From: Micromonospora sp. R77
GTDB taxonomy: Bacteria; Actinomycetota; Actinomycetes; Mycobacteriales; Micromonosporaceae
Assembly: GCF_022747945.1 (NCBI RefSeq)
Contig: NZ_JALDST010000001.1
Location: forward strand, 6,324,001-6,388,000
Length of the DNA stretch: 64,000 bases
Direction of reading: 5' to 3'
Position numbers and translations under genes: made by a program. Positions within the stretch are counted from its first letter, which is position 1; each line of letters begins with the position of its first letter. Below, one piece after another: positions 1 through 64,000 of the stretch. Under the pieces are notes generated by a model. That model had not been told where the DNA came from. It worked only from the letters and a program-made list of their open reading frames with translations, and ran no database searches.

Positions 1-500
1 AGCACGATCCGGGTCGCCGGACGGTCGCCGTCGGTGACCACCGCCCGGCCGGAGACCAGGACGCAGTTCAGGTAGATCCAGGACGCGCGCTGGCACCCGG
101 TCACGTACGGCCACTGGCCGGACACCCGCCAGCCACCGTCCACCGTGGTCGCCCGGCCCTTCGGCGCCACCGCGCCGGCGGCGTACACGTCGGGACCGTC
201 GGCGTAGACGGTGGCCACCGTGGCGGGCGGCGCGCAGCCGATGATCAGCTGGGAGAGCGCCACCTGGCCGATCGACCAGGCCACCGAGCCGTCCGCGGTC
301 GCCAGCGCCTCGACCACGCGCAGCACGTCCGGCACGGCCAGCTCCGACCCGCCGTGGCTGCGTGGCGCGGCCAGCCGCAGGCAGCCGGCCGCCCGCAACC
401 GGTCCAGCAACGCGGGGGAGAGGCCGCGATCGCGTTCGACGTCGTCGGCCAGCTTGGCGACCTCGGGCAACAGCGCACGGACGGAGTCGAGGGTCGTCAT
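1..500 (-). CDS. Acyl-CoA dehydrogenase-fold flavin monooxygenase, partial
   Basis: The gene starts with ATG at 500 and runs off the left edge, so only about 166 N-terminal residues are present. They read as the helical N-terminal domain of an acyl-CoA dehydrogenase-fold flavoprotein (RLRAAGCLRLAAPRSHGG, then VEALATADGSVAWSIGQVA), followed by the start of the beta domain (GGWRVSGQWPYVTG). This pattern fits the HsaA/DszC-like FMNH2-using oxygenase branch better than true fatty-acyl dehydrogenases, but the catalytic C-terminus is missing, so the reaction cannot be settled. It is divergent from the methyltransferase at 575 across an AT-rich operator-like gap. The flavoprotein at 32929 belongs to the same fold. 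Confidence 0.75.
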   Translation of the reverse strand, partial: MTTLDSVRALLPEVAKLADDVERDRGLSPALLDRLRAAGCLRLAAPRSHGGSELAVPDVLRVVEALATADGSVAWSIGQVALSQLIIGCAPPATVATVYADGPDVYAAGAVAPKGRATTVDGGWRVSGQWPYVTGCQRASWIYLNCVLVSGRAVVTDGDRPATRIV

Positions 501-510
501 GGCTTCACCC

Positions 511-547
511 TACTATCGCGAAACATACGAGGATAGTATTTGCGAAC
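511..547. promoter_or_regulatory. Divergent promoter/operator with inverted repeat
   Basis: This AT-rich island in a 74-bp divergent gap contains TACTATC (511-517) and GATAGTA (532-538) as a perfect 7-bp inverted repeat around ATACGAG (525-531), followed by TTTGCGAA. GATAGT can serve as a -10 hexamer on both strands. The string CGAGGATAGT-TTT-CGA recurs almost unchanged at 5073-5090. It probably controls both the flavoprotein to the left and the methyltransferase to the right. Confidence 0.55.
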
Positions 548-574
548 ACTTTGAAACACTGCCTCGGAGGTCTG

Positions 575-1651
575 ATGACCGAGTCCCACGTGTTCGCCAT
601 GCGGATGTGGAAGAACCTCCTCGCCACGCAGGAACTGCTGTCGGTCTACCTCGGGGTCAAGCTCGGCCTGTACGACGCCATGGCCGACGCCGGCACGCCG
701 ATGACCCCCGCCGACCTGGCCCGTGCCGCCGGGATCGACCCCCGGTACGCCCGGGAGTGGCTGGAACAGCAGGCGGTGACGGCGGTCGTCGAGGTCGCCG
801 GGGCGCACCGCGACGGCGAACAGCGGACCTACCGCCTGCCCGACGGGCACGCCCGGGTGCTGCGTACCTCCGACGACCCGATGTCGATGGCCGCGCTGGC
901 CGTCCTGCCGCTGGGCGGCATCGCCGCCGCGCTACCGGCGCTCCTGGCGGCCTACCGCACCGGGGCGGGCGTCCCCGACGACGTGTTCGGCGACGACTGG
1001 CGCGACGGGCACTCGGGGGCGAACCGCTCGCTCTTCGCCCACGACCTGGCCGGCTGGATCCGCGAGAAGCTGCCCGACGTGCACGCCGCGCTCGGCGAGC
1101 CGGGCCGCCGCATCGCCGACGTGGCCTGCGGCACCGGCTGGTCCAGCATCGCGCTGGCCCGCGCCTACCCCCGGGCGCACGTACACGGGCTGGACCTCGA
1201 CGCGGCGGCGCTGGTCGCCGCGGAGAAGAACGCGGTGGACGCCGGGCTGCGCGACCGGATCGGCCTGGAGGTACGCGACGCGGCCGACCCGGCGCTGGCC
1301 GGCGAGTACGACCTGGTCTGCCTCTTCGACGCCCTGCACGAGATGGCCCGGCCGGTCGAGGTGCTGCGGGCCTGCCGGCAGCTGCGCGCGCCGGGCGGGA
1401 CGGTGTTGCTGATGGATGCGAAGGTGGCCCCCACGTTCACCGCGCCGGGCGACGACGTGGAGCGGTTCCAGTACGGCACCAGCGTGCTGCACTGCCTGCC
1501 CGCCGCCCGCGCGGCGGCCGACTCGACCGGGACCGGCACGGTGCTGCGCCCGAACATGGTGCGGGACCTGGCGCTGCGGGCCGGCTTCGGTGGGGTGGCG
1601 GTGGTCAACGTGGGGGACCGGTTCCACCGGATGTACCGCCTGCTGGACTGA
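575..1651 (+). CDS. SAM-dependent methyltransferase with winged-helix N-terminus
   Basis: A 358-residue class I methyltransferase. The ATG at 575 follows a strong ribosome site (CGGAGG, 565-570). Residues about 15-75 look like the dimerising winged-helix segment of small-molecule methyltransferases (LGLYDAMADAG, then DLARAAGIDPRYAREWLE). The SAM motif I is IADVACGTGWSSIALA near residue 190, with a later acidic LDLD. A typical catalytic His/Glu pair of O-methyltransferases is not obvious, so O-, N- or C-methylation is open. It is a single-gene unit ended by the hairpin at 1662-1696. It is probably a tailoring enzyme of the surrounding pathway. Confidence 0.8.
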   Translation: MTESHVFAMRMWKNLLATQELLSVYLGVKLGLYDAMADAGTPMTPADLARAAGIDPRYAREWLEQQAVTAVVEVAGAHRDGEQRTYRLPDGHARVLRTSDDPMSMAALAVLPLGGIAAALPALLAAYRTGAGVPDDVFGDDWRDGHSGANRSLFAHDLAGWIREKLPDVHAALGEPGRRIADVACGTGWSSIALARAYPRAHVHGLDLDAAALVAAEKNAVDAGLRDRIGLEVRDAADPALAGEYDLVCLFDALHEMARPVEVLRACRQLRAPGGTVLLMDAKVAPTFTAPGDDVERFQYGTSVLHCLPAARAAADSTGTGTVLRPNMVRDLALRAGFGGVAVVNVGDRFHRMYRLLD

Positions 1652-1661
1652 GCCGCGAACG

Positions 1662-1696
1662 GCGACGGGCGGGGGCCGTCGGCCCCCGCCCGTCGC
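1662..1696. terminator. Bidirectional intrinsic terminator hairpin
   Basis: A perfect 16-bp inverted repeat (GCGACGGGCGGGGGCC and its complement) with a 3-nt loop lies between the convergent methyltransferase and carrier-protein genes. It has no U-tract, as is common in high-GC actinomycetes. Confidence 0.7.
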
Positions 1697-1706
1697 TCCG
1701 TCGGTC

Positions 1707-1991
1707 TTACTTCCCGTCGCGCTCCTCGAGGCGTTTCACCACCAGGTCCTGCACCGCGCCCACGGTGCTGATCTTGCGGGCGGTGTCCTCGTCGATCGGG
1801 TCGAGGTCGAACTCGTCCTCGATCGCGAAGGCCACCTCCATCAGGGCCAGCGAGTGGTAGCCGAGATCCTTCACCAGGTTGGTGCCGGGGGTGATGTCGA
1901 CGCCCTGGTTCGGGGCCATGTCGGCGATCACACCCGCCACCGCGGCGCGGATCTCCTCCTCGGTACGGACGGGGACGGTCTGTTCGGACAT
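1707..1991 (-). CDS. Acyl carrier protein
   Basis: A 94-residue free-standing carrier protein. The phosphopantetheine attachment motif is DLGYHSLALME, with Ser46 as the modified residue; a His replaces the usual Asp just before the Ser. The acidic helix-2/3 region (AIEDEFDLDPIDEDTA) is typical. RBS GAGGAGA lies upstream of the ATG. It is the last gene of a three-gene unit after an LLM monooxygenase and a flavin reductase, suggesting that the two-component oxygenase acts on a substrate tethered to this carrier. It should be activated by the phosphopantetheinyl transferase at 9668-10348. Confidence 0.88.
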   Translation of the reverse strand: MSEQTVPVRTEEEIRAAVAGVIADMAPNQGVDITPGTNLVKDLGYHSLALMEVAFAIEDEFDLDPIDEDTARKISTVGAVQDLVVKRLEERDGK

Positions 1992-2033
1992 GACGAGTCT
2001 CCTCGGATCGGGTGTCGCACGGGTCGGAAAGGG

Positions 2034-2600
2034 TCAGCGGGACGCGGTCGGATCACGGTGCAAACGGGTCACCACCGCACCCAGCGCGGGGGCGTGGCGG
2101 CCGGCCCAGCCGTTGATGACGGTGGCCAGGTCGTCGAACTCGTCCTCCAGGACGGACAGGCACGGAACCGGTACGCAGGCGCCCAGCTCCACCAGCAGCG
2201 GTCGCAGGTACTGGTCGCCGGCGGTACGGTGCTTGGCCCAGCCCGCGGTCATCGCCGCGACGCCCACCGAACCGCTCAGGCCGTCGATCGGCAGCATGTC
2301 GAGGAAGAGCTTCAGGATGCCGGTGTACGTGCCCTTGTAGGTCGGGCTCACCACGGCGAGGACGCCGGGCCGCCGGACCAGGTCCAGGGCCTGCTGCACC
2401 TGCGGGCCGAGCGGGACGCTGCGGCTGGCCCGCACCGGCAGCAGCGCGCCGATCTCGGCCAGGTCGACGAGCTCCGGCTCGGCCGTCTCGACGCCCTCCG
2501 CGGCCAGCAGCACGCCCAGCTCCTTGCCCACCCGCTCGGCCACGGCCGAGGTGCGGGAGCCGCCGCGCGGGCTGCCGACCAGGACGGTCACCGGGATCAT
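2034..2600 (-). CDS. NADPH-dependent FMN reductase
   Basis: 188 residues with a flavodoxin-like fold. The N-terminal VLVGSPRGGSRT is the FMN phosphate loop of the SsuE/MsuE-type reductases, and SPTYKGTYTGILKLFLDML is the second conserved FMN-contact motif of that family. The ATG at 2600 overlaps the stop of the upstream luciferase-like monooxygenase by 4 nt (ATGA), so the two are translationally coupled. Family knowledge says such reductases supply FMNH2 to the partner oxygenase. It may also feed the other LLM and acyl-CoA-dehydrogenase-fold oxygenases of the locus. Confidence 0.9.
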   Translation of the reverse strand: MIPVTVLVGSPRGGSRTSAVAERVGKELGVLLAAEGVETAEPELVDLAEIGALLPVRASRSVPLGPQVQQALDLVRRPGVLAVVSPTYKGTYTGILKLFLDMLPIDGLSGSVGVAAMTAGWAKHRTAGDQYLRPLLVELGACVPVPCLSVLEDEFDDLATVINGWAGRHAPALGAVVTRLHRDPTASR

Positions 2601-3694
2601 GCCGCACCCCCCGGCAGGAGGCCGCGGTGGCGCAGCAGCGGCAGCACACCCTCGCCGAAGGTGTACGCCTCCTCCAGGTGCGGCTGTCCGGAGAGGATGA
2701 GGTGGTTCAACCCGAGCGCGTGGTACTCCGCGATGCGGTCGGCCACCTCCTCGTGGCTGCCCACCAGGGCGGCGCCGGCCCCGGGCCGGACCAGCGCGTA
2801 GCCCGCCCAGACGTTGGGGTGCACCTCGAGGTCGCCGGCCCGCCCGCCGTGCAGGGCGGTCATCCGGCGCTGTCCCTCGGACTCGCTGTGCGCGAACCGC
2901 CGCTGGGCGTCGGCGATCCGGCTCGGGTCCATGCCGTCGAGCAGCCGTTCGGTGACCGCCCACGCCTCGGCCGAGGTGTCCCGGCTGATCACGTGGAAGC
3001 GGGTGCCGAACTCGATGCTGCGGCCCCGTGCGTCGGCCAGCGCCCCCACCTCCTTGACGAGTTCGGCGAGCCCCTGGGGGGTCTCGCCCCAGGCGAGGTA
3101 GACGTCGGCGTGCTCGGCCGCCACCCGTCGGGCGGCCGGTGACGAGCCGCCCAGGAAGATCGTGGGCGGTCGGGGGTCCGGCCGGGTCAGCAGGATCTTG
3201 CGGCCCCGGTAGTGGTCGCCCTCGAAGTCGAACGCCTCGCCGGCGAGGCTGCGCCGGAAGACCTCCAGGAACTCGGCCGTCCGCTCGTAGCGCCGGTCGT
3301 GGTCCAGGAAGTCGCCGTACCGGCGTTGCTCGTCCGGGTCGCCGCCGGTGACGACGTTGAGCATCAGCCGTCCGCCGGAGAGCCGCTGGAACGTCGCGGC
3401 GGCCTGTGCGGTGGCCAGCGGGCCGGTGGTGTTCGGCCGGCAGGCGATCATGAAGTTCAGGTTGCTGGTCCGCTGCGCGAGCGCCGCCGACATCAGCCAC
3501 GGGTCCTCGCAGAAGAGTCCGGTCGGCACCAGCGCTCCGGCGAAACCCAGCCCGTCGGCGGCCTGCGCCACCTGGCTCACGTACTGCAGGTCCGGATCGC
3601 GTCTGATGTTCGCCGTGGAACCGTCCACGGCGCTCCTCGCCACTTCCCGGCCGTCGCCGTGCAGCGGCAGAAACCAGTGCAGTCGAAGTGCCAT
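2597..3694 (-). CDS. LLM-class flavin-dependent monooxygenase (SsuD-like)
   Basis: 365 residues from ATG 3694, which has GGAAGGGA just upstream; the reading frame stays open to a TTG at 3712, which is less likely to be used. It matches the alkanesulfonate monooxygenase SsuD group: LHWFLPLHGDGR at the start, a long TIM-barrel core, SGGRLMLNVVTGGDPDE near residue 125 and IFLGGSSPAARRVA near 205. In SsuD the partner reductase gives FMNH2, and here the reductase gene overlaps directly downstream. The true substrate is unknown; a carrier-bound intermediate is plausible because the operon ends in an ACP. Confidence 0.88.
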   Translation of the reverse strand: MALRLHWFLPLHGDGREVARSAVDGSTANIRRDPDLQYVSQVAQAADGLGFAGALVPTGLFCEDPWLMSAALAQRTSNLNFMIACRPNTTGPLATAQAAATFQRLSGGRLMLNVVTGGDPDEQRRYGDFLDHDRRYERTAEFLEVFRRSLAGEAFDFEGDHYRGRKILLTRPDPRPPTIFLGGSSPAARRVAAEHADVYLAWGETPQGLAELVKEVGALADARGRSIEFGTRFHVISRDTSAEAWAVTERLLDGMDPSRIADAQRRFAHSESEGQRRMTALHGGRAGDLEVHPNVWAGYALVRPGAGAALVGSHEEVADRIAEYHALGLNHLILSGQPHLEEAYTFGEGVLPLLRHRGLLPGGAA

Positions 3695-3736
3695 CAATGG
3701 TCCCTTCCGCAAGCACCCGGCACTTGGCTTCTCTGC

Positions 3737-3760
3737 TATATGCGAGCGTTTGCGAGTATG
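3737..3760. promoter_or_regulatory. Operator-like element upstream of LLM operon
   Basis: The 99-bp gap between two minus-strand genes contains TATATGCGAG and TTTGCGAGTATG, with TGCGAG at 3741 and 3751, exactly 10 bp apart on one helix face. AGCGTTTGCGAGTAT matches the element upstream of the P450 at 31.16 kb when that is read on the opposite strand. Confidence 0.45.
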
Positions 3761-3793
3761 TGCTCAGAGGTTTGCAGGCGGTCGCGGAACTTG

Positions 3794-5068
3794 TCAATAG
3801 GCGTGACTGACCCGGGACAGCCGGAGCCCGGGCTCGGCCGCCACGGCGGTGGCCAGTTCGACGTACCCGGCCAGGAAGTCGGCCGCCGCGGTGCCGTCGC
3901 CGGCCTGGAACAACACCGCCTGCAGACGCTGCTCACCCACCGGGGCGAGGGCCAGCTCGAACGGGAACCGACTGCCGATCTCCGTGGGCACCACCAGTTC
4001 GAAGTGGACGTCGCCCGCGCTCAACCGGTGCCGTACCGGGGTCATCACGTTGAACATCACGTCGTCGGCCCGCCCACCCCCGGTGTCCACCAGGTCCCCG
4101 GGCAGCAGCTGGAACGGCAGCTCCTGGTGGGTGAACGCGCCGATCACCGTGCCGTGCACCTCGCGGAGCAGATCGGTGAACCGGTGCGCCCGCCCGGGAC
4201 GCGCGCGCAGCAGCACCATGCCCGCCAGCAGACCCACCGTCTCGCGCAGCTCCGGCCGGTCGCGGTTGGCGAACATCGAGGCCACCGCCAGGTCGTCCTG
4301 GTCGGTCGTCCGGTACAGCTGGGCGTGGAAGAGCGCGAGCAGCACCGCGAACATGGTGGTCCGCTCCCGCAGGGCCAGCTCCCGTAACGTGGTCACGGTG
4401 GTGGCCGGCAGGTCGGCGGCGACCGACCGGCTCGCCCCCTCGGTGATGCCCAGCGCGTCGAGCCGGGGCACCCGGGCCCCGGCGAGCTGGCGTCGCCAGT
4501 ACTGCTGGTGGCGGCCGAGCCGGTCGGTGCCGAGCATTTCCTGCTGGGCCCGGGCGAAGCGGGCCGCGGACCAGCCCGGTGCGGGCAGGGTCGCGCTCCC
4601 GCCGGCCGCCCGGTCGTAGCAGGCGACCAGGTCGCGCAGCAGGATGCCGGTGGACCAGGCGTCGGTGACCAGGTGGTGCAGGTTCAGGCAGAGCAGGTGC
4701 TCGTCCGGGCCCTGCCGCCAGACGGTGACCCGGGCCGGCCACCGCTCCGGATCGATCCGGGTGCGCAGCTCGGCGGTGAGCGCCTCGGTCGCCGCCTGCG
4801 CGGAGGCGACCTCGTGCCAGGTCACCTCGGGCTCGCCGGGCGGGTGGACGCGCTGCACCAGGCGGGCGCCCCGGCCGTGGAAGGTGGTCCGCAGCGACTC
4901 GTGCCGCGCGGCGAGCGCGCCGAGCGCGGTGTGCAGCCGGTCGGGGTCCAGCGGCCCGGTGAGCCGGCAGACCACCGGGCAGTTCAACGCTCCGAAGTCC
5001 TCGCGGTAGTGCTTGATCATCCACAGCAGCCGCTGGGAGACCGACGCTCGTGTTTCGGTTGTTTCCAC
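3794..5068 (-). CDS. Free-standing NRPS condensation domain
   Basis: About 424 residues consisting of one complete C domain and nothing else. The C1-like start is ASVSQRLLWM, and the catalytic motif is HHLVTDAWS (HHxxxDxxS intact). The later RDRPELRETVG and the substrate-channel motif HQELPFQLL are also in place. GTG 5068 is chosen as start; the frame also opens at a GTG at 5101, which would run through the operator-like DNA. There is no clear ribosome site, and a leaderless start after GACTAT is possible. Such discrete C domains usually join two carrier-bound partners or release a product by amide or ester formation. A homologue lies at 31203-32468. Confidence 0.87.
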   Translation of the reverse strand: METTETRASVSQRLLWMIKHYREDFGALNCPVVCRLTGPLDPDRLHTALGALAARHESLRTTFHGRGARLVQRVHPPGEPEVTWHEVASAQAATEALTAELRTRIDPERWPARVTVWRQGPDEHLLCLNLHHLVTDAWSTGILLRDLVACYDRAAGGSATLPAPGWSAARFARAQQEMLGTDRLGRHQQYWRRQLAGARVPRLDALGITEGASRSVAADLPATTVTTLRELALRERTTMFAVLLALFHAQLYRTTDQDDLAVASMFANRDRPELRETVGLLAGMVLLRARPGRAHRFTDLLREVHGTVIGAFTHQELPFQLLPGDLVDTGGGRADDVMFNVMTPVRHRLSAGDVHFELVVPTEIGSRFPFELALAPVGEQRLQAVLFQAGDGTAAADFLAGYVELATAVAAEPGLRLSRVSHAY

Positions 5069-5070
5069 AA

Positions 5071-5118
5071 CGCGAGGATAGTCTTTACGAGCCTTGGCCA
5101 CTACTGTCTACGAGTATG
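5071..5118. promoter_or_regulatory. Divergent operator/promoter, leaderless start
   Basis: CGAGGATAGTCTTTACGAG (5073-5091) repeats the element at 528-545 with few changes, and a second TACGAG lies at 5109-5114. TACTGT (5102-5107) is a possible -10 that ends only 8 nt before the ATG at 5116, suggesting a leaderless transcript for the diiron protein. It also faces the condensation-domain gene on the left. Confidence 0.5.
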
Positions 5119-6069
5119 GGCGAGCTGACCGTGGGATCGTCGGTGGGAGTGCGGCTCACCTGGGACTACGAGCCGACCGACTCCCGCACCGGCGCGCTCT
5201 ACCAGCGTGCCAAGCAGATGCAGTGGAGTGTGGACGACGTCGACTGGCGGCTGCCCGTGGAGTTCGGGTCGCCGCTGCCGGACGACTCGGCGTTCGCGAT
5301 GACCGCCTTCGCCGCCTCACCGCTGGCCCGGCGCGGGCGCCCCGCCTGGGACGCGTTCCGCTGGGAGCTGCAGGCGTGGATGGTCAGCCAGTTCCTGCAC
5401 GGTGAGCAGGCCGCGATGGTGGTGGCGAGCCGCCTGGTCGAGGTGATGCCCGACCTGGAGAGCAAGTTCTACGCCACCACCCAGGCGGTGGACGAGGCGC
5501 GGCACGTCGAGGTCTTCTCCCGTTACCTGCGCACCCACGTCCCGCACCCCTACCCGGTGTCCGAACCGCTGCTGCTCATGCTCACCGACATCCTCGGCGA
5601 CCCGCGCTGGGACGTGGTCGCCCTGGGCATGCAGATCATGGTGGAGGCGCTGGCGATGGCCGCGTTCCGGCTGGCCGGCAACACCTTCCACGACGACCTG
5701 ATCAAACGGATCACCACCCTGGTGGCCCGCGACGAGGCCCGGCACGTGTCGTTCGGGGTGCTCGCGCTGGGCGGCCTGTACGACTCGATGACCTCGGCCG
5801 AACGCGCCGAACGCGAGGACCTGGTGCTGGAGTCGGCGGCACTCATCCGACGCCGGTTCCTGCTCGCCGACATCTGGGACCGGCTCGAGGTGCCGCTGCG
5901 CGAGGGCACCGACTTCGCCGCCCACCACGAGCTCATGATCGCGTACCGGCAGGCGATCTTCTCCCGGGTGGGCAACGCCCTGGGCCAGATCGGGCTGCTG
6001 ACCCCGCGGGTCCGCACCGGCCTGGAACGCCTCGACCTGATCCGCTTCACGGAGGGTGCGACCCGTTGA
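5116..6069 (+). CDS. Ferritin-like diiron oxygenase
   Basis: 317 residues, all-helical, with two E/D-x-x-H ligand sets typical of diiron carboxylate proteins: HGEQ, then VDEARHVEVF near residue 130, and VEALAMAAF followed by RDEARHVSFG near 210. The duplicated EARH signature is that of ferritin-like oxygenases and N-oxygenases (AurF/CmlI-like in the wide sense), not of storage ferritins. The likely role is oxygen-dependent hydroxylation, N-oxygenation or desaturation of a pathway intermediate. The ATG at 5116 has no ribosome site and sits next to a -10-like hexamer. Its stop overlaps the TTG start of the following methyltransferase. The exact family is uncertain. Confidence 0.75.
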   Translation: MGELTVGSSVGVRLTWDYEPTDSRTGALYQRAKQMQWSVDDVDWRLPVEFGSPLPDDSAFAMTAFAASPLARRGRPAWDAFRWELQAWMVSQFLHGEQAAMVVASRLVEVMPDLESKFYATTQAVDEARHVEVFSRYLRTHVPHPYPVSEPLLLMLTDILGDPRWDVVALGMQIMVEALAMAAFRLAGNTFHDDLIKRITTLVARDEARHVSFGVLALGGLYDSMTSAERAEREDLVLESAALIRRRFLLADIWDRLEVPLREGTDFAAHHELMIAYRQAIFSRVGNALGQIGLLTPRVRTGLERLDLIRFTEGATR

Positions 6070-7097
6070 CCGACCAGCACACCGCACGCCGCCGCCTGCC
6101 GATGGACCTGCCGTCGGTGATGCGACTGGCCGAACTCGGCGACTTCATCATCCCGCTGACCCTGCGCGCGATCTGCGACCTCGGGATCGCGGACCTGCTG
6201 ACCGACGGACCCGAGCCGGTGGAGAAGCTGGCCGCCGCCGTCGACGCGGACGCCGCCACCCTCGCCCGGCTGCTGCGGGCGCTCGCCGCCAAGGGCATCT
6301 TCACCGAGGTGGAGCCGGGCACCTTCGGGCTGACCGCGCTGGCGCAGCCGCTGCGCTCCGACCACCCGCTGTCGCTGCGCGACGTCTACACGCTGCTCGC
6401 CTCCGACCTGCAGGCGTGGGCCGCGCTGCCGCACAGCGTCCGCACCGGCGAACCCGCCTTCGACCGGGTGCACGGCACCGACTACTGGAGCTACCTGGCC
6501 GACCACCTCGACGAGAGCGTCCGGGTGGACCGGTGGATGCACAGCATCAACCGGCTGCACCTGCGGACCGTGCTGCCGGCGTACCCGTGGGCCGAGCTGT
6601 CGCACGTGGTGGACGTCGGCGGCGGCAACGGCGGCTTCCTGGCCGGGCTGCTGAGCCGGTTCCGCACCCTGCGCGGCACCCTGTTCGACCTGCCGCACGT
6701 GGTGGCCGGCGCGGAGGAGCTGCTGGCCGAGGCGGGGGTGCGGGACCGGTGCGTGGTGACGCCGGGCAGCTTCTTCGACTCCGTCCCGGCCGGCGCGGAC
6801 GCCTACCTGCTCAAGACCGTGCTGCCCGGCTTCACCGACCCGCAGGTGACCACCGTGCTGGGCAACCTGCGCGCGGCGATGCCGGCGCACGGACGGGTGC
6901 TGCTGCTGGAGGCGGTGCTGCCGGCCGGCGACACGTACGACGTGGCGAAGCTCTTCGACGTGCACACCCTGGTGCTGACCGGCGGGCGGCACCGCACCGC
7001 CGAGGAGACCGAGCGGCTCTGCCGGGCGGCCGGGCTGCGGCTGGCGGAGGTACGGCCCACCCCCACCCTCACCGTGCTGGACCTCCGCCCGGCCTGA
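6066..7097 (+). CDS. O-methyltransferase (Methyltransf_2 family)
   Basis: 343 residues. The TTG start at 6066 overlaps the preceding stop (TTGA) and has GGAGGG 8 nt upstream. An N-terminal winged helix (MRLAELGDFIIPLTLRAICDLGIADLL) is followed by the SAM motif VVDVGGGNGGFLAGLL near residue 185 and FDLPHVV, the hallmark of caffeate/hydroxyneurosporene-type O-methyltransferases. It is coupled to the diiron oxygenase, so oxidation followed by O-methylation of the new hydroxyl is a natural guess. The methyltransferase at 26326-27351 is a clear paralogue, sharing GGGNGGFLA and LFDLP. Confidence 0.88.
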   Translation: MTDQHTARRRLPMDLPSVMRLAELGDFIIPLTLRAICDLGIADLLTDGPEPVEKLAAAVDADAATLARLLRALAAKGIFTEVEPGTFGLTALAQPLRSDHPLSLRDVYTLLASDLQAWAALPHSVRTGEPAFDRVHGTDYWSYLADHLDESVRVDRWMHSINRLHLRTVLPAYPWAELSHVVDVGGGNGGFLAGLLSRFRTLRGTLFDLPHVVAGAEELLAEAGVRDRCVVTPGSFFDSVPAGADAYLLKTVLPGFTDPQVTTVLGNLRAAMPAHGRVLLLEAVLPAGDTYDVAKLFDVHTLVLTGGRHRTAEETERLCRAAGLRLAEVRPTPTLTVLDLRPA

Positions 7098-7104
7098 CCG
7101 GCAG

Positions 7105-7131
7105 GCCGCGCCCCCGCTGCCGGGGCGCGGC
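7105..7131. terminator. Bidirectional terminator hairpin
   Basis: GCCGCGCCCC and its complement form a 10-bp stem with a 7-nt loop between the convergent methyltransferase (ends 7097) and DDAH-like gene (ends 7132). Confidence 0.6.
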
Positions 7132-7902
7132 TCAAGGCGCCGGGATCAGCACGCTCAGGCAGGTGACGCAGCCCTCCAGCTTCTCGTACTCACTGATGTC
7201 GACGACGACCGGCGTGAAGCCGAGCTCGGCCACCAGCGCCGCGGTGCGCGGCGCCGACGCGGCCAGCAGCACGAGATCGTCCCCCAGCGGTACGACGTGG
7301 CAGCCGGCCTCCTCGTCGACCGCGCGCACCGGCCGCCCGAGCGCGTCCGCGTCGAACAGGTCCGGCAGCGCGAGGAGGGTGCCGTCCGGCAGCGCCGTCA
7401 CGGCCGATTTGAGGTGCAGCACCTCGCGCAGCGGGACCGGGACCACGGTGCGCCCGCGGGACGCCAGGTGGGCGCGGAGCTGGTCGACACCCGCGTCGTC
7501 GGTCCGGCCGCCCCGGCCCACGTACACCGTGGTGCCGACCTGCAGCACGTCGCCGCCGTCCAGCGTGCCGGGCACCTCGACCCGGACGACCTCCAACCCG
7601 GCCTCGCGTACCGCCTTCTCCGCGCCGGGCAGCTCCGGGCGGCGTTCCGGCGCACCCGGCCGGCTGAGCACCGCCAGCCCGTCGCAGACCACGACGGTGT
7701 CCTCGACGAACACCGCGTCGGGGCACTGGTCAGCCGGGTCGACCTCGCGCACCTGCCAGCCGGCGTCGGCGAGCGCCGCCCGGTACGCCGCGTGCTGCCG
7801 CCGGGCGAGCGCGACGTCCACGTCGCTGCGCTCGATGTGGGTGACCAGCCCGTCGGCCAACCGGTCGCCGGGGCGCCGGACCAGGGCGATGCCTCGCGTC
7901 AT
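7132..7902 (-). CDS. Dimethylarginine dimethylaminohydrolase-like amidinohydrolase
   Basis: 256 residues with the DDAH pattern: DAVFVEDTVVV (substrate-binding Asp/Glu near residue 65), VPGTLDGGDVLQVG, the catalytic His in HLKSAVT, and the nucleophilic Cys in EKLEGCVTCLSVL at the C-terminus. Enzymes of this fold cleave guanidino C-N bonds, giving citrulline and dimethylamine from dimethylarginine. It is the last gene of a unit with the PPTase, a VOC protein and a P450, though a 66-bp gap separates it from the P450. It could be a resident metabolic gene or a pathway hydrolase; no arginine-activating module is visible in the window. Confidence 0.85.
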   Translation of the reverse strand: MTRGIALVRRPGDRLADGLVTHIERSDVDVALARRQHAAYRAALADAGWQVREVDPADQCPDAVFVEDTVVVCDGLAVLSRPGAPERRPELPGAEKAVREAGLEVVRVEVPGTLDGGDVLQVGTTVYVGRGGRTDDAGVDQLRAHLASRGRTVVPVPLREVLHLKSAVTALPDGTLLALPDLFDADALGRPVRAVDEEAGCHVVPLGDDLVLLAASAPRTAALVAELGFTPVVVDISEYEKLEGCVTCLSVLIPAP

Positions 7903-7968
7903 GCCGCCAGTCTGCCCGCCCGTGCCGGCAGGGTTCAAGGTCCACCCGCGGCCGGCCGGACGCGGCCG

Positions 7969-9168
7969 TCAGGCCGGGGTCAGGGCGAGCGGGACGGTCG
8001 CGTACGCCCGGAACGGGGTGTCCTGCTCGCGCACCGCGGGGCCGGCCGGTTCGATCGCCGTGGTGCGCCGCAGCATCCACTCGAACACCACCTGCGCCTC
8101 GGTGCGGGCCAGGAACGCGCCGAGGCAGAGGTGCCCGCCGCCGCCGAAGGTCACGTGCTGGTTCGGGGTGCGCCCGACGTCCAGCCGCGCGGGATCGGGG
8201 TGCACGGTCTCGTCGTGGTTGGCCGAGCCCAGCATGAGCACCAGGACCCGCCCGGCGCGGATGGTCCGCGACCCGATCCGTACCGGCTCCCGGACCAGCC
8301 GCGCGGTGCCCTGGATCGGCGCCTCGAAGCGCAGGAACTCCTCCACCGCCGACGGCACCAGCGACGGGTCCGCGCGCAGCCGGCGCAGCTCGTCCGGAAA
8401 GCGCATCAGCGCGGCGAAGCCGTTGGTGATCAGGTGCACGGTGGTCTCGAAACCGGCGAAGAAGGAGAACACCGTGTTGTCCACGATCTCGTCGTGGGTG
8501 AGCCGGTCGCCGCCGTCCTCGGCCCGCAGCAGCGCGGAGAGCAGGTCGTCGCCGGGCTCGGCCCGCCGCTGGTCGAGCAGCGACCCGATGTACGACCGCA
8601 GCCAGGTCACCGAGTCGTGGGCGTTCGCCCGGTCCCGCTCCGGCACGATGGCGCTGAACGCCCGGCCGAGGCGCATCGCGTGCCGCCGCACGTCGTCGTG
8701 CGCGGCCGGCGGGATGCCCATCAGCTCGGAGATCACCAGCACCGGCAGCGGATACGCCAGGTCGTTGACGATGTCCGAGTAGCCGCTGGCCAGCCCCGGC
8801 GCCATCAGCTCCTCGACGAGCTTCTCCATGTAGGTCCGCAGCCGGCGCACCACGGCCGGGGTGAAGGCGCCGCTCATCAGCCGGCGCAACCGGACGTGGT
8901 CCGGCGGGTCGCGGTAGAGCATGATCCGGCCGAAGAAGTCACCGGCCGGGCCTGCGCCCACCGACATCTGGTGGTACGCCTCGGGGAACTCGCTGCCCAG
9001 CCGCGGGTCCTTCTGCAACGCCACCACGTCGGCGTGCCGGGTGACCCCCCAGCTGCCGGGGCCGAACCGGCACAGCGGCCCGGCCGCCCGCAGCCGCGAA
9101 TAGGTCGGGTACGGGTCCTCCCGTACCGCGGGGTCGAGGGCATCGAAACGAGGAGGCAGACCGTCCAT
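7969..9168 (-). CDS. Cytochrome P450
   Basis: 399 residues from ATG 9168. The I-helix oxygen motif is AGFETT, ExxR lies in EFLRFEAP, and the haem loop FGGGGHLCLG gives the Cys ligand. It has the size of a soluble class I actinobacterial P450 and needs a ferredoxin such as that at 45863-46057. It shares AGFET and the RTPN-QH-x-FG region with the P450s at 29910 and 40997, which makes these three probable paralogues. An operator-like element lies upstream. The substrate is unknown. Confidence 0.93.
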   Translation of the reverse strand: MDGLPPRFDALDPAVREDPYPTYSRLRAAGPLCRFGPGSWGVTRHADVVALQKDPRLGSEFPEAYHQMSVGAGPAGDFFGRIMLYRDPPDHVRLRRLMSGAFTPAVVRRLRTYMEKLVEELMAPGLASGYSDIVNDLAYPLPVLVISELMGIPPAAHDDVRRHAMRLGRAFSAIVPERDRANAHDSVTWLRSYIGSLLDQRRAEPGDDLLSALLRAEDGGDRLTHDEIVDNTVFSFFAGFETTVHLITNGFAALMRFPDELRRLRADPSLVPSAVEEFLRFEAPIQGTARLVREPVRIGSRTIRAGRVLVLMLGSANHDETVHPDPARLDVGRTPNQHVTFGGGGHLCLGAFLARTEAQVVFEWMLRRTTAIEPAGPAVREQDTPFRAYATVPLALTPA

Positions 9169-9207
9169 GCCCGTCAGTCTGGGACGCGAGCGCGTCTTCG
9201 GGCAAGT

Positions 9208-9230
9208 GTCTGCGAGTGTTTACTGGTCTT
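9208..9230. promoter_or_regulatory. Operator-like element before P450
   Basis: GCAAGTGTCTGCGAGTGTTTACTGG lies in the 51-bp gap upstream of the P450 and overlaps the end of the VOC gene. CGAGTGTTT is shared with 45826-45834 and, on the other strand, with 38393-38403. The P450 and DDAH-like genes may have their own promoter here. Confidence 0.35.
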
Positions 9231-9636
9231 CGGTGGGGCGGTAGCTGCCGAAGCTCCAGATGTGTCCCTCCAGGTCGATCGCGCCGTAGTCGCGGGAGCC
9301 GTACGAGGTGTCGTGCAGCTCGTAGAGGAGCTTCGCCCCGCCCGCGACGGCACGGGCGTGGTGCTCGTCCACGGCGGCGTCGTCGCCGACGCAGACGTAG
9401 ACGCCCTGGCTGGTGCCCGTGAGGTCGAGCGGGCTGGACATGCCGAGGGCGTCGTGCGGGCCACCGCCGCCGAGCTGGATCGTCCCGCTGCCGAAGCGCA
9501 GCTCGGCGTGCACCACCTGGCCGTCGACCACCGTGACGTCGTGCCGCTCGAACCCGAAGGTGTCCACCAGCCAGTCGACGGCGGCGGTGGGGTTCCGGTA
9601 GCGCAGGAACGGGATGACCGGAGAGAACTCTGCCAT
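9220..9636 (-). CDS. VOC-family (glyoxalase/bleomycin-resistance fold) protein
   Basis: 138 residues, one pair of beta-alpha-beta-beta-beta units: PVIPFLRYRNPTAAVDWLVDTFGFE at the start and DLEGHIWSFGSYRP at the end, where the Glu is the usual metal ligand. The ATG follows AGGAGA. Members act as antibiotic-sequestering proteins, metal-dependent isomerases, epimerases or dioxygenases, and sequence alone does not tell which. The PhnB/YdcE-like start hints at a binding or resistance role. It lies between the PPTase and a P450 in a minus-strand unit. Confidence 0.82.
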   Translation of the reverse strand: MAEFSPVIPFLRYRNPTAAVDWLVDTFGFERHDVTVVDGQVVHAELRFGSGTIQLGGGGPHDALGMSSPLDLTGTSQGVYVCVGDDAAVDEHHARAVAGGAKLLYELHDTSYGSRDYGAIDLEGHIWSFGSYRPTEDQ

Positions 9637-9667
9637 GTCTCCTCTTTTCTCTGGTGTTCGCCACACT

Positions 9668-10348
9668 CTAGCCAATGACGGTGTGCGGGACCTCCAACGT
9701 GGCCAGCGCGCCGAGGAAACCCTCGCCGGCGTCGACGTCGCTGAGGTGCACCGGCAGCTCCGGCGCCGGTCGGTCCGTCCAGGACAGCACCCGGGGTGGC
9801 TCGGTCGGCCCGCTGACCGTCAGCGTCGCGGGCGCCACCGTCAGACCGTCGCCGGTGGCCTTGAGCACCGCCTCCTTGCGGGTCCAGTACCGCACGAACG
9901 CCGCCGTGCGCCCCGCCGGCGGCACCGCGTCGAACACCGCCCGCTCCACCGTGGACAGGGCGGTGACCGGCGGTTTCGCGCCTCGGAGCGCGATCTTCTC
10001 CACGTCCACGCCGCACCGGACGCCGAGCGCCGCGGCCACCGCGACCCGGCCGGCGGAGTGCGAGACGGAGACGTGTACGACACCGTCCGGCGTGGCCACC
10101 TCCAGCCGTCCGTGCGGGCCGGCGCAGGTGCGGCAGACGGCGCGGAAGGTGATCGTCGACGGCGCCGGGCCCCAGCCCTCGGCCACCAGCAGCCGGGCGG
10201 TCGCCCGGCCCAGCACGAACTCGGCCCGGGACACGGCGTGGCGCAGACCGGCGGCGCGGGCGCGCTCGGCCGGGTCCAGCAGGCCGAGCAGATCGTCGGT
10301 CCCGGGTCCGACGGTGGCCTGACGGAGCAGGCACTGGACTGTGTTCAT
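9668..10348 (-). CDS. Sfp-type 4'-phosphopantetheinyl transferase
   Basis: 226 residues from ATG 10348. The conserved motifs of the Sfp/AcpT group are present: HVSVSHSAGRVAVA (about residues 95-108), GVDVEKI with the Mg-binding Asp and Glu, and WTRKEAVLKATG. The enzyme transfers the CoA phosphopantetheine arm to carrier proteins. It is divergent from the first NRPS gene across a shared operator region, as expected for a dedicated activator of the carrier domains in the assembly lines and of the free ACP/PCPs here. Confidence 0.93.
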   Translation of the reverse strand: MNTVQCLLRQATVGPGTDDLLGLLDPAERARAAGLRHAVSRAEFVLGRATARLLVAEGWGPAPSTITFRAVCRTCAGPHGRLEVATPDGVVHVSVSHSAGRVAVAAALGVRCGVDVEKIALRGAKPPVTALSTVERAVFDAVPPAGRTAAFVRYWTRKEAVLKATGDGLTVAPATLTVSGPTEPPRVLSWTDRPAPELPVHLSDVDAGEGFLGALATLEVPHTVIG

Positions 10349-10354
10349 GAGTCT

Positions 10355-10393
10355 CCGCGAGCTTGTATTTACTTGTATTCGAACTAGTATCTG
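10355..10393. promoter_or_regulatory. Operator region between PPTase and NRPS genes
   Basis: CGCGAGCTTGTAT (10357-10368) is the same palindrome as at 48431-48443 with one arm degenerate. CTTGTAT repeats at 10362 and 10372, 10 bp apart. TTTACTTG-TA-TTCG-AA-CTAGTATC (10368-10392) recurs at 63455-63476. GATACT read on the minus strand is a possible -10 for the PPTase gene. It probably controls the main NRPS operon as well. Confidence 0.6.
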
Positions 10394-10471
10394 GACTCGG
10401 TTGAAGAGTCGTTGGTAGCTTATCGCCAGCCACCCGTGTGCGGGAGGTCGGCCGAGTGAGGAGACACGACG

Positions 10472-13400
10472 TTGGACCTTGCCGTCGGCGCTGAAGCCCT
10501 GCCCACCCTCGACGACATGCGCGCCGATGTCGCGGAACTCCTCGGTGCCGAACCCGCCACCATCGGCGACGACGACGACCTCCTCGGTCTGGGCATGGAC
10601 TCCATCGCGGTGATGCGGCTCGCCGGCCGCTGGCACAGCCGCGGTGCCGCGGTCACCTTCGGCGAGCTGATCCAGCACCGGACCCTCGGCCAGTGGCACG
10701 GACTCGTCCGGCCCGCCGAGCCCGCGCCGGCCGTGGCGGTGGTCGACGAGTCCGCCCCGTTCCCCCTGGCCACCATGCAGCAGGCGTACTGGGTGGGCCG
10801 GGCCGACGGGCAGCCGCTGGGTGGGGTGGGCGCGCACTTCTACAACGAGTTCGACGGCCACGGCGTGCAGCCGGACCGGCTGGAGAGCGCCGTCCGGGCG
10901 GTGCTGCGCCGCCACCCGATGCTGCGCGCCGAGTTCCGCGCCGACGGCACCCAGCGCATCCGCCAGACCGACGGCTGGCCCGGGCTCACCGTGCACGACC
11001 TGCGGGAACTGGCACCGGCCGAGGTGTCCGACCGGCTCGCCGCACTGCGCGACGAGATCGCCCACCGCCGGCTGCGGGTCGAGGACGCGGAAACCCTCGA
11101 CGTACGGCTGTCGCTGCTGCCCGACGGCGCCACCCGGATGCACGTGCACGTCGAGATGCTGGTGGCCGACGCGCACAGCTTCCGGCTGCTGCTCAGCGAC
11201 CTGGCCGCCTGCTACCGGGACCCGGACGTGGTGCTGCCGACGGCGGCCATCACCTTCCCGGCCTACCTCGCCACCCTGGCCGAGGCACCCGACGCCGGCC
11301 GGGACACCGCGCGCGCCTACTGGCAGCAGCGGCTCGACACCCTGCCCGGCCCGCCCGAACTGCCCCTGGCCACCGACCCGGACGACGTGCACGGCCACCG
11401 GGTCATCCGCCACCACCGCTGGATCACCCCCGAGGAGCAGGCCACCCTGGAGCGCCGGGCCGCCGCCTGCGGCCTGACCCTGTCGGTGGTCTTCCTCAGC
11501 GCCTTCGCCGAGGTGCTGGCCGCCTGGAGCGGGTCGAGCCGCTTCCTGCTCAACCTGCCGATGTACGACCGCCGCCCGATCCACCCGGACGTGGAGCGGC
11601 TGGTCGGCGACTTCACCAACCTGATCCTGTTCCAGGCCGACGTCGACGGCGACCCGTCGTTCGCCGGCCGCGCCCGCGCCCACCAGAGCCGGCTGCGCGC
11701 CGACGCGGCACAGACCGCGTACACCGGGATGGACGTGCTGCGCGACCTGGCGCGCACCCGCGGCGGCCGCCCGCTCGGCGCCCCGGTGGTCTTCACCAGC
11801 GCGCTCAGCCTGGGCGAACTCTTCGACGCCTCGGTACGGGAGTGCTTCGGCACGCCCGGCTGGACCATGTCGCAGACGCCGCAGGTCTGGCTGGACCACC
11901 AGATCACCGAGCGGGAACAGGGCCTCTACCTGCACTGGGACGTGGTCGCCGAGCTCTTCCCGGACGGCCTGGTCGCCGACATGTTCGCCGCCTACCTGCA
12001 CCTCGTGGACTGGCTGCTGGACCCCGCCACCGACTGGTCCGCCCCGGCGCCGATCGTCCTGCCGGAGCGCACCCGCGCCGTGCGGGCCGCCGCCAACGCC
12101 ACCACCGGCCCGGTGACCGACCGGCCGCTGCACGCCGACTTCTTCACCCGGGCGGTGGCCGAGCCCGACCGGCCGGCGGTGCGTACCGGCGACCGCACAC
12201 TCACCTACGGCGAGGTCGCCGGGCGGGCCCAGGCGCTGGCCGACGAGCTGACCGCCGGGGGCCTGCGGCCCGGCGAACCGGTCGTGATCACCCTGCCCAA
12301 GGGGCCGGAACAGGTGATCGCCGTGCTCGGCGTGCTGCGCGCCGGCGGCGTCTACGTGCCGGTCGGCGTCGACCAGCCGCCCGCCCGCCGCGACCTGATC
12401 CTCGCCGCCGCCGGAGCCCGGCGCACCGTCACGGCGGTGCCGCGGACCCCGGTCGCGCTGCGCGACGACGCGCCCGAGGTGGACCCGGCGCAGCCGGCGT
12501 ACCTGCTGTTCACCTCCGGCTCCACCGGCGTGCCCAAGGGCGTCCGGGTGCCCCACCGCGCCGCCCGCAACACCCTCGACGACCTGGTCGAACGCTTCGG
12601 GATCGGCCCCGGCGACGGGGTGCTGGCGGTCTCCGCGCTCGACTTCGACCTGTCGGTGTTCGACATCTTCGCCCTGCTCTCCTCGGGCGGGTTCGTCGTC
12701 ACCATCACCGAGGACACCCGCCGCGACCCCGCCGCCTGGGCCGACCTGGTCCGCCGCTGCGACGTCACCGTCTGGCAGTCCGTACCCGCGCTGCTGGACC
12801 GGCTGCTCACCGCGGCCGACGGTCCGCTGCCGCTGCGCATCGCGCTGCTCGGCGGCGACTGGGTGGGCCTCGACCTGGCCGGCCGGCTCGCCACCGCGGC
12901 ACCCGGCAGCCGGCTCGTCGCGCTCGGCGGCACCACCGAGACGTCCATCCACTCCACCGTCGTGGAGGTGCCGGTGCCGCCGCCCGCGCACTGGCGGTCC
13001 GTGCCGTACGGGGTGCCGCTGCGCAACCAGCGGATGCGGGTGACCGACGAGCAGGGCCGGGACCGGCCCGACTGGGTGCCCGGCGAACTGTGGATCGGCG
13101 GCCGCTCGGTGGCCGACGGCTACCACGGCGACCCCGAGCGCACCGCCCGGCACTTCGTCGAGCACGACGGCGTGCGCTGGTACCGCACCGGCGACCTGGC
13201 CCGGTACTGGCCGGACGGCACCGTGGAGTTCCTCGGCCGCCGCGACTTCCAGGTGAAGGTCAACGGCCACCGGATCGAGCTGGGGGAGATCGAGGCGGCG
13301 CTGGAGAGCGACCCCCGGGTCACCCGCGCGGTCGCCACCGCCCTGCCCACCCCGGCGGGCACCGTGCTCGGCGCGGCGGTCACCTGCACCGGCACCCCGC

Positions 13401-16400
13401 CCGACGCCGCGGACCTGCGCCGGGCCCTCGCCGAGCGGCTACCCACCTACATGGTCCCGCCGGTGCTGGTGGTGCTGGACGACCTCCCGCTGTCGGCGAA
13501 CGGCAAGATCGACCGGCGGCGGCTGCCCGAGCTGATGACCGCGGCCACGCCCGACGCGACGGAGGAGCCGGCGGGCGAGATCGAGACCACGGTCGCGGCG
13601 CTCTGGGCCCGGCTGCTGAACGTGTCGACCGTCGGGCGCGGCGACAACTTCTTCTCCCTCGGCGGCGACAGCCTGACCGCCACCCGCCTGCTCGCCGCGC
13701 TCGACGCCGCGGGACTCGCCGGCGCCCAGCTGCGGCACCTGTTCAGCGCCCCCACCCTGAGCGGCTTCGCCGCCCGGCTGACCCGGGTCGCCGCGCCACC
13801 GGCCACCACGCTGGTCGCCGACCCGGCGCACCGGCACGACGAGTTCCCGCCCACCGACGTGCAACGGGCGTACTGGCTGGGCCGCACCGACGACTTCGCG
13901 CTCGGCGGCGTCGGCTCGCACTGGTACTGGGAGTTCGACGGCACCGACGTCGACCTGCCCCGGCTGGAGCAGGCGGTCAACACCCTCGTCGGCCGGCACG
14001 AGATGCTGCGCGCGGTGTTCACCGCCGACGGCAACCAGCGGATCCTGCCGTCCGTGCCGCCGATGCGGATCACCGTCCACGACGGCGCCCACGAGCTGGC
14101 GCCGATGCGCGACCGGCTCTCCCACCGGGTGCCGGCCCCCGACCGGTGGCCGCTGGTCGAGATCGAGGCGGTACGCCACGGCGACGGCCAGGTCCGGCTG
14201 GCGTTCAGCTTCGACTACATCGTGCTCGACGCGCTGAGCATCGTGATCTTCTTCAGCGAACTGTCCACCCTGTACCGCGAGCCGACCGCCGCGCTGCCCC
14301 CGCTCGGCGTGTCGTTCCGCGACTACGTGCTCACCGCCGGCCCGAGCGAGACCGAGCAGGAGAAGGCCGCCGCCTACTGGCACGGCCGCCTGGACGACCT
14401 GGCCCCGGCCGCGCAGCTGCCGCTGGCCGTCGACCCCGCCACCGTGGTGTCGCCGACCTTCCGCCGCCGCGAGCGCCACCTGTCCCCGGACCGGTGGGCG
14501 GCGATCACCGCCACCGCCCGGGCCCACCGGCTCACCCCGGCGGCGGTGCTGGCCACCGCGTACGCGGAGGTGCTGTCGGCGTACAGCGGGCAGGACCGGC
14601 TCACCCTGAACCTGACCATGTTCCAGCGCCGGGACGTCCACCCGGACATCACCGCGATCCTCGGCGACTTCACCTCGCTGCTGCTCACCGGATACCGGGC
14701 CGCCGACGGCTGGCTGGAAACCGTACGGGCCCTGCAGCAGGACCTGTGGGACGGCCTGGAGCACAACGCGGTCTCCGCGCTCTGGGTGCTGCGGGAACTG
14801 GCCCGCCGGCGCGCCGACGGCGCGGTCACCATGCCGATCGTGTTCACCAGCGCGCTCGGGGTGGCCGCCGAGCTCACCGACATGCGGTTCCCGTTCGGGG
14901 AACTGACCTGGGGAGTCTCCCAGACGCCGCAGGTCTGGCTGGACAACCAGGTGATGGAACGCGACGGCGGCCTGGCCTACAACTGGGACAGCGTCGACGA
15001 GCTGTTCCCGGCCGGGCTGGTCGACGACATGTTCGACGCGTACACCACCATGCTGGACTGGCTCGCCGAGGGCGCCTGGGACCGGCCGCTGCCGGACCTG
15101 CTGCCGGCCGCGCAGCGCGGTCCGGGCGGCGGTCAACGACACCGCGGGCCCGCTGCCGGCGCACACCCTGCACGCGCCGTTCTTCGCCCGGGCCGCCGCG
15201 GAGCCCGACCGGCTCGCGGTGGCCGGCGACGGCACCTCGGTGAGCTACGGGGAACTGGCCGACCGGGCGCTGCGGATCGCCGGCGCGCTGCGCCGACACG
15301 GGGTGACGCCCGGCGACGCGGTCGCCGTCACCGTGCCGCGCGGGGTGACCCAGATCGCCGCGGTGCTCGGGGTTCTGGCGGCCGGCGCGTCGTACGTACC
15401 GGTCAGCGTGGACCAACCCGCCGCCCGCCGGGACCGGATCCACGGCATCGCGGGCGTCACGGCCGTGGTGGGCGTCGGCGGCATCGACCCGGACGGGGAC
15501 GCGGAGCCGCTGGACGCGCCCGTGCCGGTCGACCCGGACAGCCTCGCCTACACCATCTTCACCTCCGGCTCCACGGGCGAGCCGAAGGGCGTGGAGCTCA
15601 CCCACCGGGCCGCGGTGAACACCGTCACCGACATCAACGACCGCTACCGGATCGGGCCGGACGACCGCGTCCTGGCCGTCTCCGCGCTCGACTTCGACCT
15701 CTCCGTGTACGACATCTTCGGCCTGCTCGCCGTGGGCGGCGCGGTGGTGGTGCTGGCCGACGAGGACCGCCGCGAGGCCCGGCACTGGGCGCGCCTGGTC
15801 GCCGACCGGCAGGTGACCGTGTGGAACTCCGTGCCGGCGCTGCTGGACATGCTGCTGGTCGCGGCCGGCGACGCGCCGCCGCGCAGCCTGCGGCTGGTGC
15901 TGGTCTCCGGCGACTGGGTCGGCCTCGACCTGCCCGGCCGGCTGGCCGACGTGGCCCCCTCGGCCCGGTTCGTCGCGCTCGGCGGCGCCACCGAGGCGGC
16001 GATCTGGTCGAACGCCCACGAGGTCGGTGCCGTCCCGCCGCACTGGCGTTCCGTCCCGTACGGCACGCCGCTGCGCAACCAGCGCTACCGGGTCACCGAC
16101 GGGCGCGGCCGGGACTGCCCCGACTGGGTGCCCGGCGAGCTGCGGATCGGCGGGGCCGGCCTGGCCCGTGGCTATCGCGGGGCGCCGGAGGAGACCGCCC
16201 GGCGGTTCGTCACCGACGAGCACGGCGACCGCTGGTACCGCACCGGCGACCTGGGCCGCTACTGGCCGGACGGCACGCTGGAGTTCCTCGGCCGGACCGA
16301 CTTCCAGGTCAAGGTGCGCGGCCACCGGATCGAGCTGGGCGAGATCGAGGCCGCCGCGCTGGCCGACCCGGGCGTCACCGCCGCCGTCGCGGCGGTGGTC

Positions 16401-16874
16401 GGCGAGGGACCGGCCCGGCGCATCGCGCTCGCCGTGCTCGGCACGGCGCCCACGGACCTCGCCGACCGGCTGCCCGGCTACATGGTGCCCGAGCACGTGG
16501 TGGAGCTGGAACAGCTGCCGCTGAGCGCCAACGGCAAGGTCGACCGCCGCGAGGTCGGCCGGCTGCTCGCCGCGACCGGACCGGTCGACCCGGCGGCGGA
16601 CGAACCACCCCGGGGACCGACCGAGGAGACCATCGCCGCGCTCTGGGCGCAACTGCTCGGCTGCCCGGTGACGCACCGCCGGCACAGCTTCTTCGCCCTG
16701 GGCGGCGACAGCCTGCTCGCCACCCGCCTGCTGGAGCTGCTGCGGCAGCGGCTCGGGGTGGAACTGACCCTGCGGCAGTTGTTCGCCGCGCCGGCCCTGG
16801 CCCAACTCGGCGCGGTCGTGGACGAGCAGACCGAGGACGCGGCCACCGTGAACGTCGAGGAGGGTGTCATATGA
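10472..16874 (+). CDS. NRPS: ArCP-Cy-A-PCP-Cy-A-PCP (one frameshift near 15115)
   Basis: About 2134 residues if one break is repaired. TTG 10472 is chosen because AGGAG precedes it. Domain order: aryl/acyl carrier domain (Ser44 in GLGMDSIAVM), Cy1, A1, PCP1 (Ser1067 in GGDSL), Cy2 (D1248-x4-D-x2-S), A2, PCP2 (AGC at 16710). This is the HMWP2/PchE architecture with an extra module and no epimerase. Pocket residues read by eye give DLFQLGLIH for A1 and DLYNLSLIW, the cysteine code, for A2. Near 15115 the frame changes: LLPAAQR continues as AVRAAVNDTAG in another frame, explained by loss of CG in a CGCGCG run. The stop overlaps the next ATG. It should heterocyclise cysteine-like residues onto an aryl starter. 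Confidence 0.9.
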
Positions 16875-19800
16875 CCGAGCACGCCAACGCCTCGGCCGGG
16901 CAACTGGTCGCCGACCTGGAACGGGCCGGCATCCGGGTCTGGGCCGAGGACGGACAGTTGCGGTTCCGGGCACCCGCCGGCCTGATGACCGAGGAACGCC
17001 GGGACCTGCTGCGGTCCCGCAAGGCGGAACTCCTCGACCACTTCGCCGACGCCGCGGCGCCCGTGCTGACCGCCGACCCCGAACACCGCCACGACCCGTT
17101 CCCCATCACCGACGTGCAGTCGGCCTACCTGCTGGGCCGGGGCCGCACCTTCGCGTACGGCGGGGTGGCCTGCCACGGCTACGGCGAACTGCACTACCCG
17201 AGTCTCGACCCGGACCGGATGACCGCCGCCTGGCGGGCGTTGATCGCCCGGCACGACATGCTGCGCGCGGTGGTCGAGGTGGACGGGTCGCAGCGGGTGC
17301 TGCCCGCCGTCGACGACTACGTGGTCGAGGTCTCCGACGCCCGGGGCCGGGGACCGGCGGACTTCCGCACCGCCGTGGAACGGGTCCGCTCCACCATGGA
17401 CCACCGGGTCTTCGACGCGAGTGTGTGGCCGCTGTTCGAGGCCCGGATCACCCGGGGCGACGACGAGACCGTGCTGCACGTGTCGGTGGACTTCCTGATC
17501 GCCGACTTCGTCAGCATCCAGATCCTGCTGAACGAGCTGCACCACCTCTACCACCGCCCGGACGAGCCGCTACCGCCCCTGGACGTGACGTTCCGCGACT
17601 ACCTGCTGGCCGAGCGCCGTTACGTCGGCACCCGCCGGGACGCCGACCGCGACTACTGGCTGAGCCGGATCGACACCCTGCCCGCCGGCCCCGACCTGCC
17701 GGTGACCAGCACCGCCGCGACCAGCTCCGGCCGCTTCCGGCGGCTCGCCACCGAACTCGACGCCGAGACCTGGGCACGGCTGCGCAAGCTCGCCGGACAG
17801 TACGACGTGAGCCCCTCCGGCGCGGTGCTGGCCGCGTACGCGCACACCGTCGCCGCCTGGACCCGCCGGCCCGCCTTCACCCTCAACGTCACGCTGCTCA
17901 ACCGGCTCCCGCTGCACCCGCAGGTGCCGGCGGTGATCGGCGACTTCACCGGGGTGGAACTGCTCGAGGTGAACGCCGGCCGGGACGACTCGTTCGCCGC
18001 GTTCGCCCGGGGTGTGCAGGCGCAGCTGTGGCAGGACATGGACCACCGCACCTTCTCCGGCGTCGAGGTGATGCGCGAGATCACCCGCCGCCGGGGCGCC
18101 GAGGCGGCCCTGTTCCCGGTGGTCTTCACCAGCGCCATCGGCCTGGCCGGCACCGACCGCGACGCCGCGCCGGCCGGCACCTTCGGCTACGGCATCAGCC
18201 AGACCCCGCAGGTCATCGTCGACTGCCAGAACGCCGAACGCGACGGCGGCCTGGCCACCAACTGGGACATCCGGGAGGACGTGCTGCCCGCCGGGGTGGC
18301 CGAGGACATGTTCGCCGCGTTCGAGGCGCTGCTGCACCGGCTGGCCGCCGACGAGCGGGTGTGGCAGGACGCGCCGCCGTCCGTCCTGCCCGCCGCCCAG
18401 CGGGAACGCCGGGACCGGGCCAACGCGACCGGGCGCCCCGGCCGGCCGGGCGGCTGCACGACGCCTTCTTCGCCCAGGCCGGCAGCCGGCCGGCGGCCCG
18501 GCCGTGCTGCACGGCGACCGCGCGATCTCCTACGGCGACCTGGCCGCCCGCCGCCACCGGCGTCGCCGACCGGCTGCGCCAGCACGGCTGCGCCACCGGC
18601 GAGCTGGTCGGCATCACCCTGGACCGGGGGATCGACCAGGTGGCGGCGGTGCTCGGCACCCTGCTGGCCGGCGCGGCGTACGTGCCGGTCGACACCGGGC
18701 AACCGGCCGCCCGCCGGTCCGAGATCCTGACCAACGCCGGGGTCCGGCTGGTGCTCACCTCCGCCGCGCTGACCGAGGGGGAGTGGCCGGCCGGCGTGAC
18801 CACGATCGCCGCCGACCGGGTGCCACCGGCGACCCCCGCCGCCGAGGTGACCGGGGCGGACCCCGGGGACCTCGCGTACGTCATCCACACGTCCGGCTCC
18901 ACCGGCGTGCCCAAGGGGGTGATGATCACCCACGAGGCGGCGCTGAACACCGTGCACGACATCAACGCCCGGTTCGCCGTCACCCCGACGGACCGGATGA
19001 TCGGCCTGTCCCAGCTCGGCTTCGACCTGTCCGTCTACGACATCTTCGGCCCGCTCTCGGTCGGCGGCGCGCTCGTGGTGCCCGAGCCGGAGCAGCGCGC
19101 CGACCCGTCGCACTGGGCCGCCCTGGTGGCCCGGCACGGCGTCACCGTGTGGAACTCGGTGCCCGCCCAGCTGCAGATGCTCGCCGGCTACCTGGCCCTG
19201 CCCGACGCGCCGACGCTGACCGGGCTGCGGCTGGCGATGCTGTCGGGCGACTGGATCCCGGTGACCCTGCCGGACCGGATCCGGGCGCAGGTGCCGGGGC
19301 TGCGGGTGGTCAGCCTGGGCGGCGCCACCGAGGCGTCGATCTGGTCCATCCACTACCCGATCGGCGAGGTCGACCCGACCTGGGCCAGCATCCCGTACGG
19401 CCGGCCGCTGGCGAACCAGACCTTCCACGTGCTCGACCCGCAGCTGCGGGACTGCCCCGACTGGGTCACCGGCGAGCTGTACATCGGCGGTGCCGGGGTG
19501 GCCGCCGGATACCTCAACGACCCGGCCCGCACGGCCGAGCGCTTCGTCACCCACCCGGTCACCGGCGAGCGGCTCTACCGCACCGGCGACCTGGGTCGCT
19601 ACCGCGACGACGGGGACATCGAGTTCCTCGGCCGGGAGGACCAGCAGGTGAAGATCCGGGGCTACCGGATCGAGCTGGCCGAGGTCGAGACCGCGCTGCA
19701 GGCGCACCCCGGGGTGGCGGCGGCCGCGGTGCTGGCCGACGGCGACCAGCCGCTGGAGCGCCGCCTCGTCGGCTTCGCGCAGCCCGCCCCGACCGACGCC

Positions 19801-21921
19801 CCCGACGACACCCGCCTGGTAGCGGCCCTCACCACCGCCGCCGTCGACGCCGGCGACGCCACCACCGCCGGCGTGGACCAGCAGGGCTACCTGACGTACG
19901 CGCACCTGCTGGACCGGGTCGCGCTGCCCGCGATGCTGGACACGCTGCGCGGGGCCGGGCTCTTCACCGACGTCGACGCGGCGCACACCTGGGCGGAGAT
20001 CGCCGCCGCGACCGGCGCCGCGTCCCGCCACCACCGGCTGCTGCGCCGCTGGCTCGGCGCCCTGGTGACCGAGGGCGTGCTGAGCGCCGACGGGGACGCG
20101 TACCGGCTCGCCGGACCGCCCGCGCCGGACGCCACGGCGGCGGCCTGGGCCGCGGTGGAGGCGGCGGCCCCGCCCGGCGAGGCCGGACTGCTGGAGTACT
20201 TCCGGCGCAGCATCGCCAACCTGCCCGCCCTGCTGCGCGGCGAGGACGACCCGCTGGAGCTGCTCTTCCCGGACGGTCGGCTGGACGTCTCCCGGCAACT
20301 GTACGAGGACGCGCTGTTCAACCGGTGGGCGAACGCGGCGGCCGGCGCCGTCGCCGCCCGGCTCGCCGCCGAGCTGCCCGCCGACCGCCCACTACGGATC
20401 CTCGAGGTCGGCGCGGGTGGCGGCGGCACCACCGCGGCGATCCTGGGGGCGCTGGCCGGCCGGTCCCTGGACTACCTGTGCACCGACCTGTCGCCCTACT
20501 TCACCGGCCAGGCCCAGCGCCGGTTCGACGGCGTGCCGGGACTGCGGTTCCAGGTGTACGACCTCGACGCGCCCGCCGCCGACCAGGGTCTGCTGCCGAA
20601 CTCGTACGACCTGGTGATCGCCGGGGACGTGCTGCACGCCACCGGTGACGTGGACCGGGTGCTGGCCGAGCTGCGCGGCCTGACCGCCCCGGGTGGCTGG
20701 CTGATCGCGCTGGAGATGACCCGCGACCACTACCAGATCATGACTTCGCTGGAGCTGCTGGTCCGGCTGGACGCCGCCACCGGCGACTTCGCCGACGAGC
20801 GGCGCGGCACCGACCTGGTCTTCCTCGGCCGGGACCGGTGGGCGGCGGCGCTGCACCGGGCCGGCGCGGCCACCAGCGTCTGCCTGCCCGAGCCGGACAC
20901 CTTCATCGGGTCGATGGGCATGTGCGTGCTCGCCGCCCGGGTCAAGGCCGACCGCGCCGCCCTGCACCCGGCGGACCTCACCGCGCACCTGCGCGGCCGG
21001 CTGCCGGAGTACATGGTCCCGACGGTGCTGCGGATCCTCGACGAGATCCCGGTGACCGACAACGCCAAGGTGGACCGCCGGGCGCTGGCGGCCGGGCTGG
21101 CCCGGCAGACCAGCACCGCGCCCGCGTCGGGCGCGGCACCGGAGACCGACCTGGAACGGCGGCTGGCCGCCATGTGGACCGAGGCGCTGGGCGTGCCGGT
21201 GGGCCGCGACGGCAACCTGTTCCAGCTGGGCGGCGACTCCCTGGTCGCGGCGCAACTCGCCGGCCGGATGATCGAACAGCTGCCCGAGGCGTCGGCGCTC
21301 TTCTTCGACGAGGTGCTGCGCAACCTGCTGGAACGCGCGACCGTGGGTGGGCTGGCGGAGTGGCTCGTCGTCGCCGCGGCCGAGGCCGGCACCGGCCCGG
21401 AACGCCCCGACGACGCCCCGACCGAGCTGCTGGTGCCGCTACGCGCCGACGGGCCCGGCGTACCCGGGTGTTCCTGCCGGACGCGGCGGGCGGGCTCGAC
21501 GCGGCCGGCGCGCTGGCCGGTGCGCTGCCGCCGGCGCCGGCCTGGGGCCTGAGCGGCGCGGACCTCGCGTCGTCGTCGCGGGCCGCGGCCGCCTACGCCC
21601 AGGCGGTGCTGGACGCCGACCTGGCCCAGGTCGAGGTGTACGGGGCCGGGACCAACGCCGCGCTGGCGGTGGAGGTGGCCCGCGTCCTCGTCGAACGGGG
21701 TGTCCTGGTGGACACGGTGGTGCTGGTGGCCGGCGTGCGCCCGCCGACCGGCGACGGACATCTACGCCGGGGACATCGTGGTGGTCCGGCCCACCGACGC
21801 GCAGCCGGCGGACCTGGAGCTGTGGGAGGACATCTGCCTCGGCGACCTGACCGTGGTCGACGTCGACGCCACCACCGCCGAGCTGTCCCCGGACGCGGTG
21901 GCGGCCGCGCTGCGCCGATGA
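16871..21921 (+). CDS. NRPS: docking-Cy-A-MT-PCP-degenerate TE (frameshifts)
   Basis: About 1680 residues after repair. Residues 1-52 match the TubC-type docking domain (LVADLERAGIRVWAEDGQLRF). Then Cy3 (DFLIADFVS, canonical DxxxxDxxS), A3 with pocket DLYNMSLIW (cysteine-like), a methyltransferase inserted before the A10 motif (LEVGAGGGGTT near 20402), PCP (Ser codon 21238), and a C-terminal thioesterase-like segment. The MT position is that of PchF. Frames change near 18435, 18500, 18550, 21468 and 21755, each at a G/C run and each restoring conserved sequence. The TE-like part has GAGTNA where GWSMGG is expected and lacks the final His, so it looks inactive. ATGA overlaps link it to both neighbours. 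Confidence 0.85.
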
Positions 21922-22913
21922 TCGGCCTGCTCGGCCCCACCGGGGCGGTCGGCACCGCGGCCGCCGCCCACCTGGCCGGCTGGACCACCTCGCCGGTCCG
22001 GCTCGGCGCGCGCCGGCCACGAGCCGGGATGGTGCCGGTCGACGTGGACGACCCGGCCGCGCTGGCCGCGTTCTGCCGGGGCTGCACGGTGGTGCTGAAC
22101 TGCGCCGGACCGGCGTTCCGGATCGAGCGCCCAGGTGGCCGAGGCCGCCTTCGCCGCAGGCGCGGACTACGTGGACGCGGCCGGCGACGACGACCTGGCC
22201 GCGCAGCTGGCCGGAGCTGGCGCCGGACCGGGTCATGGTGATCTCGGCGGGCCTGATGCAGGGGCTCAGCGCTGCTGCCCGGCTGCTGGCGGCGGCCGGC
22301 CCGGTCCGCCGGCTCGCCGGACACGTCGGCGGTCGGGACCGCTTCACCACCACCGCCGCCGAGGACTACCTGCGCAGCGGCTTCGGTCAGGCCGGTGTCG
22401 CGCTGGCCGGTGGGGTGGTCGTCGACCGTCCGGTGCGGACCGACGCCGAGCTGCCGTTCTGCCCGGAGCCGGGCACCGCGGTGCCTACCTGAGCACCGAA
22501 CTGCGCCGGGTCGCGGACACCCTCGGCGCGCCCGACGTGGATGGTGCTCGCTGTTCACCAGGCCCGCACCTGGGGGCGGCGCTGCGCCAGCCGTCGGACG
22601 CGGCGGCCCTGGTACGGGCGGCCGACCTCGACATGTTCGGCCACCAGCCGTACCAGATGATCGTCGTCGAGGCCGACGGCGCGCGCCGCGCTGCTGCGCG
22701 GGTGCGGCGCCAGCGACTGACCGGCGCGTTCGCGGCGCTGACCGCGACCGCGGTGGCCGTGGCGAGGTGCCGACCGGCGTGCACCACGCCGGCGAGGTGC
22801 TGGACCCCGTGGCGTCCGCCCGCCGGCTGGCCGAGGCCCCGGCGGTGACCGAACTGACCGTGCTGAACGCTGGTGCGTACGCGTCCGGCGGTTACCTGGA
22901 GGAGACGCTGTGA
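21918..22913 (+). CDS. Saccharopine-dehydrogenase-like NAD(P) protein (multiple frameshifts)
   Basis: About 331 residues when pieced from three frames. The start MIGLLGPTGAVGTAAAAHL is a GxxGxxG nucleotide-binding loop, followed by VVLNCAGP and VAEAAFAAGADYVDAAGDD, typical of saccharopine dehydrogenase/trans-acting enoyl-reductase-like proteins. Later parts include MVISAGLMQGLS, FGHQPYQMIVVEADG and VPTGVHHAGEVLDP. The frame changes near 22127, 22212, 22487, 22540, 22690 and 22765. ATG 21918 overlaps the NRPS stop and the stop overlaps the GTG of the imine reductase, so coupling is conserved despite the breaks. The role is probably a reduction or dehydrogenation during or after heterocycle assembly; the substrate is unknown. 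Confidence 0.65.
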
Positions 22914-24043
22914 CCGCACGTCCGAAGGTCGTGGTCTGTGGCACCCGGTTCGGCCAGGTGTACCTCGAGGCCTTCCGCAACCCCGAACTGCCGTTCGAGC
23001 TGGCGGGGGTGCTCGCCCAGGGCAGCGAGAGGTCCCGGGCCTGCGCCCGCCGCTACGACGCCCCGCTGTACACCGACCCGGCGCAGCTGCCCGACGACAT
23101 CGAGCTGGCCTGCGTGGTGATCCGCGGCGGCCTGCTCGGCGGGCACGGCTCGGCGCTGGCCCGGACGCTGATGGGTCGGGGCATCCACGTGCTGCAGGAA
23201 CACCCGGTGCACCACGACGAGCTGGCCGAGAACCTGCGGACCGCCCGGCGGGCCAAGGTCGTCTACCAGCTGAACCCGTTCTACACCAACACCGCGCCGG
23301 TCCGCCGGTTCGTCGCCGCCGCCCAGGAGCTGCTGCGCCGGCAGAAGCCGCTCTACATCGACGCGGCCTGCGGGTTCCAGCTCGCGTACTCACTGCTGGA
23401 CATCCTCGGCCAGGCGCTCGGCGGGGTCCGGCCCTGGAGCTTCGGGGAACTGCCCCCACTCGCCCCCGAGGTGCGCGACGGCACCGAACTGGACTTCCCG
23501 TTCCGCAGCCTGGACGGCACCCTGGCGGGCGTGCCGATCACGCTGCGGGTGCAGAACCAGATGGACCCGGCCGACCCGGACAACTACGCACACCTGATGC
23601 ACCGGATCAGCATCGGCACCGAGGCCGGCAACCTCACCCTGGTCAGCACGCACGGGCCGACGGTCTGGTCGGCGCGGCCGGACTTCCCGCGCGAGGTGGC
23701 CGACCCGGCGGCCAGCCCGCACTACGCCTGCGCCGTGGACGACGCCGACGCGCCCAGCGCGGTGGTCCTCGGCCCGGCGGAGGTGCCCTCCTACCGGCAC
23801 GTGTTCCGCAGCATCTGGCCGGCCGGCATCGCGTACGCGGTGGCCGGCCTGCACCGGGCGGCGCAGGAGGGGCAGGACCCGCTGCGCCGCGGGCAGTACC
23901 ATCTGTCCCTGTGCAAGCTGTGGCAGGACCTGACCCTGCGGCTGGGCCCACCGGAGCTGCTCACCTCGCAGCCGCCGCAGGCGTTCACCGGCGCGGACCT
24001 GAAGGCGCTGGCGGCGGCGGGGGACGAGGCGGCGGACCGGTGA
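22910..24043 (+). CDS. Thiazolinyl imine reductase (Irp3/PchG-like)
   Basis: 377 residues from GTG 22910. VVVCGTRFGQVYLEAF with ARGSERS-like LAQGSERSRACARRY is the signature of the Irp3/PchG family, which belongs to the Gfo/Idh/MocA fold. These NADPH enzymes reduce one carrier-bound thiazoline to thiazolidine in yersiniabactin and pyochelin. LQEHPVHHDEL carries the conserved His of the family. Its place directly after the Cy-containing synthetases strongly supports thiazoline chemistry, and the MT domain of the second NRPS could then N-methylate the ring nitrogen as in pyochelin. Full length, no break. Confidence 0.93.
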   Translation: MTARPKVVVCGTRFGQVYLEAFRNPELPFELAGVLAQGSERSRACARRYDAPLYTDPAQLPDDIELACVVIRGGLLGGHGSALARTLMGRGIHVLQEHPVHHDELAENLRTARRAKVVYQLNPFYTNTAPVRRFVAAAQELLRRQKPLYIDAACGFQLAYSLLDILGQALGGVRPWSFGELPPLAPEVRDGTELDFPFRSLDGTLAGVPITLRVQNQMDPADPDNYAHLMHRISIGTEAGNLTLVSTHGPTVWSARPDFPREVADPAASPHYACAVDDADAPSAVVLGPAEVPSYRHVFRSIWPAGIAYAVAGLHRAAQEGQDPLRRGQYHLSLCKLWQDLTLRLGPPELLTSQPPQAFTGADLKALAAAGDEAADR

Positions 24044-24795
24044 GCGTCACCAGCGTCACCGGGGACAGCTGGTTGCGCCGCTACCGGCCGCGCCCGTCGG
24101 CCCGGCGGCGGCTCTTCTGCTTCCCGTACGCCAGCGGGAACGCCACCTTCTACCGGGACTGGGCGCTCACCCTGCCGGCCGACGTCGAGGTGGTCGCGGT
24201 GCAGTACCCGGGCCGGCTGGACCGGATCGGGGAGCCGTGCGTGCGGGACATGGACACCATGGTGGACGGTGTGGTGGCGGCGCTGCGCCCGCTGCTGGGC
24301 ACCGACTTCGCCCTGTTCGGGCACAGCATGGGCGCCGCCGTGGCCCACGAGGTGACGTCCCGCCTGGAGCACGGCCACGGGGTGCGTCCGCGGCGGCTGT
24401 TCGTCTCCGGCCGCCCGGCGCCCCGGCACCACCGGCCCGGACAGACGAAGCACCGGCTGCCGGACGACGCGCTCTGGGACGAGCTGCGCCGCCTCGGCGG
24501 CACCACCGACGCCGCCCTGGACCACCCCGAGCTGCGCGCCGCCGTGCTGCCGACGCTGCGCGCCGACTACCAGCTCGTCGAGTCGTACCGGCCGACCGGC
24601 GGGCCGCCGCTGGCCACGCCGATCACCGCGCTCACCGGTGACGTCGACCCGGAGGCGCCGGTCAGGCAGGTGGCGGACTGGGCGGCGTACACGACCGGTG
24701 GGTTCGCGCTGCGGGTGCTGCCCGGACACCACTTCTATCTCATCGACCAGCAGGCCCGGGTGCTGGACGAGCTGCGGGCGGGACTGGCGCTGTGA
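24040..24795 (+). CDS. Type II thioesterase
   Basis: 251 residues from GTG 24040, overlapping the preceding stop. It is an alpha/beta hydrolase with FCFPYASGNATFYRDW at the oxyanion region, the nucleophile Ser in ALFGHSMGAAVAHE near residue 94, and the catalytic His in LPGHHFYLI near the C-terminus. This is the editing thioesterase type found with NRPS/PKS systems (LgrE/YbtT-like). It would clear misprimed carriers, and because the TE-like tail of the second NRPS lacks its nucleophile, this enzyme could also help release. The 3' end overlaps the convergent AMP-ligase gene by 56 bp. Confidence 0.92.
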   Translation: MSVTSVTGDSWLRRYRPRPSARRRLFCFPYASGNATFYRDWALTLPADVEVVAVQYPGRLDRIGEPCVRDMDTMVDGVVAALRPLLGTDFALFGHSMGAAVAHEVTSRLEHGHGVRPRRLFVSGRPAPRHHRPGQTKHRLPDDALWDELRRLGGTTDAALDHPELRAAVLPTLRADYQLVESYRPTGGPPLATPITALTGDVDPEAPVRQVADWAAYTTGGFALRVLPGHHFYLIDQQARVLDELRAGLAL

Positions 24796-26329
24796 CGTGG
24801 GTGGCCCACATCTGCCGGCGGCGCGGCTTGCCGCTGCTGGTGCGGGGGATCGCACCGGCCGGCACCACCACGCTGCGGACCGGCACACCCTCGGCGACCT
24901 CGCGCGCCGCCGCCTCGGCCAGCGCCGGCCACTCCGGCCGCGGGTGGGCCAGGACCAGCACCACCTGCGGCTCGTCGCCGACCTGACCGAGCAGGGCGGC
25001 GATCCGCCCGGCCGGGGCGGCGCAGGCGGCGTGCACGGCGGTCTCCACGTCCTCGGCGAACACGGTCCGGCCGCGCACCTTCACGCTGTCGCCCCAACGG
25101 CCCAGCACGAACAGCTCGCCGTCGCGGAGGAACCCGGCGTCCCCGGTGTGCAGTTCCCCGTCGCGGAACGTCTCCCGGCCGGCCGGCCCGGCGTACCCGG
25201 CGGCCACCGACGTGCCACCCACCACGATCTCGCCCACCTGACCGTCAGGCACCGGTCCGCCCGCCTCGTCCACCACGCGGACCCGGACGCCGCTCAGCGG
25301 CCGGCCACAGCCCACCACGGGGAGGCCGGCATGTTCCACCGCCCGCCAGCCGGTGCCCAGCGGCAGACCGGTGACCGACAGCGTGTTCTCCGCCAGCCCG
25401 TACGCCGGCAGCAGCGCCTCGCGGCGTAACCCGGCCGGTCCGCACAGCCGCAGGAAGGCGTCCAGGGCCGGCACCGGGATCCGTTCCGCCCCCAGGATCA
25501 GCGCCCGCCACGCCGAGAAGTCCAGCCCCCCGAGCCGGTCCGCCGGCACCCGCCGGACGATGTGGTCCAGGCCGAACGCCGGCATCGCGCTGAGCCGCGC
25601 GCCGTCGCGGCCGAAGCACTCGAGGTAGCGCAGCGGTCGCCGGACGAAGTCGCCGGGCGACATCAGCCACAGGTCGGAGCCGGTCGCCACCGGGGCGAGC
25701 AGGCACCCGATGAGGCCCATGTCGTGGTGCACCGGCAACCAGGACGCGGTGGCGTCGTCCGGGGTCATCCGCAGCCACTTCGCGATCGCGGCGACGTTCG
25801 CGGCGAGCGTGGCGGGCGGCACCCGCACCCCGCGTACCCGGCCGCTGGTGCCGGAGGTGAACTGCAGCAGCGCGATCCCGCCGGGCTCCGCCGGGCCGGT
25901 GCCGGACGCCGGATCCAGCAACGCCCGGCTGTCCACCGCGTCGACCCCGGCGGCCCGGCAGCGCTCGCCCACCTCCGGCAGGGCGGCGTCGTGCACCACC
26001 AGCCGGGGCGCGGCGGTGGCCAGCACGCCGCGCAGGTGCTCGTCGTAGCGGTCCCGGTCACCGAAGGCGGGTGGCGGCGCCAGCGGGGACGCCGCCGCGC
26101 CGGCCAGCATGCTGCCGAAGAGCAGGCCGACGAAGCGCGGACCGGTCGGCTCGACGATGGTCACCACGTCGCCGGGGCGTACCCCGGCGTCGCGGAGTGC
26201 GGCGGCGCTGCGCCGGACCAGGTCCGCCAGCCGGGGGTACGTCCACCGGTCCCACCCGCCGTCCGGCGTGGCGAACCGGATCCCGTGCCCGCCGTCCGGC
26301 CGGTCCAGCCAGCCCAGCAGGTCGGTCAC
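24740..26329 (-). CDS. Fatty-acyl-AMP-ligase-like adenylating enzyme
   Basis: 529 residues, GTG 26329 (GTGA overlap with the methyltransferase stop). ANL-family motifs: LQFTSGTSGRVRGV (P-loop), ASWLPVHHDMGLIG (the FAAL/FadD32 signature), AYGLAENTL, GELHTGDAGFLRDGELFV and the hinge GDSVKVRGRTVFAEDVE. FAALs activate long or medium acyl chains as AMP esters and pass them directly to a carrier protein rather than CoA. It is the last gene of an operon with two acyl-CoA dehydrogenases, so it may load a modified acyl group on the ACP at 1707-1991 or the PCP at 38122-38358. The C-terminal Pro/Ala tail overlaps the opposing thioesterase gene. Confidence 0.88.
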   Translation of the reverse strand: MTDLLGWLDRPDGGHGIRFATPDGGWDRWTYPRLADLVRRSAAALRDAGVRPGDVVTIVEPTGPRFVGLLFGSMLAGAAASPLAPPPAFGDRDRYDEHLRGVLATAAPRLVVHDAALPEVGERCRAAGVDAVDSRALLDPASGTGPAEPGGIALLQFTSGTSGRVRGVRVPPATLAANVAAIAKWLRMTPDDATASWLPVHHDMGLIGCLLAPVATGSDLWLMSPGDFVRRPLRYLECFGRDGARLSAMPAFGLDHIVRRVPADRLGGLDFSAWRALILGAERIPVPALDAFLRLCGPAGLRREALLPAYGLAENTLSVTGLPLGTGWRAVEHAGLPVVGCGRPLSGVRVRVVDEAGGPVPDGQVGEIVVGGTSVAAGYAGPAGRETFRDGELHTGDAGFLRDGELFVLGRWGDSVKVRGRTVFAEDVETAVHAACAAPAGRIAALLGQVGDEPQVVLVLAHPRPEWPALAEAAAREVAEGVPVRSVVVPAGAIPRTSSGKPRRRQMWATHVTAPVPPAARPAPGPAGR

Positions 26330-27351
26330 GCGGGCTGCGCCTCGATGATCGGGAACATCGGGGTGGAGACGCTGCGCACCAGTCGCAGCCCGGCCCGCTC
26401 CAGCAGGGCGCTCTGCTCGGCCAGGGTGCGGGCCCCGCCGGCGGTCAGCGTGTGCATCAGCAGGTCCATCCGGCGGGCCAGCACGGGCGGTTCGTCACCG
26501 TGCCGGCCGGCCTCCATGATGAACAGCCGGCTCTGCGGGTGCATGGCGGTCCGGACCCGGGTGAGGATGTCGACCACCTCGTCGTCGGTCCAGCTGTAGA
26601 GGATCCGCTTGAGCACGTACGCGTCGGCGCCGGCCGGGATCGGTCCGGCCAGGAAGCTGCCCGGTACCACCTCGGCCCGGTCGCTCACGCCCGCGGCGGC
26701 GAACTGCTCCGGCGCGTGCGCCACCACGCCGGGCAGGTCGAACAGCACGCCGCGGGCGTGCTTGACCCGCCGGAGCAGGCTGGCCAGGAAGCCGCCGTTG
26801 CCGCCGCCGACGTCGACGATGCTGCCGAAGCGCTGCCAGTCGCAGGCGCGCAGGATCGCCACCAGTTCCATCCCGGTCACGCCGCTCATCACCCGGTCGA
26901 AGGCCACGCCGTCGTCGGGGTGGTCGCTCAGGTGGTCCCACATGGACTTCCCGTGCACCACGTCGAAGGCCGGCCCGCCGGTGCGGATCGCCTCGTCCAG
27001 GCCCTCCATCGCGCGGGTGCAGGCCACCGGGGACAGGAAGATGTCCCGGGCCGAGTAGGGGTGGTCGGCCCGCAGCAGGTCCGACAGCGGGGTCAGCGCG
27101 ACCGCGCCGTCCGCGTCGACGGTGAACAGCTCCCGGGTGGCGAGGTATTCCACCGCCTTGCGCAGGGTCGGCTCGTGGCTGCCGGTCGCCTCGGCCAGGG
27201 CGGCCATCGGCAGCGGCCCGGCGGCCAGCGCGTCCGCCACCCCGAGCAGGCAGACCGCCCGGATGGTGTACGGCAGCAGGTAGTCGCCGAGCTCCAGCAG
27301 CTTGAAGATCGAACCGGCGTCGATCGTGGCGCGTCTCGTGGTCACGGTCAC
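26326..27351 (-). CDS. O-methyltransferase (Methyltransf_2 family), paralogue
   Basis: 341 residues. GTG 27351 is chosen because AGGGAGG lies 7 nt upstream and the start overlaps the preceding stop. N-terminal dimerisation and winged helix (FKLLELGDYLLPYTIRAVCLLGVADAL), SAM motif IVDVGGGNGGFLASLL near residue 180, then LFDLPGVV. It is clearly related to the enzyme at 6066-7097. Family members transfer methyl groups to phenolic or enolic hydroxyls. The operon context with dehydrogenases, P450 and a FAAL-like enzyme suggests action on an oxidised acyl or aryl intermediate. Confidence 0.88.
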   Translation of the reverse strand: MTVTTRRATIDAGSIFKLLELGDYLLPYTIRAVCLLGVADALAAGPLPMAALAEATGSHEPTLRKAVEYLATRELFTVDADGAVALTPLSDLLRADHPYSARDIFLSPVACTRAMEGLDEAIRTGGPAFDVVHGKSMWDHLSDHPDDGVAFDRVMSGVTGMELVAILRACDWQRFGSIVDVGGGNGGFLASLLRRVKHARGVLFDLPGVVAHAPEQFAAAGVSDRAEVVPGSFLAGPIPAGADAYVLKRILYSWTDDEVVDILTRVRTAMHPQSRLFIMEAGRHGDEPPVLARRMDLLMHTLTAGGARTLAEQSALLERAGLRLVRSVSTPMFPIIEAQPA

Positions 27352-27695
27352 CGTGGTGCCTCCCTGTCGAACTCGGCCTGCAGTTTGCGGGAGGCGAGCC
27401 GGCGCCACGCCTCGGTGATCAGTTCGCGCAGCTGGTCCGGGTCGACCGTCGCCAACCGCACGAAGGTCCAGCCGTTCTGCCCGTACCTGTTCTCCGGCCG
27501 GGAGAACGTCTCCGGGTCCTCGTCGAGCAGGGCGGCCTGCTCGTCCACGCCGATCCGCATGCCCATCACGCCCGGCTTGGGCAGGGTGCAGAAGATCTTG
27601 TTGCCGACCCGGAAGTCGGTGACGTCGAAGTGCGCCGAGCGGGTCGCGCCGGGCAGCGCCAGGGCGATCTCGGCGACGGTCTCAGGGCTGGGCAT
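27348..27695 (-). CDS. MmcQ/YjbR-like DNA-binding-fold protein
   Basis: 115 residues resembling the MmcQ/YjbR (CyaY-like) family: ALALPGATRSAHFDVTDFRV, then KIFCTLPKPGVMGMRIG and GWTFVRLATVDPDQLRELI. Function in this family is poorly known; it is often annotated as a DNA-binding-like fold without proof. It overlaps the acyl-CoA dehydrogenase gene by 14 bp and the methyltransferase start by 4 bp, so it is firmly inside the operon. Whether it serves the pathway is not clear. Confidence 0.78.
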   Translation of the reverse strand: MPSPETVAEIALALPGATRSAHFDVTDFRVGNKIFCTLPKPGVMGMRIGVDEQAALLDEDPETFSRPENRYGQNGWTFVRLATVDPDQLRELITEAWRRLASRKLQAEFDREAPR

Positions 27696-28752
27696 GGTGG
27701 CCTCCTCGCGACGGTACGTTCGGGGAGACCGTAGCGGCCGGCTCGGCCAGCAGCCGGTTCGCCACGGTGGCGTACGGGTCCGGATCCAGTCCCGCGAAGG
27801 CCTCCGACCACAGCGCCCGGCGCAGCCAGCGGTGCAGCGGGTACTCCCAGGTGACGCCGGTGCCGCCGAGGGTCTGCACGGCCGCCTCGCAGGAGTGCAC
27901 GGCGGCGTGACGGGCGGCGATGACCGCCTCCGCCACCGCCGAGGCCGCCTCGTCCTTGCGGGCCACCAGGCACGCCGCCCGGTAGGTCAGCGACCGCGCC
28001 GGTTCGATGGCGGCGTACACGTCGGCCAGTTGGTGCGCCACCGCCTGGAACCCGCCGATCGGCCGGCCGAACTGTTCCCTGGTCCGGGCGTGCCCGACGG
28101 CCAGGTCCAGCGCCCGGGTGGCCACCCCGACGGCCTCGGCGGCCAGCAGCGTCCCGCCGACGTCCCGGGCGGCGGCGGTCGCCTCGGCGGCCTGGTCCCC
28201 CGACCAGCAGCCAGGCCGGCACGCCGGCGAACGACACCGGGCCATCGGCCGCAGCGTGTCCAGGGTGTCCGGGGTGGTCACGGTCAGCCCGGGCGCGTCG
28301 GACGGCACGGTGAACACCGCCGGCCCCTCCGGGGTGTCCGCCCGGACCACCACCTGCCGGGCCGGGCCGGCGTCCGGCACCGCGGGCGCGACACCGTAGA
28401 GCAGCCAACCGGCCCGGCTGCGGTCGGCGCGCACGTCACCGGCCGCGTACGTGGCCGGCACGGTCACCGCCTCGCCCTGCCCGCGCAGGTACGGCGCCGC
28501 CAGCGCGACCGTGCTCCACCACGGCGCCGGGTGCAGGGCGTACCCGCTCTCCTCGGCGAGCAGGGCGAGCTCCACCGTGGTCAGGTCCGCATCCAGCCAG
28601 CCCTGCCGGATCAGCTCCGGCCAGGTCGACGCCTCACTGCCGTGCGGGCCGTCGGCCAGCGCGCCGATGCGCTGCGCCGGGTACCGCCCGGCCAGGTACC
28701 GCCGGGCCGTCGCCCGCAGGTCCTGCTGCTCGTCGGTGAGCGCGAAGTCCAT
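27682..28752 (-). CDS. Acyl-CoA dehydrogenase, subunit of probable heteromer (compensated frameshift)
   Basis: 356 residues from ATG 28752, preceded by a strong GGAGGT site. N-terminal FALTDEQQDLRATARRYLA and C-terminal FGRPIGGFQAVAHQLADVY then QTLGGTGVTWEYPLHRWLRRA are acyl-CoA dehydrogenase signatures of the ChsE/FadE heteromeric kind. Between about 28195 and 28250 the reading frame gives a foreign string, while the neighbouring frame gives the expected VSFAGVPAWLLVG. Two opposite indels restore the frame, so the gene stays open but about 15 residues are wrong. It probably pairs with the next dehydrogenase (28775-29899), desaturating a CoA- or carrier-bound acyl chain. Confidence 0.86.
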   Translation of the reverse strand: MDFALTDEQQDLRATARRYLAGRYPAQRIGALADGPHGSEASTWPELIRQGWLDADLTTVELALLAEESGYALHPAPWWSTVALAAPYLRGQGEAVTVPATYAAGDVRADRSRAGWLLYGVAPAVPDAGPARQVVVRADTPEGPAVFTVPSDAPGLTVTTPDTLDTLRPMARCRSPACRPGCWSGDQAAEATAAARDVGGTLLAAEAVGVATRALDLAVGHARTREQFGRPIGGFQAVAHQLADVYAAIEPARSLTYRAACLVARKDEAASAVAEAVIAARHAAVHSCEAAVQTLGGTGVTWEYPLHRWLRRALWSEAFAGLDPDPYATVANRLLAEPAATVSPNVPSRGGHHAQP

Positions 28753-28774
28753 GGCTACCTCCTTGTCGTGCCGG

Positions 28775-29899
28775 TCACCGGGACCGGGGCAGGCCCAGGA
28801 CCCGCTCGGCGACGATGCCGCGGAGGATCTCCGACGTGCCGCCCTCGATGGTGTTGGCCCGGCTGCGCAGGCGCTGGTGCTGCCAGTAGCCGTCCAGCAC
28901 GGCGTCACCGCCCTGCACCCGCACGGCCAGCGCGCACACCCGCTGGTGCACCAGCGACCATTCGAGCTTGAGCAGCGACGACTCCGGACCGGGTTCGCCG
29001 GAGCGGCGCTGGGCGGCGAGCGAGCGGTAGCCGGTGTAGCGCAGCCCCTGCAGCCGGGTGTGCAGCTCGGCCACCTCCCGCCGCACCAGCGGGTCGTGCT
29101 GGGCGCCGTACTGGCGCACGGTCCGCAGCAGGCGGGCGAACTGGACGGTGAGCCGGGCGGTCAGGGTGATGCCGAAGGTGCCGCGTTCGTGCGCGAGGGT
29201 GGACAGCGCCACCGACCAGCCCTGACCCGGTTCGCCGACCACGTCCTCGTCGCGCACCCGCGCGCCGGTCAGCACGATCTGGTTGAAGTCGCTGTCGCCG
29301 TTGAGCTGGCGCAGCGGGGAGACGGCCACGCCGGGCGCGCGCATGTCCAGCAGGAAGCAGGTGAGGCCCTGGTGCTTGGAACCCGTCGGGTCGGTCCGCG
29401 CCAGCAGCAGGCAGTGATCGGCCAGGTGCGCGTACGACGACCAGACCTTCTCGCCGTGCAGCTCGTACCCGCCGTCCACCCGCACCGCCCGGGTCCGCAC
29501 CGCGGCCAGGTCGGACCCGGCGTCGGGTTCGGAGAAGCCCTGGCAGAACAGGATCTCCCCAGACAGGATGCCCGGCAGGTAGCGGGCCTGCTGGGCGGTC
29601 GACCCGCGGGAGATCAGGGTGGGGCCGACCATGTTCATGCCGATAACGTTCAGGTGGTCGGGGGCGCCGGCCAGGGCGCTCTCCTCGGCGAAGATGGCCT
29701 GGTGACCGGCGGGCAGGCCCCGCCCGCCGTGCGCGGCCGGCCAGGTCAGGCCGGCGTACCCGGCCCGGTGCAGGTCGCGGCTCCACTGCCGCAGCTCGTC
29801 GCCGCTCCACTGGCGTGGCTCGGCGGGCAGCCGCTCGCGCAGCCAGTCGCGCAGCCCGGCGCGGAACGCCGCCTCGTCCGGCGCGTCGTGCAGGTCCAT
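28775..29899 (-). CDS. Acyl-CoA dehydrogenase
   Basis: 374 residues from ATG 29899. Motifs: FCQGFSEPDAGSDLAA (FAD/substrate loop), YELHGEKVWSSYAHLADH, and NTIEGGTSEILRGIVAERVLGLPR at the C-terminus, the standard ending of this family. It lies 22 bp upstream of a second, more divergent dehydrogenase; such adjacent pairs form alpha2beta2 enzymes in actinobacteria, where one partner supplies the catalytic base. Likely reaction: alpha,beta-desaturation of an acyl-CoA or acyl-carrier thioester with FAD. Confidence 0.92.
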   Translation of the reverse strand: MDLHDAPDEAAFRAGLRDWLRERLPAEPRQWSGDELRQWSRDLHRAGYAGLTWPAAHGGRGLPAGHQAIFAEESALAGAPDHLNVIGMNMVGPTLISRGSTAQQARYLPGILSGEILFCQGFSEPDAGSDLAAVRTRAVRVDGGYELHGEKVWSSYAHLADHCLLLARTDPTGSKHQGLTCFLLDMRAPGVAVSPLRQLNGDSDFNQIVLTGARVRDEDVVGEPGQGWSVALSTLAHERGTFGITLTARLTVQFARLLRTVRQYGAQHDPLVRREVAELHTRLQGLRYTGYRSLAAQRRSGEPGPESSLLKLEWSLVHQRVCALAVRVQGGDAVLDGYWQHQRLRSRANTIEGGTSEILRGIVAERVLGLPRSR

Positions 29900-29909
29900 C
29901 TGACCCTCC

Positions 29910-31103
29910 TCAGGCCGGCCGTACGTGCAGCGGGACGCGGTCGTAGGTGCGGAAGTTGAAGCGCGGCCGGCGGACCGGCTCGCCCGCGAACCCGATGTCG
30001 CGGGTGGTGGCCAGCAGCCGGTCGAACACCGCCACCCCCTCCGCCCGCGCGAGGGCCGCGCCCACGCACCGGTAGACGCCGGCGCCGAAGCTCAGGTGCG
30101 GGTTGGGCGTACGTCCGATGTCGAACCGGTCCGGGTCGGTGAACTGCTCCGGGTCGCGGTTGGCCGACCCGACGAGCAGGTAGAGCACCCGGCCGGGGCG
30201 GATGTTCCGCCCGCCCACCTGGATCGGCTCCAGCGGGCTGCGCATGGTGACCTGGATCGGCGCCTCGTAGCGCAGCATCTCCTCGACGGCCGGGGCGGTG
30301 AGGTCCGGCCGCTCCCGCAGCCGGGCCAGCTGGTCCGGGTTGCGCAGCAGCGCCACCATGCCGTTGGAGATCATTCCCATGGACGTCTCGAAGCCCGCGT
30401 AGAAGACCGTGATCGCGTTGTCGACGATCTCCTGCGGGGTGAGGCGTTCCCCGCCCGCCTCGGTCGCCGCCATCCGGGTGAGCAGGTCGTCGCCGCCGGT
30501 GCCGCGACGCAGCAGGTCGGTCAGGTAGCCGCGCAGCCAGCGCAGCGCGGCGACCGCCTCGCCCACGTCCTGGTCGGACAGGAACGCGATGTCGCTGAAC
30601 GCCCGGACCAGCTGCGCCGCGTACGGCCACAGCTCGGCGCGCTCCGCCGGCGGCACGCCGAGCAGTTCACAGATCACCGCGAGGGGGAACGGCAGGGCCA
30701 CGTCCGCCACCAGGTCGAGTTCGCCGCCGGCCAGCGCCGGGGCGAGCAGGTCGTCCACCTGTTGCCGCATCGTCGCGTCCAGGCGGCGCACCAGCGCCGG
30801 GCTGAACGCGCCGGCGAGCACCTTGGCGGCGAGCGCGTTGCGCCGGCCCAGGTTCTGCCCGGACAGGAACCCGCTCAGCTCGGGATCGCCGACGGTGTAC
30901 CGGTAGTAGGCCTCCGGCAGGGTCTTGGTGAGCCGCTGGTCCTTGAGCAGCTCGGCCACCTCGCGGTACCGGGGCACCACCCACTGGCCGGGCCCGTTGG
31001 GCAGCACCGCGCCGGCGGCGCGGAGGCGGGCGTACGCCGGCACCGGGTCGTCGAGCACCTCCGGTGCCCGTACGTCGAACTGCGGCGTCCGCACGGTGGT
31101 CAC
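29910..31103 (-). CDS. Cytochrome P450
   Basis: 397 residues from GTG 31103; the frame opens further upstream at TTG 31139, but that codon forms part of a TTGACA -35 box. I-helix AGFETS, ExxR in EMLRYEAP, haem loop FGAGVYRCVG. It belongs to the same subgroup as the P450s at 7969 and 40997 (AGFET, GRTPNPHL). It opens the six-gene minus operon leading to the FAAL-like enzyme. Likely job: hydroxylation, epoxidation or ring oxidation of a pathway intermediate. Confidence 0.93.
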   Translation of the reverse strand: MTTVRTPQFDVRAPEVLDDPVPAYARLRAAGAVLPNGPGQWVVPRYREVAELLKDQRLTKTLPEAYYRYTVGDPELSGFLSGQNLGRRNALAAKVLAGAFSPALVRRLDATMRQQVDDLLAPALAGGELDLVADVALPFPLAVICELLGVPPAERAELWPYAAQLVRAFSDIAFLSDQDVGEAVAALRWLRGYLTDLLRRGTGGDDLLTRMAATEAGGERLTPQEIVDNAITVFYAGFETSMGMISNGMVALLRNPDQLARLRERPDLTAPAVEEMLRYEAPIQVTMRSPLEPIQVGGRNIRPGRVLYLLVGSANRDPEQFTDPDRFDIGRTPNPHLSFGAGVYRCVGAALARAEGVAVFDRLLATTRDIGFAGEPVRRPRFNFRTYDRVPLHVRPA

Positions 31104-31139
31104 GCCAGCTATTGTTCGAAGCCTTCCCGCGTGTGTCAA
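31104..31139 (-). promoter_or_regulatory. Promoter with TTGACA box, leaderless P450 transcript
   Basis: TTGACA (31139-31134) and AACAAT (31116-31111) are separated by 17 bp, placing the transcript start within a few bases of the GTG at 31103, which has no ribosome site. A leaderless mRNA is likely. Confidence 0.5.
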
Positions 31140-31150
31140 GGAGTCTCCGT

Positions 31151-31170
31151 CTGATACGCGTAAACGCTAG
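31151..31170. promoter_or_regulatory. Operator-like element in divergent P450/C-domain gap
   Basis: GATACGCGTAAACGCTAG. On the opposite strand CTAGCGTTTACGCGTAT matches CTAGCGTTTGC at 45753-45763 (same reading) and AGCGTTTGCGAGTAT at 3745-3759. It lies between the P450 operon and the condensation-domain gene. Confidence 0.45.
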
Positions 31171-31202
31171 GAAAGGCTTGTTCGGGGCGGTAGCGTCGCG
31201 GC

Positions 31203-32468
31203 ATGAACGAGCTTCCGGCATCGGTGGGGCAGCGGTTGCTGTGGTTGATGGACCACTACCGCGGTCACCGCAACTCCCTCAACGAACAGGTGGTCTGGCA
31301 CCTGCGCGGACCGCTGGACCGCGCCGCGCTGGACACCGCCGTACGGCGGCTGCACGAACGGCACGACGCGCTGCGCACCACCTTCGTCAGTCGCCGACGG
31401 CAGTTCCTCCAGATCGTCAACGACCCCCGGCCCGTGCCGGTCACCGAGCACGACGTCTCCGGCCACGAACAGCCTCGGCTGGCCGCCCGCGACCTGGTCA
31501 CCGCCGAACTCACCACACCGATCGACGTGTCGGTCTGGCCCACCCGCGTCACGCTGGTCCGGCTGGCCCCCGAGCACCACGTGGTCGTGCTGACCATGCA
31601 CCACTACGTCAGCGACGACTGGTCCAACGCGCTGCTGTCCCGCGACATCCGGGCCCTGTACGCCGGCGAGCCGCTGCCCGAGGTGCAGTGGCAGTACCCG
31701 CGCTGGGCGGCCTGGCACCGGGACCAGGTCGAGGGGGAGCGCGGCCCGGTCCTGGTCGACTACTGGCGTCGGCAGCTGGACGGCGCGCGGCTGCTCGCGC
31801 TGCCGGAGGCGGCCGAGGTCCCCCGGGGGGCGGACGAGCCCGCCTCGGTCTGCGTCGAGCTGACCCTGGGCCCGCAGGTGACCGCCGGCCTGCGGGCGCT
31901 GGCCCGCAAGCACCGCACCACGCTCTTCCCGGTGATGCTGTCGCTGTTCTACCTGGCGCTGCGGCGCGCCACGGGCCAGTCGGACCTCACGGTGGCGACG
32001 CTGTTGGCCAACCGGGCCCGACCCGAGGTCGCCGAGACCGTCGGCTTCTTCGTCACGATGGCGCTGCTGCGCGGCCGGGTGGAGCCGGGCGAACCGTTCG
32101 GTGAGCTGGTGCGCCGGACCCGGTCGGTGGTGATGGACGGCCTGCGGCACCAGGAGCTGCCGTCGCAGCTGCTGCCGCCGGGCACGGTGGCCGGCGCGGG
32201 CCGTACCGACGACGTGATGTTCCACCTGCTCGGCTCGATGATGTCCCGCGCGGACATGGCCGGCGACGAGCTCGACGACCTGGAGGCGCAACTGGACCGG
32301 AGCCGGTTCGCGCTGGAGTTCGTGGTGGTGCCGCGCGACGACGACCTGACCGCGCTGGTGCTGTGCGACCGCGACCGGTTCGTGCCGGACTGGGCGCAGG
32401 CGCTGGTGAAGGACTATGTCGAGCTGGCCGCCGCAGTGGTCGCCGACCCGTCCGGCGCGACGGCCTGA
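31203..32468 (+). CDS. Second free-standing condensation domain
   Basis: 421 residues, a single C domain starting PASVGQRLLWLMDHY, with intact HHYVSDDWS catalytic motif near residue 137, ANRARPEVAETVGFF and HQELPSQLLP later. It closely resembles the protein at 3794-5068 in length and layout. No ribosome site is visible before ATG 31203, and TAGCGT six nt upstream could be a -10 of a leaderless message. It forms a one-gene unit closed by the hairpin at 32472-32501. Two discrete C domains imply two bond-forming steps in trans, perhaps joining the PKS-derived acyl group and the NRPS chain. Confidence 0.88.
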   Translation: MNELPASVGQRLLWLMDHYRGHRNSLNEQVVWHLRGPLDRAALDTAVRRLHERHDALRTTFVSRRRQFLQIVNDPRPVPVTEHDVSGHEQPRLAARDLVTAELTTPIDVSVWPTRVTLVRLAPEHHVVVLTMHHYVSDDWSNALLSRDIRALYAGEPLPEVQWQYPRWAAWHRDQVEGERGPVLVDYWRRQLDGARLLALPEAAEVPRGADEPASVCVELTLGPQVTAGLRALARKHRTTLFPVMLSLFYLALRRATGQSDLTVATLLANRARPEVAETVGFFVTMALLRGRVEPGEPFGELVRRTRSVVMDGLRHQELPSQLLPPGTVAGAGRTDDVMFHLLGSMMSRADMAGDELDDLEAQLDRSRFALEFVVVPRDDDLTALVLCDRDRFVPDWAQALVKDYVELAAAVVADPSGATA

Positions 32469-32471
32469 ACC

Positions 32472-32501
32472 CCCGCCGGGGCCCACCAGGGCCCCGGCGG
32501 G
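32472..32501. terminator. Bidirectional terminator hairpin
   Basis: CCCGCCGGGGCCC and its exact complement form a 13-bp stem with a 4-nt loop between convergent genes ending at 32468 and 32505. Confidence 0.65.
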
Positions 32502-32504
32502 AGG

Positions 32505-32846
32505 TCACGCGGACGGCAGCTGGCGCAGCCCGAAGGCCACTCCCTGGCTGTCCCGGCACTCGGCGAAGGCACCGTACTGCGGGCTCGGCGGGCGCAGCGG
32601 ACCCACTTCACCACCCAGCTCACGGACCTTCTCGACCGCTGCGGCGAGGTCGTCGACCTGGAAGTACACGATGATGCTCGGCGGGTCGGTGTCCGGGTGG
32701 GATCCGGCCTCGACGTCACCCGGGATGTCGATGTACGAGCCGTGGGTGAGCATCTGGAACTTCCACCCGAACAGCTTCTCGTAGAAGTCCCTGGTCGCTC
32801 CCGGGTCCGGTACCGCGAACTCGATGAAGGACGGTTGCCCGGCCAT
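32505..32846 (-). CDS. VOC-family protein
   Basis: 113 residues: PSFIEFAVPDPGATRDFYEKLFGW at the N-terminus and FAECRDSQGVAFGLRQ at the C-terminus, the two half-sites of the glyoxalase/VOC fold (hydroxylase-like branch, as in 27 kDa antigen-like proteins). Metal ligands are incomplete: a Glu and an Asp are seen, but not the His/Glu/His/Glu set of glyoxalase I, so a binding or self-protection role is as likely as catalysis. It is divergent from the flavoprotein at 32929 across tandem ATACG repeats. Confidence 0.8.
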   Translation of the reverse strand: MAGQPSFIEFAVPDPGATRDFYEKLFGWKFQMLTHGSYIDIPGDVEAGSHPDTDPPSIIVYFQVDDLAAAVEKVRELGGEVGPLRPPSPQYGAFAECRDSQGVAFGLRQLPSA

Positions 32847-32883
32847 GACACCTCGCTTCCGTTGATGCTGGATGTACGACGAA

Positions 32884-32914
32884 GAATACGAGAAGATACG
32901 CACACATACGAGCC
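32884..32914. promoter_or_regulatory. Triple 10-bp-phased ATACG operator
   Basis: ATACGAG (32886), ATACGCA (32896) and ATACGAG (32906) repeat with an exact 10-bp period in the 82-bp divergent gap, just before the ribosome site AAGGAG of the flavoprotein gene. This is the clearest tandem array of the shared element. Confidence 0.6.
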
Positions 32915-32928
32915 CAAGGAGTACTGAC

Positions 32929-33939
32929 GTGACTGCCACCGCCGATCAGCCCACCGGTCTCCGACAGGCGCAGGAGATCGCCGACCAGGTGTTCTTCCCG
33001 GCCGCCGCGACGGTGGACGCGAGTGACCACCTGCCTGTCTCGCATCTCGACCTGTTGGCGGAGCAAGGCTTCTACGGGCTCGCCGCGCCGCCGCACCTGA
33101 GCACGCTGGAGCTGCCGGACTTCCCCGCCGTGTGCCGGGTGATCGAGACCCTCGCCAGCGGGTGCCTGACCACCACCTTCGTCTGGGCGCAGCACCACAA
33201 CGCCGTGATGGCGGCGGCGAACACCCAGAACGAGCAACTCAAGCAGGAGTTCCTGGAGCCGCTCGCCACCGGCCGCCGCCGGTCCGGGCTGGCCATCGGC
33301 GCCGCGGTCCGGCCGGGCCCGGCGGCGGTGACCGCGACCGCCGTCGACGGCGGCTGGCTGCTGACCGGTGACGCCCCCTGGGTCAGCGGCTGGGGCCTGG
33401 TGGACACTCTCTACGTCGCCGGCCGCGACGGCGACGACACGCTGGTCTGGGCGCTGGTGGACGCCGTCGAGTCCGACTCGTTGACGGTGGAACCGCTGGC
33501 GATGACCGCGGTGAACGCGAGCAGCACGGTGACCGTACGGTTCCGCGAGCACTTCGTCCCGGCGGCGCGGATCAGCGGCCTGATGCCGCTGGAGGCGTGG
33601 CGTCAGCGCGACCCGGCCACGCTGCGGTTCAACGGTTCCCTCGCGCTCGGCGTGGCGGCGCGGGCCATCGCCCTGGCCGACTCCGAGGACCTGGCCAAGC
33701 AGCTCGACAGCACCCGCGACACCCTCGACATGTCCGGCCCGGACACCATGCCGCAGGCCCGCGCGGCGGCCTCCCACCTGGCCCTGCGGGCCTGCGCGAC
33801 GCTGGCCGTGGCCGAGGGCAGCCGAGCGGTGCTGCGCGACCAGCACGCGCAGCGGCTCATGCGGGAGGCCACGTTCCTGCTGGTGTTCGGCTCCCGGCCG
33901 GGCATCCGCAGCGCCCTGACGACGGCCCTGGCGGGCTGA
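32929..33939 (+). CDS. Acyl-CoA dehydrogenase-fold flavoprotein
   Basis: 336 residues from GTG 32929 with AAGGAG 7 nt upstream. The fold is that of acyl-CoA dehydrogenases: helical N-domain (DLLAEQGFYGLAAPPHL), IETLASGCLTTTFVWAQHH, beta domain GGWLLTGDAPWVSGWG, then a shortened helical C-domain. The C-terminus lacks the usual GGTSEI ending, so it may be an oxidase or FMNH2 monooxygenase rather than a dehydrogenase. It may use the flavin reductase at 2034. It is a single-gene unit between operator repeats and a perfect hairpin terminator. Confidence 0.8.
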   Translation: MTATADQPTGLRQAQEIADQVFFPAAATVDASDHLPVSHLDLLAEQGFYGLAAPPHLSTLELPDFPAVCRVIETLASGCLTTTFVWAQHHNAVMAAANTQNEQLKQEFLEPLATGRRRSGLAIGAAVRPGPAAVTATAVDGGWLLTGDAPWVSGWGLVDTLYVAGRDGDDTLVWALVDAVESDSLTVEPLAMTAVNASSTVTVRFREHFVPAARISGLMPLEAWRQRDPATLRFNGSLALGVAARAIALADSEDLAKQLDSTRDTLDMSGPDTMPQARAAASHLALRACATLAVAEGSRAVLRDQHAQRLMREATFLLVFGSRPGIRSALTTALAG

Positions 33940-33947
33940 CCCACGGC

Positions 33948-33980
33948 ACGAGGGCCGGTCGCGTCGCGGCCGGCCCTCGT
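33948..33980. terminator. Bidirectional terminator hairpin
   Basis: ACGAGGGCCGG and its exact complement form an 11-bp stem with an 11-nt loop, followed by TTCTGTTC, between convergent genes ending at 33939 and 33992. Confidence 0.7.
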
Positions 33981-33991
33981 TCTGTTCGCTG

Positions 33992-36900
33992 TCAGTCGTC
34001 GACCAGCTGCGCGACCGTGTCGGCGTTCTCCCCGGCGACCATCGCGAAGTGGTCACCGTCGAGGGTGTGGAAGCGCGCCCCGGGCAGGGTGGGCGCGGCC
34101 TGCCGCCAGGGGACCAGATAGCCCCCGGCCGGCCCCAGCGTGGTGCAGGACGCCTCCACCACGGTCACCGGCATCCCGTCCTCCGGCGTCACGGTGTATC
34201 TCAGCAGCGCCCGCGTGTTCGCCTCGAACGCGCTGAACATGTCCTGCAGCTCGGCGAAGCCGATGGACCGCAGCACGGACAGCTCCGGCGGCGGCGCCGA
34301 CCAGGTCCGCCGCAGCGCCTCCGTGGTGTCGGCGGGCAGCTCCGGCACCTGCACCGCGGTGCCGGCGAGATTGTGCAGGAAGGCCCGGACCAGGGTGACG
34401 CCGTCCGGGGTCGGGTTCGCCGGGTCCCGCAGCCACGGGTCGAGCAGCACGACCCGGCAGTCCCGGCCGTCCCGACGCAGGCGACGCCCCATCTCGTACG
34501 CCACCGTCCCGCCGAACGACCAGCCGGCCAGCCGGACCGGACCGTCGTCGAGGACCGGGGTCAGTTCGGCGAGGTAGCCCGCCGCCATCTCCTCGACGGC
34601 CCGGTGCCGCCGGGCACCGGCCGAGGTCAGGCCGTACACCCGGTAGCGGGCCCGCAGCCGGTCCACCAGCGGCCGGTAGCAGAGCAGGTCCCCGCCGACC
34701 GGGTGCACCAGGACGATCGGCGGCCCGTCCTGCTCGGCCAGCCGCACCAGCGCGGACTCGGCGGCGGTCACGCCCGTCTCGTCCAGCTGCGCGGCGAGGC
34801 GCTCCAGCGTGCCGGAGGTGTACAGGGTGGCCAGCGGCAGTCGGCGGCCCAGCCGCTGCTCGATCCGGTTCATCAGCTGCGCCGCCTGCAGCGAGCTGCC
34901 GCCCCGGGCGAAGAAGTCGTCCGTGTACGCCACCGAGGTCAGCCCGAGCAGCTCCGACCACAGCTGCGCCAGGACCTGCTCGGTCGGTGTGCGCGGCGTG
35001 GCGTCGACGGCCACCGGCGCCACCGTCGCCGACCGGGCCCGTTCGCCCAGCCGCCGGCGGTCCACCTTGCCGTTGCCGGTCAACGGGAGCCGGTCCAGCA
35101 CCTCGATCACGTGCGGCGTCATGTACGCCGGCAGGGTCGCGCCGAGGTGTTCCTTGAGCTGCGCGACGAGGTGTTCGGCCGCGGCGGTGGCGGCCACGAA
35201 GGCGACCAGCGTCACCCCGCGCCCGTCGTTGCGGGCGACCACCGCCGCGTCGGTGACCCTCGGGTGGCTCAGCAGGGCGGCCTCGACTTCGCCCAGCTCG
35301 ACCCGGAAGCCGTTCACCTTGACCTGCGGGTCCTCCCGACCGAGGAACTCCAGCGTGCCGTCCGGCCAGTAGCGCGCCCAGTCCCCGCTGCGGTAGATCC
35401 GCTCCGCGCTGCGGGGATGGGTGAGGAAGGTGGCCGCGGTCAGCTCCGCGTCCCCCAGGTATCCCTCGGCCAGCCCGTGCCCGGCGATGAACAGCTCACC
35501 GGGCACCCAGTCGGGACGGTCCGACATCCGACCGTCGAGGACCTGGAAGCGCTGGTTGCGCAGCGGGTATCCGTAGGGGATGGAGACCCAGTGCTCGGGC
35601 ACCTCGACGGGCACCGGGAAGTAGTTCGACCAGATCGACGCCTCGGTGGCGCCGCCCAGGCTCACGCAGGCGACGTTCGGCGCGATCGCGGACACCTCCG
35701 ACCCGAGGTGGACCGGCACCCAGTCGCCGCTGACCATGGCCAGTCGCAGCTCGGGCAGGGGCGGCCGGTCACCGGCGCGGACGAAGTCCGTGAACATCAG
35801 CAGGTACGCCGGCACGCTGTTCCAGACCGTGACCCCGTACGTCTGGCACAGGTCGTACAGGTGGGTGACCTCCCGTTCGTGTCCGGCGTCGGGGATCACC
35901 AGGGTGCCGCCCGCGGCGAAGGTGCCGAAGGTGTCCCACACCGACAGGTCGAAGGTGAAGTCGGAGACCGCCAGCACCCGGTCCCGGGTGCCGACGCCGA
36001 ACCGCTCGTTGACGTCCACGATGGTGTTGGCCGCGCTGTCGTGGGCGATCATCACGCCCTTCGGCGTGCCGGTGGTCCCGGAGGTGAAGATGACGTACGC
36101 CAGCGCCCGGCTGGGCACCGGCACGGTGACCCGGTCCGCGCCGTCGTGCCGGGCCATCGCGGTGGCGATGTCCACGACGTGCACCCCGTCGGCCTCGGGC
36201 TCGGCCTCGTTGGTGCGGTCGGACAGCAGCAGGCGCAGGCCGGCGACGTCGGCCACCTGTTCCCGCCGGTGCCGGGGCCACTCCGGGGAGATCGGCACGT
36301 ACGCCGCCCCGGCCATCAGCACCCCGAGCAGGGCGGCGGTCTGCCGGGGGCCGCGCACCGCCCGCACGCCGACGAGGTCGCCGGGGCGTACCCCCTCGGC
36401 GATCAGGTCGGCCGCGATCGCGTTGGCCTGGTCCTGCAGCCGGCCGTAGCTGATCTCGTCGCCGCCGGCGATCACCGCGGTCCGCTCCGGGTTCCGCTCG
36501 GCCTGCTTGCGGAACAGGTCGTGCAGGGTCACCATCGGCACCGGTGCGGCGGTGTCGTTGACGGTGCGGCGGATGGTCAGCTGGCGGGCCGGGGTCAGGT
36601 CGAAGACCGTCTCCTGCCAGGCGTCGTCGTCGGTGGCCAGCCGGGTGAGCAGCATCCGGTACGCGGCGAACATCTCGTCGATCATGCCGGCCGGGTAGAG
36701 GTCGTCGGCGCTGTCCCAGGTGGTCACCAGGGCGTTGTCCGCCACGTACACCTGGTGGTCCAGGGCCACCTGCGGGGTGCGGACCCGGCCCTCCAGGCGT
36801 TGCCATCCGAGGTGTTCGAGGAACACGCCCTCACCGGCGTCGCCGACGCCGAGCATGCTGGTGAACACCACGGGCATCGACGCGTGACGCGAGTTGCCGT

Positions 36901-37936
36901 GCAGTTGGTTCAGCTCACGGATCACCGACACACCGCTGAACGCGGAGTGTTCCAGGTCCCGCAGCAACTGACGACGCCACGCCTTGGCGCGGGCGACGAA
37001 GGTGGACTCGGCTGCGCCGGCTGCGCATTCGACCAGCACCGTGCTGCTGAAATTCCCGATGATCTTGTCGGCGTCGGGATGGAAGGGAGATCGTTCGCCG
37101 TACATCATGTTTATCGTGAAATCGGGATTCTTCGACCAGTGCCGCAGCACCTCGCAGAACGCGGTACCGAGCACCATGGTGCCGGTCATCCGGTTCTTCT
37201 TGATCCGTTCGGCGAGGCCGCTCCACTCGTTCGCCGGCATCCGGAAGACGCGCCGCACGAGCCGCGGGTCGGGGTTCCCGCTGAGTCGTCGGCGCGGCAG
37301 CTCCGGCGCCGCCGGCAACGTCTCGAGCCGGTCCATCCAGTATTTGCGGGCGACCGCGTAACTCTCCTCGTCCTTGCGCCGCTCGAAGTCCCGCCGGTAC
37401 TGCGGGAAGCTGTAGCGCAGCGGTGGCAGTGTCTCCCCGTCCAGCAGGGCGCGGAGCTCCTGGGCGAAGATCTCACCGGAGAATCCGTCCATGGCCAACA
37501 GTCGTCCGCACACCTGCACCACGAAGTGGTTGTCCAGCGCGTAGACCGCGACGTCGAACGGGGCGCGGCGGCCCAGGGGCGGGCCGGACCGGCAGATCCG
37601 GTCCCGACCGTCGGTGATCACCCGTCGGCAGGTGGCCTCCGGCAGTCCCCGCAGGATGCGGTAGGTCAGGGGGACCGGGAGGTTGTCCTGGATGTGCAGC
37701 AGGCCGGCCTCGTCGAAGGTCGCCCGGAGCATCTCGTGGCGTTGCATCAACTGGTAGAGGGCATTGCTGAAGGCTTGCAGGTCCAGCCCGTGGCACGCGT
37801 ACTCCTCGTAGAAAAGCGCGGGTCCGCCGAGCTGGAAGTCGCCGATCTCGCCGAGCAGATACGCGTACTGGAGTTCGCTGAGGGGTGCAGTGATGGGGGG
37901 CGGCTCGTGTTCTTGCAGATCGGAAAGCAAATCCAT
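33992..37936 (-). CDS. NRPS: Cy-A-PCP-TE
   Basis: 1314 residues, intact. ATG 37936 has GGGAG 8 nt upstream; an upstream TTG is less likely. Cy4 covers about residues 20-460, but its core motif is RLLAMDGFS, that is R-x4-D-x2-S in place of DxxxxDxxS. The A domain (TSGTTGTPKG, core motif FTFDLSVWD) has pocket residues DLWNMSLIW by eye, cysteine-like except for Trp at the third position. PCP: GGSSLQAAQL. The TE has GWSFGGTVAYE and the terminal His in GDHFAMV, so it should be active. This synthetase is the only one in the window with a complete terminal TE and is the likely release module. Confidence 0.93.
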   Translation of the reverse strand: MDLLSDLQEHEPPPITAPLSELQYAYLLGEIGDFQLGGPALFYEEYACHGLDLQAFSNALYQLMQRHEMLRATFDEAGLLHIQDNLPVPLTYRILRGLPEATCRRVITDGRDRICRSGPPLGRRAPFDVAVYALDNHFVVQVCGRLLAMDGFSGEIFAQELRALLDGETLPPLRYSFPQYRRDFERRKDEESYAVARKYWMDRLETLPAAPELPRRRLSGNPDPRLVRRVFRMPANEWSGLAERIKKNRMTGTMVLGTAFCEVLRHWSKNPDFTINMMYGERSPFHPDADKIIGNFSSTVLVECAAGAAESTFVARAKAWRRQLLRDLEHSAFSGVSVIRELNQLHGNSRHASMPVVFTSMLGVGDAGEGVFLEHLGWQRLEGRVRTPQVALDHQVYVADNALVTTWDSADDLYPAGMIDEMFAAYRMLLTRLATDDDAWQETVFDLTPARQLTIRRTVNDTAAPVPMVTLHDLFRKQAERNPERTAVIAGGDEISYGRLQDQANAIAADLIAEGVRPGDLVGVRAVRGPRQTAALLGVLMAGAAYVPISPEWPRHRREQVADVAGLRLLLSDRTNEAEPEADGVHVVDIATAMARHDGADRVTVPVPSRALAYVIFTSGTTGTPKGVMIAHDSAANTIVDVNERFGVGTRDRVLAVSDFTFDLSVWDTFGTFAAGGTLVIPDAGHEREVTHLYDLCQTYGVTVWNSVPAYLLMFTDFVRAGDRPPLPELRLAMVSGDWVPVHLGSEVSAIAPNVACVSLGGATEASIWSNYFPVPVEVPEHWVSIPYGYPLRNQRFQVLDGRMSDRPDWVPGELFIAGHGLAEGYLGDAELTAATFLTHPRSAERIYRSGDWARYWPDGTLEFLGREDPQVKVNGFRVELGEVEAALLSHPRVTDAAVVARNDGRGVTLVAFVAATAAAEHLVAQLKEHLGATLPAYMTPHVIEVLDRLPLTGNGKVDRRRLGERARSATVAPVAVDATPRTPTEQVLAQLWSELLGLTSVAYTDDFFARGGSSLQAAQLMNRIEQRLGRRLPLATLYTSGTLERLAAQLDETGVTAAESALVRLAEQDGPPIVLVHPVGGDLLCYRPLVDRLRARYRVYGLTSAGARRHRAVEEMAAGYLAELTPVLDDGPVRLAGWSFGGTVAYEMGRRLRRDGRDCRVVLLDPWLRDPANPTPDGVTLVRAFLHNLAGTAVQVPELPADTTEALRRTWSAPPPELSVLRSIGFAELQDMFSAFEANTRALLRYTVTPEDGMPVTVVEASCTTLGPAGGYLVPWRQAAPTLPGARFHTLDGDHFAMVAGENADTVAQLVDD

Positions 37937-38121
37937 CTGTCTGGCTCCCAGTGTTCGTGCCAACGGGCTGGACGCAGCAGGACATATCCGAGCAGGACGG
38001 CACGGGCCCTCGTGACCGGAACGGGGTTGTCGCGGGGTGCGACGTCACGCTCACACAGCGGGTGAGGTAGGTCAATCAACCCTTTGGGCGAGGAAGGCAG
38101 GGAGGTTAGTGGCTCCAATGT
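37937..38121 (-). other. 185-bp spacer between PCP and NRPS genes
   Basis: A longer gap inside a same-strand pair. I see no ORF with coding character and no copy of the ATACGAG element. It may hold a second promoter for the synthetase, but no convincing -35/-10 pair was found. Confidence 0.3.
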
Positions 38122-38358
38122 CTACTTGGCCGGGGCGGATCGAACCGTATCGACATAAGCCGTTAGTTCGGCGGGAGTCGGTTGATCGAAGACCTCGACC
38201 ATCGGAATCTGCACACCGAAGACGATTTTTACCCAATGGACGATGGCGGCGGCCGCCATCGAATCACCTTCAAGGTCGTCGAAGAAGTCCGATTCGGACG
38301 TAACGGTGGTTTTGAAAATGTTCTGCCAGATGTCCAGCATTCGTTGCTGGTCGTCCAT
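38122..38358 (-). CDS. Free-standing peptidyl/acyl carrier protein
   Basis: 78 residues from ATG 38358 with a GAGGGGG ribosome site. The attachment motif is DDLEGDSMAAAAIV with Ser33; the last helix VEVFDQPTPAELTAYVDTV is typical of PCPs (F-x-x-PTxxxLA). The sequence is less GC-rich than its neighbours (TTTACCC, ATTTTT runs), which may mark a different history. It lies upstream of the Cy-A-PCP-TE synthetase in the same direction and could present a substrate to that Cy domain or to one of the free C domains. Confidence 0.88.
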   Translation of the reverse strand: MDDQQRMLDIWQNIFKTTVTSESDFFDDLEGDSMAAAAIVHWVKIVFGVQIPMVEVFDQPTPAELTAYVDTVRSAPAK

Positions 38359-38392
38359 GGCGCCCCCTCGGTCGACGTCAGAAGCATGCTGT

Positions 38393-38435
38393 CAAACACT
38401 CGCATACACGAGCTACGCTAGCGCAGACACGAGAC
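38393..38435. promoter_or_regulatory. Operator-like element between PCP and MBL-fold genes
   Basis: CAAACACTCGCATACACGAGCTACGCTAGCGCAGACACGAGAC. ACACGAG occurs at 38406 and 38427, 21 bp apart, and the reverse complement begins with GCGAGTGTTTG as at 45826. The centre contains CTAGCG. It sits in a 139-bp divergent gap. Confidence 0.5.
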
Positions 38436-38497
38436 TTGGCAAGGCATGGTCGGGGAGTCGACGCCCGGCCGAGCCGCACGGAGTTGCGGAGCTGACG

Positions 38498-39517
38498 ATG
38501 AGGTATCCCCGTAGTGTCTACCGCCTGTACGACCGGCTGCGCGCCGAGAGACGAGGAGAACGCAGCTGGCCGGCCAGCTTCGCCGACCGGCTCACCCATC
38601 CGGTGCCCGGCTCCCGCGCGGTGCGCCGGCTGATGCTCTCCGGCGGCATGCGTCCCGACCTCACCGACGCCGCCCGCATCCCGGTGCGACCGCACGCCGG
38701 GTTGCCCGCCGTGCCGCCCACCGAGGTCGACGTCACCTGGGCCGGCCACGCGTCCTGCGTGCTGCGCATCGGCGGTCTGGTGGTGCTCACCGACCCGGTG
38801 TGGTCCACCCGGATCCCCGGCGTCCGACCCCGGCTCACCCCTCCCGGCGTGCCGTGGGAGGCCCTGCCGCGCGTCGACGTGGTGGTGATCAGCCACAACC
38901 ACTTCGACCACCTCGACGCCCCCACCGTACGCCGGTTGCCCCGCGACACCCGGATGCTCGTCCCCGGCGGCCTGGGCTGGTGGTTCCGCCGCCTCGGCTT
39001 CAGTCGGGTGTCCGAACTGGACTGGTGGGAGACCGCCGAGGTCGGACAGGTGCGTTTCACGTTCACCCCGTCGCACCACTGGAGCCGCCGGACGCTGTTC
39101 GACGGCTGTCGCAGCCTCTGGGGCGGCTGGGTGATGACCGCGCGGCCGGACACTCCCGCGGCCACCACCGTCTACTTCGCCGGCGACTCCGCCTACGGGG
39201 GGTACTTCGCCGAGATCGGCGCCCGCTGCCCCGGCATCGACCTGGCGATCATGCCGGTGGGCGCGTACCTGCCCCGGTGGTTCATGAAGCCGCTGCACAT
39301 GAGCCCGGCCGAGGCGGTCCGGGCCTGCGGCGACCTGGGGGCCCCGCGCATGATGACCATGCACTGGGGCACCTTCGTGCTCTCCGCCGAGACGCCGATG
39401 GCCCCCGTCGAGCAGGCGCGGATCGCCTGGCGGGAGGCCGGCCGCGACGAGCACGACCTCTGGGACCTGGCGGTGGGCGAGTCGCGGACCCTGCTGCCGG
39501 CGAACACGACCGGCTGA
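38498..39517 (+). CDS. Metallo-beta-lactamase-fold hydrolase (UlaG/NAPE-PLD-like)
   Basis: 339 residues from ATG 38498. VDVTWAGHASCVLRIGG and the zinc motif SHNHFDHLD (HxHxDH) near residue 135, with later TPSHHWSRR, FAGDSAYGGYF and MHWGTF supplying further metal ligands. This layout matches the RomA/NAPE-PLD/UlaG-like branch, which hydrolyses phosphodiesters, lactones or amides. The N-terminal 70 residues are the lipid-hydrolase-type extension. It is divergent from the carrier protein and shares the operator, so a role in product processing or self-protection is possible. Confidence 0.87.
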   Translation: MRYPRSVYRLYDRLRAERRGERSWPASFADRLTHPVPGSRAVRRLMLSGGMRPDLTDAARIPVRPHAGLPAVPPTEVDVTWAGHASCVLRIGGLVVLTDPVWSTRIPGVRPRLTPPGVPWEALPRVDVVVISHNHFDHLDAPTVRRLPRDTRMLVPGGLGWWFRRLGFSRVSELDWWETAEVGQVRFTFTPSHHWSRRTLFDGCRSLWGGWVMTARPDTPAATTVYFAGDSAYGGYFAEIGARCPGIDLAIMPVGAYLPRWFMKPLHMSPAEAVRACGDLGAPRMMTMHWGTFVLSAETPMAPVEQARIAWREAGRDEHDLWDLAVGESRTLLPANTTG

Positions 39518-39519
39518 AA

Positions 39520-39559
39520 GCCCAGGGTGCCCCGGACCTCGGTCCGGGGCACCCTGGGC
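39520..39559. terminator. Bidirectional terminator hairpin
   Basis: GCCCAGGGTGCCCCGGAC and its exact complement form an 18-bp stem with a 4-nt loop between genes converging at 39517 and 39577. It is the strongest hairpin in the window. Confidence 0.75.
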
Positions 39560-39576
39560 GCGGCTGGGCGTCAGCG

Positions 39577-40962
39577 CTAGCGGCTGCCCGGTGCCGGGCG
39601 GCGCGCGAAGAACCGCTTCGGCGCCAGCGCCGCCTGGTAGGGCAGCATCAGCGGCAACCGGTCACCGACCCGCTGCCGCCAGATGAAGAACTCCCCGCCC
39701 TTGTTGCCGAAGCCGCCGGGCAGGAACTTCGGCTGGTTGACCGTCACGAAGGCGAGGTCGGTGAACTCGGTCTGCCGGCGCAGGACCAGGTCCCGCAGGA
39801 TCTTGCCGCCGGTGTGGCTGGCCGCGATGCCGCTGCCGGTGTACCCGTGGCCGTACACCATGTCCGACGGGGTGCGACCGAACTGCGGGATGAACGTGTG
39901 GCTCCAGCTGATCAGGCCGCCGTTGGCGTGGCTGAACCGCACGTCCCGCCACTGCGGGAAGAACGTCCGGAAGGACTGCTCCAGCTTGGCGTACGCGTCG
40001 TCGTTGTGCCGGTGCCGGGGATCGGTGTCACGGTCGCCGAACATGTACCAGAGGCCACCGGCCCAGAGCACCCGGTTGTCCGGGGTGAGCCGCGCCGCGG
40101 TGGAGAACGACAGCGAGTTCGCCACCCCCTCGCCACCCGGCCAGGCCACCCGGGCGAGCTGGGCGTCGGTCAGCGGCTCGGTCACCATCAGGTAGTTCCA
40201 CACCGGCATCTGCCGGGGGTACAGCTCGGGGAACTGCCCCTGCAGCGCGTTGGTGGCCATCACCACCTGGTCGGCGACGATCGTGCCCTTCGGCGTGGTC
40301 ACCCGCCACTTGCCGTCGACCTTCTCCACCGTCTCGGCCGGGGTGTGCTCGTAGATCGGCACCTGCTGCTCCCGCACCACCCGGGCCAGCCCGAGGACCA
40401 GCCGGTACGGGTTGAGCAGCGCGCCGCTCACCTTGAGCGCGCCGAGCACCGTGGGGGAGCCGATCCGCTCCTGCGCCTCCTGGGCGTCCAGCAGCCGGAA
40501 GGACGCCACCCCCGCCTTGCGGGCCCGCTTGATCTGCAACTCCAGCCGGGCCAGCTGCTTGGTGTCGGTGGCCACCTGCAGGATGCCGCTGTTCTGGTAC
40601 TGCGCGTCGATGCCGTTCTGCCGGCAGAACCGGCCGATCTCCAGCACCGACCGGGCCACCGACTTGTAGACCCCGCCGGCCTTCTCCTTGCCGTAGTACC
40701 AGAGCAGTCGGCGCAGCACCTTGCCCGCGGTCATCTGCACGAAGCCCGCGTTCATGCCGGAGGCACCGCCGCCGACCGCGCCGGCCTCCACCACCGCGAC
40801 CGACATGCCGGGCTCGGCCTGCTTGAGGAAGTGCGCGGCCCAGAGGCCGGTGTAGCCGGCGCCGACGATGCAGACGTCGCAGCTGAGGTCACCGTCCAGC
40901 GGTTCGCCGGGTTCCGCCGTCGCGGTCTCGTGCCAGTAGATGTCGGTGGACAGCCGGTCCAT
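39577..40962 (-). CDS. FAD-dependent amine oxidase (DadA/glycine oxidase family)
   Basis: 461 residues, intact, ATG 40962. The Rossmann loop CDVCIVGAGYTGLWAAHFL near residue 30 binds FAD; VGGGASGMNAGFVQM is the second FAD contact; the C-terminal YGHGYTGSGIAASHTGGKIL is the usual family ending. Such enzymes oxidise C-N bonds of amino acids or cyclic amines to imines with oxygen. In this pathway, oxidation of thiazolidine or thiazoline to a more unsaturated ring is a reasonable guess. A second member lies at 42687-44056 in the same operon. Confidence 0.9.
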   Translation of the reverse strand: MDRLSTDIYWHETATAEPGEPLDGDLSCDVCIVGAGYTGLWAAHFLKQAEPGMSVAVVEAGAVGGGASGMNAGFVQMTAGKVLRRLLWYYGKEKAGGVYKSVARSVLEIGRFCRQNGIDAQYQNSGILQVATDTKQLARLELQIKRARKAGVASFRLLDAQEAQERIGSPTVLGALKVSGALLNPYRLVLGLARVVREQQVPIYEHTPAETVEKVDGKWRVTTPKGTIVADQVVMATNALQGQFPELYPRQMPVWNYLMVTEPLTDAQLARVAWPGGEGVANSLSFSTAARLTPDNRVLWAGGLWYMFGDRDTDPRHRHNDDAYAKLEQSFRTFFPQWRDVRFSHANGGLISWSHTFIPQFGRTPSDMVYGHGYTGSGIAASHTGGKILRDLVLRRQTEFTDLAFVTVNQPKFLPGGFGNKGGEFFIWRQRVGDRLPLMLPYQAALAPKRFFARRPAPGSR

Positions 40963-40996
40963 GGAGTGTCTCCTTCAGCGCAGGTGCGGCATGGGG

Positions 40997-42184
40997 TCAG
41001 GCGGGCCGGAGGACCAGCGGAAGATGCTCGAACGACCGCAGGCTCCCGTGCCGGCGCCGGCGGGCGCCGTGGTCGCGGCCGAGGTCGCGGAACCGGGTGG
41101 CCAGCGCGGTGAAGACCAGCTCACCCATCAGCCGGGCGAGCGCGGTGCCGAGGCAGCGGTGCAGGCCACCGCCGAAGCCCAGGTGCGGGTTCGGGGTCCG
41201 GCCGATGTCCAGCCGGTCGGGCTCGTGGAACGCCGCCGGGTCGCGGTTCGCCGCGCCCAGCAGCAGCATCACCGACCGGCCGGCCCGGATCTTGTGGCCG
41301 TCCTGGACGATCGGTTCGCGGCACACCCGGATCGCGTTCTGGATCGGGGAGTCGAAGCGCAGGAACTCGTCGATCGCGGTGCTCACCAGGCCGGGCTCGG
41401 CCCGCAGCCGGTCCAGCTGGTCCGGCTGGTCGAGCAGCGCCGCGCAGCCGTTGGAGAGCAGTCCCATCGTGGTCTCGAACCCGGCGTGGAAGAGGAACAG
41501 CAGGTTGTCCACGATCGGTCCCACGCCCACCCGCCGGGCCGCCGGGTCGTCCGCGTACAGGGCGGCGAGGCCGGAGTCGCCGTCGCGCAGCAACGCGGCC
41601 ACGTACTCCCGCAGCCAGGTCACCGCCACGTCGACCTCGCCGCGCTCCGCCAGGGTCAGGTTCGCCGCGTCGAACACCTTGGCCAGGTCCACCACCCGGG
41701 GCAGCACCGCGTCCCGGTCGGCGTCCGGGATGCCGATCAGCCGGCAGATCACCGTCACCGGCAGCGGTACGGCGAGCCCGGTGACCAGGTCCATCCGGCC
41801 GGTGTCCAGGGCGGGCACCAGCAACTGGTCGACCAACGCGCGGACGTCGTCGGTCATCGCCCGGACGGCGGCGACGGAGAACGCCCGACCGAGGAACCGG
41901 CGCAGCTCGGTGTGCTCCGGCGGGTCCTGGGTGAGCACGATCCGCCCGGGAAAGGCGGCGGCCGGCCCCTCGCCCAGGGTGAGCCGGATGAAGTCCGGCG
42001 GGAAGTGGCTGGCCAGGCGGGCGTCCCGCAGCAGCGCGCTGGCCGCGGCGTGCCGCACCACCAGGGACTGGCCGAACTCGCCACGCACCACGGCACCCTG
42101 CTCCCGCAACCGCGCGTACTCGGGGTACGGGTCGTCCGAGGAGGCCAGGTCGACCGCCTGGATGCGGGGCCGGGCGTCGGTCAC
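40997..42184 (-). CDS. Cytochrome P450
   Basis: 395 residues. GTG 42184 overlaps the VOC stop (GTGA). I-helix HAGFETTMG, ExxR in EFLRFDSP, haem loop FGGGLHRCLG. It shares GRTPNPHL and the AGFET helix with the P450s at 7969 and 29910, pointing to duplication within the locus. It lies 34 bp upstream of the amine oxidase gene in a five-gene minus operon headed by the aryl-AMP ligase, so it may act on aryl or heterocycle positions. Confidence 0.93.
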   Translation of the reverse strand: MTDARPRIQAVDLASSDDPYPEYARLREQGAVVRGEFGQSLVVRHAAASALLRDARLASHFPPDFIRLTLGEGPAAAFPGRIVLTQDPPEHTELRRFLGRAFSVAAVRAMTDDVRALVDQLLVPALDTGRMDLVTGLAVPLPVTVICRLIGIPDADRDAVLPRVVDLAKVFDAANLTLAERGEVDVAVTWLREYVAALLRDGDSGLAALYADDPAARRVGVGPIVDNLLFLFHAGFETTMGLLSNGCAALLDQPDQLDRLRAEPGLVSTAIDEFLRFDSPIQNAIRVCREPIVQDGHKIRAGRSVMLLLGAANRDPAAFHEPDRLDIGRTPNPHLGFGGGLHRCLGTALARLMGELVFTALATRFRDLGRDHGARRRRHGSLRSFEHLPLVLRPA

Positions 42185-42666
42185 GACGACGCCCGCGCGG
42201 CGCGCTTGGCCCGGTGGTGCTCCCGCATCCGGCGCATGAAGTAGTCCGCGTTGAGCCAGTACAGCTCGAGCCAGATGTTGTCCGGGTCGCGCAGCCACAC
42301 GCCGTACCCGGCCTCCAGGAACAACTCCTGCACCCCGCCGTGCGGGGTCCCGGTGCGGTCCAGATGCGCCACCCACTCCAGCAGCGTCTCCCGCTCGGGT
42401 ACGTGGAAGGCCAGGTGGTGCAGGCCGACCCGGTGCTCGTCGAACGGCTCGGTGCTGGGCTCGTCGGCCTGGCCGAGCACGATCGAGGTGAGCGCCCGGG
42501 AGTGCAGCAGGGTGCGGAAGTGGAAGCCGGACTCCACCGGCCGGGCGTCGCGCACCACCGTGAAGCCGAGCGCCCGGCAGTACCACTCGGTGCTGCGCTC
42601 CAGGTCGCGGACGGTGAGGTTGATGTGGGTGCCGCCGTTCAGCGCCGGTACCGCGTCGCCGGTCAT
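42181..42666 (-). CDS. VOC-family dioxygenase-like protein
   Basis: 161 residues from ATG 42666. THINLTVRDLERSTEWYCRALGF at the start, GLHHLAFHVPERETLLEW in the middle and GYGVWLRDPDNIWLELYWLN at the end. His, His and Glu occur at the positions that bind metal in catechol-dioxygenase/glyoxalase relatives, so this VOC protein could be catalytic. It lies 20 bp after the amine oxidase and overlaps the P450 start. The substrate cannot be predicted; lactoylglutathione lyase is the usual but uninformative label. Confidence 0.83.
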   Translation of the reverse strand: MTGDAVPALNGGTHINLTVRDLERSTEWYCRALGFTVVRDARPVESGFHFRTLLHSRALTSIVLGQADEPSTEPFDEHRVGLHHLAFHVPERETLLEWVAHLDRTGTPHGGVQELFLEAGYGVWLRDPDNIWLELYWLNADYFMRRMREHHRAKRAARASS

Positions 42667-42686
42667 CTCGGTTCCTCTCGCAGGTG

Positions 42687-44056
42687 TCACAGGACGGTCC
42701 GCATCACCACGCCGGCCAGCGGCGCGGGGCGGCCGGTACGGTCCTCGTAGCGGTCGGCCAGGGTGGCCAGGGCGCTGACCCCTCGGACGCCGAGGAAGCG
42801 CAGCGGTTCGGGCTCCCAGCGGCGGGCCCGGTGCCCGGTCCAGCACAGCCGCGCCTCCGGGCGGTTGACCCCGGCGACCAGACCGGCCAGGGTGCGCCCG
42901 GCGAGGTTGCTCAACGCGATGCCCTCGCCGCTGTAGCCGCCGGCGTGGCCGAGCCCGGACGCCGGGTCGTAGACGACGGCCGGCTCGCTGTCCCGGTGCA
43001 GGCCGTACGCGCCGGCCCAGCGGTCGGTGATCGGGTGCCCGGCCAGCGCCGGAACATCTCGGCCGCGGCGGCACGGAGCCGGGCGAACGTGCGGTCGCCG
43101 TACCGGCCGGCGGCCGAGGTGCCGGAGCCCGCCCGGTGTTGGCGCCCTGCCCGCCGACGACCAGCCGGTCCTCGGCCGTGCGGTGGAAGTAGGCGAACTG
43201 GTAGCGGAGTCGGCGACGGTGACCCGGCCGCGCCAGCCGACCTGCGCCCACGCCTCGCCGGCAGCGGTGCGGTGGCGATCGCCCGGGAGATGACCGGCAG
43301 CACCCGGCGGGCGTGCCCGGTCAGGCCACCCGTGTACGCCTCGGTGGCGGTCAAAACCGCCGGCGCCCGGATCACCGCGTCCGGGGTGACCACGGTGCCC
43401 GGGGTGACCCGCACGGCGCGGGTGTGCTCGGCGATCGTGACCCCGCGCCGCTCCACCGCGACGGCCAGCCCGGCGGCGAGCGCGGCCGGCTGCACCGCCG
43501 CGCAGTGCGGCGTGAAGCCGGCGAGCCGGACCCCGTCGACCCGCACGTACGCGTCGGCCTCGGCCGGTCCGAGCAGGGTCAGGTCCCGGATGCCGAGCTT
43601 CAGTCGCATGTCCTGCCAGGCGCGCAGCCGGTCCTCCTGCGGCCGGGTACGCGCCACGTAGAGCGAACCGTCCCGGGTGAAGCCCGCGTCGACGGACTCC
43701 GCGTCGAGCACCCGTTCGATCTCGTCGAGGGTCTTGCGGGCGGTGCGGAAGAAGCGCATCGCGTCCATCGGCCCGTACCGGCGCACCAGGGACGCCAGCA
43801 GCGCCGGCATCTCGGCCGTGCACCAGCCCCCGTTGCGCCCGGACGCGCCGTAGCCCACCGACTCGGCCTCGATCACCAGCACCCGGCGGTCCGGCGCGAG
43901 GACGCTGAGGTAGTACGCGGTCCACAGCCCGGTGAACCCGGCGCCGATGATCACCACGTCGGCGGTCACCTCGCCGTGCAGCGCCGGCCGGTCCGGCCGC
44001 GGCGGCAGCTCCCGCTGCCAGAGGCTGCCGGGCTCGCGGGTCGCGGCGGTGCTCAC
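42687..44056 (-). CDS. FAD-dependent amine oxidase (DadA-like), frameshifted
   Basis: About 455 residues after repair. GTG 44056 overlaps the AMP-ligase stop (GTGA). DVVIIGAGFTGLWTAYYLS is the FAD loop, SVGYGASGRNGGWC the second contact, and SGEGIALSNLAGRTLAGL the C-terminal motif. The frame changes near 43270, 43200, 43135 and 43045. Each piece continues the family sequence (ARRVLPVISRAIATAP, RYQFAYFHRTAEDRLV, YGDRTFARLRAAAAEMFR, ITDRWAGAYGLH), so indels in GC runs are the simplest explanation. It is similar to the intact enzyme at 39577, and the two may act on different ring nitrogens. Confidence 0.8.
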
Positions 44057-45756
44057 GACGACGCCAGGACGGTGTCGCCACCCCGCGCCGCCGGGACGTC
44101 CGGTCGCCGACGTACGCCGTCCGCCGCCCGCTGCGCGGCCAGCGCCCGACGGTCCACCTTGCCCACCGAGGTCTGCGGCAGCGCGTCGACCACGTCGAGG
44201 CGGTCCGGCAGCTTGTAGTCGGCCAGCCCCCGGTCGCGCAGCAGCGCGCGCACCTCGGCGAGGGTGGGTGCCGCGCCGTCGACGACCACCACCGCGCAGA
44301 CCTTCTCCCCGAGGCCGGCGTCCGGCACCGGCACCACGGCGGCGGCGCGGATCCGGTCGTGGGCGAGCAGGTGGGACTCCACCTCGTCGGCCACCACCTT
44401 CTCGCCGCCCCGGTTGATCACGTCCTTGATCCGGCCGGTGATGACCAGCTCGCCGGTCGGGGTGAGGCGGGCCAGGTCGCCGGTGCGCAGGAAGCCGTCG
44501 GCGGTGAACACCGTGCGGTTGTGCTCCGGCACCGCGTAGTAGCCGCGCAGCACGCACGGCCCGCGTACCAGCAGCTCGCCGATCTCACCGGCGGGCACCG
44601 GCCGGTCGTCGGCGTCCACCACCACCAGCTCGTCGTCCGGGCACATCGGCGTGCCCTGGGTGGTCGCCGCGAGCTCGTCGCCGTCGCCGGGCCGGGTGAA
44701 GCAGAGCAGTCCCTCGGCCATGCCGAACCACTGGGTCAGGGTCGCGCCCAGCACCGGCCGGACCGCCCGTCCGGTCTCCGGGTGCAGGACCGCGCCGCCC
44801 ACCTCGATGGTCACGCCGGTCAGGTCCGCGCCGAACAGCGGCCCGGTCTCCAGCCAGAGCGACAGCACCGCGGGCATCACCGTGGTGAGCCGGACGCGTT
44901 CCTGTCTGATCAGCGGGAACACCTCGTCCGGGCTGGGACTGGCGGCCAGCACGGCCCGACCACCGGCGCGGAGCGCACCCAGCACGCCGGGGCAGCCGAG
45001 GGCGGCGTTGTGCGCGACCGGCACGGCGGCCAGGTACGCGTCGTCCGCCCCGAAGCCCATCTCGGCCGCGGTGGCCCGCAGTTGGAACGCGTAGTCGTCG
45101 TGGGTGCGGGGGATCAGCTTGGGCAGGCCGGTGGTGCCCCCGGACAGCAGGAAGAACGCCACGTCGGACGGCTGCGGTCCGGCCAGCGGCCGGGGTGTCC
45201 CGCGCACCTGCGACCAGGCGGTGAACTCGCCCGGGTCACCGACGACCAGGACGTGCCGCAGCCCGGGGTGCGCGGCGCGTACCTGGGCGGCGAGGTCCCG
45301 GTAGTCGACGCCGACCCCGCGGTCCGTGGTGATCAGGGCGACCGCCTCGGCGTAGCCGGCGAGGTAGTCCAGTTCGGCCCGGCGGTGCGCGGGCAGGGCG
45401 AGGACCGGCAGCGCGCCGAGTCGGAACAGCGCCACGCAGGTGGTGACGAACTCGGGGCTGTTCGGCAGCTGCACGATCACCCGGTCGCCCCGGGCAATGC
45501 CGAGGTCGGCCAGGCCGGCGGCCAGCTCGTCGGCGCGGGTGTCGAGTTCGGCGTAGCTGTGCCGGCCGGTCCTGGTCACCACGGCGGTGCGTTGCGGGTC
45601 CCGCGCCTGCGGGCTCCAGTCGGGCCAGGGCCGCAGCAGGTCACCCAGCACCTCGCCGCGCCAGTAACCCTTGGCCCGGTAGCGGGCCGCGAATTCCGGC
45701 GGCCAAGCAGTGAAGCCTTCCACACGAACCTCCCGCGGAGCCGGATGTCGGCGCAA
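44053..45756 (-). CDS. Aryl-acid AMP ligase (DhbE/EntE/salicylate type)
   Basis: 567 residues, ATG 45756. WPPEFAARYRAKGYW at the N-terminus and LSGGTTGLPKLIPRTHDDY are hallmark motifs of 2,3-dihydroxybenzoate and salicylate adenylating enzymes; QWFGMAEGLL and GEKVVADEVESHL follow. Pocket motif AHNAALGCPG keeps the Asn but has Ala in place of Tyr and Cys in place of Ser. Cys at this place, and Leu after AEGL, are the salicylate-type choices as I recall from DhbE work. The natural partner is the ArCP at the N-terminus of the first NRPS. No salicylate synthase is in the window, so the aryl acid must come from elsewhere. Confidence 0.88.
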   Translation of the reverse strand: MRRHPAPREVRVEGFTAWPPEFAARYRAKGYWRGEVLGDLLRPWPDWSPQARDPQRTAVVTRTGRHSYAELDTRADELAAGLADLGIARGDRVIVQLPNSPEFVTTCVALFRLGALPVLALPAHRRAELDYLAGYAEAVALITTDRGVGVDYRDLAAQVRAAHPGLRHVLVVGDPGEFTAWSQVRGTPRPLAGPQPSDVAFFLLSGGTTGLPKLIPRTHDDYAFQLRATAAEMGFGADDAYLAAVPVAHNAALGCPGVLGALRAGGRAVLAASPSPDEVFPLIRQERVRLTTVMPAVLSLWLETGPLFGADLTGVTIEVGGAVLHPETGRAVRPVLGATLTQWFGMAEGLLCFTRPGDGDELAATTQGTPMCPDDELVVVDADDRPVPAGEIGELLVRGPCVLRGYYAVPEHNRTVFTADGFLRTGDLARLTPTGELVITGRIKDVINRGGEKVVADEVESHLLAHDRIRAAAVVPVPDAGLGEKVCAVVVVDGAAPTLAEVRALLRDRGLADYKLPDRLDVVDALPQTSVGKVDRRALAAQRAADGVRRRPDVPAARGGDTVLASS

Positions 45757-45836
45757 ACGCTAGACGAGGGTCTGTTCAAGATACAAGACTCTCTTGGCAC
45801 ATACGAGTCTCGTGTTTTCCAGATACGAGTGTTTGA
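45751..45836. promoter_or_regulatory. Compound operator in divergent AMP-ligase/ferredoxin gap
   Basis: The densest copy of the shared elements: GCAAACGCTAG (45753), ATACAAG (45781), ATACGAG (45801) forming ACGAGTCTCGT, and ATACGAGTGTTTGAC (45823). Spacings of 20 and 22 bp are near two helical turns. It overlaps the first codons of the AMP ligase on one side and precedes the ferredoxin-thiolase operon on the other. Confidence 0.6.
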
Positions 45837-45862
45837 CTACGGGACGGATGGAGGGGATCGAC

Positions 45863-46057
45863 GTGCGGGTACGAATCGACTACGACAGCTGCGACAGCAA
45901 CGGACTCTGCGCCCAGGCGGCGCCGGAGGTGTTCGAGGTCCGCGACGACGACCTGCTGTACGTGCTGCAGGAGCGTCCACCCGAGCCGCTGTGGGACGCC
46001 GTGCAGGAGGCGGAACGGGCCTGCCCCAAGTTCGCGATCCGGCTGGAGCGCGAGTGA
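45863..46057 (+). CDS. Ferredoxin, single-cluster 3Fe-4S type
   Basis: 64 residues from GTG 45863, which follows GGAGGGG; the frame also opens at ATG 45848, which lies inside that ribosome site. The cysteines are in DSCDSNGLCAQAAPEVF and ERACPKFAI, three in all, with the second Cys of the usual four replaced, as in the small ferredoxins that serve actinobacterial P450s. It is probably the electron donor for one or more of the four P450s, although it is encoded far from most of them. The stop overlaps the thiolase GTG. Confidence 0.88.
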   Translation: MRVRIDYDSCDSNGLCAQAAPEVFEVRDDDLLYVLQERPPEPLWDAVQEAERACPKFAIRLERE

Positions 46058-47187
46058 CCGCCGCCCGGGAGCCGGTGGTGGTCGCCGCCCTGCGCACCCC
46101 GATCGGCCGGCGCGGCGGCGCGCTGAGCGGACTCAAGGCCGTCGAGTTGCTGCGGCACGTGCTGGCCGGAGTGATCGCCGAGGCGGGGATCGAACCCGGC
46201 CAGGTCGACCAGGTGGTCGGCGGCTGCGTGACCCAGGCGGGGGAGCAGAGCCTCAACGTGACCCGCAACGCCTGGCTGAACGCCGGCTGGGATCCCGCGG
46301 TGGGCTGCACCACGGTGGACGCCTCGTGCGGGTCGGCGCAGCAGGCCAACCACCTGGTCGCCGCCCTGATCGGCAGCGGGGCGATCGACGTGGGCATCGC
46401 CTGCGGGGTCGAGTCGATGAGCCGGGTGCCGATCGGGGTCAACCTCTACCAGGGGCCGGGCCACTACAAGACCGCCGACTACCCCTGGGACGACCCACCG
46501 AAGTCCCAGTTCGGCGGGGCGGAACGGATCGCCGCCCGGGAGGGGTTCACCCGCGCCGACGTCGACGCCTACGGCGTGGCATCGCAGCACCGGGCCCGGC
46601 AGGCGTGGGACGCCGGCCACTTCACCGCCGAGGTGCTGCCGATCGCCGGCCTGGCCCGGGACGAGGGCCTGCGCGAGACCACCTGCGCGGGCCTGGCCGG
46701 GCTGCGCCCGAACGTGCCCGGTGCGGTGCACACCGCCGGCACCACCTCGCAGATCTCCGACGGCGCGGCGGCGCTGCTGTGGATGTCCCGGGACCGCGCC
46801 GAGGCGCTGGGACTGCGACCCCGGGCCCGGCTGCTGGGGCAGACGGTCACCGGCGCCGACCCGTACTTCCTGCTGGACGGCCCGGTCGCCGCGACCGCCC
46901 GGGTGCTGACGCGCACCGGCATGAAGATCGGCGACCTGGACACCTACGAGGTGAACGAGGCCTTCGCCGCCGTGGTGCTCAACTGGGCCCGCCGGTACGA
47001 CGTCGACCCGGCCCGGGTGAACACCGGCGGCGGCGCCATCGCGCTCGGCCACCCGCTGGGCTGCAGCGGCAGCCGGCTGCTGGTCACCGCCCTGCACGAG
47101 CTGGAACGCCGGGACGCCGAGACCGCCCTGGTGACGATGTGCTGCGGCGGGTCGCTCGGCACCGCGACGATCCTGCAGCGGGTGTGA
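46054..47187 (+). CDS. Thiolase (acetyl-CoA acetyltransferase family)
   Basis: 377 residues from GTG 46054. Catalytic Cys in VDASCGSAQQA near residue 91, His in ALGHPLGCSG near 334 and Cys in CCGG near 365, so the triad is complete. Direction (beta-keto cleavage or Claisen condensation) cannot be told from sequence. The coupling to a CoA transferase and the presence of acyl-CoA dehydrogenases suggest CoA-level trimming or supply of an acyl precursor for the pathway. Confidence 0.93.
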   Translation: MTAAREPVVVAALRTPIGRRGGALSGLKAVELLRHVLAGVIAEAGIEPGQVDQVVGGCVTQAGEQSLNVTRNAWLNAGWDPAVGCTTVDASCGSAQQANHLVAALIGSGAIDVGIACGVESMSRVPIGVNLYQGPGHYKTADYPWDDPPKSQFGGAERIAAREGFTRADVDAYGVASQHRARQAWDAGHFTAEVLPIAGLARDEGLRETTCAGLAGLRPNVPGAVHTAGTTSQISDGAAALLWMSRDRAEALGLRPRARLLGQTVTGADPYFLLDGPVAATARVLTRTGMKIGDLDTYEVNEAFAAVVLNWARRYDVDPARVNTGGGAIALGHPLGCSGSRLLVTALHELERRDAETALVTMCCGGSLGTATILQRV

Positions 47188-48359
47188 GCGTGGACCGCGA
47201 GGAGTTCTACCGCGCGGCCCGTACCGACGTCACCGGGCCGTTGCACGGGCTGGTCGTGATCGAGGTGGCCAAGGTGTGGTCCGGGCCGCTGGCCACCTGC
47301 GTGCTGGCGGACATGGGCGCCGACGTGATCCGGGTCGAGCTGCCGTACGGCCGCGACGGCGACGTGCCCCCGGCGATCCCCGGCACCGGCCTGTCCTGGT
47401 TCCGGGAGACGGTCAACCGCAACAAACGCAGCGTGGGGCTGGACCTGCGTACCGATGAGGGGCGCACGGCGTTCCTCGACCTGGTGCGCCGGGCGGACCT
47501 GGTGGTGGAGAACTACCGGCCGGGCACCCTCGCCGGCTGGGGCGTCGGCTACGACGACTGCCGCGCGGTCCGCCCGGACCTGGTGATGGTCTCGATCACC
47601 GGGTGGGGCCAGTACGGCACGGACATCGACCGGCCCGCCTACGACCCGGTGATCCAGGCCGCGAGCGGCTGGATGGCGCTCAACGGCGAGCCGGGCGGCG
47701 GCCCGGTACGCGCGCCCACCTTCCTCGCCGACGAGCTGGCGGGCCTGCACGCGGCGATCGGCGCCCTCGCGGCGCTGGCCCACCGCGACCGCACCGGCGA
47801 GGGCCAGCACGTCGACGTGTCCATGCTGGACAGCCTGCTGGCCAGCAGCTGCGGCCTGCTCACCCTGGCCGCGGCCGGCGCCGCCCCGGACCGGTGGGGC
47901 AACGCGACCGACTTCGCGGTGCCATCCAACGTCTACCCCTGTGCCGACGGTGCCGCGGTCTACCTGTCGGTGGCGCTGGACAAGCACTGGCGGGCGCTGA
48001 CCGGCATCCTGGGCTGCCCGGAACTGGCCCGCGCGCCCGGTTACGAGCGGCTGGCCGGGCGGCGGGAGAACCGCGCGGAGATCGACGCCCGGGTGGCGGC
48101 GTGGTGCCGCGCCAGACCGGCGGACGAGGTGCTGCGGGAGCTGGGCGCCGCCGGCCTGGTCGCCGAACGGGTCCGGAACCTGACCGAGGTGGCCGCCGAC
48201 CCGCACGTCCGGGTCCGGGAGATGCTGCAGGACACCACCCTGCACAACGGGACCACGGCCCCGCTGACCGGCCCGGCGGTGAAGTTCTCCCGGACGCCCA
48301 CCCGGATCCGGCACGCCGCACCGGCCCCCGGCGCGGACACCGGATCCATCGTGTCATGA
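47184..48359 (+). CDS. CaiB/BaiF family CoA transferase
   Basis: 391 residues from GTG 47184, overlapping the thiolase stop. GLVVIEVAKVWSGPLATCVLADMGADVIRVE at the N-terminus and NRNKRSVGLDLRTDEGR near residue 80 are class III CoA-transferase motifs; the catalytic Asp of the family lies in the region before YDPVIQAASGW. It moves CoA between acids without ATP. With the thiolase it could convert a free acid from the pathway to a CoA ester. Confidence 0.9.
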   Translation: MSVDREEFYRAARTDVTGPLHGLVVIEVAKVWSGPLATCVLADMGADVIRVELPYGRDGDVPPAIPGTGLSWFRETVNRNKRSVGLDLRTDEGRTAFLDLVRRADLVVENYRPGTLAGWGVGYDDCRAVRPDLVMVSITGWGQYGTDIDRPAYDPVIQAASGWMALNGEPGGGPVRAPTFLADELAGLHAAIGALAALAHRDRTGEGQHVDVSMLDSLLASSCGLLTLAAAGAAPDRWGNATDFAVPSNVYPCADGAAVYLSVALDKHWRALTGILGCPELARAPGYERLAGRRENRAEIDARVAAWCRARPADEVLRELGAAGLVAERVRNLTEVAADPHVRVREMLQDTTLHNGTTAPLTGPAVKFSRTPTRIRHAAPAPGADTGSIVS

Positions 48360-48424
48360 CGAGTGTTGAACTCGCCTCTTCGCTTCTCTCTTGCCTTCCT
48401 CGCTCGAATGTTCCACGATGAGAG

Positions 48425-48455
48425 CCAACATACGAGCTTGTATGTCGAAGTGTTT
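48425..48455. promoter_or_regulatory. Near-perfect palindromic operator before type II PKS operon
   Basis: ACATACGAGCTTGTATGT (48428-48445) is an 18-bp inverted repeat with a single mismatched pair, followed by CGAAGTGTTT. It defines the two half-sites ATACGAG and CTTGTAT seen elsewhere singly. It is in the 117-bp gap between the CoA transferase and the ketoreductase. Confidence 0.6.
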
Positions 48456-48476
48456 TCCGCATCCGAGGAGGGCCCC

Positions 48477-49217
48477 ATGGGGGAGTATCCACCGGCGCTC
48501 GTGACGGGCGCGTCCCGGGGGATCGGCCGCGCGGTGGCCCTGCGCCTGGCCCGCCAGGGACAGCCCGTGGCCGGCTGCTTCAGCACCCCGGGCGAGGCCG
48601 CCGAGAAGACCGCGGCCGAGGTCGCGGAGCTCGGCGCGCCGGCGTACTTCGCGCCCTGCGACGTCACCGACCCCGACGCGGTGGAGGCGTTCGTCGCCGC
48701 CGCCGAACGCGAGCTGGGGCCGATCGGCTGCCTGGTGAACAACGCCGGGATCACCCGGGACAGCCCGATGGTGCTGGCCAAGCGGGCGGACTTCACCGCC
48801 GTGATGGAGACCAACCTCGGTGGGACGTGGAGCTTCTGCCGGGCCATGGCGTTCCGCTTCATGAAGCGCCGGGCCGGAGTGGTGGTCAACCTCTCCTCGG
48901 TGGCCGGCATCTACGGCAACCACGCCCAGACCGCGTACGCCGCGAGCAAAGCGGGGATCATCGGGTTGAGCCGTTCGCTGGCCAAGGAACTCGCCCCGTA
49001 CGGCGTCCGGGTCAACGTGGTGGCCCCCGGCTTCATCGACACCGACATGACCGGCGCCCTCACCGACAAGACCCGCGACAAGGCGCGCGCCATGATCGGA
49101 CTGGGCCGTTTCGGACAGCCCGACGACGTCGCCGAGATGGTGGAGTTCCTGCTCTCCGAGCGCGCCTCGTACGTCACCGGTCAGGTGTTCCAGGTCGACG
49201 GCGGGATCACCCTGTGA
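48477..49217 (+). CDS. 3-ketoacyl-ACP reductase (SDR, FabG-like)
   Basis: 246 residues from ATG 48477 with GAGGAGG upstream. [16 protein letters not shown] (NADPH loop), VNNAGIT, catalytic Ser in [10 protein letters not shown], Tyr and Lys in YAASKAGI, and the ending [12 protein letters not shown]. This is a complete FabG-type ketoreductase. It is the first gene of the PKS block and should reduce each beta-keto group formed by the KS/CLF pairs. Confidence 0.94.
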
Positions 49218-49648
49218 CCGTCACCGAGGCAGCGCCCTGGACCACCCATCCGGCCACCGGCCGCGCCGCCCCGCTCGTCGCGCTCAACCGGTGGCGTACC
49301 GAGCCGACCGACGCCGGTCTGCGGGTGACCGCCCGGATGCCGGTCGACCCGACCGACCCCAACCTGGCCGGCCACTTCCCGGGCCTGCCGATCTATCCCG
49401 GGATCTTCGTCATCGAGACGCTCTGCCAGGCCATGGCCGCAGCGTTCGGCGCGGGCACCCGGCTGGTCACCGTCACCTCGGTGCGGTTCACCGCCGCCCT
49501 GCTCGGCGGCGACGAGCTGGAACTCACCGCGGACGTCGGCACCGACGCCGACCGGCTCACCGTGAAGGCGGTCGGCCGCCGCCGGGACGGCACGGTGACC
49601 ACCGTGCTGCGGGCGACCTTCCGCACCGACGACGGGACCGGCCGATGA
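49214..49648 (+). CDS. Hotdog-fold dehydratase (FabZ-like)
   Basis: 144 residues from GTG 49214, overlapping the reductase stop. [27 protein letters not shown] contains the active-site His (HFPG) and the Glu of the central helix found in FabZ/FabA enzymes. It should dehydrate 3-hydroxyacyl-ACP to enoyl-ACP. The following gene encodes a second hotdog protein, and hetero-dimeric dehydratase pairs are typical of highly reducing type II PKSs. Confidence 0.88.
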
Positions 49649-50106
49649 ACATCGCGCAGATCCGCGCCGTGCTGCCGCAACGGCACCCCCTCCTGCTGGT
49701 CGACCGGGTGCTGTCCCGCGGCGACGACCGCATCGAGACGATCAAGGCGATCACCGCCACCGAACCCTGCTACGCCCGGCTCGGCGACGACGCGACCGTC
49801 GAGGACCACGCCTATCCGGTGTCCCTGCTGATCGAGTCGTTCGGGCAGAGCGCCGCCCTGCTCTGGCTGCACGACGCGGTCGCCGGCGCCGGGCACGTGC
49901 TGCTCTTCGTCGGCGCCCGGGACTACACCGTCGAGGGTCACGCCTACCCCGGCGACACCGTGCGGCACGTCGTACACCTGGAACGCGTCGTCGCGGACAC
50001 CGCCTTCGCCACCGGCGAGAGCTGGGTCGGCGACCGGCGCATCGCGGTGATCGGCTCGCTGATGGCGGCCCGCCGCCCGGCGGACACGCTCGCCGTGCCC
50101 GCCTGA
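49645..50106 (+). CDS. Second hotdog-fold dehydratase subunit
   Basis: 153 residues, ATG 49645 overlapping the previous stop. VLPQRHPLLLVDRVL is a FabZ-type start, and YPVSLLIESFGQSAALLW corresponds to the central helix with its Glu, but the HFPG loop is replaced by DHAYPV, so this subunit carries the acidic residue and a displaced His. It probably works with the preceding protein as one dehydratase; alone it may be inactive. Confidence 0.83.
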   Translation: MNIAQIRAVLPQRHPLLLVDRVLSRGDDRIETIKAITATEPCYARLGDDATVEDHAYPVSLLIESFGQSAALLWLHDAVAGAGHVLLFVGARDYTVEGHAYPGDTVRHVVHLERVVADTAFATGESWVGDRRIAVIGSLMAARRPADTLAVPA

Positions 50107-50165
50107 CCGTCCCCGCGCGGCCCGCGCCGCCCGGGGTGCACCACCGACTACGAGGAGGTTCGCCC

Positions 50166-50420
50166 ATGTCCGGCTACGAACAGCGGTACGAGCAGCTGCG
50201 CGAGATCATCGCCGAGGTCCTGGAGATCGAGCCCGAGGAGCTCACCGACACCGGCGACTTCGCCGAGGAGTACGACGCGGACTCGCTGCGGGCGATCGAG
50301 ATCGTGGCCCGCATCGACAAGCAGTTCAAGGTGGAGATCCCGCAGTCCGAGCTGCCGGAGCTGCGCAACCTCAAGACCACCTACGACGCCGTCGCGCGGC
50401 ACGCCGGTTGGCAGGAGTGA
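50166..50420 (+). CDS. Acyl carrier protein of type II PKS
   Basis: 84 residues, ATG 50166 with GAGGAGG upstream. Attachment motif EEYDADSLRAIEIV with Ser40, then KVEIPQSELPELRNL. It is an acidic, type II ACP placed between dehydratases and ketosynthases, hence the chain carrier for the polyene-type synthase. Confidence 0.93.
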   Translation: MSGYEQRYEQLREIIAEVLEIEPEELTDTGDFAEEYDADSLRAIEIVARIDKQFKVEIPQSELPELRNLKTTYDAVARHAGWQE

Positions 50421-50421
50421 C

Positions 50422-51630
50422 ATGACGCACCGCGTGGTCGTGACCGGCCTCGGGCCCGTGTCCAGCATCGGCACGGGCGCCGCGGACTTCGCCGCCGCGC
50501 TGCGGGCGGGCCGGTCCGGCATCTCCCGGATCACCGGGTTCGACCCGACCGGCTTCCCGCACCAGCACGGCGGCGAGGTCCGCGGCTTCGACCCGGCGGC
50601 ATGGCTGCAGCGGATCGACATCACCCGGTGGGGGCGGTCGAGCCAGTTCGCCGCGGCGGCCGGCCGCCTCGCCGCCGAGGACGCCAAGCTCGACCTGGAC
50701 CGGGTCGACCGGGCCCGGGCGCACGCGGTCATGGGCACCACCAGCGGCGAGTCCGTCGTGGTGGAGGCGCTGACCGCACAGATCGTCGCGCGCGGCTTCG
50801 ACACCATGTCGCCGGAGCTGCTGGCCCAGCTGCCCGCCGGCCGGCTCGCCCACGCGGTCAGCGAGGAACTGGGCCTGCACGGCGAGTCGGTCACCCTGGC
50901 GACCGCCTGCTCGGCCAGCAACTACGCCATCGGGTACGCGTACGACCTGCTGGCCACCGGGGACGCCGACGTGGTGTTCGCCGGTGGCGCCGACTCGGTC
51001 TGCCGGTGGGCGCACGCGGGCTTCTACCGGCTCGGCGCGCTCACCGCCACCGCCTGTTCGCCGTTCGACCGGGACCGCTCGGGCATCCTCACCGGCGAGG
51101 GCGGCGCCGTGCTGGTCCTGGAGACGCTCGAGCACGCCACCGCCCGCGGCGCGTACGCCTACGCCGAGGTGCTCGGGTACGGCGTGAACTGCGACGCCAA
51201 CCACCCGGTCGCCCCGGACCGCGCCTCGATCGCCGAGTGCATGCGGATCGCGCACCGCAACGCCCGCGTCGACCCGTCCGAGGTGGACTACATCTGCGCG
51301 CACGGCACCGGCACCCCGGCCAACGACCTGGTCGAGGCGCAGGCGGTGATGGAGGTGTTCGGCGAGCGGCTGCCCCCGGTCAGCTCGATCAAGTCGATGA
51401 TCGGGCACACCATGGGCGCGGCCAGCGGGTTCGGGGCGATCGCCTCGGTCCTCGCCATCGAGCAGGGCTTCCTGCCGCCGACCATCAACTGGAGCAACCC
51501 GGACCCGCAGATCCCGCAGCTCGACCCGGTGCCCAACCAGGCCCGCCCGGCCACGGTCCGGGTGGTGCAGAACAACGGATTCGCCTTCGGTGGCAACAAC
51601 GCCATCGTCCTGCTCGGGAGGCCGCGATGA
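50422..51630 (+). CDS. Ketosynthase alpha (KS1)
   Basis: 402 residues, intact. Catalytic triad Cys163 (TACSAS), His294 (HGTGTPAND) and His329 (IGHTMGAASG), with the FabF-like ending NNGFAFGGNNAIV. Start ATG 50422, one base after the ACP stop. The next gene is a Cys-less partner, giving the KS/CLF arrangement of type II PKSs. With KR, DH and ACP in the same block it should extend a fully reduced-to-enoyl, i.e. polyene, chain. Confidence 0.94.
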   Translation: MTHRVVVTGLGPVSSIGTGAADFAAALRAGRSGISRITGFDPTGFPHQHGGEVRGFDPAAWLQRIDITRWGRSSQFAAAAGRLAAEDAKLDLDRVDRARAHAVMGTTSGESVVVEALTAQIVARGFDTMSPELLAQLPAGRLAHAVSEELGLHGESVTLATACSASNYAIGYAYDLLATGDADVVFAGGADSVCRWAHAGFYRLGALTATACSPFDRDRSGILTGEGGAVLVLETLEHATARGAYAYAEVLGYGVNCDANHPVAPDRASIAECMRIAHRNARVDPSEVDYICAHGTGTPANDLVEAQAVMEVFGERLPPVSSIKSMIGHTMGAASGFGAIASVLAIEQGFLPPTINWSNPDPQIPQLDPVPNQARPATVRVVQNNGFAFGGNNAIVLLGRPR

Positions 51631-52657
51631 GCCTGCGCATTGTCGGCCACGCCGCCCTCAGCTCGGCCGGGGACCGGCGCGGCGCGCTGGCCGAGCGGCT
51701 CGCGGTCACCGGCTCCGGCCGGCATCCCGGTGTCCCCGCCGGCCCGGTCGCCACCGAACCGCTGCCCGACCGGGGTACGCACGCCGTACCGGACTTCGAC
51801 ATCCGGCAGCGGCTGGGCCGGCGCGGCACCAGCTTCTACGACCGGGCCACCGGGCTGGCCGTGGTGGCCTGCGGGGACGCCCTGGCCGACGCGGACCTGA
51901 CCGTCGACGACACCAACCGGCACCGGATCGGGGTGGCGCTCGCGACCACCCTGGGCAGCTTCAAGTCCACCAGCGACTACACCCGGGACACCCTGGTCAA
52001 CGAGAAGCCGTATCTGGTCAACCCGGTGCTGTTCCCGAACACGGTGATGAACTGCGCCGCCGGGCAGTCGGCCATCCGGCATCGGCTCAAGGGCGTCAAC
52101 GCCACCCTCACCGGTGGGCCGCTGGCCTTCTTCAACGCCGTCCGCTACGCCGACAACGCGATCCGCCGGGGCTACGTCGACACCATGCTGGTCGGCGCGG
52201 TCGAGGAGTTCTCCGCGCACCGGGCCTGGGCCACCGCCATCGAGACGCCCGACGACCGGATCGGCACCGGCGACGGCGTCGCGGTCTTCGTGCTCACCGG
52301 CGGCGACGGCGACCCCGCGATCCGGGCCGTGGCCACGGTACGAGCCGGCCGGCCGCCGACGCGGCGCTGGCCGGCTGCGTACGCCGGGTGCTGGCCGCGG
52401 CCGGCGTCCCCGGCACGGCGGTCACCCTGCTCGCCACCACCGAACTGGGCCGCGAGGGCACCGAACGCGACCCGGCCGTGGCGGCGCTCGGTCACCGCCC
52501 GGACGAGATCACGATCACCCGGGCCCTCGGCGACTGCGGTGCGGCCACACCGGCGCTGGCCCTGGCCACCGTGCTGGAGCTGCGGCCCGACGGGCTCGTC
52601 CTGCTCACCGCCCGCGACGCCGACGGCGGCGTGGGTGCGGCCCTGGTGCAGGGGTGA
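51627..52657 (+). CDS. Chain-length-factor-like KS partner (CLF1), one frameshift
   Basis: About 343 residues after repair; ATG 51627 overlaps the KS1 stop. The ketosynthase fold is seen in TLGSFKSTSDYTRDTLVN and NTVMNCAAGQSAIRHRL, but the nucleophile site reads GVNATLTGG, with no Cys, so this is a CLF-type subunit. Near 52350 the frame changes within a GGCCGGCCG run; sequence continues as ADAALAGCVRRVLAAAG in the next frame up to a stop at 52657. One missing base explains it. It should set chain length with KS1. Confidence 0.85.
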
Positions 52658-52661
52658 CGGC

Positions 52662-53762
52662 GTGGCGCTGATCGCGGCGAGCAGCATCCGGTCCTGTCTC
52701 GGCGACGGGCCGCGGACCTTCGCCGCGCTGCTGGCCGGCCGCACCGGGGTCGGTCCGCTGCGTCACCCGCTGCCCGGACCGGTCAACGTCACCGCCGGGT
52801 ACCACGTCGAGGAACCCCCGCCGGGCACGCCGCTGCGGGCGAGCACCTGGCTCGCGGCGTGCGTGGCCGAGGTGCTGGCCACCTCGGGCCTCGACCCGGC
52901 GCACCACCGGGTCGCGGTGATCGTCGGCACCGGCCTGCGGGAACTCGGCGCGGTGGAGACCGGGGACCTCACCGATCCCGACCGGCTGCACTTCGGCCCG
53001 GCCGTCCGCGCCGTCGCGCCTGAGGTCACCCAGGTGCTCACCGTGGCGAACGCGTGCAGCGCGGGCGGCCACGCGCTGGCCCTCGCCCAGGACCTGGTCG
53101 AGGCCGGCGACGCGGACGCCGTGATCGCCGCCGCGGCCGACACGATGACCACCTCGATGCTGGCGATGATCGGGCGGGTGGCCGACCGGCCCACCGAGCG
53201 GGTACGCCCGTTCGACGCGGCCCGGACCGGCGTCCTGCTCGGCGAGGGCGCCGGCGCGGTGCTGGTCACCGGCGACGACTGGACCGGCCCGGTCGCCGGG
53301 CGGCTGCTCGGCACCGGCCTGTCCTGCGACGCCAGCCACGAGACCGCGCCCGACCCGGACGGGATCGCCCGGGCGATGGCGGACGCCTACAAACGCACCG
53401 GCCGGGACCCGGGCGAGGTCGACCTGGTGGCCGCGCACGGCACCGGGACGGCCCTCAACGACCCGGCTGAGTCGGCGGCGCTGCGCCGCTTCCTGCCGGC
53501 CGGCGGACCGCCGGTCACCGCGCTCAAGGGGGCGCTGGGGCACATGTCCGGCGCGGCGGCCCTGGCCGGCGTGGACGTGGCCCTGCGCAGCCTGGCGGCG
53601 GGCGTGGTCCCGCCGATCGCCGGTCTGCGCACGCCGCTGCCCGAGGGCGACGGGCTCCGCTTCGTCCGGGACGCCCCGCTGTCCACCCCGCTGGCCGTGG
53701 CCCAGGTGAACGCCTTCGGGTTCGGTGGCGTGAACGCGGTGACCCTGGTGGCGGCCCGATGA
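52662..53762 (+). CDS. Ketosynthase alpha (KS2)
   Basis: 366 residues from GTG 52662. Triad Cys132 (NACSAGG), His259 (HGTGTALND) and His294 (LGHMSGAAAL); ending VNAFGFGGVNAVTLV. It is shorter than KS1 and only distantly similar, so it is not a recent copy. Its stop overlaps the next gene, a Cys-less KS-like protein, giving a second KS/CLF-like pair. It may handle a different stage such as starter priming or the last extensions. Confidence 0.93.
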   Translation: MALIAASSIRSCLGDGPRTFAALLAGRTGVGPLRHPLPGPVNVTAGYHVEEPPPGTPLRASTWLAACVAEVLATSGLDPAHHRVAVIVGTGLRELGAVETGDLTDPDRLHFGPAVRAVAPEVTQVLTVANACSAGGHALALAQDLVEAGDADAVIAAAADTMTTSMLAMIGRVADRPTERVRPFDAARTGVLLGEGAGAVLVTGDDWTGPVAGRLLGTGLSCDASHETAPDPDGIARAMADAYKRTGRDPGEVDLVAAHGTGTALNDPAESAALRRFLPAGGPPVTALKGALGHMSGAAALAGVDVALRSLAAGVVPPIAGLRTPLPEGDGLRFVRDAPLSTPLAVAQVNAFGFGGVNAVTLVAAR

Positions 53763-54318
53763 GCCGGCCGGTGGCGGTGACCGGGTGGGCCGTACACCTC
53801 GACGCGGCGGACGCGCCGGCAGTGCTCGGCCGCAAGGGCCTGCTCTACAAGGAACCGGCGACCCGGCTCGCGCTCTGCGCGGTGCACCGGGCGCTGGGAC
53901 TGCCCGACGGTGCCCGCCCGGGCACCGCCCTGGACCCGGACACCGCCGTCGTGGCCAGCAGCAACCTCGGCAACATCGGCACGGTGGTCGACGTCGCGCG
54001 GACGGTGGCCCGCGAGGGCGGTCGGGGAGTCAGCCTGATGGCCGCGCCCAACGCGTCCAGCAACGTGGTGGCCGGCACGGTGGCGCTGTGGTTCCGGTTC
54101 GGCGGACCGAACCTGATGCTCTGCAACGGCGAGACCTCCGGCTCGACGCCGTGGCCACCGGCGCGCTCCTGATCCGCGCCGGCCGGGCCGCACGGGTCGT
54201 CGTGGTCGGCACCGAACCGGCCGACGAGGACGCCGCGGCGATCCGCCCCGGGATCCGCGCGGGCGCGGCCTGCGTGATCCTGGAACCCGCCGGCCCGGCG
54301 GCGGCCCGCTGCTGGTGA
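53759..54318 (+). CDS. Truncated Cys-less KS-like protein (CLF2), frameshifted
   Basis: The first frame ends early, but conserved sequence continues in another frame from about 54140 (ETSGLDAVATGALLIRAG). The nucleophile region reads APNASSNVVAG without Cys. The protein is only about 190 residues to the stop at 54318. The C-terminal KS segment (HYGARGVLQVAEAARRV) is found at the start of the next gene, so a second indel near 54310 may separate what is really one KS-like/hydrolase protein. It probably partners KS2. Confidence 0.65.
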
Positions 54319-55262
54319 CCGCCGGAGCCGACGTCGCACCGACCGGGGACTGGACCGGGCACTACGGGGCGCGGGGCGTCCTGCAGGTCGCCGAGGCCGC
54401 GCGCCGGGTGGCGGCCGGGGCGGCGGTCGTCGGGGTCCGCTGCGGCGACGCCCGGGCGCTGGTCACCGGGAGCGCACCGAGCGTCCGGGAGCTGGTGCCC
54501 GGGGCCGCGGACGCGCCGCTGGTGGCGTTCGCGCACGGGCTGGAGGACTCCTGGGAGAGCTGGCTCCCGCTCGCGGCGCACCTGCGCCCCGACTGCCGCG
54601 CGGTGGCGTTCGACCTGCCCTGGCGGCCGGGGAACGACTACCGGTGGCGGCGCCGCCCGTCGGCCGCCTGGCTGGGCGACGACCTCGACCGGCTGGAACG
54701 CCGGCCCGACCTGCTGGTCGCCCACTCGTACGGCGCGAACGCCCTGCTCGAACTGCTCTGCGCCGGCTACCCGGGGCTGCCGGACCGGGTGGTGCTGATC
54801 TGCCCGCTGTACCGCCCACCGGACGTCGGCATCACCTGGCGCGTCTTCGAGCGGGCCCGCAGCGCGTTCGAGCGGCACATCTACGACTCGCTGCGCAGCC
54901 GCCTCGGGCCCCGGCTGGCCGTGCTGGACCCCGAAGTGGTCGACCTGATGATCGCCAAGGCGGTGGACCGGATCGGGCCGTCCGGGTTCCTCGCGGTCTT
55001 CGACCAGTTCAGTAGCAGCGCCACGCTGGCCCTGTCGCGCATCCGCGCGGAGGTGCTCGTGCTGGCCGGCGGCGCCGACCCGACGCTCTCCCCGGCCGCC
55101 GCGAGCACCCTGGTCGCCGGCATCGCCGGCGCCCGGCTGACCGTCGACGACGACTTCGACCACTTCTGTTATGTGCGGCGTCCCGCGGAGGTGGCGGCCA
55201 CCCTGCACGCCTTCACGGACACCGCTTTCGTCCTCACCCCGTACGCAGAAGGAGCGGCATGA
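54315..55262 (+). CDS. Alpha/beta hydrolase with KS-remnant N-terminus
   Basis: 315 residues from GTG 54315. Residues 1-55 resemble the C-terminal part of a ketosynthase (TGHYGARGVLQVAEA). From about residue 70 the protein is an alpha/beta hydrolase: FAHGLEDSWESW (oxyanion region), nucleophile Ser in LVAHSYGANALLELL, Asp in LAGGADPTLSP and His in DFDHFCYV. It may release or transfer the chain from the ACP. Either the gene is a natural KS-hydrolase fusion with the previous gene or the start is further downstream. Confidence 0.78.
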   Translation: MTAGADVAPTGDWTGHYGARGVLQVAEAARRVAAGAAVVGVRCGDARALVTGSAPSVRELVPGAADAPLVAFAHGLEDSWESWLPLAAHLRPDCRAVAFDLPWRPGNDYRWRRRPSAAWLGDDLDRLERRPDLLVAHSYGANALLELLCAGYPGLPDRVVLICPLYRPPDVGITWRVFERARSAFERHIYDSLRSRLGPRLAVLDPEVVDLMIAKAVDRIGPSGFLAVFDQFSSSATLALSRIRAEVLVLAGGADPTLSPAAASTLVAGIAGARLTVDDDFDHFCYVRRPAEVAATLHAFTDTAFVLTPYAEGAA

Positions 55263-56164
55263 CGACCACGCTCGCGGCACCGGCGACCGCCACCCAGGTC
55301 GCCCGACCTCGGTACGAGGGCGCCAACATCCGCACCTGGATCGGCTTCAAACACTTCATGTACCTGGTGGAGGAGGCCGTGCTGGACTGGCTGCGCGAGC
55401 AGGGCCACGGCGCGCGGGAGCTGTTCCACTCCCACGGGCTGGGCGTGGAGATCGTGGACTGCTCGGTGCAGCTGCCGGCCGTCCTCGAGGTCGACGACGA
55501 GGTGCGGGCCCAGGTCACGCACGTGACGGGCCGGCGGTTCACCGTGCAGCTCGTCGTACGGCGCGACGACCGCGACGTGGTCGTGCTGCGCGGCAAGGTG
55601 ACCGTGGCCCTGCTCGTCGAGGCCGACGCGCCCCACCGCGCGGACGCGCCGGAACGCCTGGCCGGGCTGGCCGCGGCGGACCTGACCGAGGTGACCGGCC
55701 CGGTCGAGCCCCGGACCGAGCTGCCGACCGGACCGGCGAGCCTGCTCTGGTCCTGGCGGGCACCGTACTTCTACTGCCACTTCTCCGACCGGGTGCAGCA
55801 CTCCGGCTTCGTGCGCTGCCTCGAGGAGGTCGTCGACCGGTTCCTCGCCGACCGCGACATCTCCGTCGGCCGGATGCTGCGCGAACGCTCGTGGATCCCG
55901 GTGGTCTCCCGGGCCCGCGTACGGCTGCTCGCCCCGGCGCACATGGAGGAGACCGTGCACACCGTCTTCACCGTCACCGACGTCCTGCGCGGCACCATGT
56001 TCGACGGCCGGATGGACTGCTTCGTCGAACGCGACGGCGCCTTCTGGCCGGTGGCCACCGCCACCATCCTGCACGGATACGCGATCAGCCGCGGCCCGCA
56101 GGCCGGCTCGCTGGCCGAACTCGACCCGGAGGTCTGCGCCATCCTGCTGGGAGCCGACCGATGA
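55259..56164 (+). CDS. Double-hotdog acyl thioesterase-like protein
   Basis: 301 residues, ATG 55259 overlapping the hydrolase stop. Two tandem hotdog units: WIGFKHFMYLVEEAVLDWLREQG near residue 22 and YFYCHFSDRVQHSGFVRCLEE near 165, each in the style of 4-hydroxybenzoyl-CoA/acyl-ACP thioesterases (HFxxxxEEA). The catalytic acidic residue is present in both helices. It could hydrolyse or transfer the polyketide thioester, or act as another dehydratase. Confidence 0.78.
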   Translation: MTTTLAAPATATQVARPRYEGANIRTWIGFKHFMYLVEEAVLDWLREQGHGARELFHSHGLGVEIVDCSVQLPAVLEVDDEVRAQVTHVTGRRFTVQLVVRRDDRDVVVLRGKVTVALLVEADAPHRADAPERLAGLAAADLTEVTGPVEPRTELPTGPASLLWSWRAPYFYCHFSDRVQHSGFVRCLEEVVDRFLADRDISVGRMLRERSWIPVVSRARVRLLAPAHMEETVHTVFTVTDVLRGTMFDGRMDCFVERDGAFWPVATATILHGYAISRGPQAGSLAELDPEVCAILLGADR

Positions 56165-56859
56165 GGCGTACCCCCGCCCCACCCAAGCTGTACTTCTCCT
56201 TCCGCAGCCCGTACAGCTGGCTGACCGTCCGGCGGCTGCGCCAGGCGGTGCCGGACGCGTTCGAGGCGCTGCAGTGGCTGCCGTACTGGGACCCGGACGA
56301 GCGGACCTCAGCCGCCCTGCAGGCGCGGGGCGCGGAGTTCCACTACGTGCAGATGAGCCGCGCGAAGCATCTCTACCTGCTGATGGACACCAAACGGCTG
56401 GCCGAGCGGGAGGGCGTGTCGATGGCCTGGCCGATCGACGTCGACCCGCACTGGGAACTGCCGCACCTGGGCTGGCTGGCCGCCCGCCGGGCCGGCCGCG
56501 CCGAACAGTTCTACGACGAGGTCACCGCGGCGCGCTGGGAACGCGGCGAGAACATCTGCGACCCGGCGGTGCTCGCCACCTGCGCGGACCGGGCCGGCCT
56601 GGACCCGAAGACCGTCGTCGGCGCGGTCGACGACGAGGCCCTGCGCGACGAGGGGACCGGCTGCCTGGAGCGCGCCTACCTCGACGACGTCTTCGGCATC
56701 CCCTACCTGAAGTGGGGTGTGCAGCGGTTCTGGGGCCTGGACCGTCTCGACGCCTTCCTGCGGGTGTGGCGGCCGGACGCGACCGCCCCGACGGAAGCGG
56801 TGCCGGTCGCGGCGGTGCCCGGCCCGTACGACACGGACACCACGGGAGGCTGCGGATGA
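56161..56859 (+). CDS. DsbA-family isomerase (HCCA-isomerase-like)
   Basis: 232 residues, ATG 56161 overlapping the preceding stop. LYFSFRSPYSWLTVRRLR is the start of 2-hydroxychromene-2-carboxylate isomerase-like DsbA-fold proteins, and DDVFGIPYLKWGVQRFWGLDRLDAF their end; the active CxxC of true DsbA is replaced by SPYS. As I recall, relatives occur in cinnamoyl-lipid and related highly reducing type II PKS clusters and are linked to cis double-bond formation before ring closure. The context here is the same, so a cis-polyene or polyene-derived benzene ring is a plausible product. Confidence 0.8.
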   Translation: MRRTPAPPKLYFSFRSPYSWLTVRRLRQAVPDAFEALQWLPYWDPDERTSAALQARGAEFHYVQMSRAKHLYLLMDTKRLAEREGVSMAWPIDVDPHWELPHLGWLAARRAGRAEQFYDEVTAARWERGENICDPAVLATCADRAGLDPKTVVGAVDDEALRDEGTGCLERAYLDDVFGIPYLKWGVQRFWGLDRLDAFLRVWRPDATAPTEAVPVAAVPGPYDTDTTGGCG

Positions 56860-57593
56860 TCTTCGCACCGGACACCCAGGACCTGCGGCTGCGCCGGCTG
56901 CGGCGGCTCGCGGCCACCCTGCGGCTCTTCGCCGAACTCGGTTACGACGAGGGAGCCGGCGGGCACGTCACCGTCCGGGACCCGGAACGACCGGACTGCT
57001 TCTGGATCAACCCCTTCGGCATGTACTTCGGCCACGTACGGGTCAGTGACCTGCTGCTGGTGGACGGCGGCGGCACGGTGCTGGCCGGCACGGGCCGGAT
57101 CAACCCCGCCGGCTTCGTCATCCACTCCGCGGTCCACGCCGCGCGCCCGGACGTCGTCGCCGTGGCGCACACCCACTCGGTGCACGGTCGGGCCTGGTCC
57201 ACGCTGGGCCGGCCGCTGGACCCGATCACCCAGGACGCCTGCGCGTTCCACGACGACCACGCCGTCTTCGACGACTACACCGGGGTGGTGCTGGACCGCG
57301 AGGAGGGCGACCGGATCGCCGCGACCCTGGCAGGTCACAAGGCGGCGATCCTGCGCAACCACGGGCTGCTCACCGTCGGCGGCACCGTCGAGGAGGCGGC
57401 CTGGTGGTTCATCGCGATGGACCGCTGCTGCCAGGTGCAACTGCTGGCCGAGGCGGCGGGCGAGCCGGTGCGGATCGACCCGAAGGAGGCCGCCCGGACG
57501 CGGGAGGTGATCGGCTCGCCGAGCATCGGCCGGTTCAACTTCAAGCCGATGTACGAAGGCGTCGTCCGCCGCCAGCCGGACCTGCTGGACTGA
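56856..57593 (+). CDS. Class II aldolase/adducin family protein
   Basis: 245 residues, ATG 56856 overlapping the isomerase stop. GGHVTVRDPE, PFGMYFG, metal ligands in VAHTHSVHGRAW (HxH) and LRNHGLLTVG near residue 165. The Zn-binding His set of the family is complete. Such proteins act as aldolases, dehydratases or epimerases; many actinobacterial members have unknown substrates. The position in a coupled PKS operon argues for a retro-aldol, dehydration or isomerisation step on a small intermediate. Confidence 0.88.
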   Translation: MIFAPDTQDLRLRRLRRLAATLRLFAELGYDEGAGGHVTVRDPERPDCFWINPFGMYFGHVRVSDLLLVDGGGTVLAGTGRINPAGFVIHSAVHAARPDVVAVAHTHSVHGRAWSTLGRPLDPITQDACAFHDDHAVFDDYTGVVLDREEGDRIAATLAGHKAAILRNHGLLTVGGTVEEAAWWFIAMDRCCQVQLLAEAAGEPVRIDPKEAARTREVIGSPSIGRFNFKPMYEGVVRRQPDLLD

Positions 57594-57595
57594 CC

Positions 57596-59149
57596 GTGGA
57601 CGACAGCGAGATCCCGGCGATGCTGGCCCGCCAGGTGGCGGCCGTGCCGGACGCGACGGCCATCAGCGACGGCGCGGTGACGCGTACCTGGCGGGAACTG
57701 GCCGAACGGGTGGCCCGCTGGGTGGCCGTGTTGCGCGCGGGCGGCATCCAGCCCGGCGACGCCGCGGCGCTGCTGCTGGGCAACCGGGTGGAGACCTTCG
57801 AGGCGCTGCTGGCCTGCCTGCACCGGGGGGTCACCGCCGTACCGGTCAACTGGCACCTCACCGCCACCGAGGCGGCGTACCAGCTCACCGACGCCGACTG
57901 CCGGGTGCTCGTCGTGGACGAGCAGCGGGCCGCGGTGGGCGCCGAGGCGGCCACCGCCCGCGTCTCGCTGCGGCTGGTCACCGGCGACCGGCCGTACCCG
58001 GGCTTCACCCCGGTCGAACCCGCGCTCGCCGGGGTCGACCCGGCGCTGCCACCCGTGCTGCAGGACTGCGGCCAGCTGATGATCTACACGTCCGGCACCA
58101 CCGGCCGGCCCAAGGGAGTGCTGAACGGCCTCTTCGCCGGGGGCGCCCCCTTCCGGCGGGTCGACGCCCTGCTGCGGTACGCCTCGCAGACCCTGGGCGT
58201 GCCGGCCGACGGACGGGTGCTGCTGGTCGGCCCCTGGTACCACTCGGCGCAGCTCTTCTTCGCCCTGCTGCCCCTGCTCAACGGCGCCGGCCTGGTGATC
58301 CACCCGCGCTTCGACGCGGAAGCCGTGCTGGCCACCCTTCAGGAGAGCCGGATCACCGAGTGCCACCTGGTGCCGACCCAGCTGGTCCGGCTGCTGCGCC
58401 TCGACCCCGCGGTCCGCGCCCGGTTCACCGGCGGCAGCCTCCGGCGGGTCTGGCACGGCGGCGCGGCCTGCCCCGTGGACGTCAAGCGGGCGATGCTCGA
58501 CTGGTGGGGGCCGGTCCTGGTGGAGTACTACGCCGCCACCGAGGGCGGGGTGGTCACCCTGATCGAGGCGGACGAGTGGCTGGCCCGGCCGGGCAGCGTG
58601 GGCCGGGCCGTCGCACCGAACCGGGTGCTGATCGTCGACGAGCACGGCACCGAGCTGGGCCCCGGCCGCACCGGCCGGGTGTACGTCCAACGCCCCGGAC
58701 GCAGCTTCACCTACCACCGCGCCGAGGCCAAGACCCGCGACGCGCACCTGCGGCCGGGGGTGTTCACCTACGGCGAGGTCGGCCACCTGGACGCGGACGG
58801 CTACCTGTTCCTCACCGGCCGGGCCCAGCAGATGGTGGTCACCGGCGGGGTCAACGTCTACCCGGCCGAGGTGGAGGCCGTCCTGGCGACGCACCCGCTG
58901 GTGCGCGACGCCGCCGTGCTGGGCCTGCCCGACGCGGAGTTCGGCGAACGGGTGGCCGCCGTGGTGGAGCTGGCCCCGGACGCCGGCGACGACCCGTGGC
59001 CGCTGCTGGACGAGCACTGCCGGCGTTCGCTGGCCGGGTTCAAGGTGCCCCGCCAGTACCGGGCGGTGGCGCGGATGCCGCGCGACGAGACCGGGAAGAT
59101 CCGCGCCGAGATCCTGCGCGGCCTCTGGGAGAGCCATGCCGTCAGCTGA
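57596..59149 (+). CDS. Acyl/aryl-CoA ligase (AMP-binding)
   Basis: 517 residues from GTG 57596. MIYTSGTTGRPKGVLNG (P-loop), GPWYHSAQLFFALLPL, VEYYAATEGG, TYGEVGHLDADGYLFLTGR and the catalytic Lys in PRDETGKIRAEIL. Overall it is most like medium-chain or aromatic acyl-CoA synthetases rather than FAALs or aryl-AMP ligases of siderophore type. It may activate the released polyketide acid, or a starter acid, for CoA- or carrier-linked steps. The 3' end overlaps the P450 start by 14 bp. Confidence 0.9.
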   Translation: MDDSEIPAMLARQVAAVPDATAISDGAVTRTWRELAERVARWVAVLRAGGIQPGDAAALLLGNRVETFEALLACLHRGVTAVPVNWHLTATEAAYQLTDADCRVLVVDEQRAAVGAEAATARVSLRLVTGDRPYPGFTPVEPALAGVDPALPPVLQDCGQLMIYTSGTTGRPKGVLNGLFAGGAPFRRVDALLRYASQTLGVPADGRVLLVGPWYHSAQLFFALLPLLNGAGLVIHPRFDAEAVLATLQESRITECHLVPTQLVRLLRLDPAVRARFTGGSLRRVWHGGAACPVDVKRAMLDWWGPVLVEYYAATEGGVVTLIEADEWLARPGSVGRAVAPNRVLIVDEHGTELGPGRTGRVYVQRPGRSFTYHRAEAKTRDAHLRPGVFTYGEVGHLDADGYLFLTGRAQQMVVTGGVNVYPAEVEAVLATHPLVRDAAVLGLPDAEFGERVAAVVELAPDAGDDPWPLLDEHCRRSLAGFKVPRQYRAVARMPRDETGKIRAEILRGLWESHAVS

Positions 59150-60377
59150 GCCGGCCGACGTCGCGCACCCGGCGACGTACGGCGTCGCGGTGCCGCACGC
59201 CGAGTTCACCCGCCGCCGCCGCGCCGAACCGGTCGGCTGGGTCGAGGAGCCGGCGTTGTGGCGACACAGCGCCGCCGGCCGGATCCAGCAGCGGGGCACC
59301 GGCTTCTGGGCGGTGACCACTCACGACGCGGTCGTCGAGGCGTCCCGGCAGCCGGAGGTGTTCTCGTCCGGGCAGCGGGGCGCGTTCCTCAACGACCCGC
59401 GCACCCCGGCGGACCTGGAGCTGATGCGCCAGCTGCTGGTGAACATGGACGATCCGCAGCACACCCGGATCCGGCGGGTGGCCACGTCGGTGTTCACCCC
59501 GCGGGCGATCCGCTCGCTCGCCGACGGCGTGCAGACGCACGTACGGGACCTGGTGGCGGCGGTCCGCGCCCGGGAGTCCTTCGACGTGGTCACCGACCTG
59601 GCGGCGGAGCTGCCGCTGCTGGTCCTGTCGGACCTGCTCGGCCTGCCCCGCGCCGACCGGCACCTGCTGTACGGCTGGAGCAACAACCTGGTCGGCTTCG
59701 ACGACCCGGAGTACGGCGGCGGTGACCTCGACGCGTACCGCCGCACCTTCGTCGAGGCGTTCCAGTACGCGCTCGCCGTGGCCGACGAGCGCCGCGCCGA
59801 CCCGCGCGACGACCTGATCAGCCTGCTGGCCAACGCCGAGGTGGACGGCCGCCGGCTGCGCGACCGGGAGTTCTGCCAGTTCTGGCTGCTGCTGGTGGTC
59901 GCCGGCAACGAGACCACCCGGCATCTGCTGTCCGGAGCGCTGCACCTGCTGCTGCACGATCCGGCGGTGGCGCAACAGTTCGCCACCGCGCCGGCCGAGA
60001 CCGCGGTGGACGAGTTCCTCCGCGTGATCACCCCGATCATGCAGTTCCGCCGCACCGCCACCCGGGACGTCCACCTGGCCGGCGCCGACATCCGGGCGGG
60101 CGACAAGGTGGTGCTCTTCTACGTCTCCGCGAACCGCGACGAGCGGGTCTTCGCCGAGCCGCAGCGGGTCGACCTGTTCCGCAGGCCGAACCCGCACCTG
60201 AGCTTCGGCATCGGCCCGCACTTCTGCCTCGGCTCGCACCTGGCCCGGATGGAGGCGGCGGCGCTGCTGTCCGCGCTACGACCGCACCTGCCCGCCCTGC
60301 GACCCGACGGGGAGGTGGTGCGGCTGGAGTCGAACTTCGTCAACGGGATGAAGTCCATGCCGGTGCGCTGGCGATGA
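59136..60377 (+). CDS. Cytochrome P450
   Basis: 413 residues, ATG 59136. The I-helix has AGNETTRHLL, ExxR is in EFLRVITP, and the haem loop is FGIGPHFCLG. It differs from the three other P450s of the window, which carry AGFET, and resembles the CYP125/CYP142-like or linalool-hydroxylase-like groups (NPHLSFGIGPHFCLGSHLAR). A likely role is terminal or allylic hydroxylation of the acyl chain made by the PKS genes upstream. Confidence 0.93.
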   Translation: MPSAEPADVAHPATYGVAVPHAEFTRRRRAEPVGWVEEPALWRHSAAGRIQQRGTGFWAVTTHDAVVEASRQPEVFSSGQRGAFLNDPRTPADLELMRQLLVNMDDPQHTRIRRVATSVFTPRAIRSLADGVQTHVRDLVAAVRARESFDVVTDLAAELPLLVLSDLLGLPRADRHLLYGWSNNLVGFDDPEYGGGDLDAYRRTFVEAFQYALAVADERRADPRDDLISLLANAEVDGRRLRDREFCQFWLLLVVAGNETTRHLLSGALHLLLHDPAVAQQFATAPAETAVDEFLRVITPIMQFRRTATRDVHLAGADIRAGDKVVLFYVSANRDERVFAEPQRVDLFRRPNPHLSFGIGPHFCLGSHLARMEAAALLSALRPHLPALRPDGEVVRLESNFVNGMKSMPVRWR

Positions 60378-60413
60378 CGCCCGCACCACCTTTTCTGGGG
60401 AGAACTCTGCCGT

Positions 60414-61088
60414 ATGAAGCTCAACGACCGTCTGCGTGAGTACCGGGCCCGCCAGGAAGCCGGCGACGTGCCCCCGATCACCGCCGACCACCTGGAGGTG
60501 ATCTACCGCCACGCCCACCGGCTCGCCGACTCCGGCGCCGCCGACCGGGTGCTCCGCGTCGGGGACACCTTCCCGGAGTTCGCGCTGGCGAACGAGGACG
60601 GCGTCACGGTCACCTCCGCCGAGCTGCTCGCGCGTGGCCCCCTGGCGGTGGTCTTCTACCGCGGCGCCTGGTGCGACTACTGCAACTTCGAACTCGAAGC
60701 CCTGGAGGAGCTCTACCCGCGCATCCGCGAGTTGGGCGCCGAACTGGTGGCCGTCTCACCGGTCACCATGCCGCACCTGCGGGCGGCGATCCGGCACAAC
60801 CAGATCTCGTACCCCATCCTCAGCGACCCGGGGAACGCGTACGCCGCGCGGTTCGGTCTGCGCTATGTCATGGATCCCGAGCTGCTCGGGATCTGGGCCC
60901 AGTTCGGCATGGACTTCACCCGGATCAACGGCGACGACAGCAACACCATGCCGATGCCCGGGGTGTTCCTCACCGGCACCGACCGGCGGCTGCGGTTCGC
61001 CGAGGCGCACCCCCGGCACTGGGAGCGGTCCGAACCGGCCGATCTCGTCGCGGCCATCGAGGCACTGCGGGAGGAAGCATGCACCTGA
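60414..61088 (+). CDS. Peroxiredoxin-like (AhpC/TSA) protein
   Basis: 224 residues, ATG 60414 after GGGGAGA. A thioredoxin fold with VFYRGAWCDYCNFELEALEE: the first Cys lies where the peroxidatic Cys of AhpC/TSA-like proteins sits and forms a CxxC-type pair. ISYPILSDPGNAYAARFGLRY and VFLTGTDRRLRF complete the fold. It could detoxify peroxides produced by the many flavin and haem oxygenases, or act as a thiol oxidoreductase on a sulfur-containing intermediate. The gene overlaps the next LLM monooxygenase by 10 bp. Confidence 0.87.
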   Translation: MKLNDRLREYRARQEAGDVPPITADHLEVIYRHAHRLADSGAADRVLRVGDTFPEFALANEDGVTVTSAELLARGPLAVVFYRGAWCDYCNFELEALEELYPRIRELGAELVAVSPVTMPHLRAAIRHNQISYPILSDPGNAYAARFGLRYVMDPELLGIWAQFGMDFTRINGDDSNTMPMPGVFLTGTDRRLRFAEAHPRHWERSEPADLVAAIEALREEACT

Positions 61089-62401
61089 ACGTGTTCACCG
61101 AATGCTCGCCGTCACCCCAGTTCGTGGGCATGTGGCGGATGCCGGGCGACACCACCGGCACCGGGTACCGCTCGCTGGAGCACTGGGCGGCGGTCGCCCG
61201 CAAGCTCGAGGACGCCTGCATCGACGCGCTCTTCTTCGCCGACATCCACGGCACCTACGACGTCTACCGGGGCTCCTGGGAGACCGCGGTACGCCAGGGT
61301 GTGCAGATCCCGTCGATCGACCCGATGCCGGTGGTGGCGGCGCTGGCCATGGTCACCCGGAACCTCGGTTTCGCGGTCACCTACTCGACCACCTACCACC
61401 AGCCGTACGAGTGCGCCCGGCTCTTCTCCTCGCTGGACCACCTGACCCGGGGCCGGATCGGCTGGAACATCGTCACCTCCTATCTCCGCTCGGCCAGCGA
61501 CAACGGGCTGGGGGAGTACCTCGACCACGACCTGCGCTACGACCGCGCGGACGAGTACCTGACGGTGGTCCGCCGGCTGTGGGAGGAGAGCTGGGACGAC
61601 GACGCGGTGCGCCGGGACGCGGCGGCGGACGTCTTCGCCGACCCGTCCGCCGTGCGGCAGATCGACCACGCCGGGACCTGGTTCACCGTCCGCGGGCCGC
61701 ACCAGTGCGAGCCGTCGCCGCAGCGCACCCCGGTGCTCTACCAGGCCGGCGCCTCCGGCCGGGGCCTGGCGTTCGCGGCCCGGCACGCCGAGGTGGTCTT
61801 CCTGACCCTGGCGGACCCGGAGAGCGGCGCGGGTGCCGTCCGCAAGCTGCGTGACCAGGTCGCCGCCGCCGGCCGGGACCCGGCCGGGGTGAAGGCGCTG
61901 CAGGGCAGCATGGTGCTCATCGGACGGGACCGGGCGGAGGCCAAGGCGAAGGCCGACCTCTACCACCGGCTGTGGAGCACCGAGGGGCAGCTCGCCAAGT
62001 GGTGCGGCTGGATGGACGTGGACCTGGCGGCCTTTCCCGACGAGACGCCGGTCGACGAGGTGAAGAACCAGGGCAGCCAGTCCTTCCTGGGGTTCCTGCG
62101 CGGGCTCACGCCCGACCGGGAGTGGACCGTCGGCGACGTGAAGTATCTGATCTCCCGCCCCCGCCGGGCCCGCCGCAACGCGCCGGTCACCCTCTTCGGC
62201 ACCGCCGAGGAGGTCGCCGATCGGATGGAGCAGTGGCGCGACGTGGCGGGCGTGGACGGGTTCAACCTGATCCCGTGCCCGCCGACCGGCGGCGTCGACG
62301 ACATCTGCGACCTGCTCGTCCCGGAGTTGCAGCGGCGGGGGATGTTCCGTACCGCGTACCGGCCCGGCGAGACGCTGCGGGAGCGTTACTTCGCGGCGTA
62401 G
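61079..62401 (+). CDS. LLM-class FMNH2-dependent monooxygenase (NtaA/SnaA/DszA-like)
   Basis: 440 residues, ATG 61079. GYRSLEHWAAVARKLEDACIDALFFADI, TYSTTYHQPYECARLFSSLDHLTRGRIGWNIVTS and VLYQAGASGRGLAFAARHAE are the signatures of the NtaA/DszA family. Members oxidise C-S or C-N centres with reduced flavin from a partner reductase; in this locus only the reductase at 2034-2600 is seen. Its link with the peroxiredoxin-like gene hints at sulfur oxidation. The 3' end overlaps the opposing LLM gene by 16 bp. Confidence 0.93.
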   Translation: MHLNVFTECSPSPQFVGMWRMPGDTTGTGYRSLEHWAAVARKLEDACIDALFFADIHGTYDVYRGSWETAVRQGVQIPSIDPMPVVAALAMVTRNLGFAVTYSTTYHQPYECARLFSSLDHLTRGRIGWNIVTSYLRSASDNGLGEYLDHDLRYDRADEYLTVVRRLWEESWDDDAVRRDAAADVFADPSAVRQIDHAGTWFTVRGPHQCEPSPQRTPVLYQAGASGRGLAFAARHAEVVFLTLADPESGAGAVRKLRDQVAAAGRDPAGVKALQGSMVLIGRDRAEAKAKADLYHRLWSTEGQLAKWCGWMDVDLAAFPDETPVDEVKNQGSQSFLGFLRGLTPDREWTVGDVKYLISRPRRARRNAPVTLFGTAEEVADRMEQWRDVAGVDGFNLIPCPPTGGVDDICDLLVPELQRRGMFRTAYRPGETLRERYFAA

Positions 62402-63429
62402 GCGCGTACCTGTTCGACCAGCCGGACCCGGTCGGCGTGCGTGCGGGCGATCGGCGTCACGTGCAGGGTCGTGACGCCGGCCGCCGCGCACGCCGCCACC
62501 CGGTCGGCCACCCAGCCGGCCGGACCGATCAGGCAGGTGGCGGCCACCAGTTCCTCCGGGACCGCCGCGGCCGCCTCGTCCCGGCGGCCGGCCAGGTAGA
62601 GCTCCTGCACGGTGGCCGCCGCCTCGGCGAAGCCGTACCGGACGGCCAGCCGGTTGTAGAAGTTGCGGTTCCGCGCCCCCATCCCGCCCAGGTAGAGGGC
62701 CAGCTCCCGGCGGGCGATCCGGCGCAGGTGCCGCACGTCGTCGCCGATCGCGAGCGGCATCCGCACCGCGACGTCCAGCGGCGGCAGCGCCGGGTCCCGG
62801 CGGGCCAGGCCGGCGGCCAGCGGCCCGCCCCAGACGGCGTCGGCCTGCTCCGGTACGAAGAAGGCCGGCTGCCAACCCTCCGCCGCCTCGGCGGCCAGCT
62901 CCACGTTGCGCGGGCCGATCGCGGCGAGGCTGATCGGGATCCGCTCCCGCACCGGCTTGTTGATCAGCTTCAGCGGCCGGGCCAGGCCGCTGCCCTGCCC
63001 CTCGGGCAGCGGGATCTGGTAGTGGCGGCCCCGGTAAACCACCGGTTCCCGGCGCCACACCATCCGGCAGATGTCGATGACCTCCCGGGTGCGCTCCACC
63101 GGCGCGTCGTACGGCACCCCGTGGAACCCCTCGATCACCTGTGGCCCGGAGGCGCCCAGCCCGAGTTCGAAGCGCCCGTCGGAGACGAAGTCCAGTCCGG
63201 CGGCGGTGGTGGCGATCAGCGTCGGGGTACGGGTGTAGAGCTGCATCACCGCCGAGGCGATGGTCAGCGTCCTGGTCCGGGCCGCGAGGTAGCCGAGCTG
63301 GCTGACCGCGTCGAAGGTGTACAGCTCGGCCACGGTCACCATGTCCAGCCCGGCCGCCTCGTAGTCGGCCAGCTCGTCGACCGACTCGCGGAAACCCTTC
63401 GTGTAGCTCAGCGCCATCCCGACCCGCAC
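62386..63429 (-). CDS. LLM-class (F420- or flavin-dependent) oxidoreductase
   Basis: 347 residues from GTG 63429, with an in-frame ATG at 63417. The luciferase-like barrel is clear: ALSYTKGFRESVDELADYEAAGLDMVTVAEL, FVSDGRFELGLGASGPQVIEGFHG and GPAGWVADRVAACAAAGVTTLHV. The pattern GLGASGPQV is usual in F420-dependent members of the family in actinobacteria. It is the only gene in its direction at this end and shares the gap with the Crp/Fnr regulator. Possible roles are reduction of an enone or imine, or flavin-dependent oxidation. Confidence 0.87.
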   Translation of the reverse strand: MRVGMALSYTKGFRESVDELADYEAAGLDMVTVAELYTFDAVSQLGYLAARTRTLTIASAVMQLYTRTPTLIATTAAGLDFVSDGRFELGLGASGPQVIEGFHGVPYDAPVERTREVIDICRMVWRREPVVYRGRHYQIPLPEGQGSGLARPLKLINKPVRERIPISLAAIGPRNVELAAEAAEGWQPAFFVPEQADAVWGGPLAAGLARRDPALPPLDVAVRMPLAIGDDVRHLRRIARRELALYLGGMGARNRNFYNRLAVRYGFAEAAATVQELYLAGRRDEAAAAVPEELVAATCLIGPAGWVADRVAACAAAGVTTLHVTPIARTHADRVRLVEQVRAYAAK

Positions 63430-63453
63430 GACTATCTCCTCGTCTTCACTGGT

Positions 63454-63476
63454 CTTTACTTGCCTTCGCTAGTATC
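63454..63476. promoter_or_regulatory. Operator-like element between LLM and Crp/Fnr genes
   Basis: TTTACTTG-CC-TTCG-CTAGTATCC, almost the same string as at 10368-10392 in front of the PPTase and NRPS genes. Read on the minus strand, GGATACTAG could be the -10 region of the LLM gene. Its presence beside the regulator suggests autoregulation. Confidence 0.5.
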
Positions 63477-63533
63477 CCTGACGATGATGTGATTTCCTCC
63501 ACGTGTGTCGTGGCGGGCGGAAGGTGGGCCGAC

Positions 63534-64000
63534 GTGACACAAGCCGAGCCGCTGTCGAGGACCCGCGTCGCGGACCTCACGGCGCTGGCCGGGCGGCTGC
63601 CCGGCACCTCGCTGATCGAGCTGTCCCGCAACGACCACGTCTATCGCGGCGGATCGCCCGACCCGCACGTCTACGTGGTCGAGCGGGGCCAGGTGAAGAC
63701 CCAGCTGGTCGCCGCGAGCGGCAAACGCTGCCTGCTCTCGGTGCACGTCACCGGTGACCTGTTCGGCGAGACGGCGCTGCTCGGGCTGGAGCGCCTGGAG
63801 ACCGCCATCGCGTTGACCCGTACGGTGCTGCGGCGCATCCCGGCGGCCTCGGCCGCCGCCGTGCTGGCCGCCGACGGCTCCCCGGACGCCCTGGCGCGTC
63901 ACCTCAGCATCCGCCTGCAGCACCAGCAGAAGGTGGTGGCGGACATGGTGACGATGGCCAGCGAGCTGCGCCTGGCCGTACGTCTGCAGGACCTGGCCCG
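63534..64000 (+). CDS. Crp/Fnr-family transcriptional regulator, partial
   Basis: GTG 63534 follows GGCGGAAGG; the gene runs off the right edge after about 155 residues. The cyclic-nucleotide-binding-like beta barrel is visible: HVYRGGSPDPHVYVVERGQVKT, then VTGDLFGETALLG, the conserved phosphate-cassette region (GDxFGExALL). Helix C starts at LARHLSIRLQHQQKVVAD. The DNA-binding helix-turn-helix lies outside the window. It is the only regulator seen in 64 kb and so the best candidate for binding the repeated ATACGAG/CTTGTAT elements. Confidence 0.85.
   Translation, partial: MTQAEPLSRTRVADLTALAGRLPGTSLIELSRNDHVYRGGSPDPHVYVVERGQVKTQLVAASGKRCLLSVHVTGDLFGETALLGLERLETAIALTRTVLRRIPAASAAAVLAADGSPDALARHLSIRLQHQQKVVADMVTMASELRLAVRLQDLA

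Follow-up and report, generated by a model that had tools for sequence, protein, structure and literature searches.

Promoters governed by SARP activators carry heptameric direct repeats that overlap the -35 element, and a secondary operator of PimR is built of 10-bp repeating units, as described in passages of a SARP review (PMC10972967). BldC, a MerR-like protein of 68 residues with a winged helix-turn-helix (HTH), binds head-to-tail sites in which the number of 9-bp AT-rich repeats varies and the tracts lie one helical turn apart, according to excerpts of its published description (PMC5859096). The 64,000-nt stretch of Micromonospora sp. R77 DNA analysed here (the window) has comparable sites. 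Like the promoters of ActII-ORF4, DnrI and PimR, as far as those passages describe them, its promoter gaps show direct heptamers that vary in copy number, overlap the -35 region and would be expected to activate a gene cluster (PMC10972967). The classical SARP unit is 11 bp long, whereas it is 10 bp here (7+3) and 7 bp (7+0) in a related cluster type, designated C; and, unlike SARP systems, the cluster has no SARP gene of its own and the candidate protein has no BTAD match. That candidate, P0002, is an uncharacterised 163-aa protein encoded to the left of the window (-1134 to -643), and differs from BldC in lacking a significant MerR-type match and in having an extra N-terminal domain. From the sequence comparisons and a structure model, the gaps are probably operators of a single pathway-specific regulon, most likely read by P0002 (probability about 0.6).

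The sites listed in a preliminary description of the locus are present in the sequence, and its operators ATACGAG, CTTGTAT and CTAGCGTTTRC or CTAGTATC prove to be one motif, a heptamer approximating AYACNMG in tandem direct repeats, with units mostly 10 bp apart. CTTGTAT is the reverse-strand form of ATACAAG and CTAGTATC that of GATACTAG, while CTAGCGTTTRC, read on the opposite strand as GYAAACGCTAG, is this repeat in one of its registers. Exact ATACGAG occurs six times in the window, 6/6 in promoter gaps (1.57 expected; six reached by 1/100 shuffles). CTAGCGTTTRC has two exact copies, but its matches with two mismatches (11, against 9.85 expected) are at chance level. Copy number varies, as do the spacings of the units (10, 12, 20 and 22 bp), and pair counts of A[ACT]AC show that a distance of 2 is also common (9 in the cluster vs 2.5 in shuffles). 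Units 10 bp apart place neighbours on the same face of the helix.

Arrays are distributed along the length of the window. At the left, they occupy the divergent gap at 0.5 kb (523–555, plus strand) and the gap at 3.7 kb before a luciferase-like monooxygenase gene (3730–3760, minus), and the divergent gap at 5.1 kb (5068–5117, no strand assigned). Before the P450 gene (7969–9168), the array at 9200–9229 (minus) has units at -61, -51 and -41 from the start codon. Another array lies where the first NRPS gene and the gene for the phosphopantetheinyl transferase diverge (10359–10390, minus), and at 31154–31183 (plus) units lie at -49, -39 and -29 from a conserved ATG (31203), which is preceded by TAGCGT. 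Three decamers precede gene 32929 (32886–32912, plus). Further arrays lie at 38386–38431 (plus), flanked by a minus-strand carrier-protein-like gene and a plus-strand gene of beta-lactamase fold, at 45753–45832 (no strand assigned), flanked by a minus-strand gene for an AMP-binding ligase and the plus-strand ferredoxin and CoA-transferase genes, and before the type II PKS genes that begin at 48477 (48430–48453, plus). At the right, a four-unit ladder of 10-bp steps (63426–63475, minus) stands at -58, -48, -38 and -28 of gene 62386–63417, and also precedes the gene for a Crp/Fnr-type protein. Such arrays had been called almost the only AT-rich stretches of the locus, which is roughly right, since 10/16 stretches below 55% GC coincide with them. 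No RNA families or tRNAs were found in the window. Array sites extend past the window on both sides, at -2.7 kb (-2736) and +66.5 kb.

The specificity of the motif was assessed with a scoring matrix trained solely on the homologous clusters of three other species, at a threshold of 11 bits. Above it were 11/13 window gaps when gap limits were set by hand, in part after sites had been seen, and 9/19 when gaps were chosen by the automatic rule that also supplied the background, in which only 3/279 gaps (680 kb elsewhere in the same genome) passed. An equal rate of matrix matches was thus not seen in the background sampled, and enrichment of one operator family at the locus, as proposed earlier, is borne out: the repeats are at most promoters of the cluster and seldom occur in the parts of the genome sampled beyond it, the scans having covered about 0.93 Mb. 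The automatic rule loses the arrays at 10.4 and 38.4 kb, as their gaps become too long where genes were split or missed by the gene caller. The earlier statement that nearly every gap is occupied applies to the larger promoter gaps, but scores are low at 9.65 and 38.0 kb among the hand-set gaps and at additional gaps of the automatic set that are short or internal to operons; 10/19 fail there, some of them inside NRPS genes split by the gene caller. In the whole genome, an exact two-unit pattern gave five matches, three of them within the regulon, while the reversed-pattern control gave three.

The heptameric repeats lie upstream of the -10 region, a position assigned by TAnnnT and conservation alone and not recognisable everywhere; TAnnnT is absent from its expected place at promoters 32929, 45863, 48477 and 63417. 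Where a -10-like hexamer is conserved, the units of the array cover the -35 region. ATACGAG or ATACAAG lies near some start codons (32929, 10348) and TAGTAT-like hexamers overlap some repeat units, as might be expected if the repeats were not operators but belonged to core promoters read by an alternative sigma factor, or were common to AT-rich promoters in general. The variable copy number and spacing speak against a core promoter element, however, and AT-rich DNA does not reproduce the matrix scores: only 3/47 far gaps with a GC content of 0.65 or less exceeded 11 bits, and of the shuffled own gaps a mean of 1.57/13 did so (maximum 6). We regard this explanation as very improbable.

Periodicity is absent from the account given in the preliminary description. 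Of 44 lags compared over the hand-set gaps (13, totalling 1407 bp), lag 10 gives the highest self-similarity, with z 3.7 against a largest value of 3.59 in 300 shuffles, and a second measure gave z 4.3, which is inside the shuffle range (99% 4.37, largest 4.91). The lag is 10 and not the 11 bp of SARP type, which has a 4-bp spacer. With automatic gap limits, the lag-10 z is just 1.6 in the cluster itself but 4.4 for three relatives pooled; taken singly, the relatives G079, G056, G012 and G014 gave 3.6, 1.8, 1.1 and 0.3, and six genomes with type B clusters gave negative values, so the periodicity is a group signal. De novo motif searches yielded diffuse motifs when the number of sites was unrestricted. 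With a fixed site rate, all four shuffles scored below the cluster for motif widths of 8 and 12; for width 17 one of them exceeded it (141.7 vs 114.7), and for width 22 a GC-repeat pattern won; the shuffles had fewer seeds than the real data (100 vs 300, in another run 80 vs 200), which biases this comparison toward the real data. The clear motif result came from the matrices of other species, not from the de novo search.

A related motif is seen in the clusters of other species. Within the genus, three types of cluster (A, to which the present cluster belongs, B and C) each combine an NRPS half with a type II PKS half, the order of genes differing between them, and the retention of both halves together despite rearrangement independently supports the earlier view that the window holds one pathway and not two adjacent clusters. 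Most cluster proteins keep about 45–95% identity across relatives. Type C shares ATACGAG with type A at a spacing of 7 bp, while in type B the motif is changed. With a 7-bp matrix from G119, a diverged type C cluster, 10/13 window gaps exceeded the 95th percentile of far gaps, against just 3–5 of 13 with the matrices of three sibling type C clusters; all four ranked the window gaps higher than far gaps (p below 1e-4).

The Crp/Fnr-type protein encoded at the right edge (63534–64000 in the window, plus strand, continuing to 64211) had been named as the regulator. It is the sole classical transcription factor among the window products scanned, a set covering part of the small genes; three type A relatives conserve it at 78–85%, and type A, which has it, is also the sole type with a spacing of 10 bp. 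Yet it was not found in the fetched regions of type B and C clusters, which keep arrays, in type C with the same heptamer. The Crp site is two-fold, and the arrays here are tandem repeats: TGTGA-N6-TCACA and GTGA-N6-TCAC are both absent from the 1407 bp of gaps, and the loose form GTG-N8-CAC occurs once, near its background rate. Moreover, the promoter of the Crp/Fnr gene has one of the strongest arrays, that at 63.4 kb, so the gene looks like a target. That this protein reads the arrays is quite unlikely; on the sequence comparisons the assignment is probably wrong, and P0002 the better candidate.

The SARP-like layout, with heptamers and -35 overlap, invites the alternative that the arrays are read by a SARP activator whose gene lies elsewhere in the genome, and the 10-bp units of a secondary PimR operator fit this. 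The genome has 13 BTAD matches, and a 260-aa SARP is encoded 24.9 kb to the left of the window, but no BTAD match is inside the cluster. The nearby SARP reaches at best 41% among the matches listed in 14 cluster-bearing genomes, below most of the cluster proteins, and a SARP search of the fetched regions (E up to 0.001) gave one match of 30%, to a large ORF about 3 kb past the right end of the cluster of G056. A SARP reader is therefore unlikely.

P0002, the reader favoured here, has a family member next to or within the homologous cluster in 14/14 genomes with usable linkage (four of type A including this one, six of type B and four of type C); G014, G005 and G039 are outside this count because regulator and NRPS match lie on different contigs. 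As a point against P0002, in 4/4 fetched type C clusters a LAL regulator adjoins its relative. The protein is predicted to consist of an N-terminal beta domain, a disordered linker of about 40 residues and a C-terminal HTH; the HTH is modelled at pLDDT 91–94, the N-terminal domain with low confidence, and Pfam scores for the HTH are below cut-off (HTH_23, 18.5 vs 24.6 bits). Relatives in type C clusters score 82–87 bits and those of type B 49–51 bits, with 36–38% and 24–27% identity in the N-terminal domain, respectively, although plain tblastn identities are alike (37% for B; 36–39% for C). The closer relative thus goes with the shared ATACGAG (type C) and the more distant one with the changed motif (type B). 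For a P0002 paralogue encoded in the same genome, the gap upstream of the gene contains ATACGAGATAG, but no array was seen in the rest of the paralogue's cluster. Upstream of P0002 itself there is no clear array, the nearest site being before the preceding gene (-2736).

With E values up to 1 allowed, Pfam gave no BTAD match for the type B protein or for P0001, which covers 138 of the 163 residues. No MerR-type winged HTH matched the candidate significantly in Pfam, nor was one found in NCBIfam, and HTH_17, a MerR/excisionase-like domain, reached E 0.23 in the type B protein, below the Pfam cut-off. Lsr2 has an N-terminal beta/alpha domain, a flexible linker and a small C-terminal DNA-binding domain, and the layout of P0002 resembles that of Lsr2 and similar nucleoid proteins; a profile comparison using only two Lsr2 rows gave an hhalign probability of 0.1%. 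The searched databases label the family hypothetical or HTH-containing, where they label it at all, and no titles on the family or the cluster were found in a literature search thin on subscription journals.

The recognition unit would be the single heptamer, repeated head to tail. Each would be bound by the HTH of one P0002 copy, and several copies would be tied to one another by the N-terminal beta domain, with the flexible linker in between; the position of the units over -35, at promoters with conserved -10-like hexamers, suggests an activator of the kind found at SARP promoters. More tentatively, P0002 may found an unrecognised family of pathway-specific regulators in Micromonosporaceae and related actinobacteria, in which an oligomerising N-terminal domain and a disordered linker allow the HTH to read one heptamer at spacings that can vary (type A, 10 bp; type C, 7 bp; type B, 7 and 5 bp), so that sister pathways could diverge in the letters and spacing of their operators, each cluster retaining its regulator. 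If the proposed reading of the locus is right, the arrays would offer a way to delimit the pathway from sequence alone, genes beyond the window included, its expression could be raised with one small protein, and a regulator family whose operator grammar exists in three natural versions would be available for comparison.

The sites that the preliminary description assigned to one AT-rich operator family are all present in the window, which spans G000:C1:6324001-6388000 of Micromonospora sp. R77, and exact ATACGAG occurs six times (1.57 expected), each time in a promoter gap. The several motifs listed are not separate and represent one motif on two strands: CTTGTAT is the reverse strand of ATACAAG, CTAGTATC is that of GATACTAG, and CTAGCGTTTRC corresponds to GYAAACGCTAG on the opposite strand. 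Once all units are read on one strand, many gaps are seen to hold a tandem ladder of heptamers (approximately AYACNMG, mostly 10 bp apart), such as ATACTAGCGA AGGCAAGTAA AGACCAGTGA AGACGAGGAG at 63.4 kb (minus strand), ATACGAGAAG ATACGCACAC ATACGAG at 32.9 kb (plus strand) and ATACGCGTAA ACGCTAGGAA AGGCTTG at 31.15 kb (plus strand). In 13 hand-set gaps, a motif-free measure of self-similarity peaked at lag 10 (z 3.7, against 3.59 for the top of 300 shuffles), and z was 4.3 when windows were counted more strictly, a value matched by slightly more than 1% of shuffles. With automatic gap limits, z at this lag was 1.6 for the R77 cluster alone and 4.4 for three relatives pooled. Same-strand A[ACT]AC pairs at 10 bp numbered 8 in R77 gaps (0.4 in shuffles) and 11 in the relatives (1.2 in shuffles).

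A 20-bp matrix was trained solely on homologous-cluster gaps of G079, G056 and G012, three related genomes whose promoters are orthologous, not independent by descent, and diverged outside the arrays. For the far background, 34 stretches (680 kb) distant from the locus yielded 279 gaps; the matrix background represents about one-eighth of the 7.14 Mb genome. Above 11 bits, 11 of 13 hand-set window gaps passed compared with 3/279 far gaps (3/47 among those with GC up to 65%), and at 13 bits the figures were 10/13 and 0/279. Dinucleotide-shuffled R77 gaps gave a mean of 1.57 of 13 passing (maximum 6). Under the automatic rule used for the background, 9 of 19 window gaps passed, the ten that failed being short (five of 31–42 bp), within operons, or inside NRPS genes split by the gene caller. 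The operator family is therefore enriched at this locus, as had been proposed. The 184 kb surrounding the window contain 51 strand-hits above 11 bits, of which 48 fall between -6.4 and +66.6 kb (negative positions lie left of the window), five of them inside called genes. Outside the window, a site at -2.7 kb (score 15.5) occupies the divergent promoter gap between transporter and aldehyde dehydrogenase genes, and an array at +66.5 kb (score 22.8) that between DUF427 and monooxygenase genes. A strong two-unit site (21.2 bits) at -6389 (L004) lies just past a plus-strand gene. The 950-bp gap that contains it separates convergent genes, and a gene within this gap may have been missed; the site may not be a promoter. 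Exact AYACNMGNNNAYACNMG has five matches in the whole genome, three of them in the regulon (reversed control, 3), and 108 with one mismatch (reversed control, 71). Fourteen of the 108 lie in the 73 kb between -6.4 and +66.6 kb; two of these, at -3.5 and -2.8 kb, appear to be chance matches.

The NRPS genes of the window show condensation, adenylation, methyltransferase, thioesterase and docking-domain matches, and are accompanied by a thiazolinyl imine reductase-like gene and by several genes for P450s, luciferase-like monooxygenases, acyl ligases and methyltransferases. A ketosynthase set that also includes carrier protein, reductase and dehydratase-like genes resembles a type II PKS. Gene starts are approximate, and come from a codon-usage caller that splits parts of the NRPS genes. 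Three forms of the gene set occur across the genus. Type A (G014, G079, G056 and G012) matches the NRPS at 33992-37936 at 67–83% and is collinear with the window up to the contig ends. Type B (G013, G120, G060, G043, G007 and G077; NRPS 52–54%) keeps the NRPS and PKS genes in a different order, and type C (G027, G119, G045 and G072) lacks some genes and carries the rest in yet another order, with NRPS and type II PKS still together. Since both halves are retained despite rearrangement, the earlier reading of one pathway rather than two clusters is supported without relying on the operators. The thiazolinyl imine reductase-like (Irp3) gene (22910-24043, plus strand) and the NRPS match to a TubC docking domain suggest that a thiazoline-type peptide is joined to a type II PKS chain. 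An arginine-deiminase-like gene (7132-7902, minus strand), with no counterpart found in ten fetched type A or B clusters or four of type C, is probably a recent insertion.

The Crp/Fnr protein previously put forward as the regulator was found in type A alone, with genes at 78–85% in G079, G056 and G012 (the G014 contig stops short of its place), and was not found in the fetched type B or C regions. Just right of the window (L005, 64292-65742), a 25-residue peptide frame precedes a gene for a 426-residue membrane-protein-like product, which has a HEFAH motif and lacks any Pfam match. Three type A relatives keep the larger gene next to Crp/Fnr, and the two genes together look like a small peptide-maturation unit. 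A 260-aa SARP next to a large TPR-like protein (L003:15101-15883), 24.9 kb left of the window, is not conserved with the cluster. The second candidate regulator, P0002 (163 aa), is encoded outside the window at -1134 to -643. A protein search (E up to 0.001) lists 78 family members including P0002, those named by their source being labeled hypothetical, uncharacterised or helix-turn-helix (HTH) proteins, and HTH_23 scores are weak. P0002 has a match in 34 of 122 genus genomes, and a family member is adjacent to the cluster or inside it in all 14 genomes with both in one fetched region (R77; G079, G056 and G012; the six of type B; the four of type C), a count that omits G014, G005 and G039, where the P0002 relative and the NRPS match are on different contigs. 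Surroundings of the G065 member were covered to 1.5 kb. Sister genomes within a type are kin, so counts across them are not independent events. In 4/4 fetched type C clusters, a LAL-type LuxR regulator adjoins the P0002 relative (e.g., L198:441-3239), and a search of the fetched type A and B regions at E up to 1e-10 did not reveal it. Beyond Micromonospora, in Salinispora and Planotetraspora, P0002 relatives flank related ketosynthase loci, and 9 of 80 such loci in total have a relative in their fetched flanks. R77 itself carries a second family member (G000:C1:5272582-5273028), which lies in a cluster of PKS and glycosyltransferase genes and has ATACGAGATAG in the gap upstream; the rest of that cluster gave no motif clearly better than shuffles.

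Type C arrays consist of heptamers resembling ATACGAG, and their A[ACT]AC pairs occur at 7 bp (22 vs 0.8 in shuffles); the type B core is altered (ACACRACAC-like), with pairs at 7 bp (23 vs 2.0) and 5 bp (20 vs 2.2). Bit scores to P0002 are 82–87 for type C relatives and 49–51 for type B, and N-terminal domain identities are 36–38% and 24–27%, respectively; local tblastn identities are similar (36–39% and 37%). Across the types, regulator and motif vary together. With a 7-bp matrix derived from G119, a single type C cluster, 10/13 R77 gaps exceeded the 95th percentile for far gaps; the figure was 3/13 for a 9-bp matrix from the same cluster, and 5/13 and 4/13 for two matrices from three pooled type C clusters. 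Each of the four ranked R77 gaps above far gaps (rank-test p <1e-4).

At 31.15 kb, three units lie at -49, -39 and -29 from the ATG, with a conserved TAGCGT at -12, a layout consistent with an array covering the -35 of a leaderless transcript. Relative to the start codon, the four units at 63.4 kb lie at -58, -48, -38 and -28. We infer that the array geometry is that of an activator; several promoters have no recognisable -10. P0002 is predicted to fold into three strands and one helix, then a disordered linker (71-109), and a three-helix HTH modelled with confidence. Its fold matches are weak, most of them to generic HTH domains, and the N-terminal domain modelled alone gave a poor model. The simplest mechanism joining these facts, which we put forward as a proposal, would be a P0002 multimer that places one HTH on each heptamer, its flexible linker absorbing changes in unit spacing.
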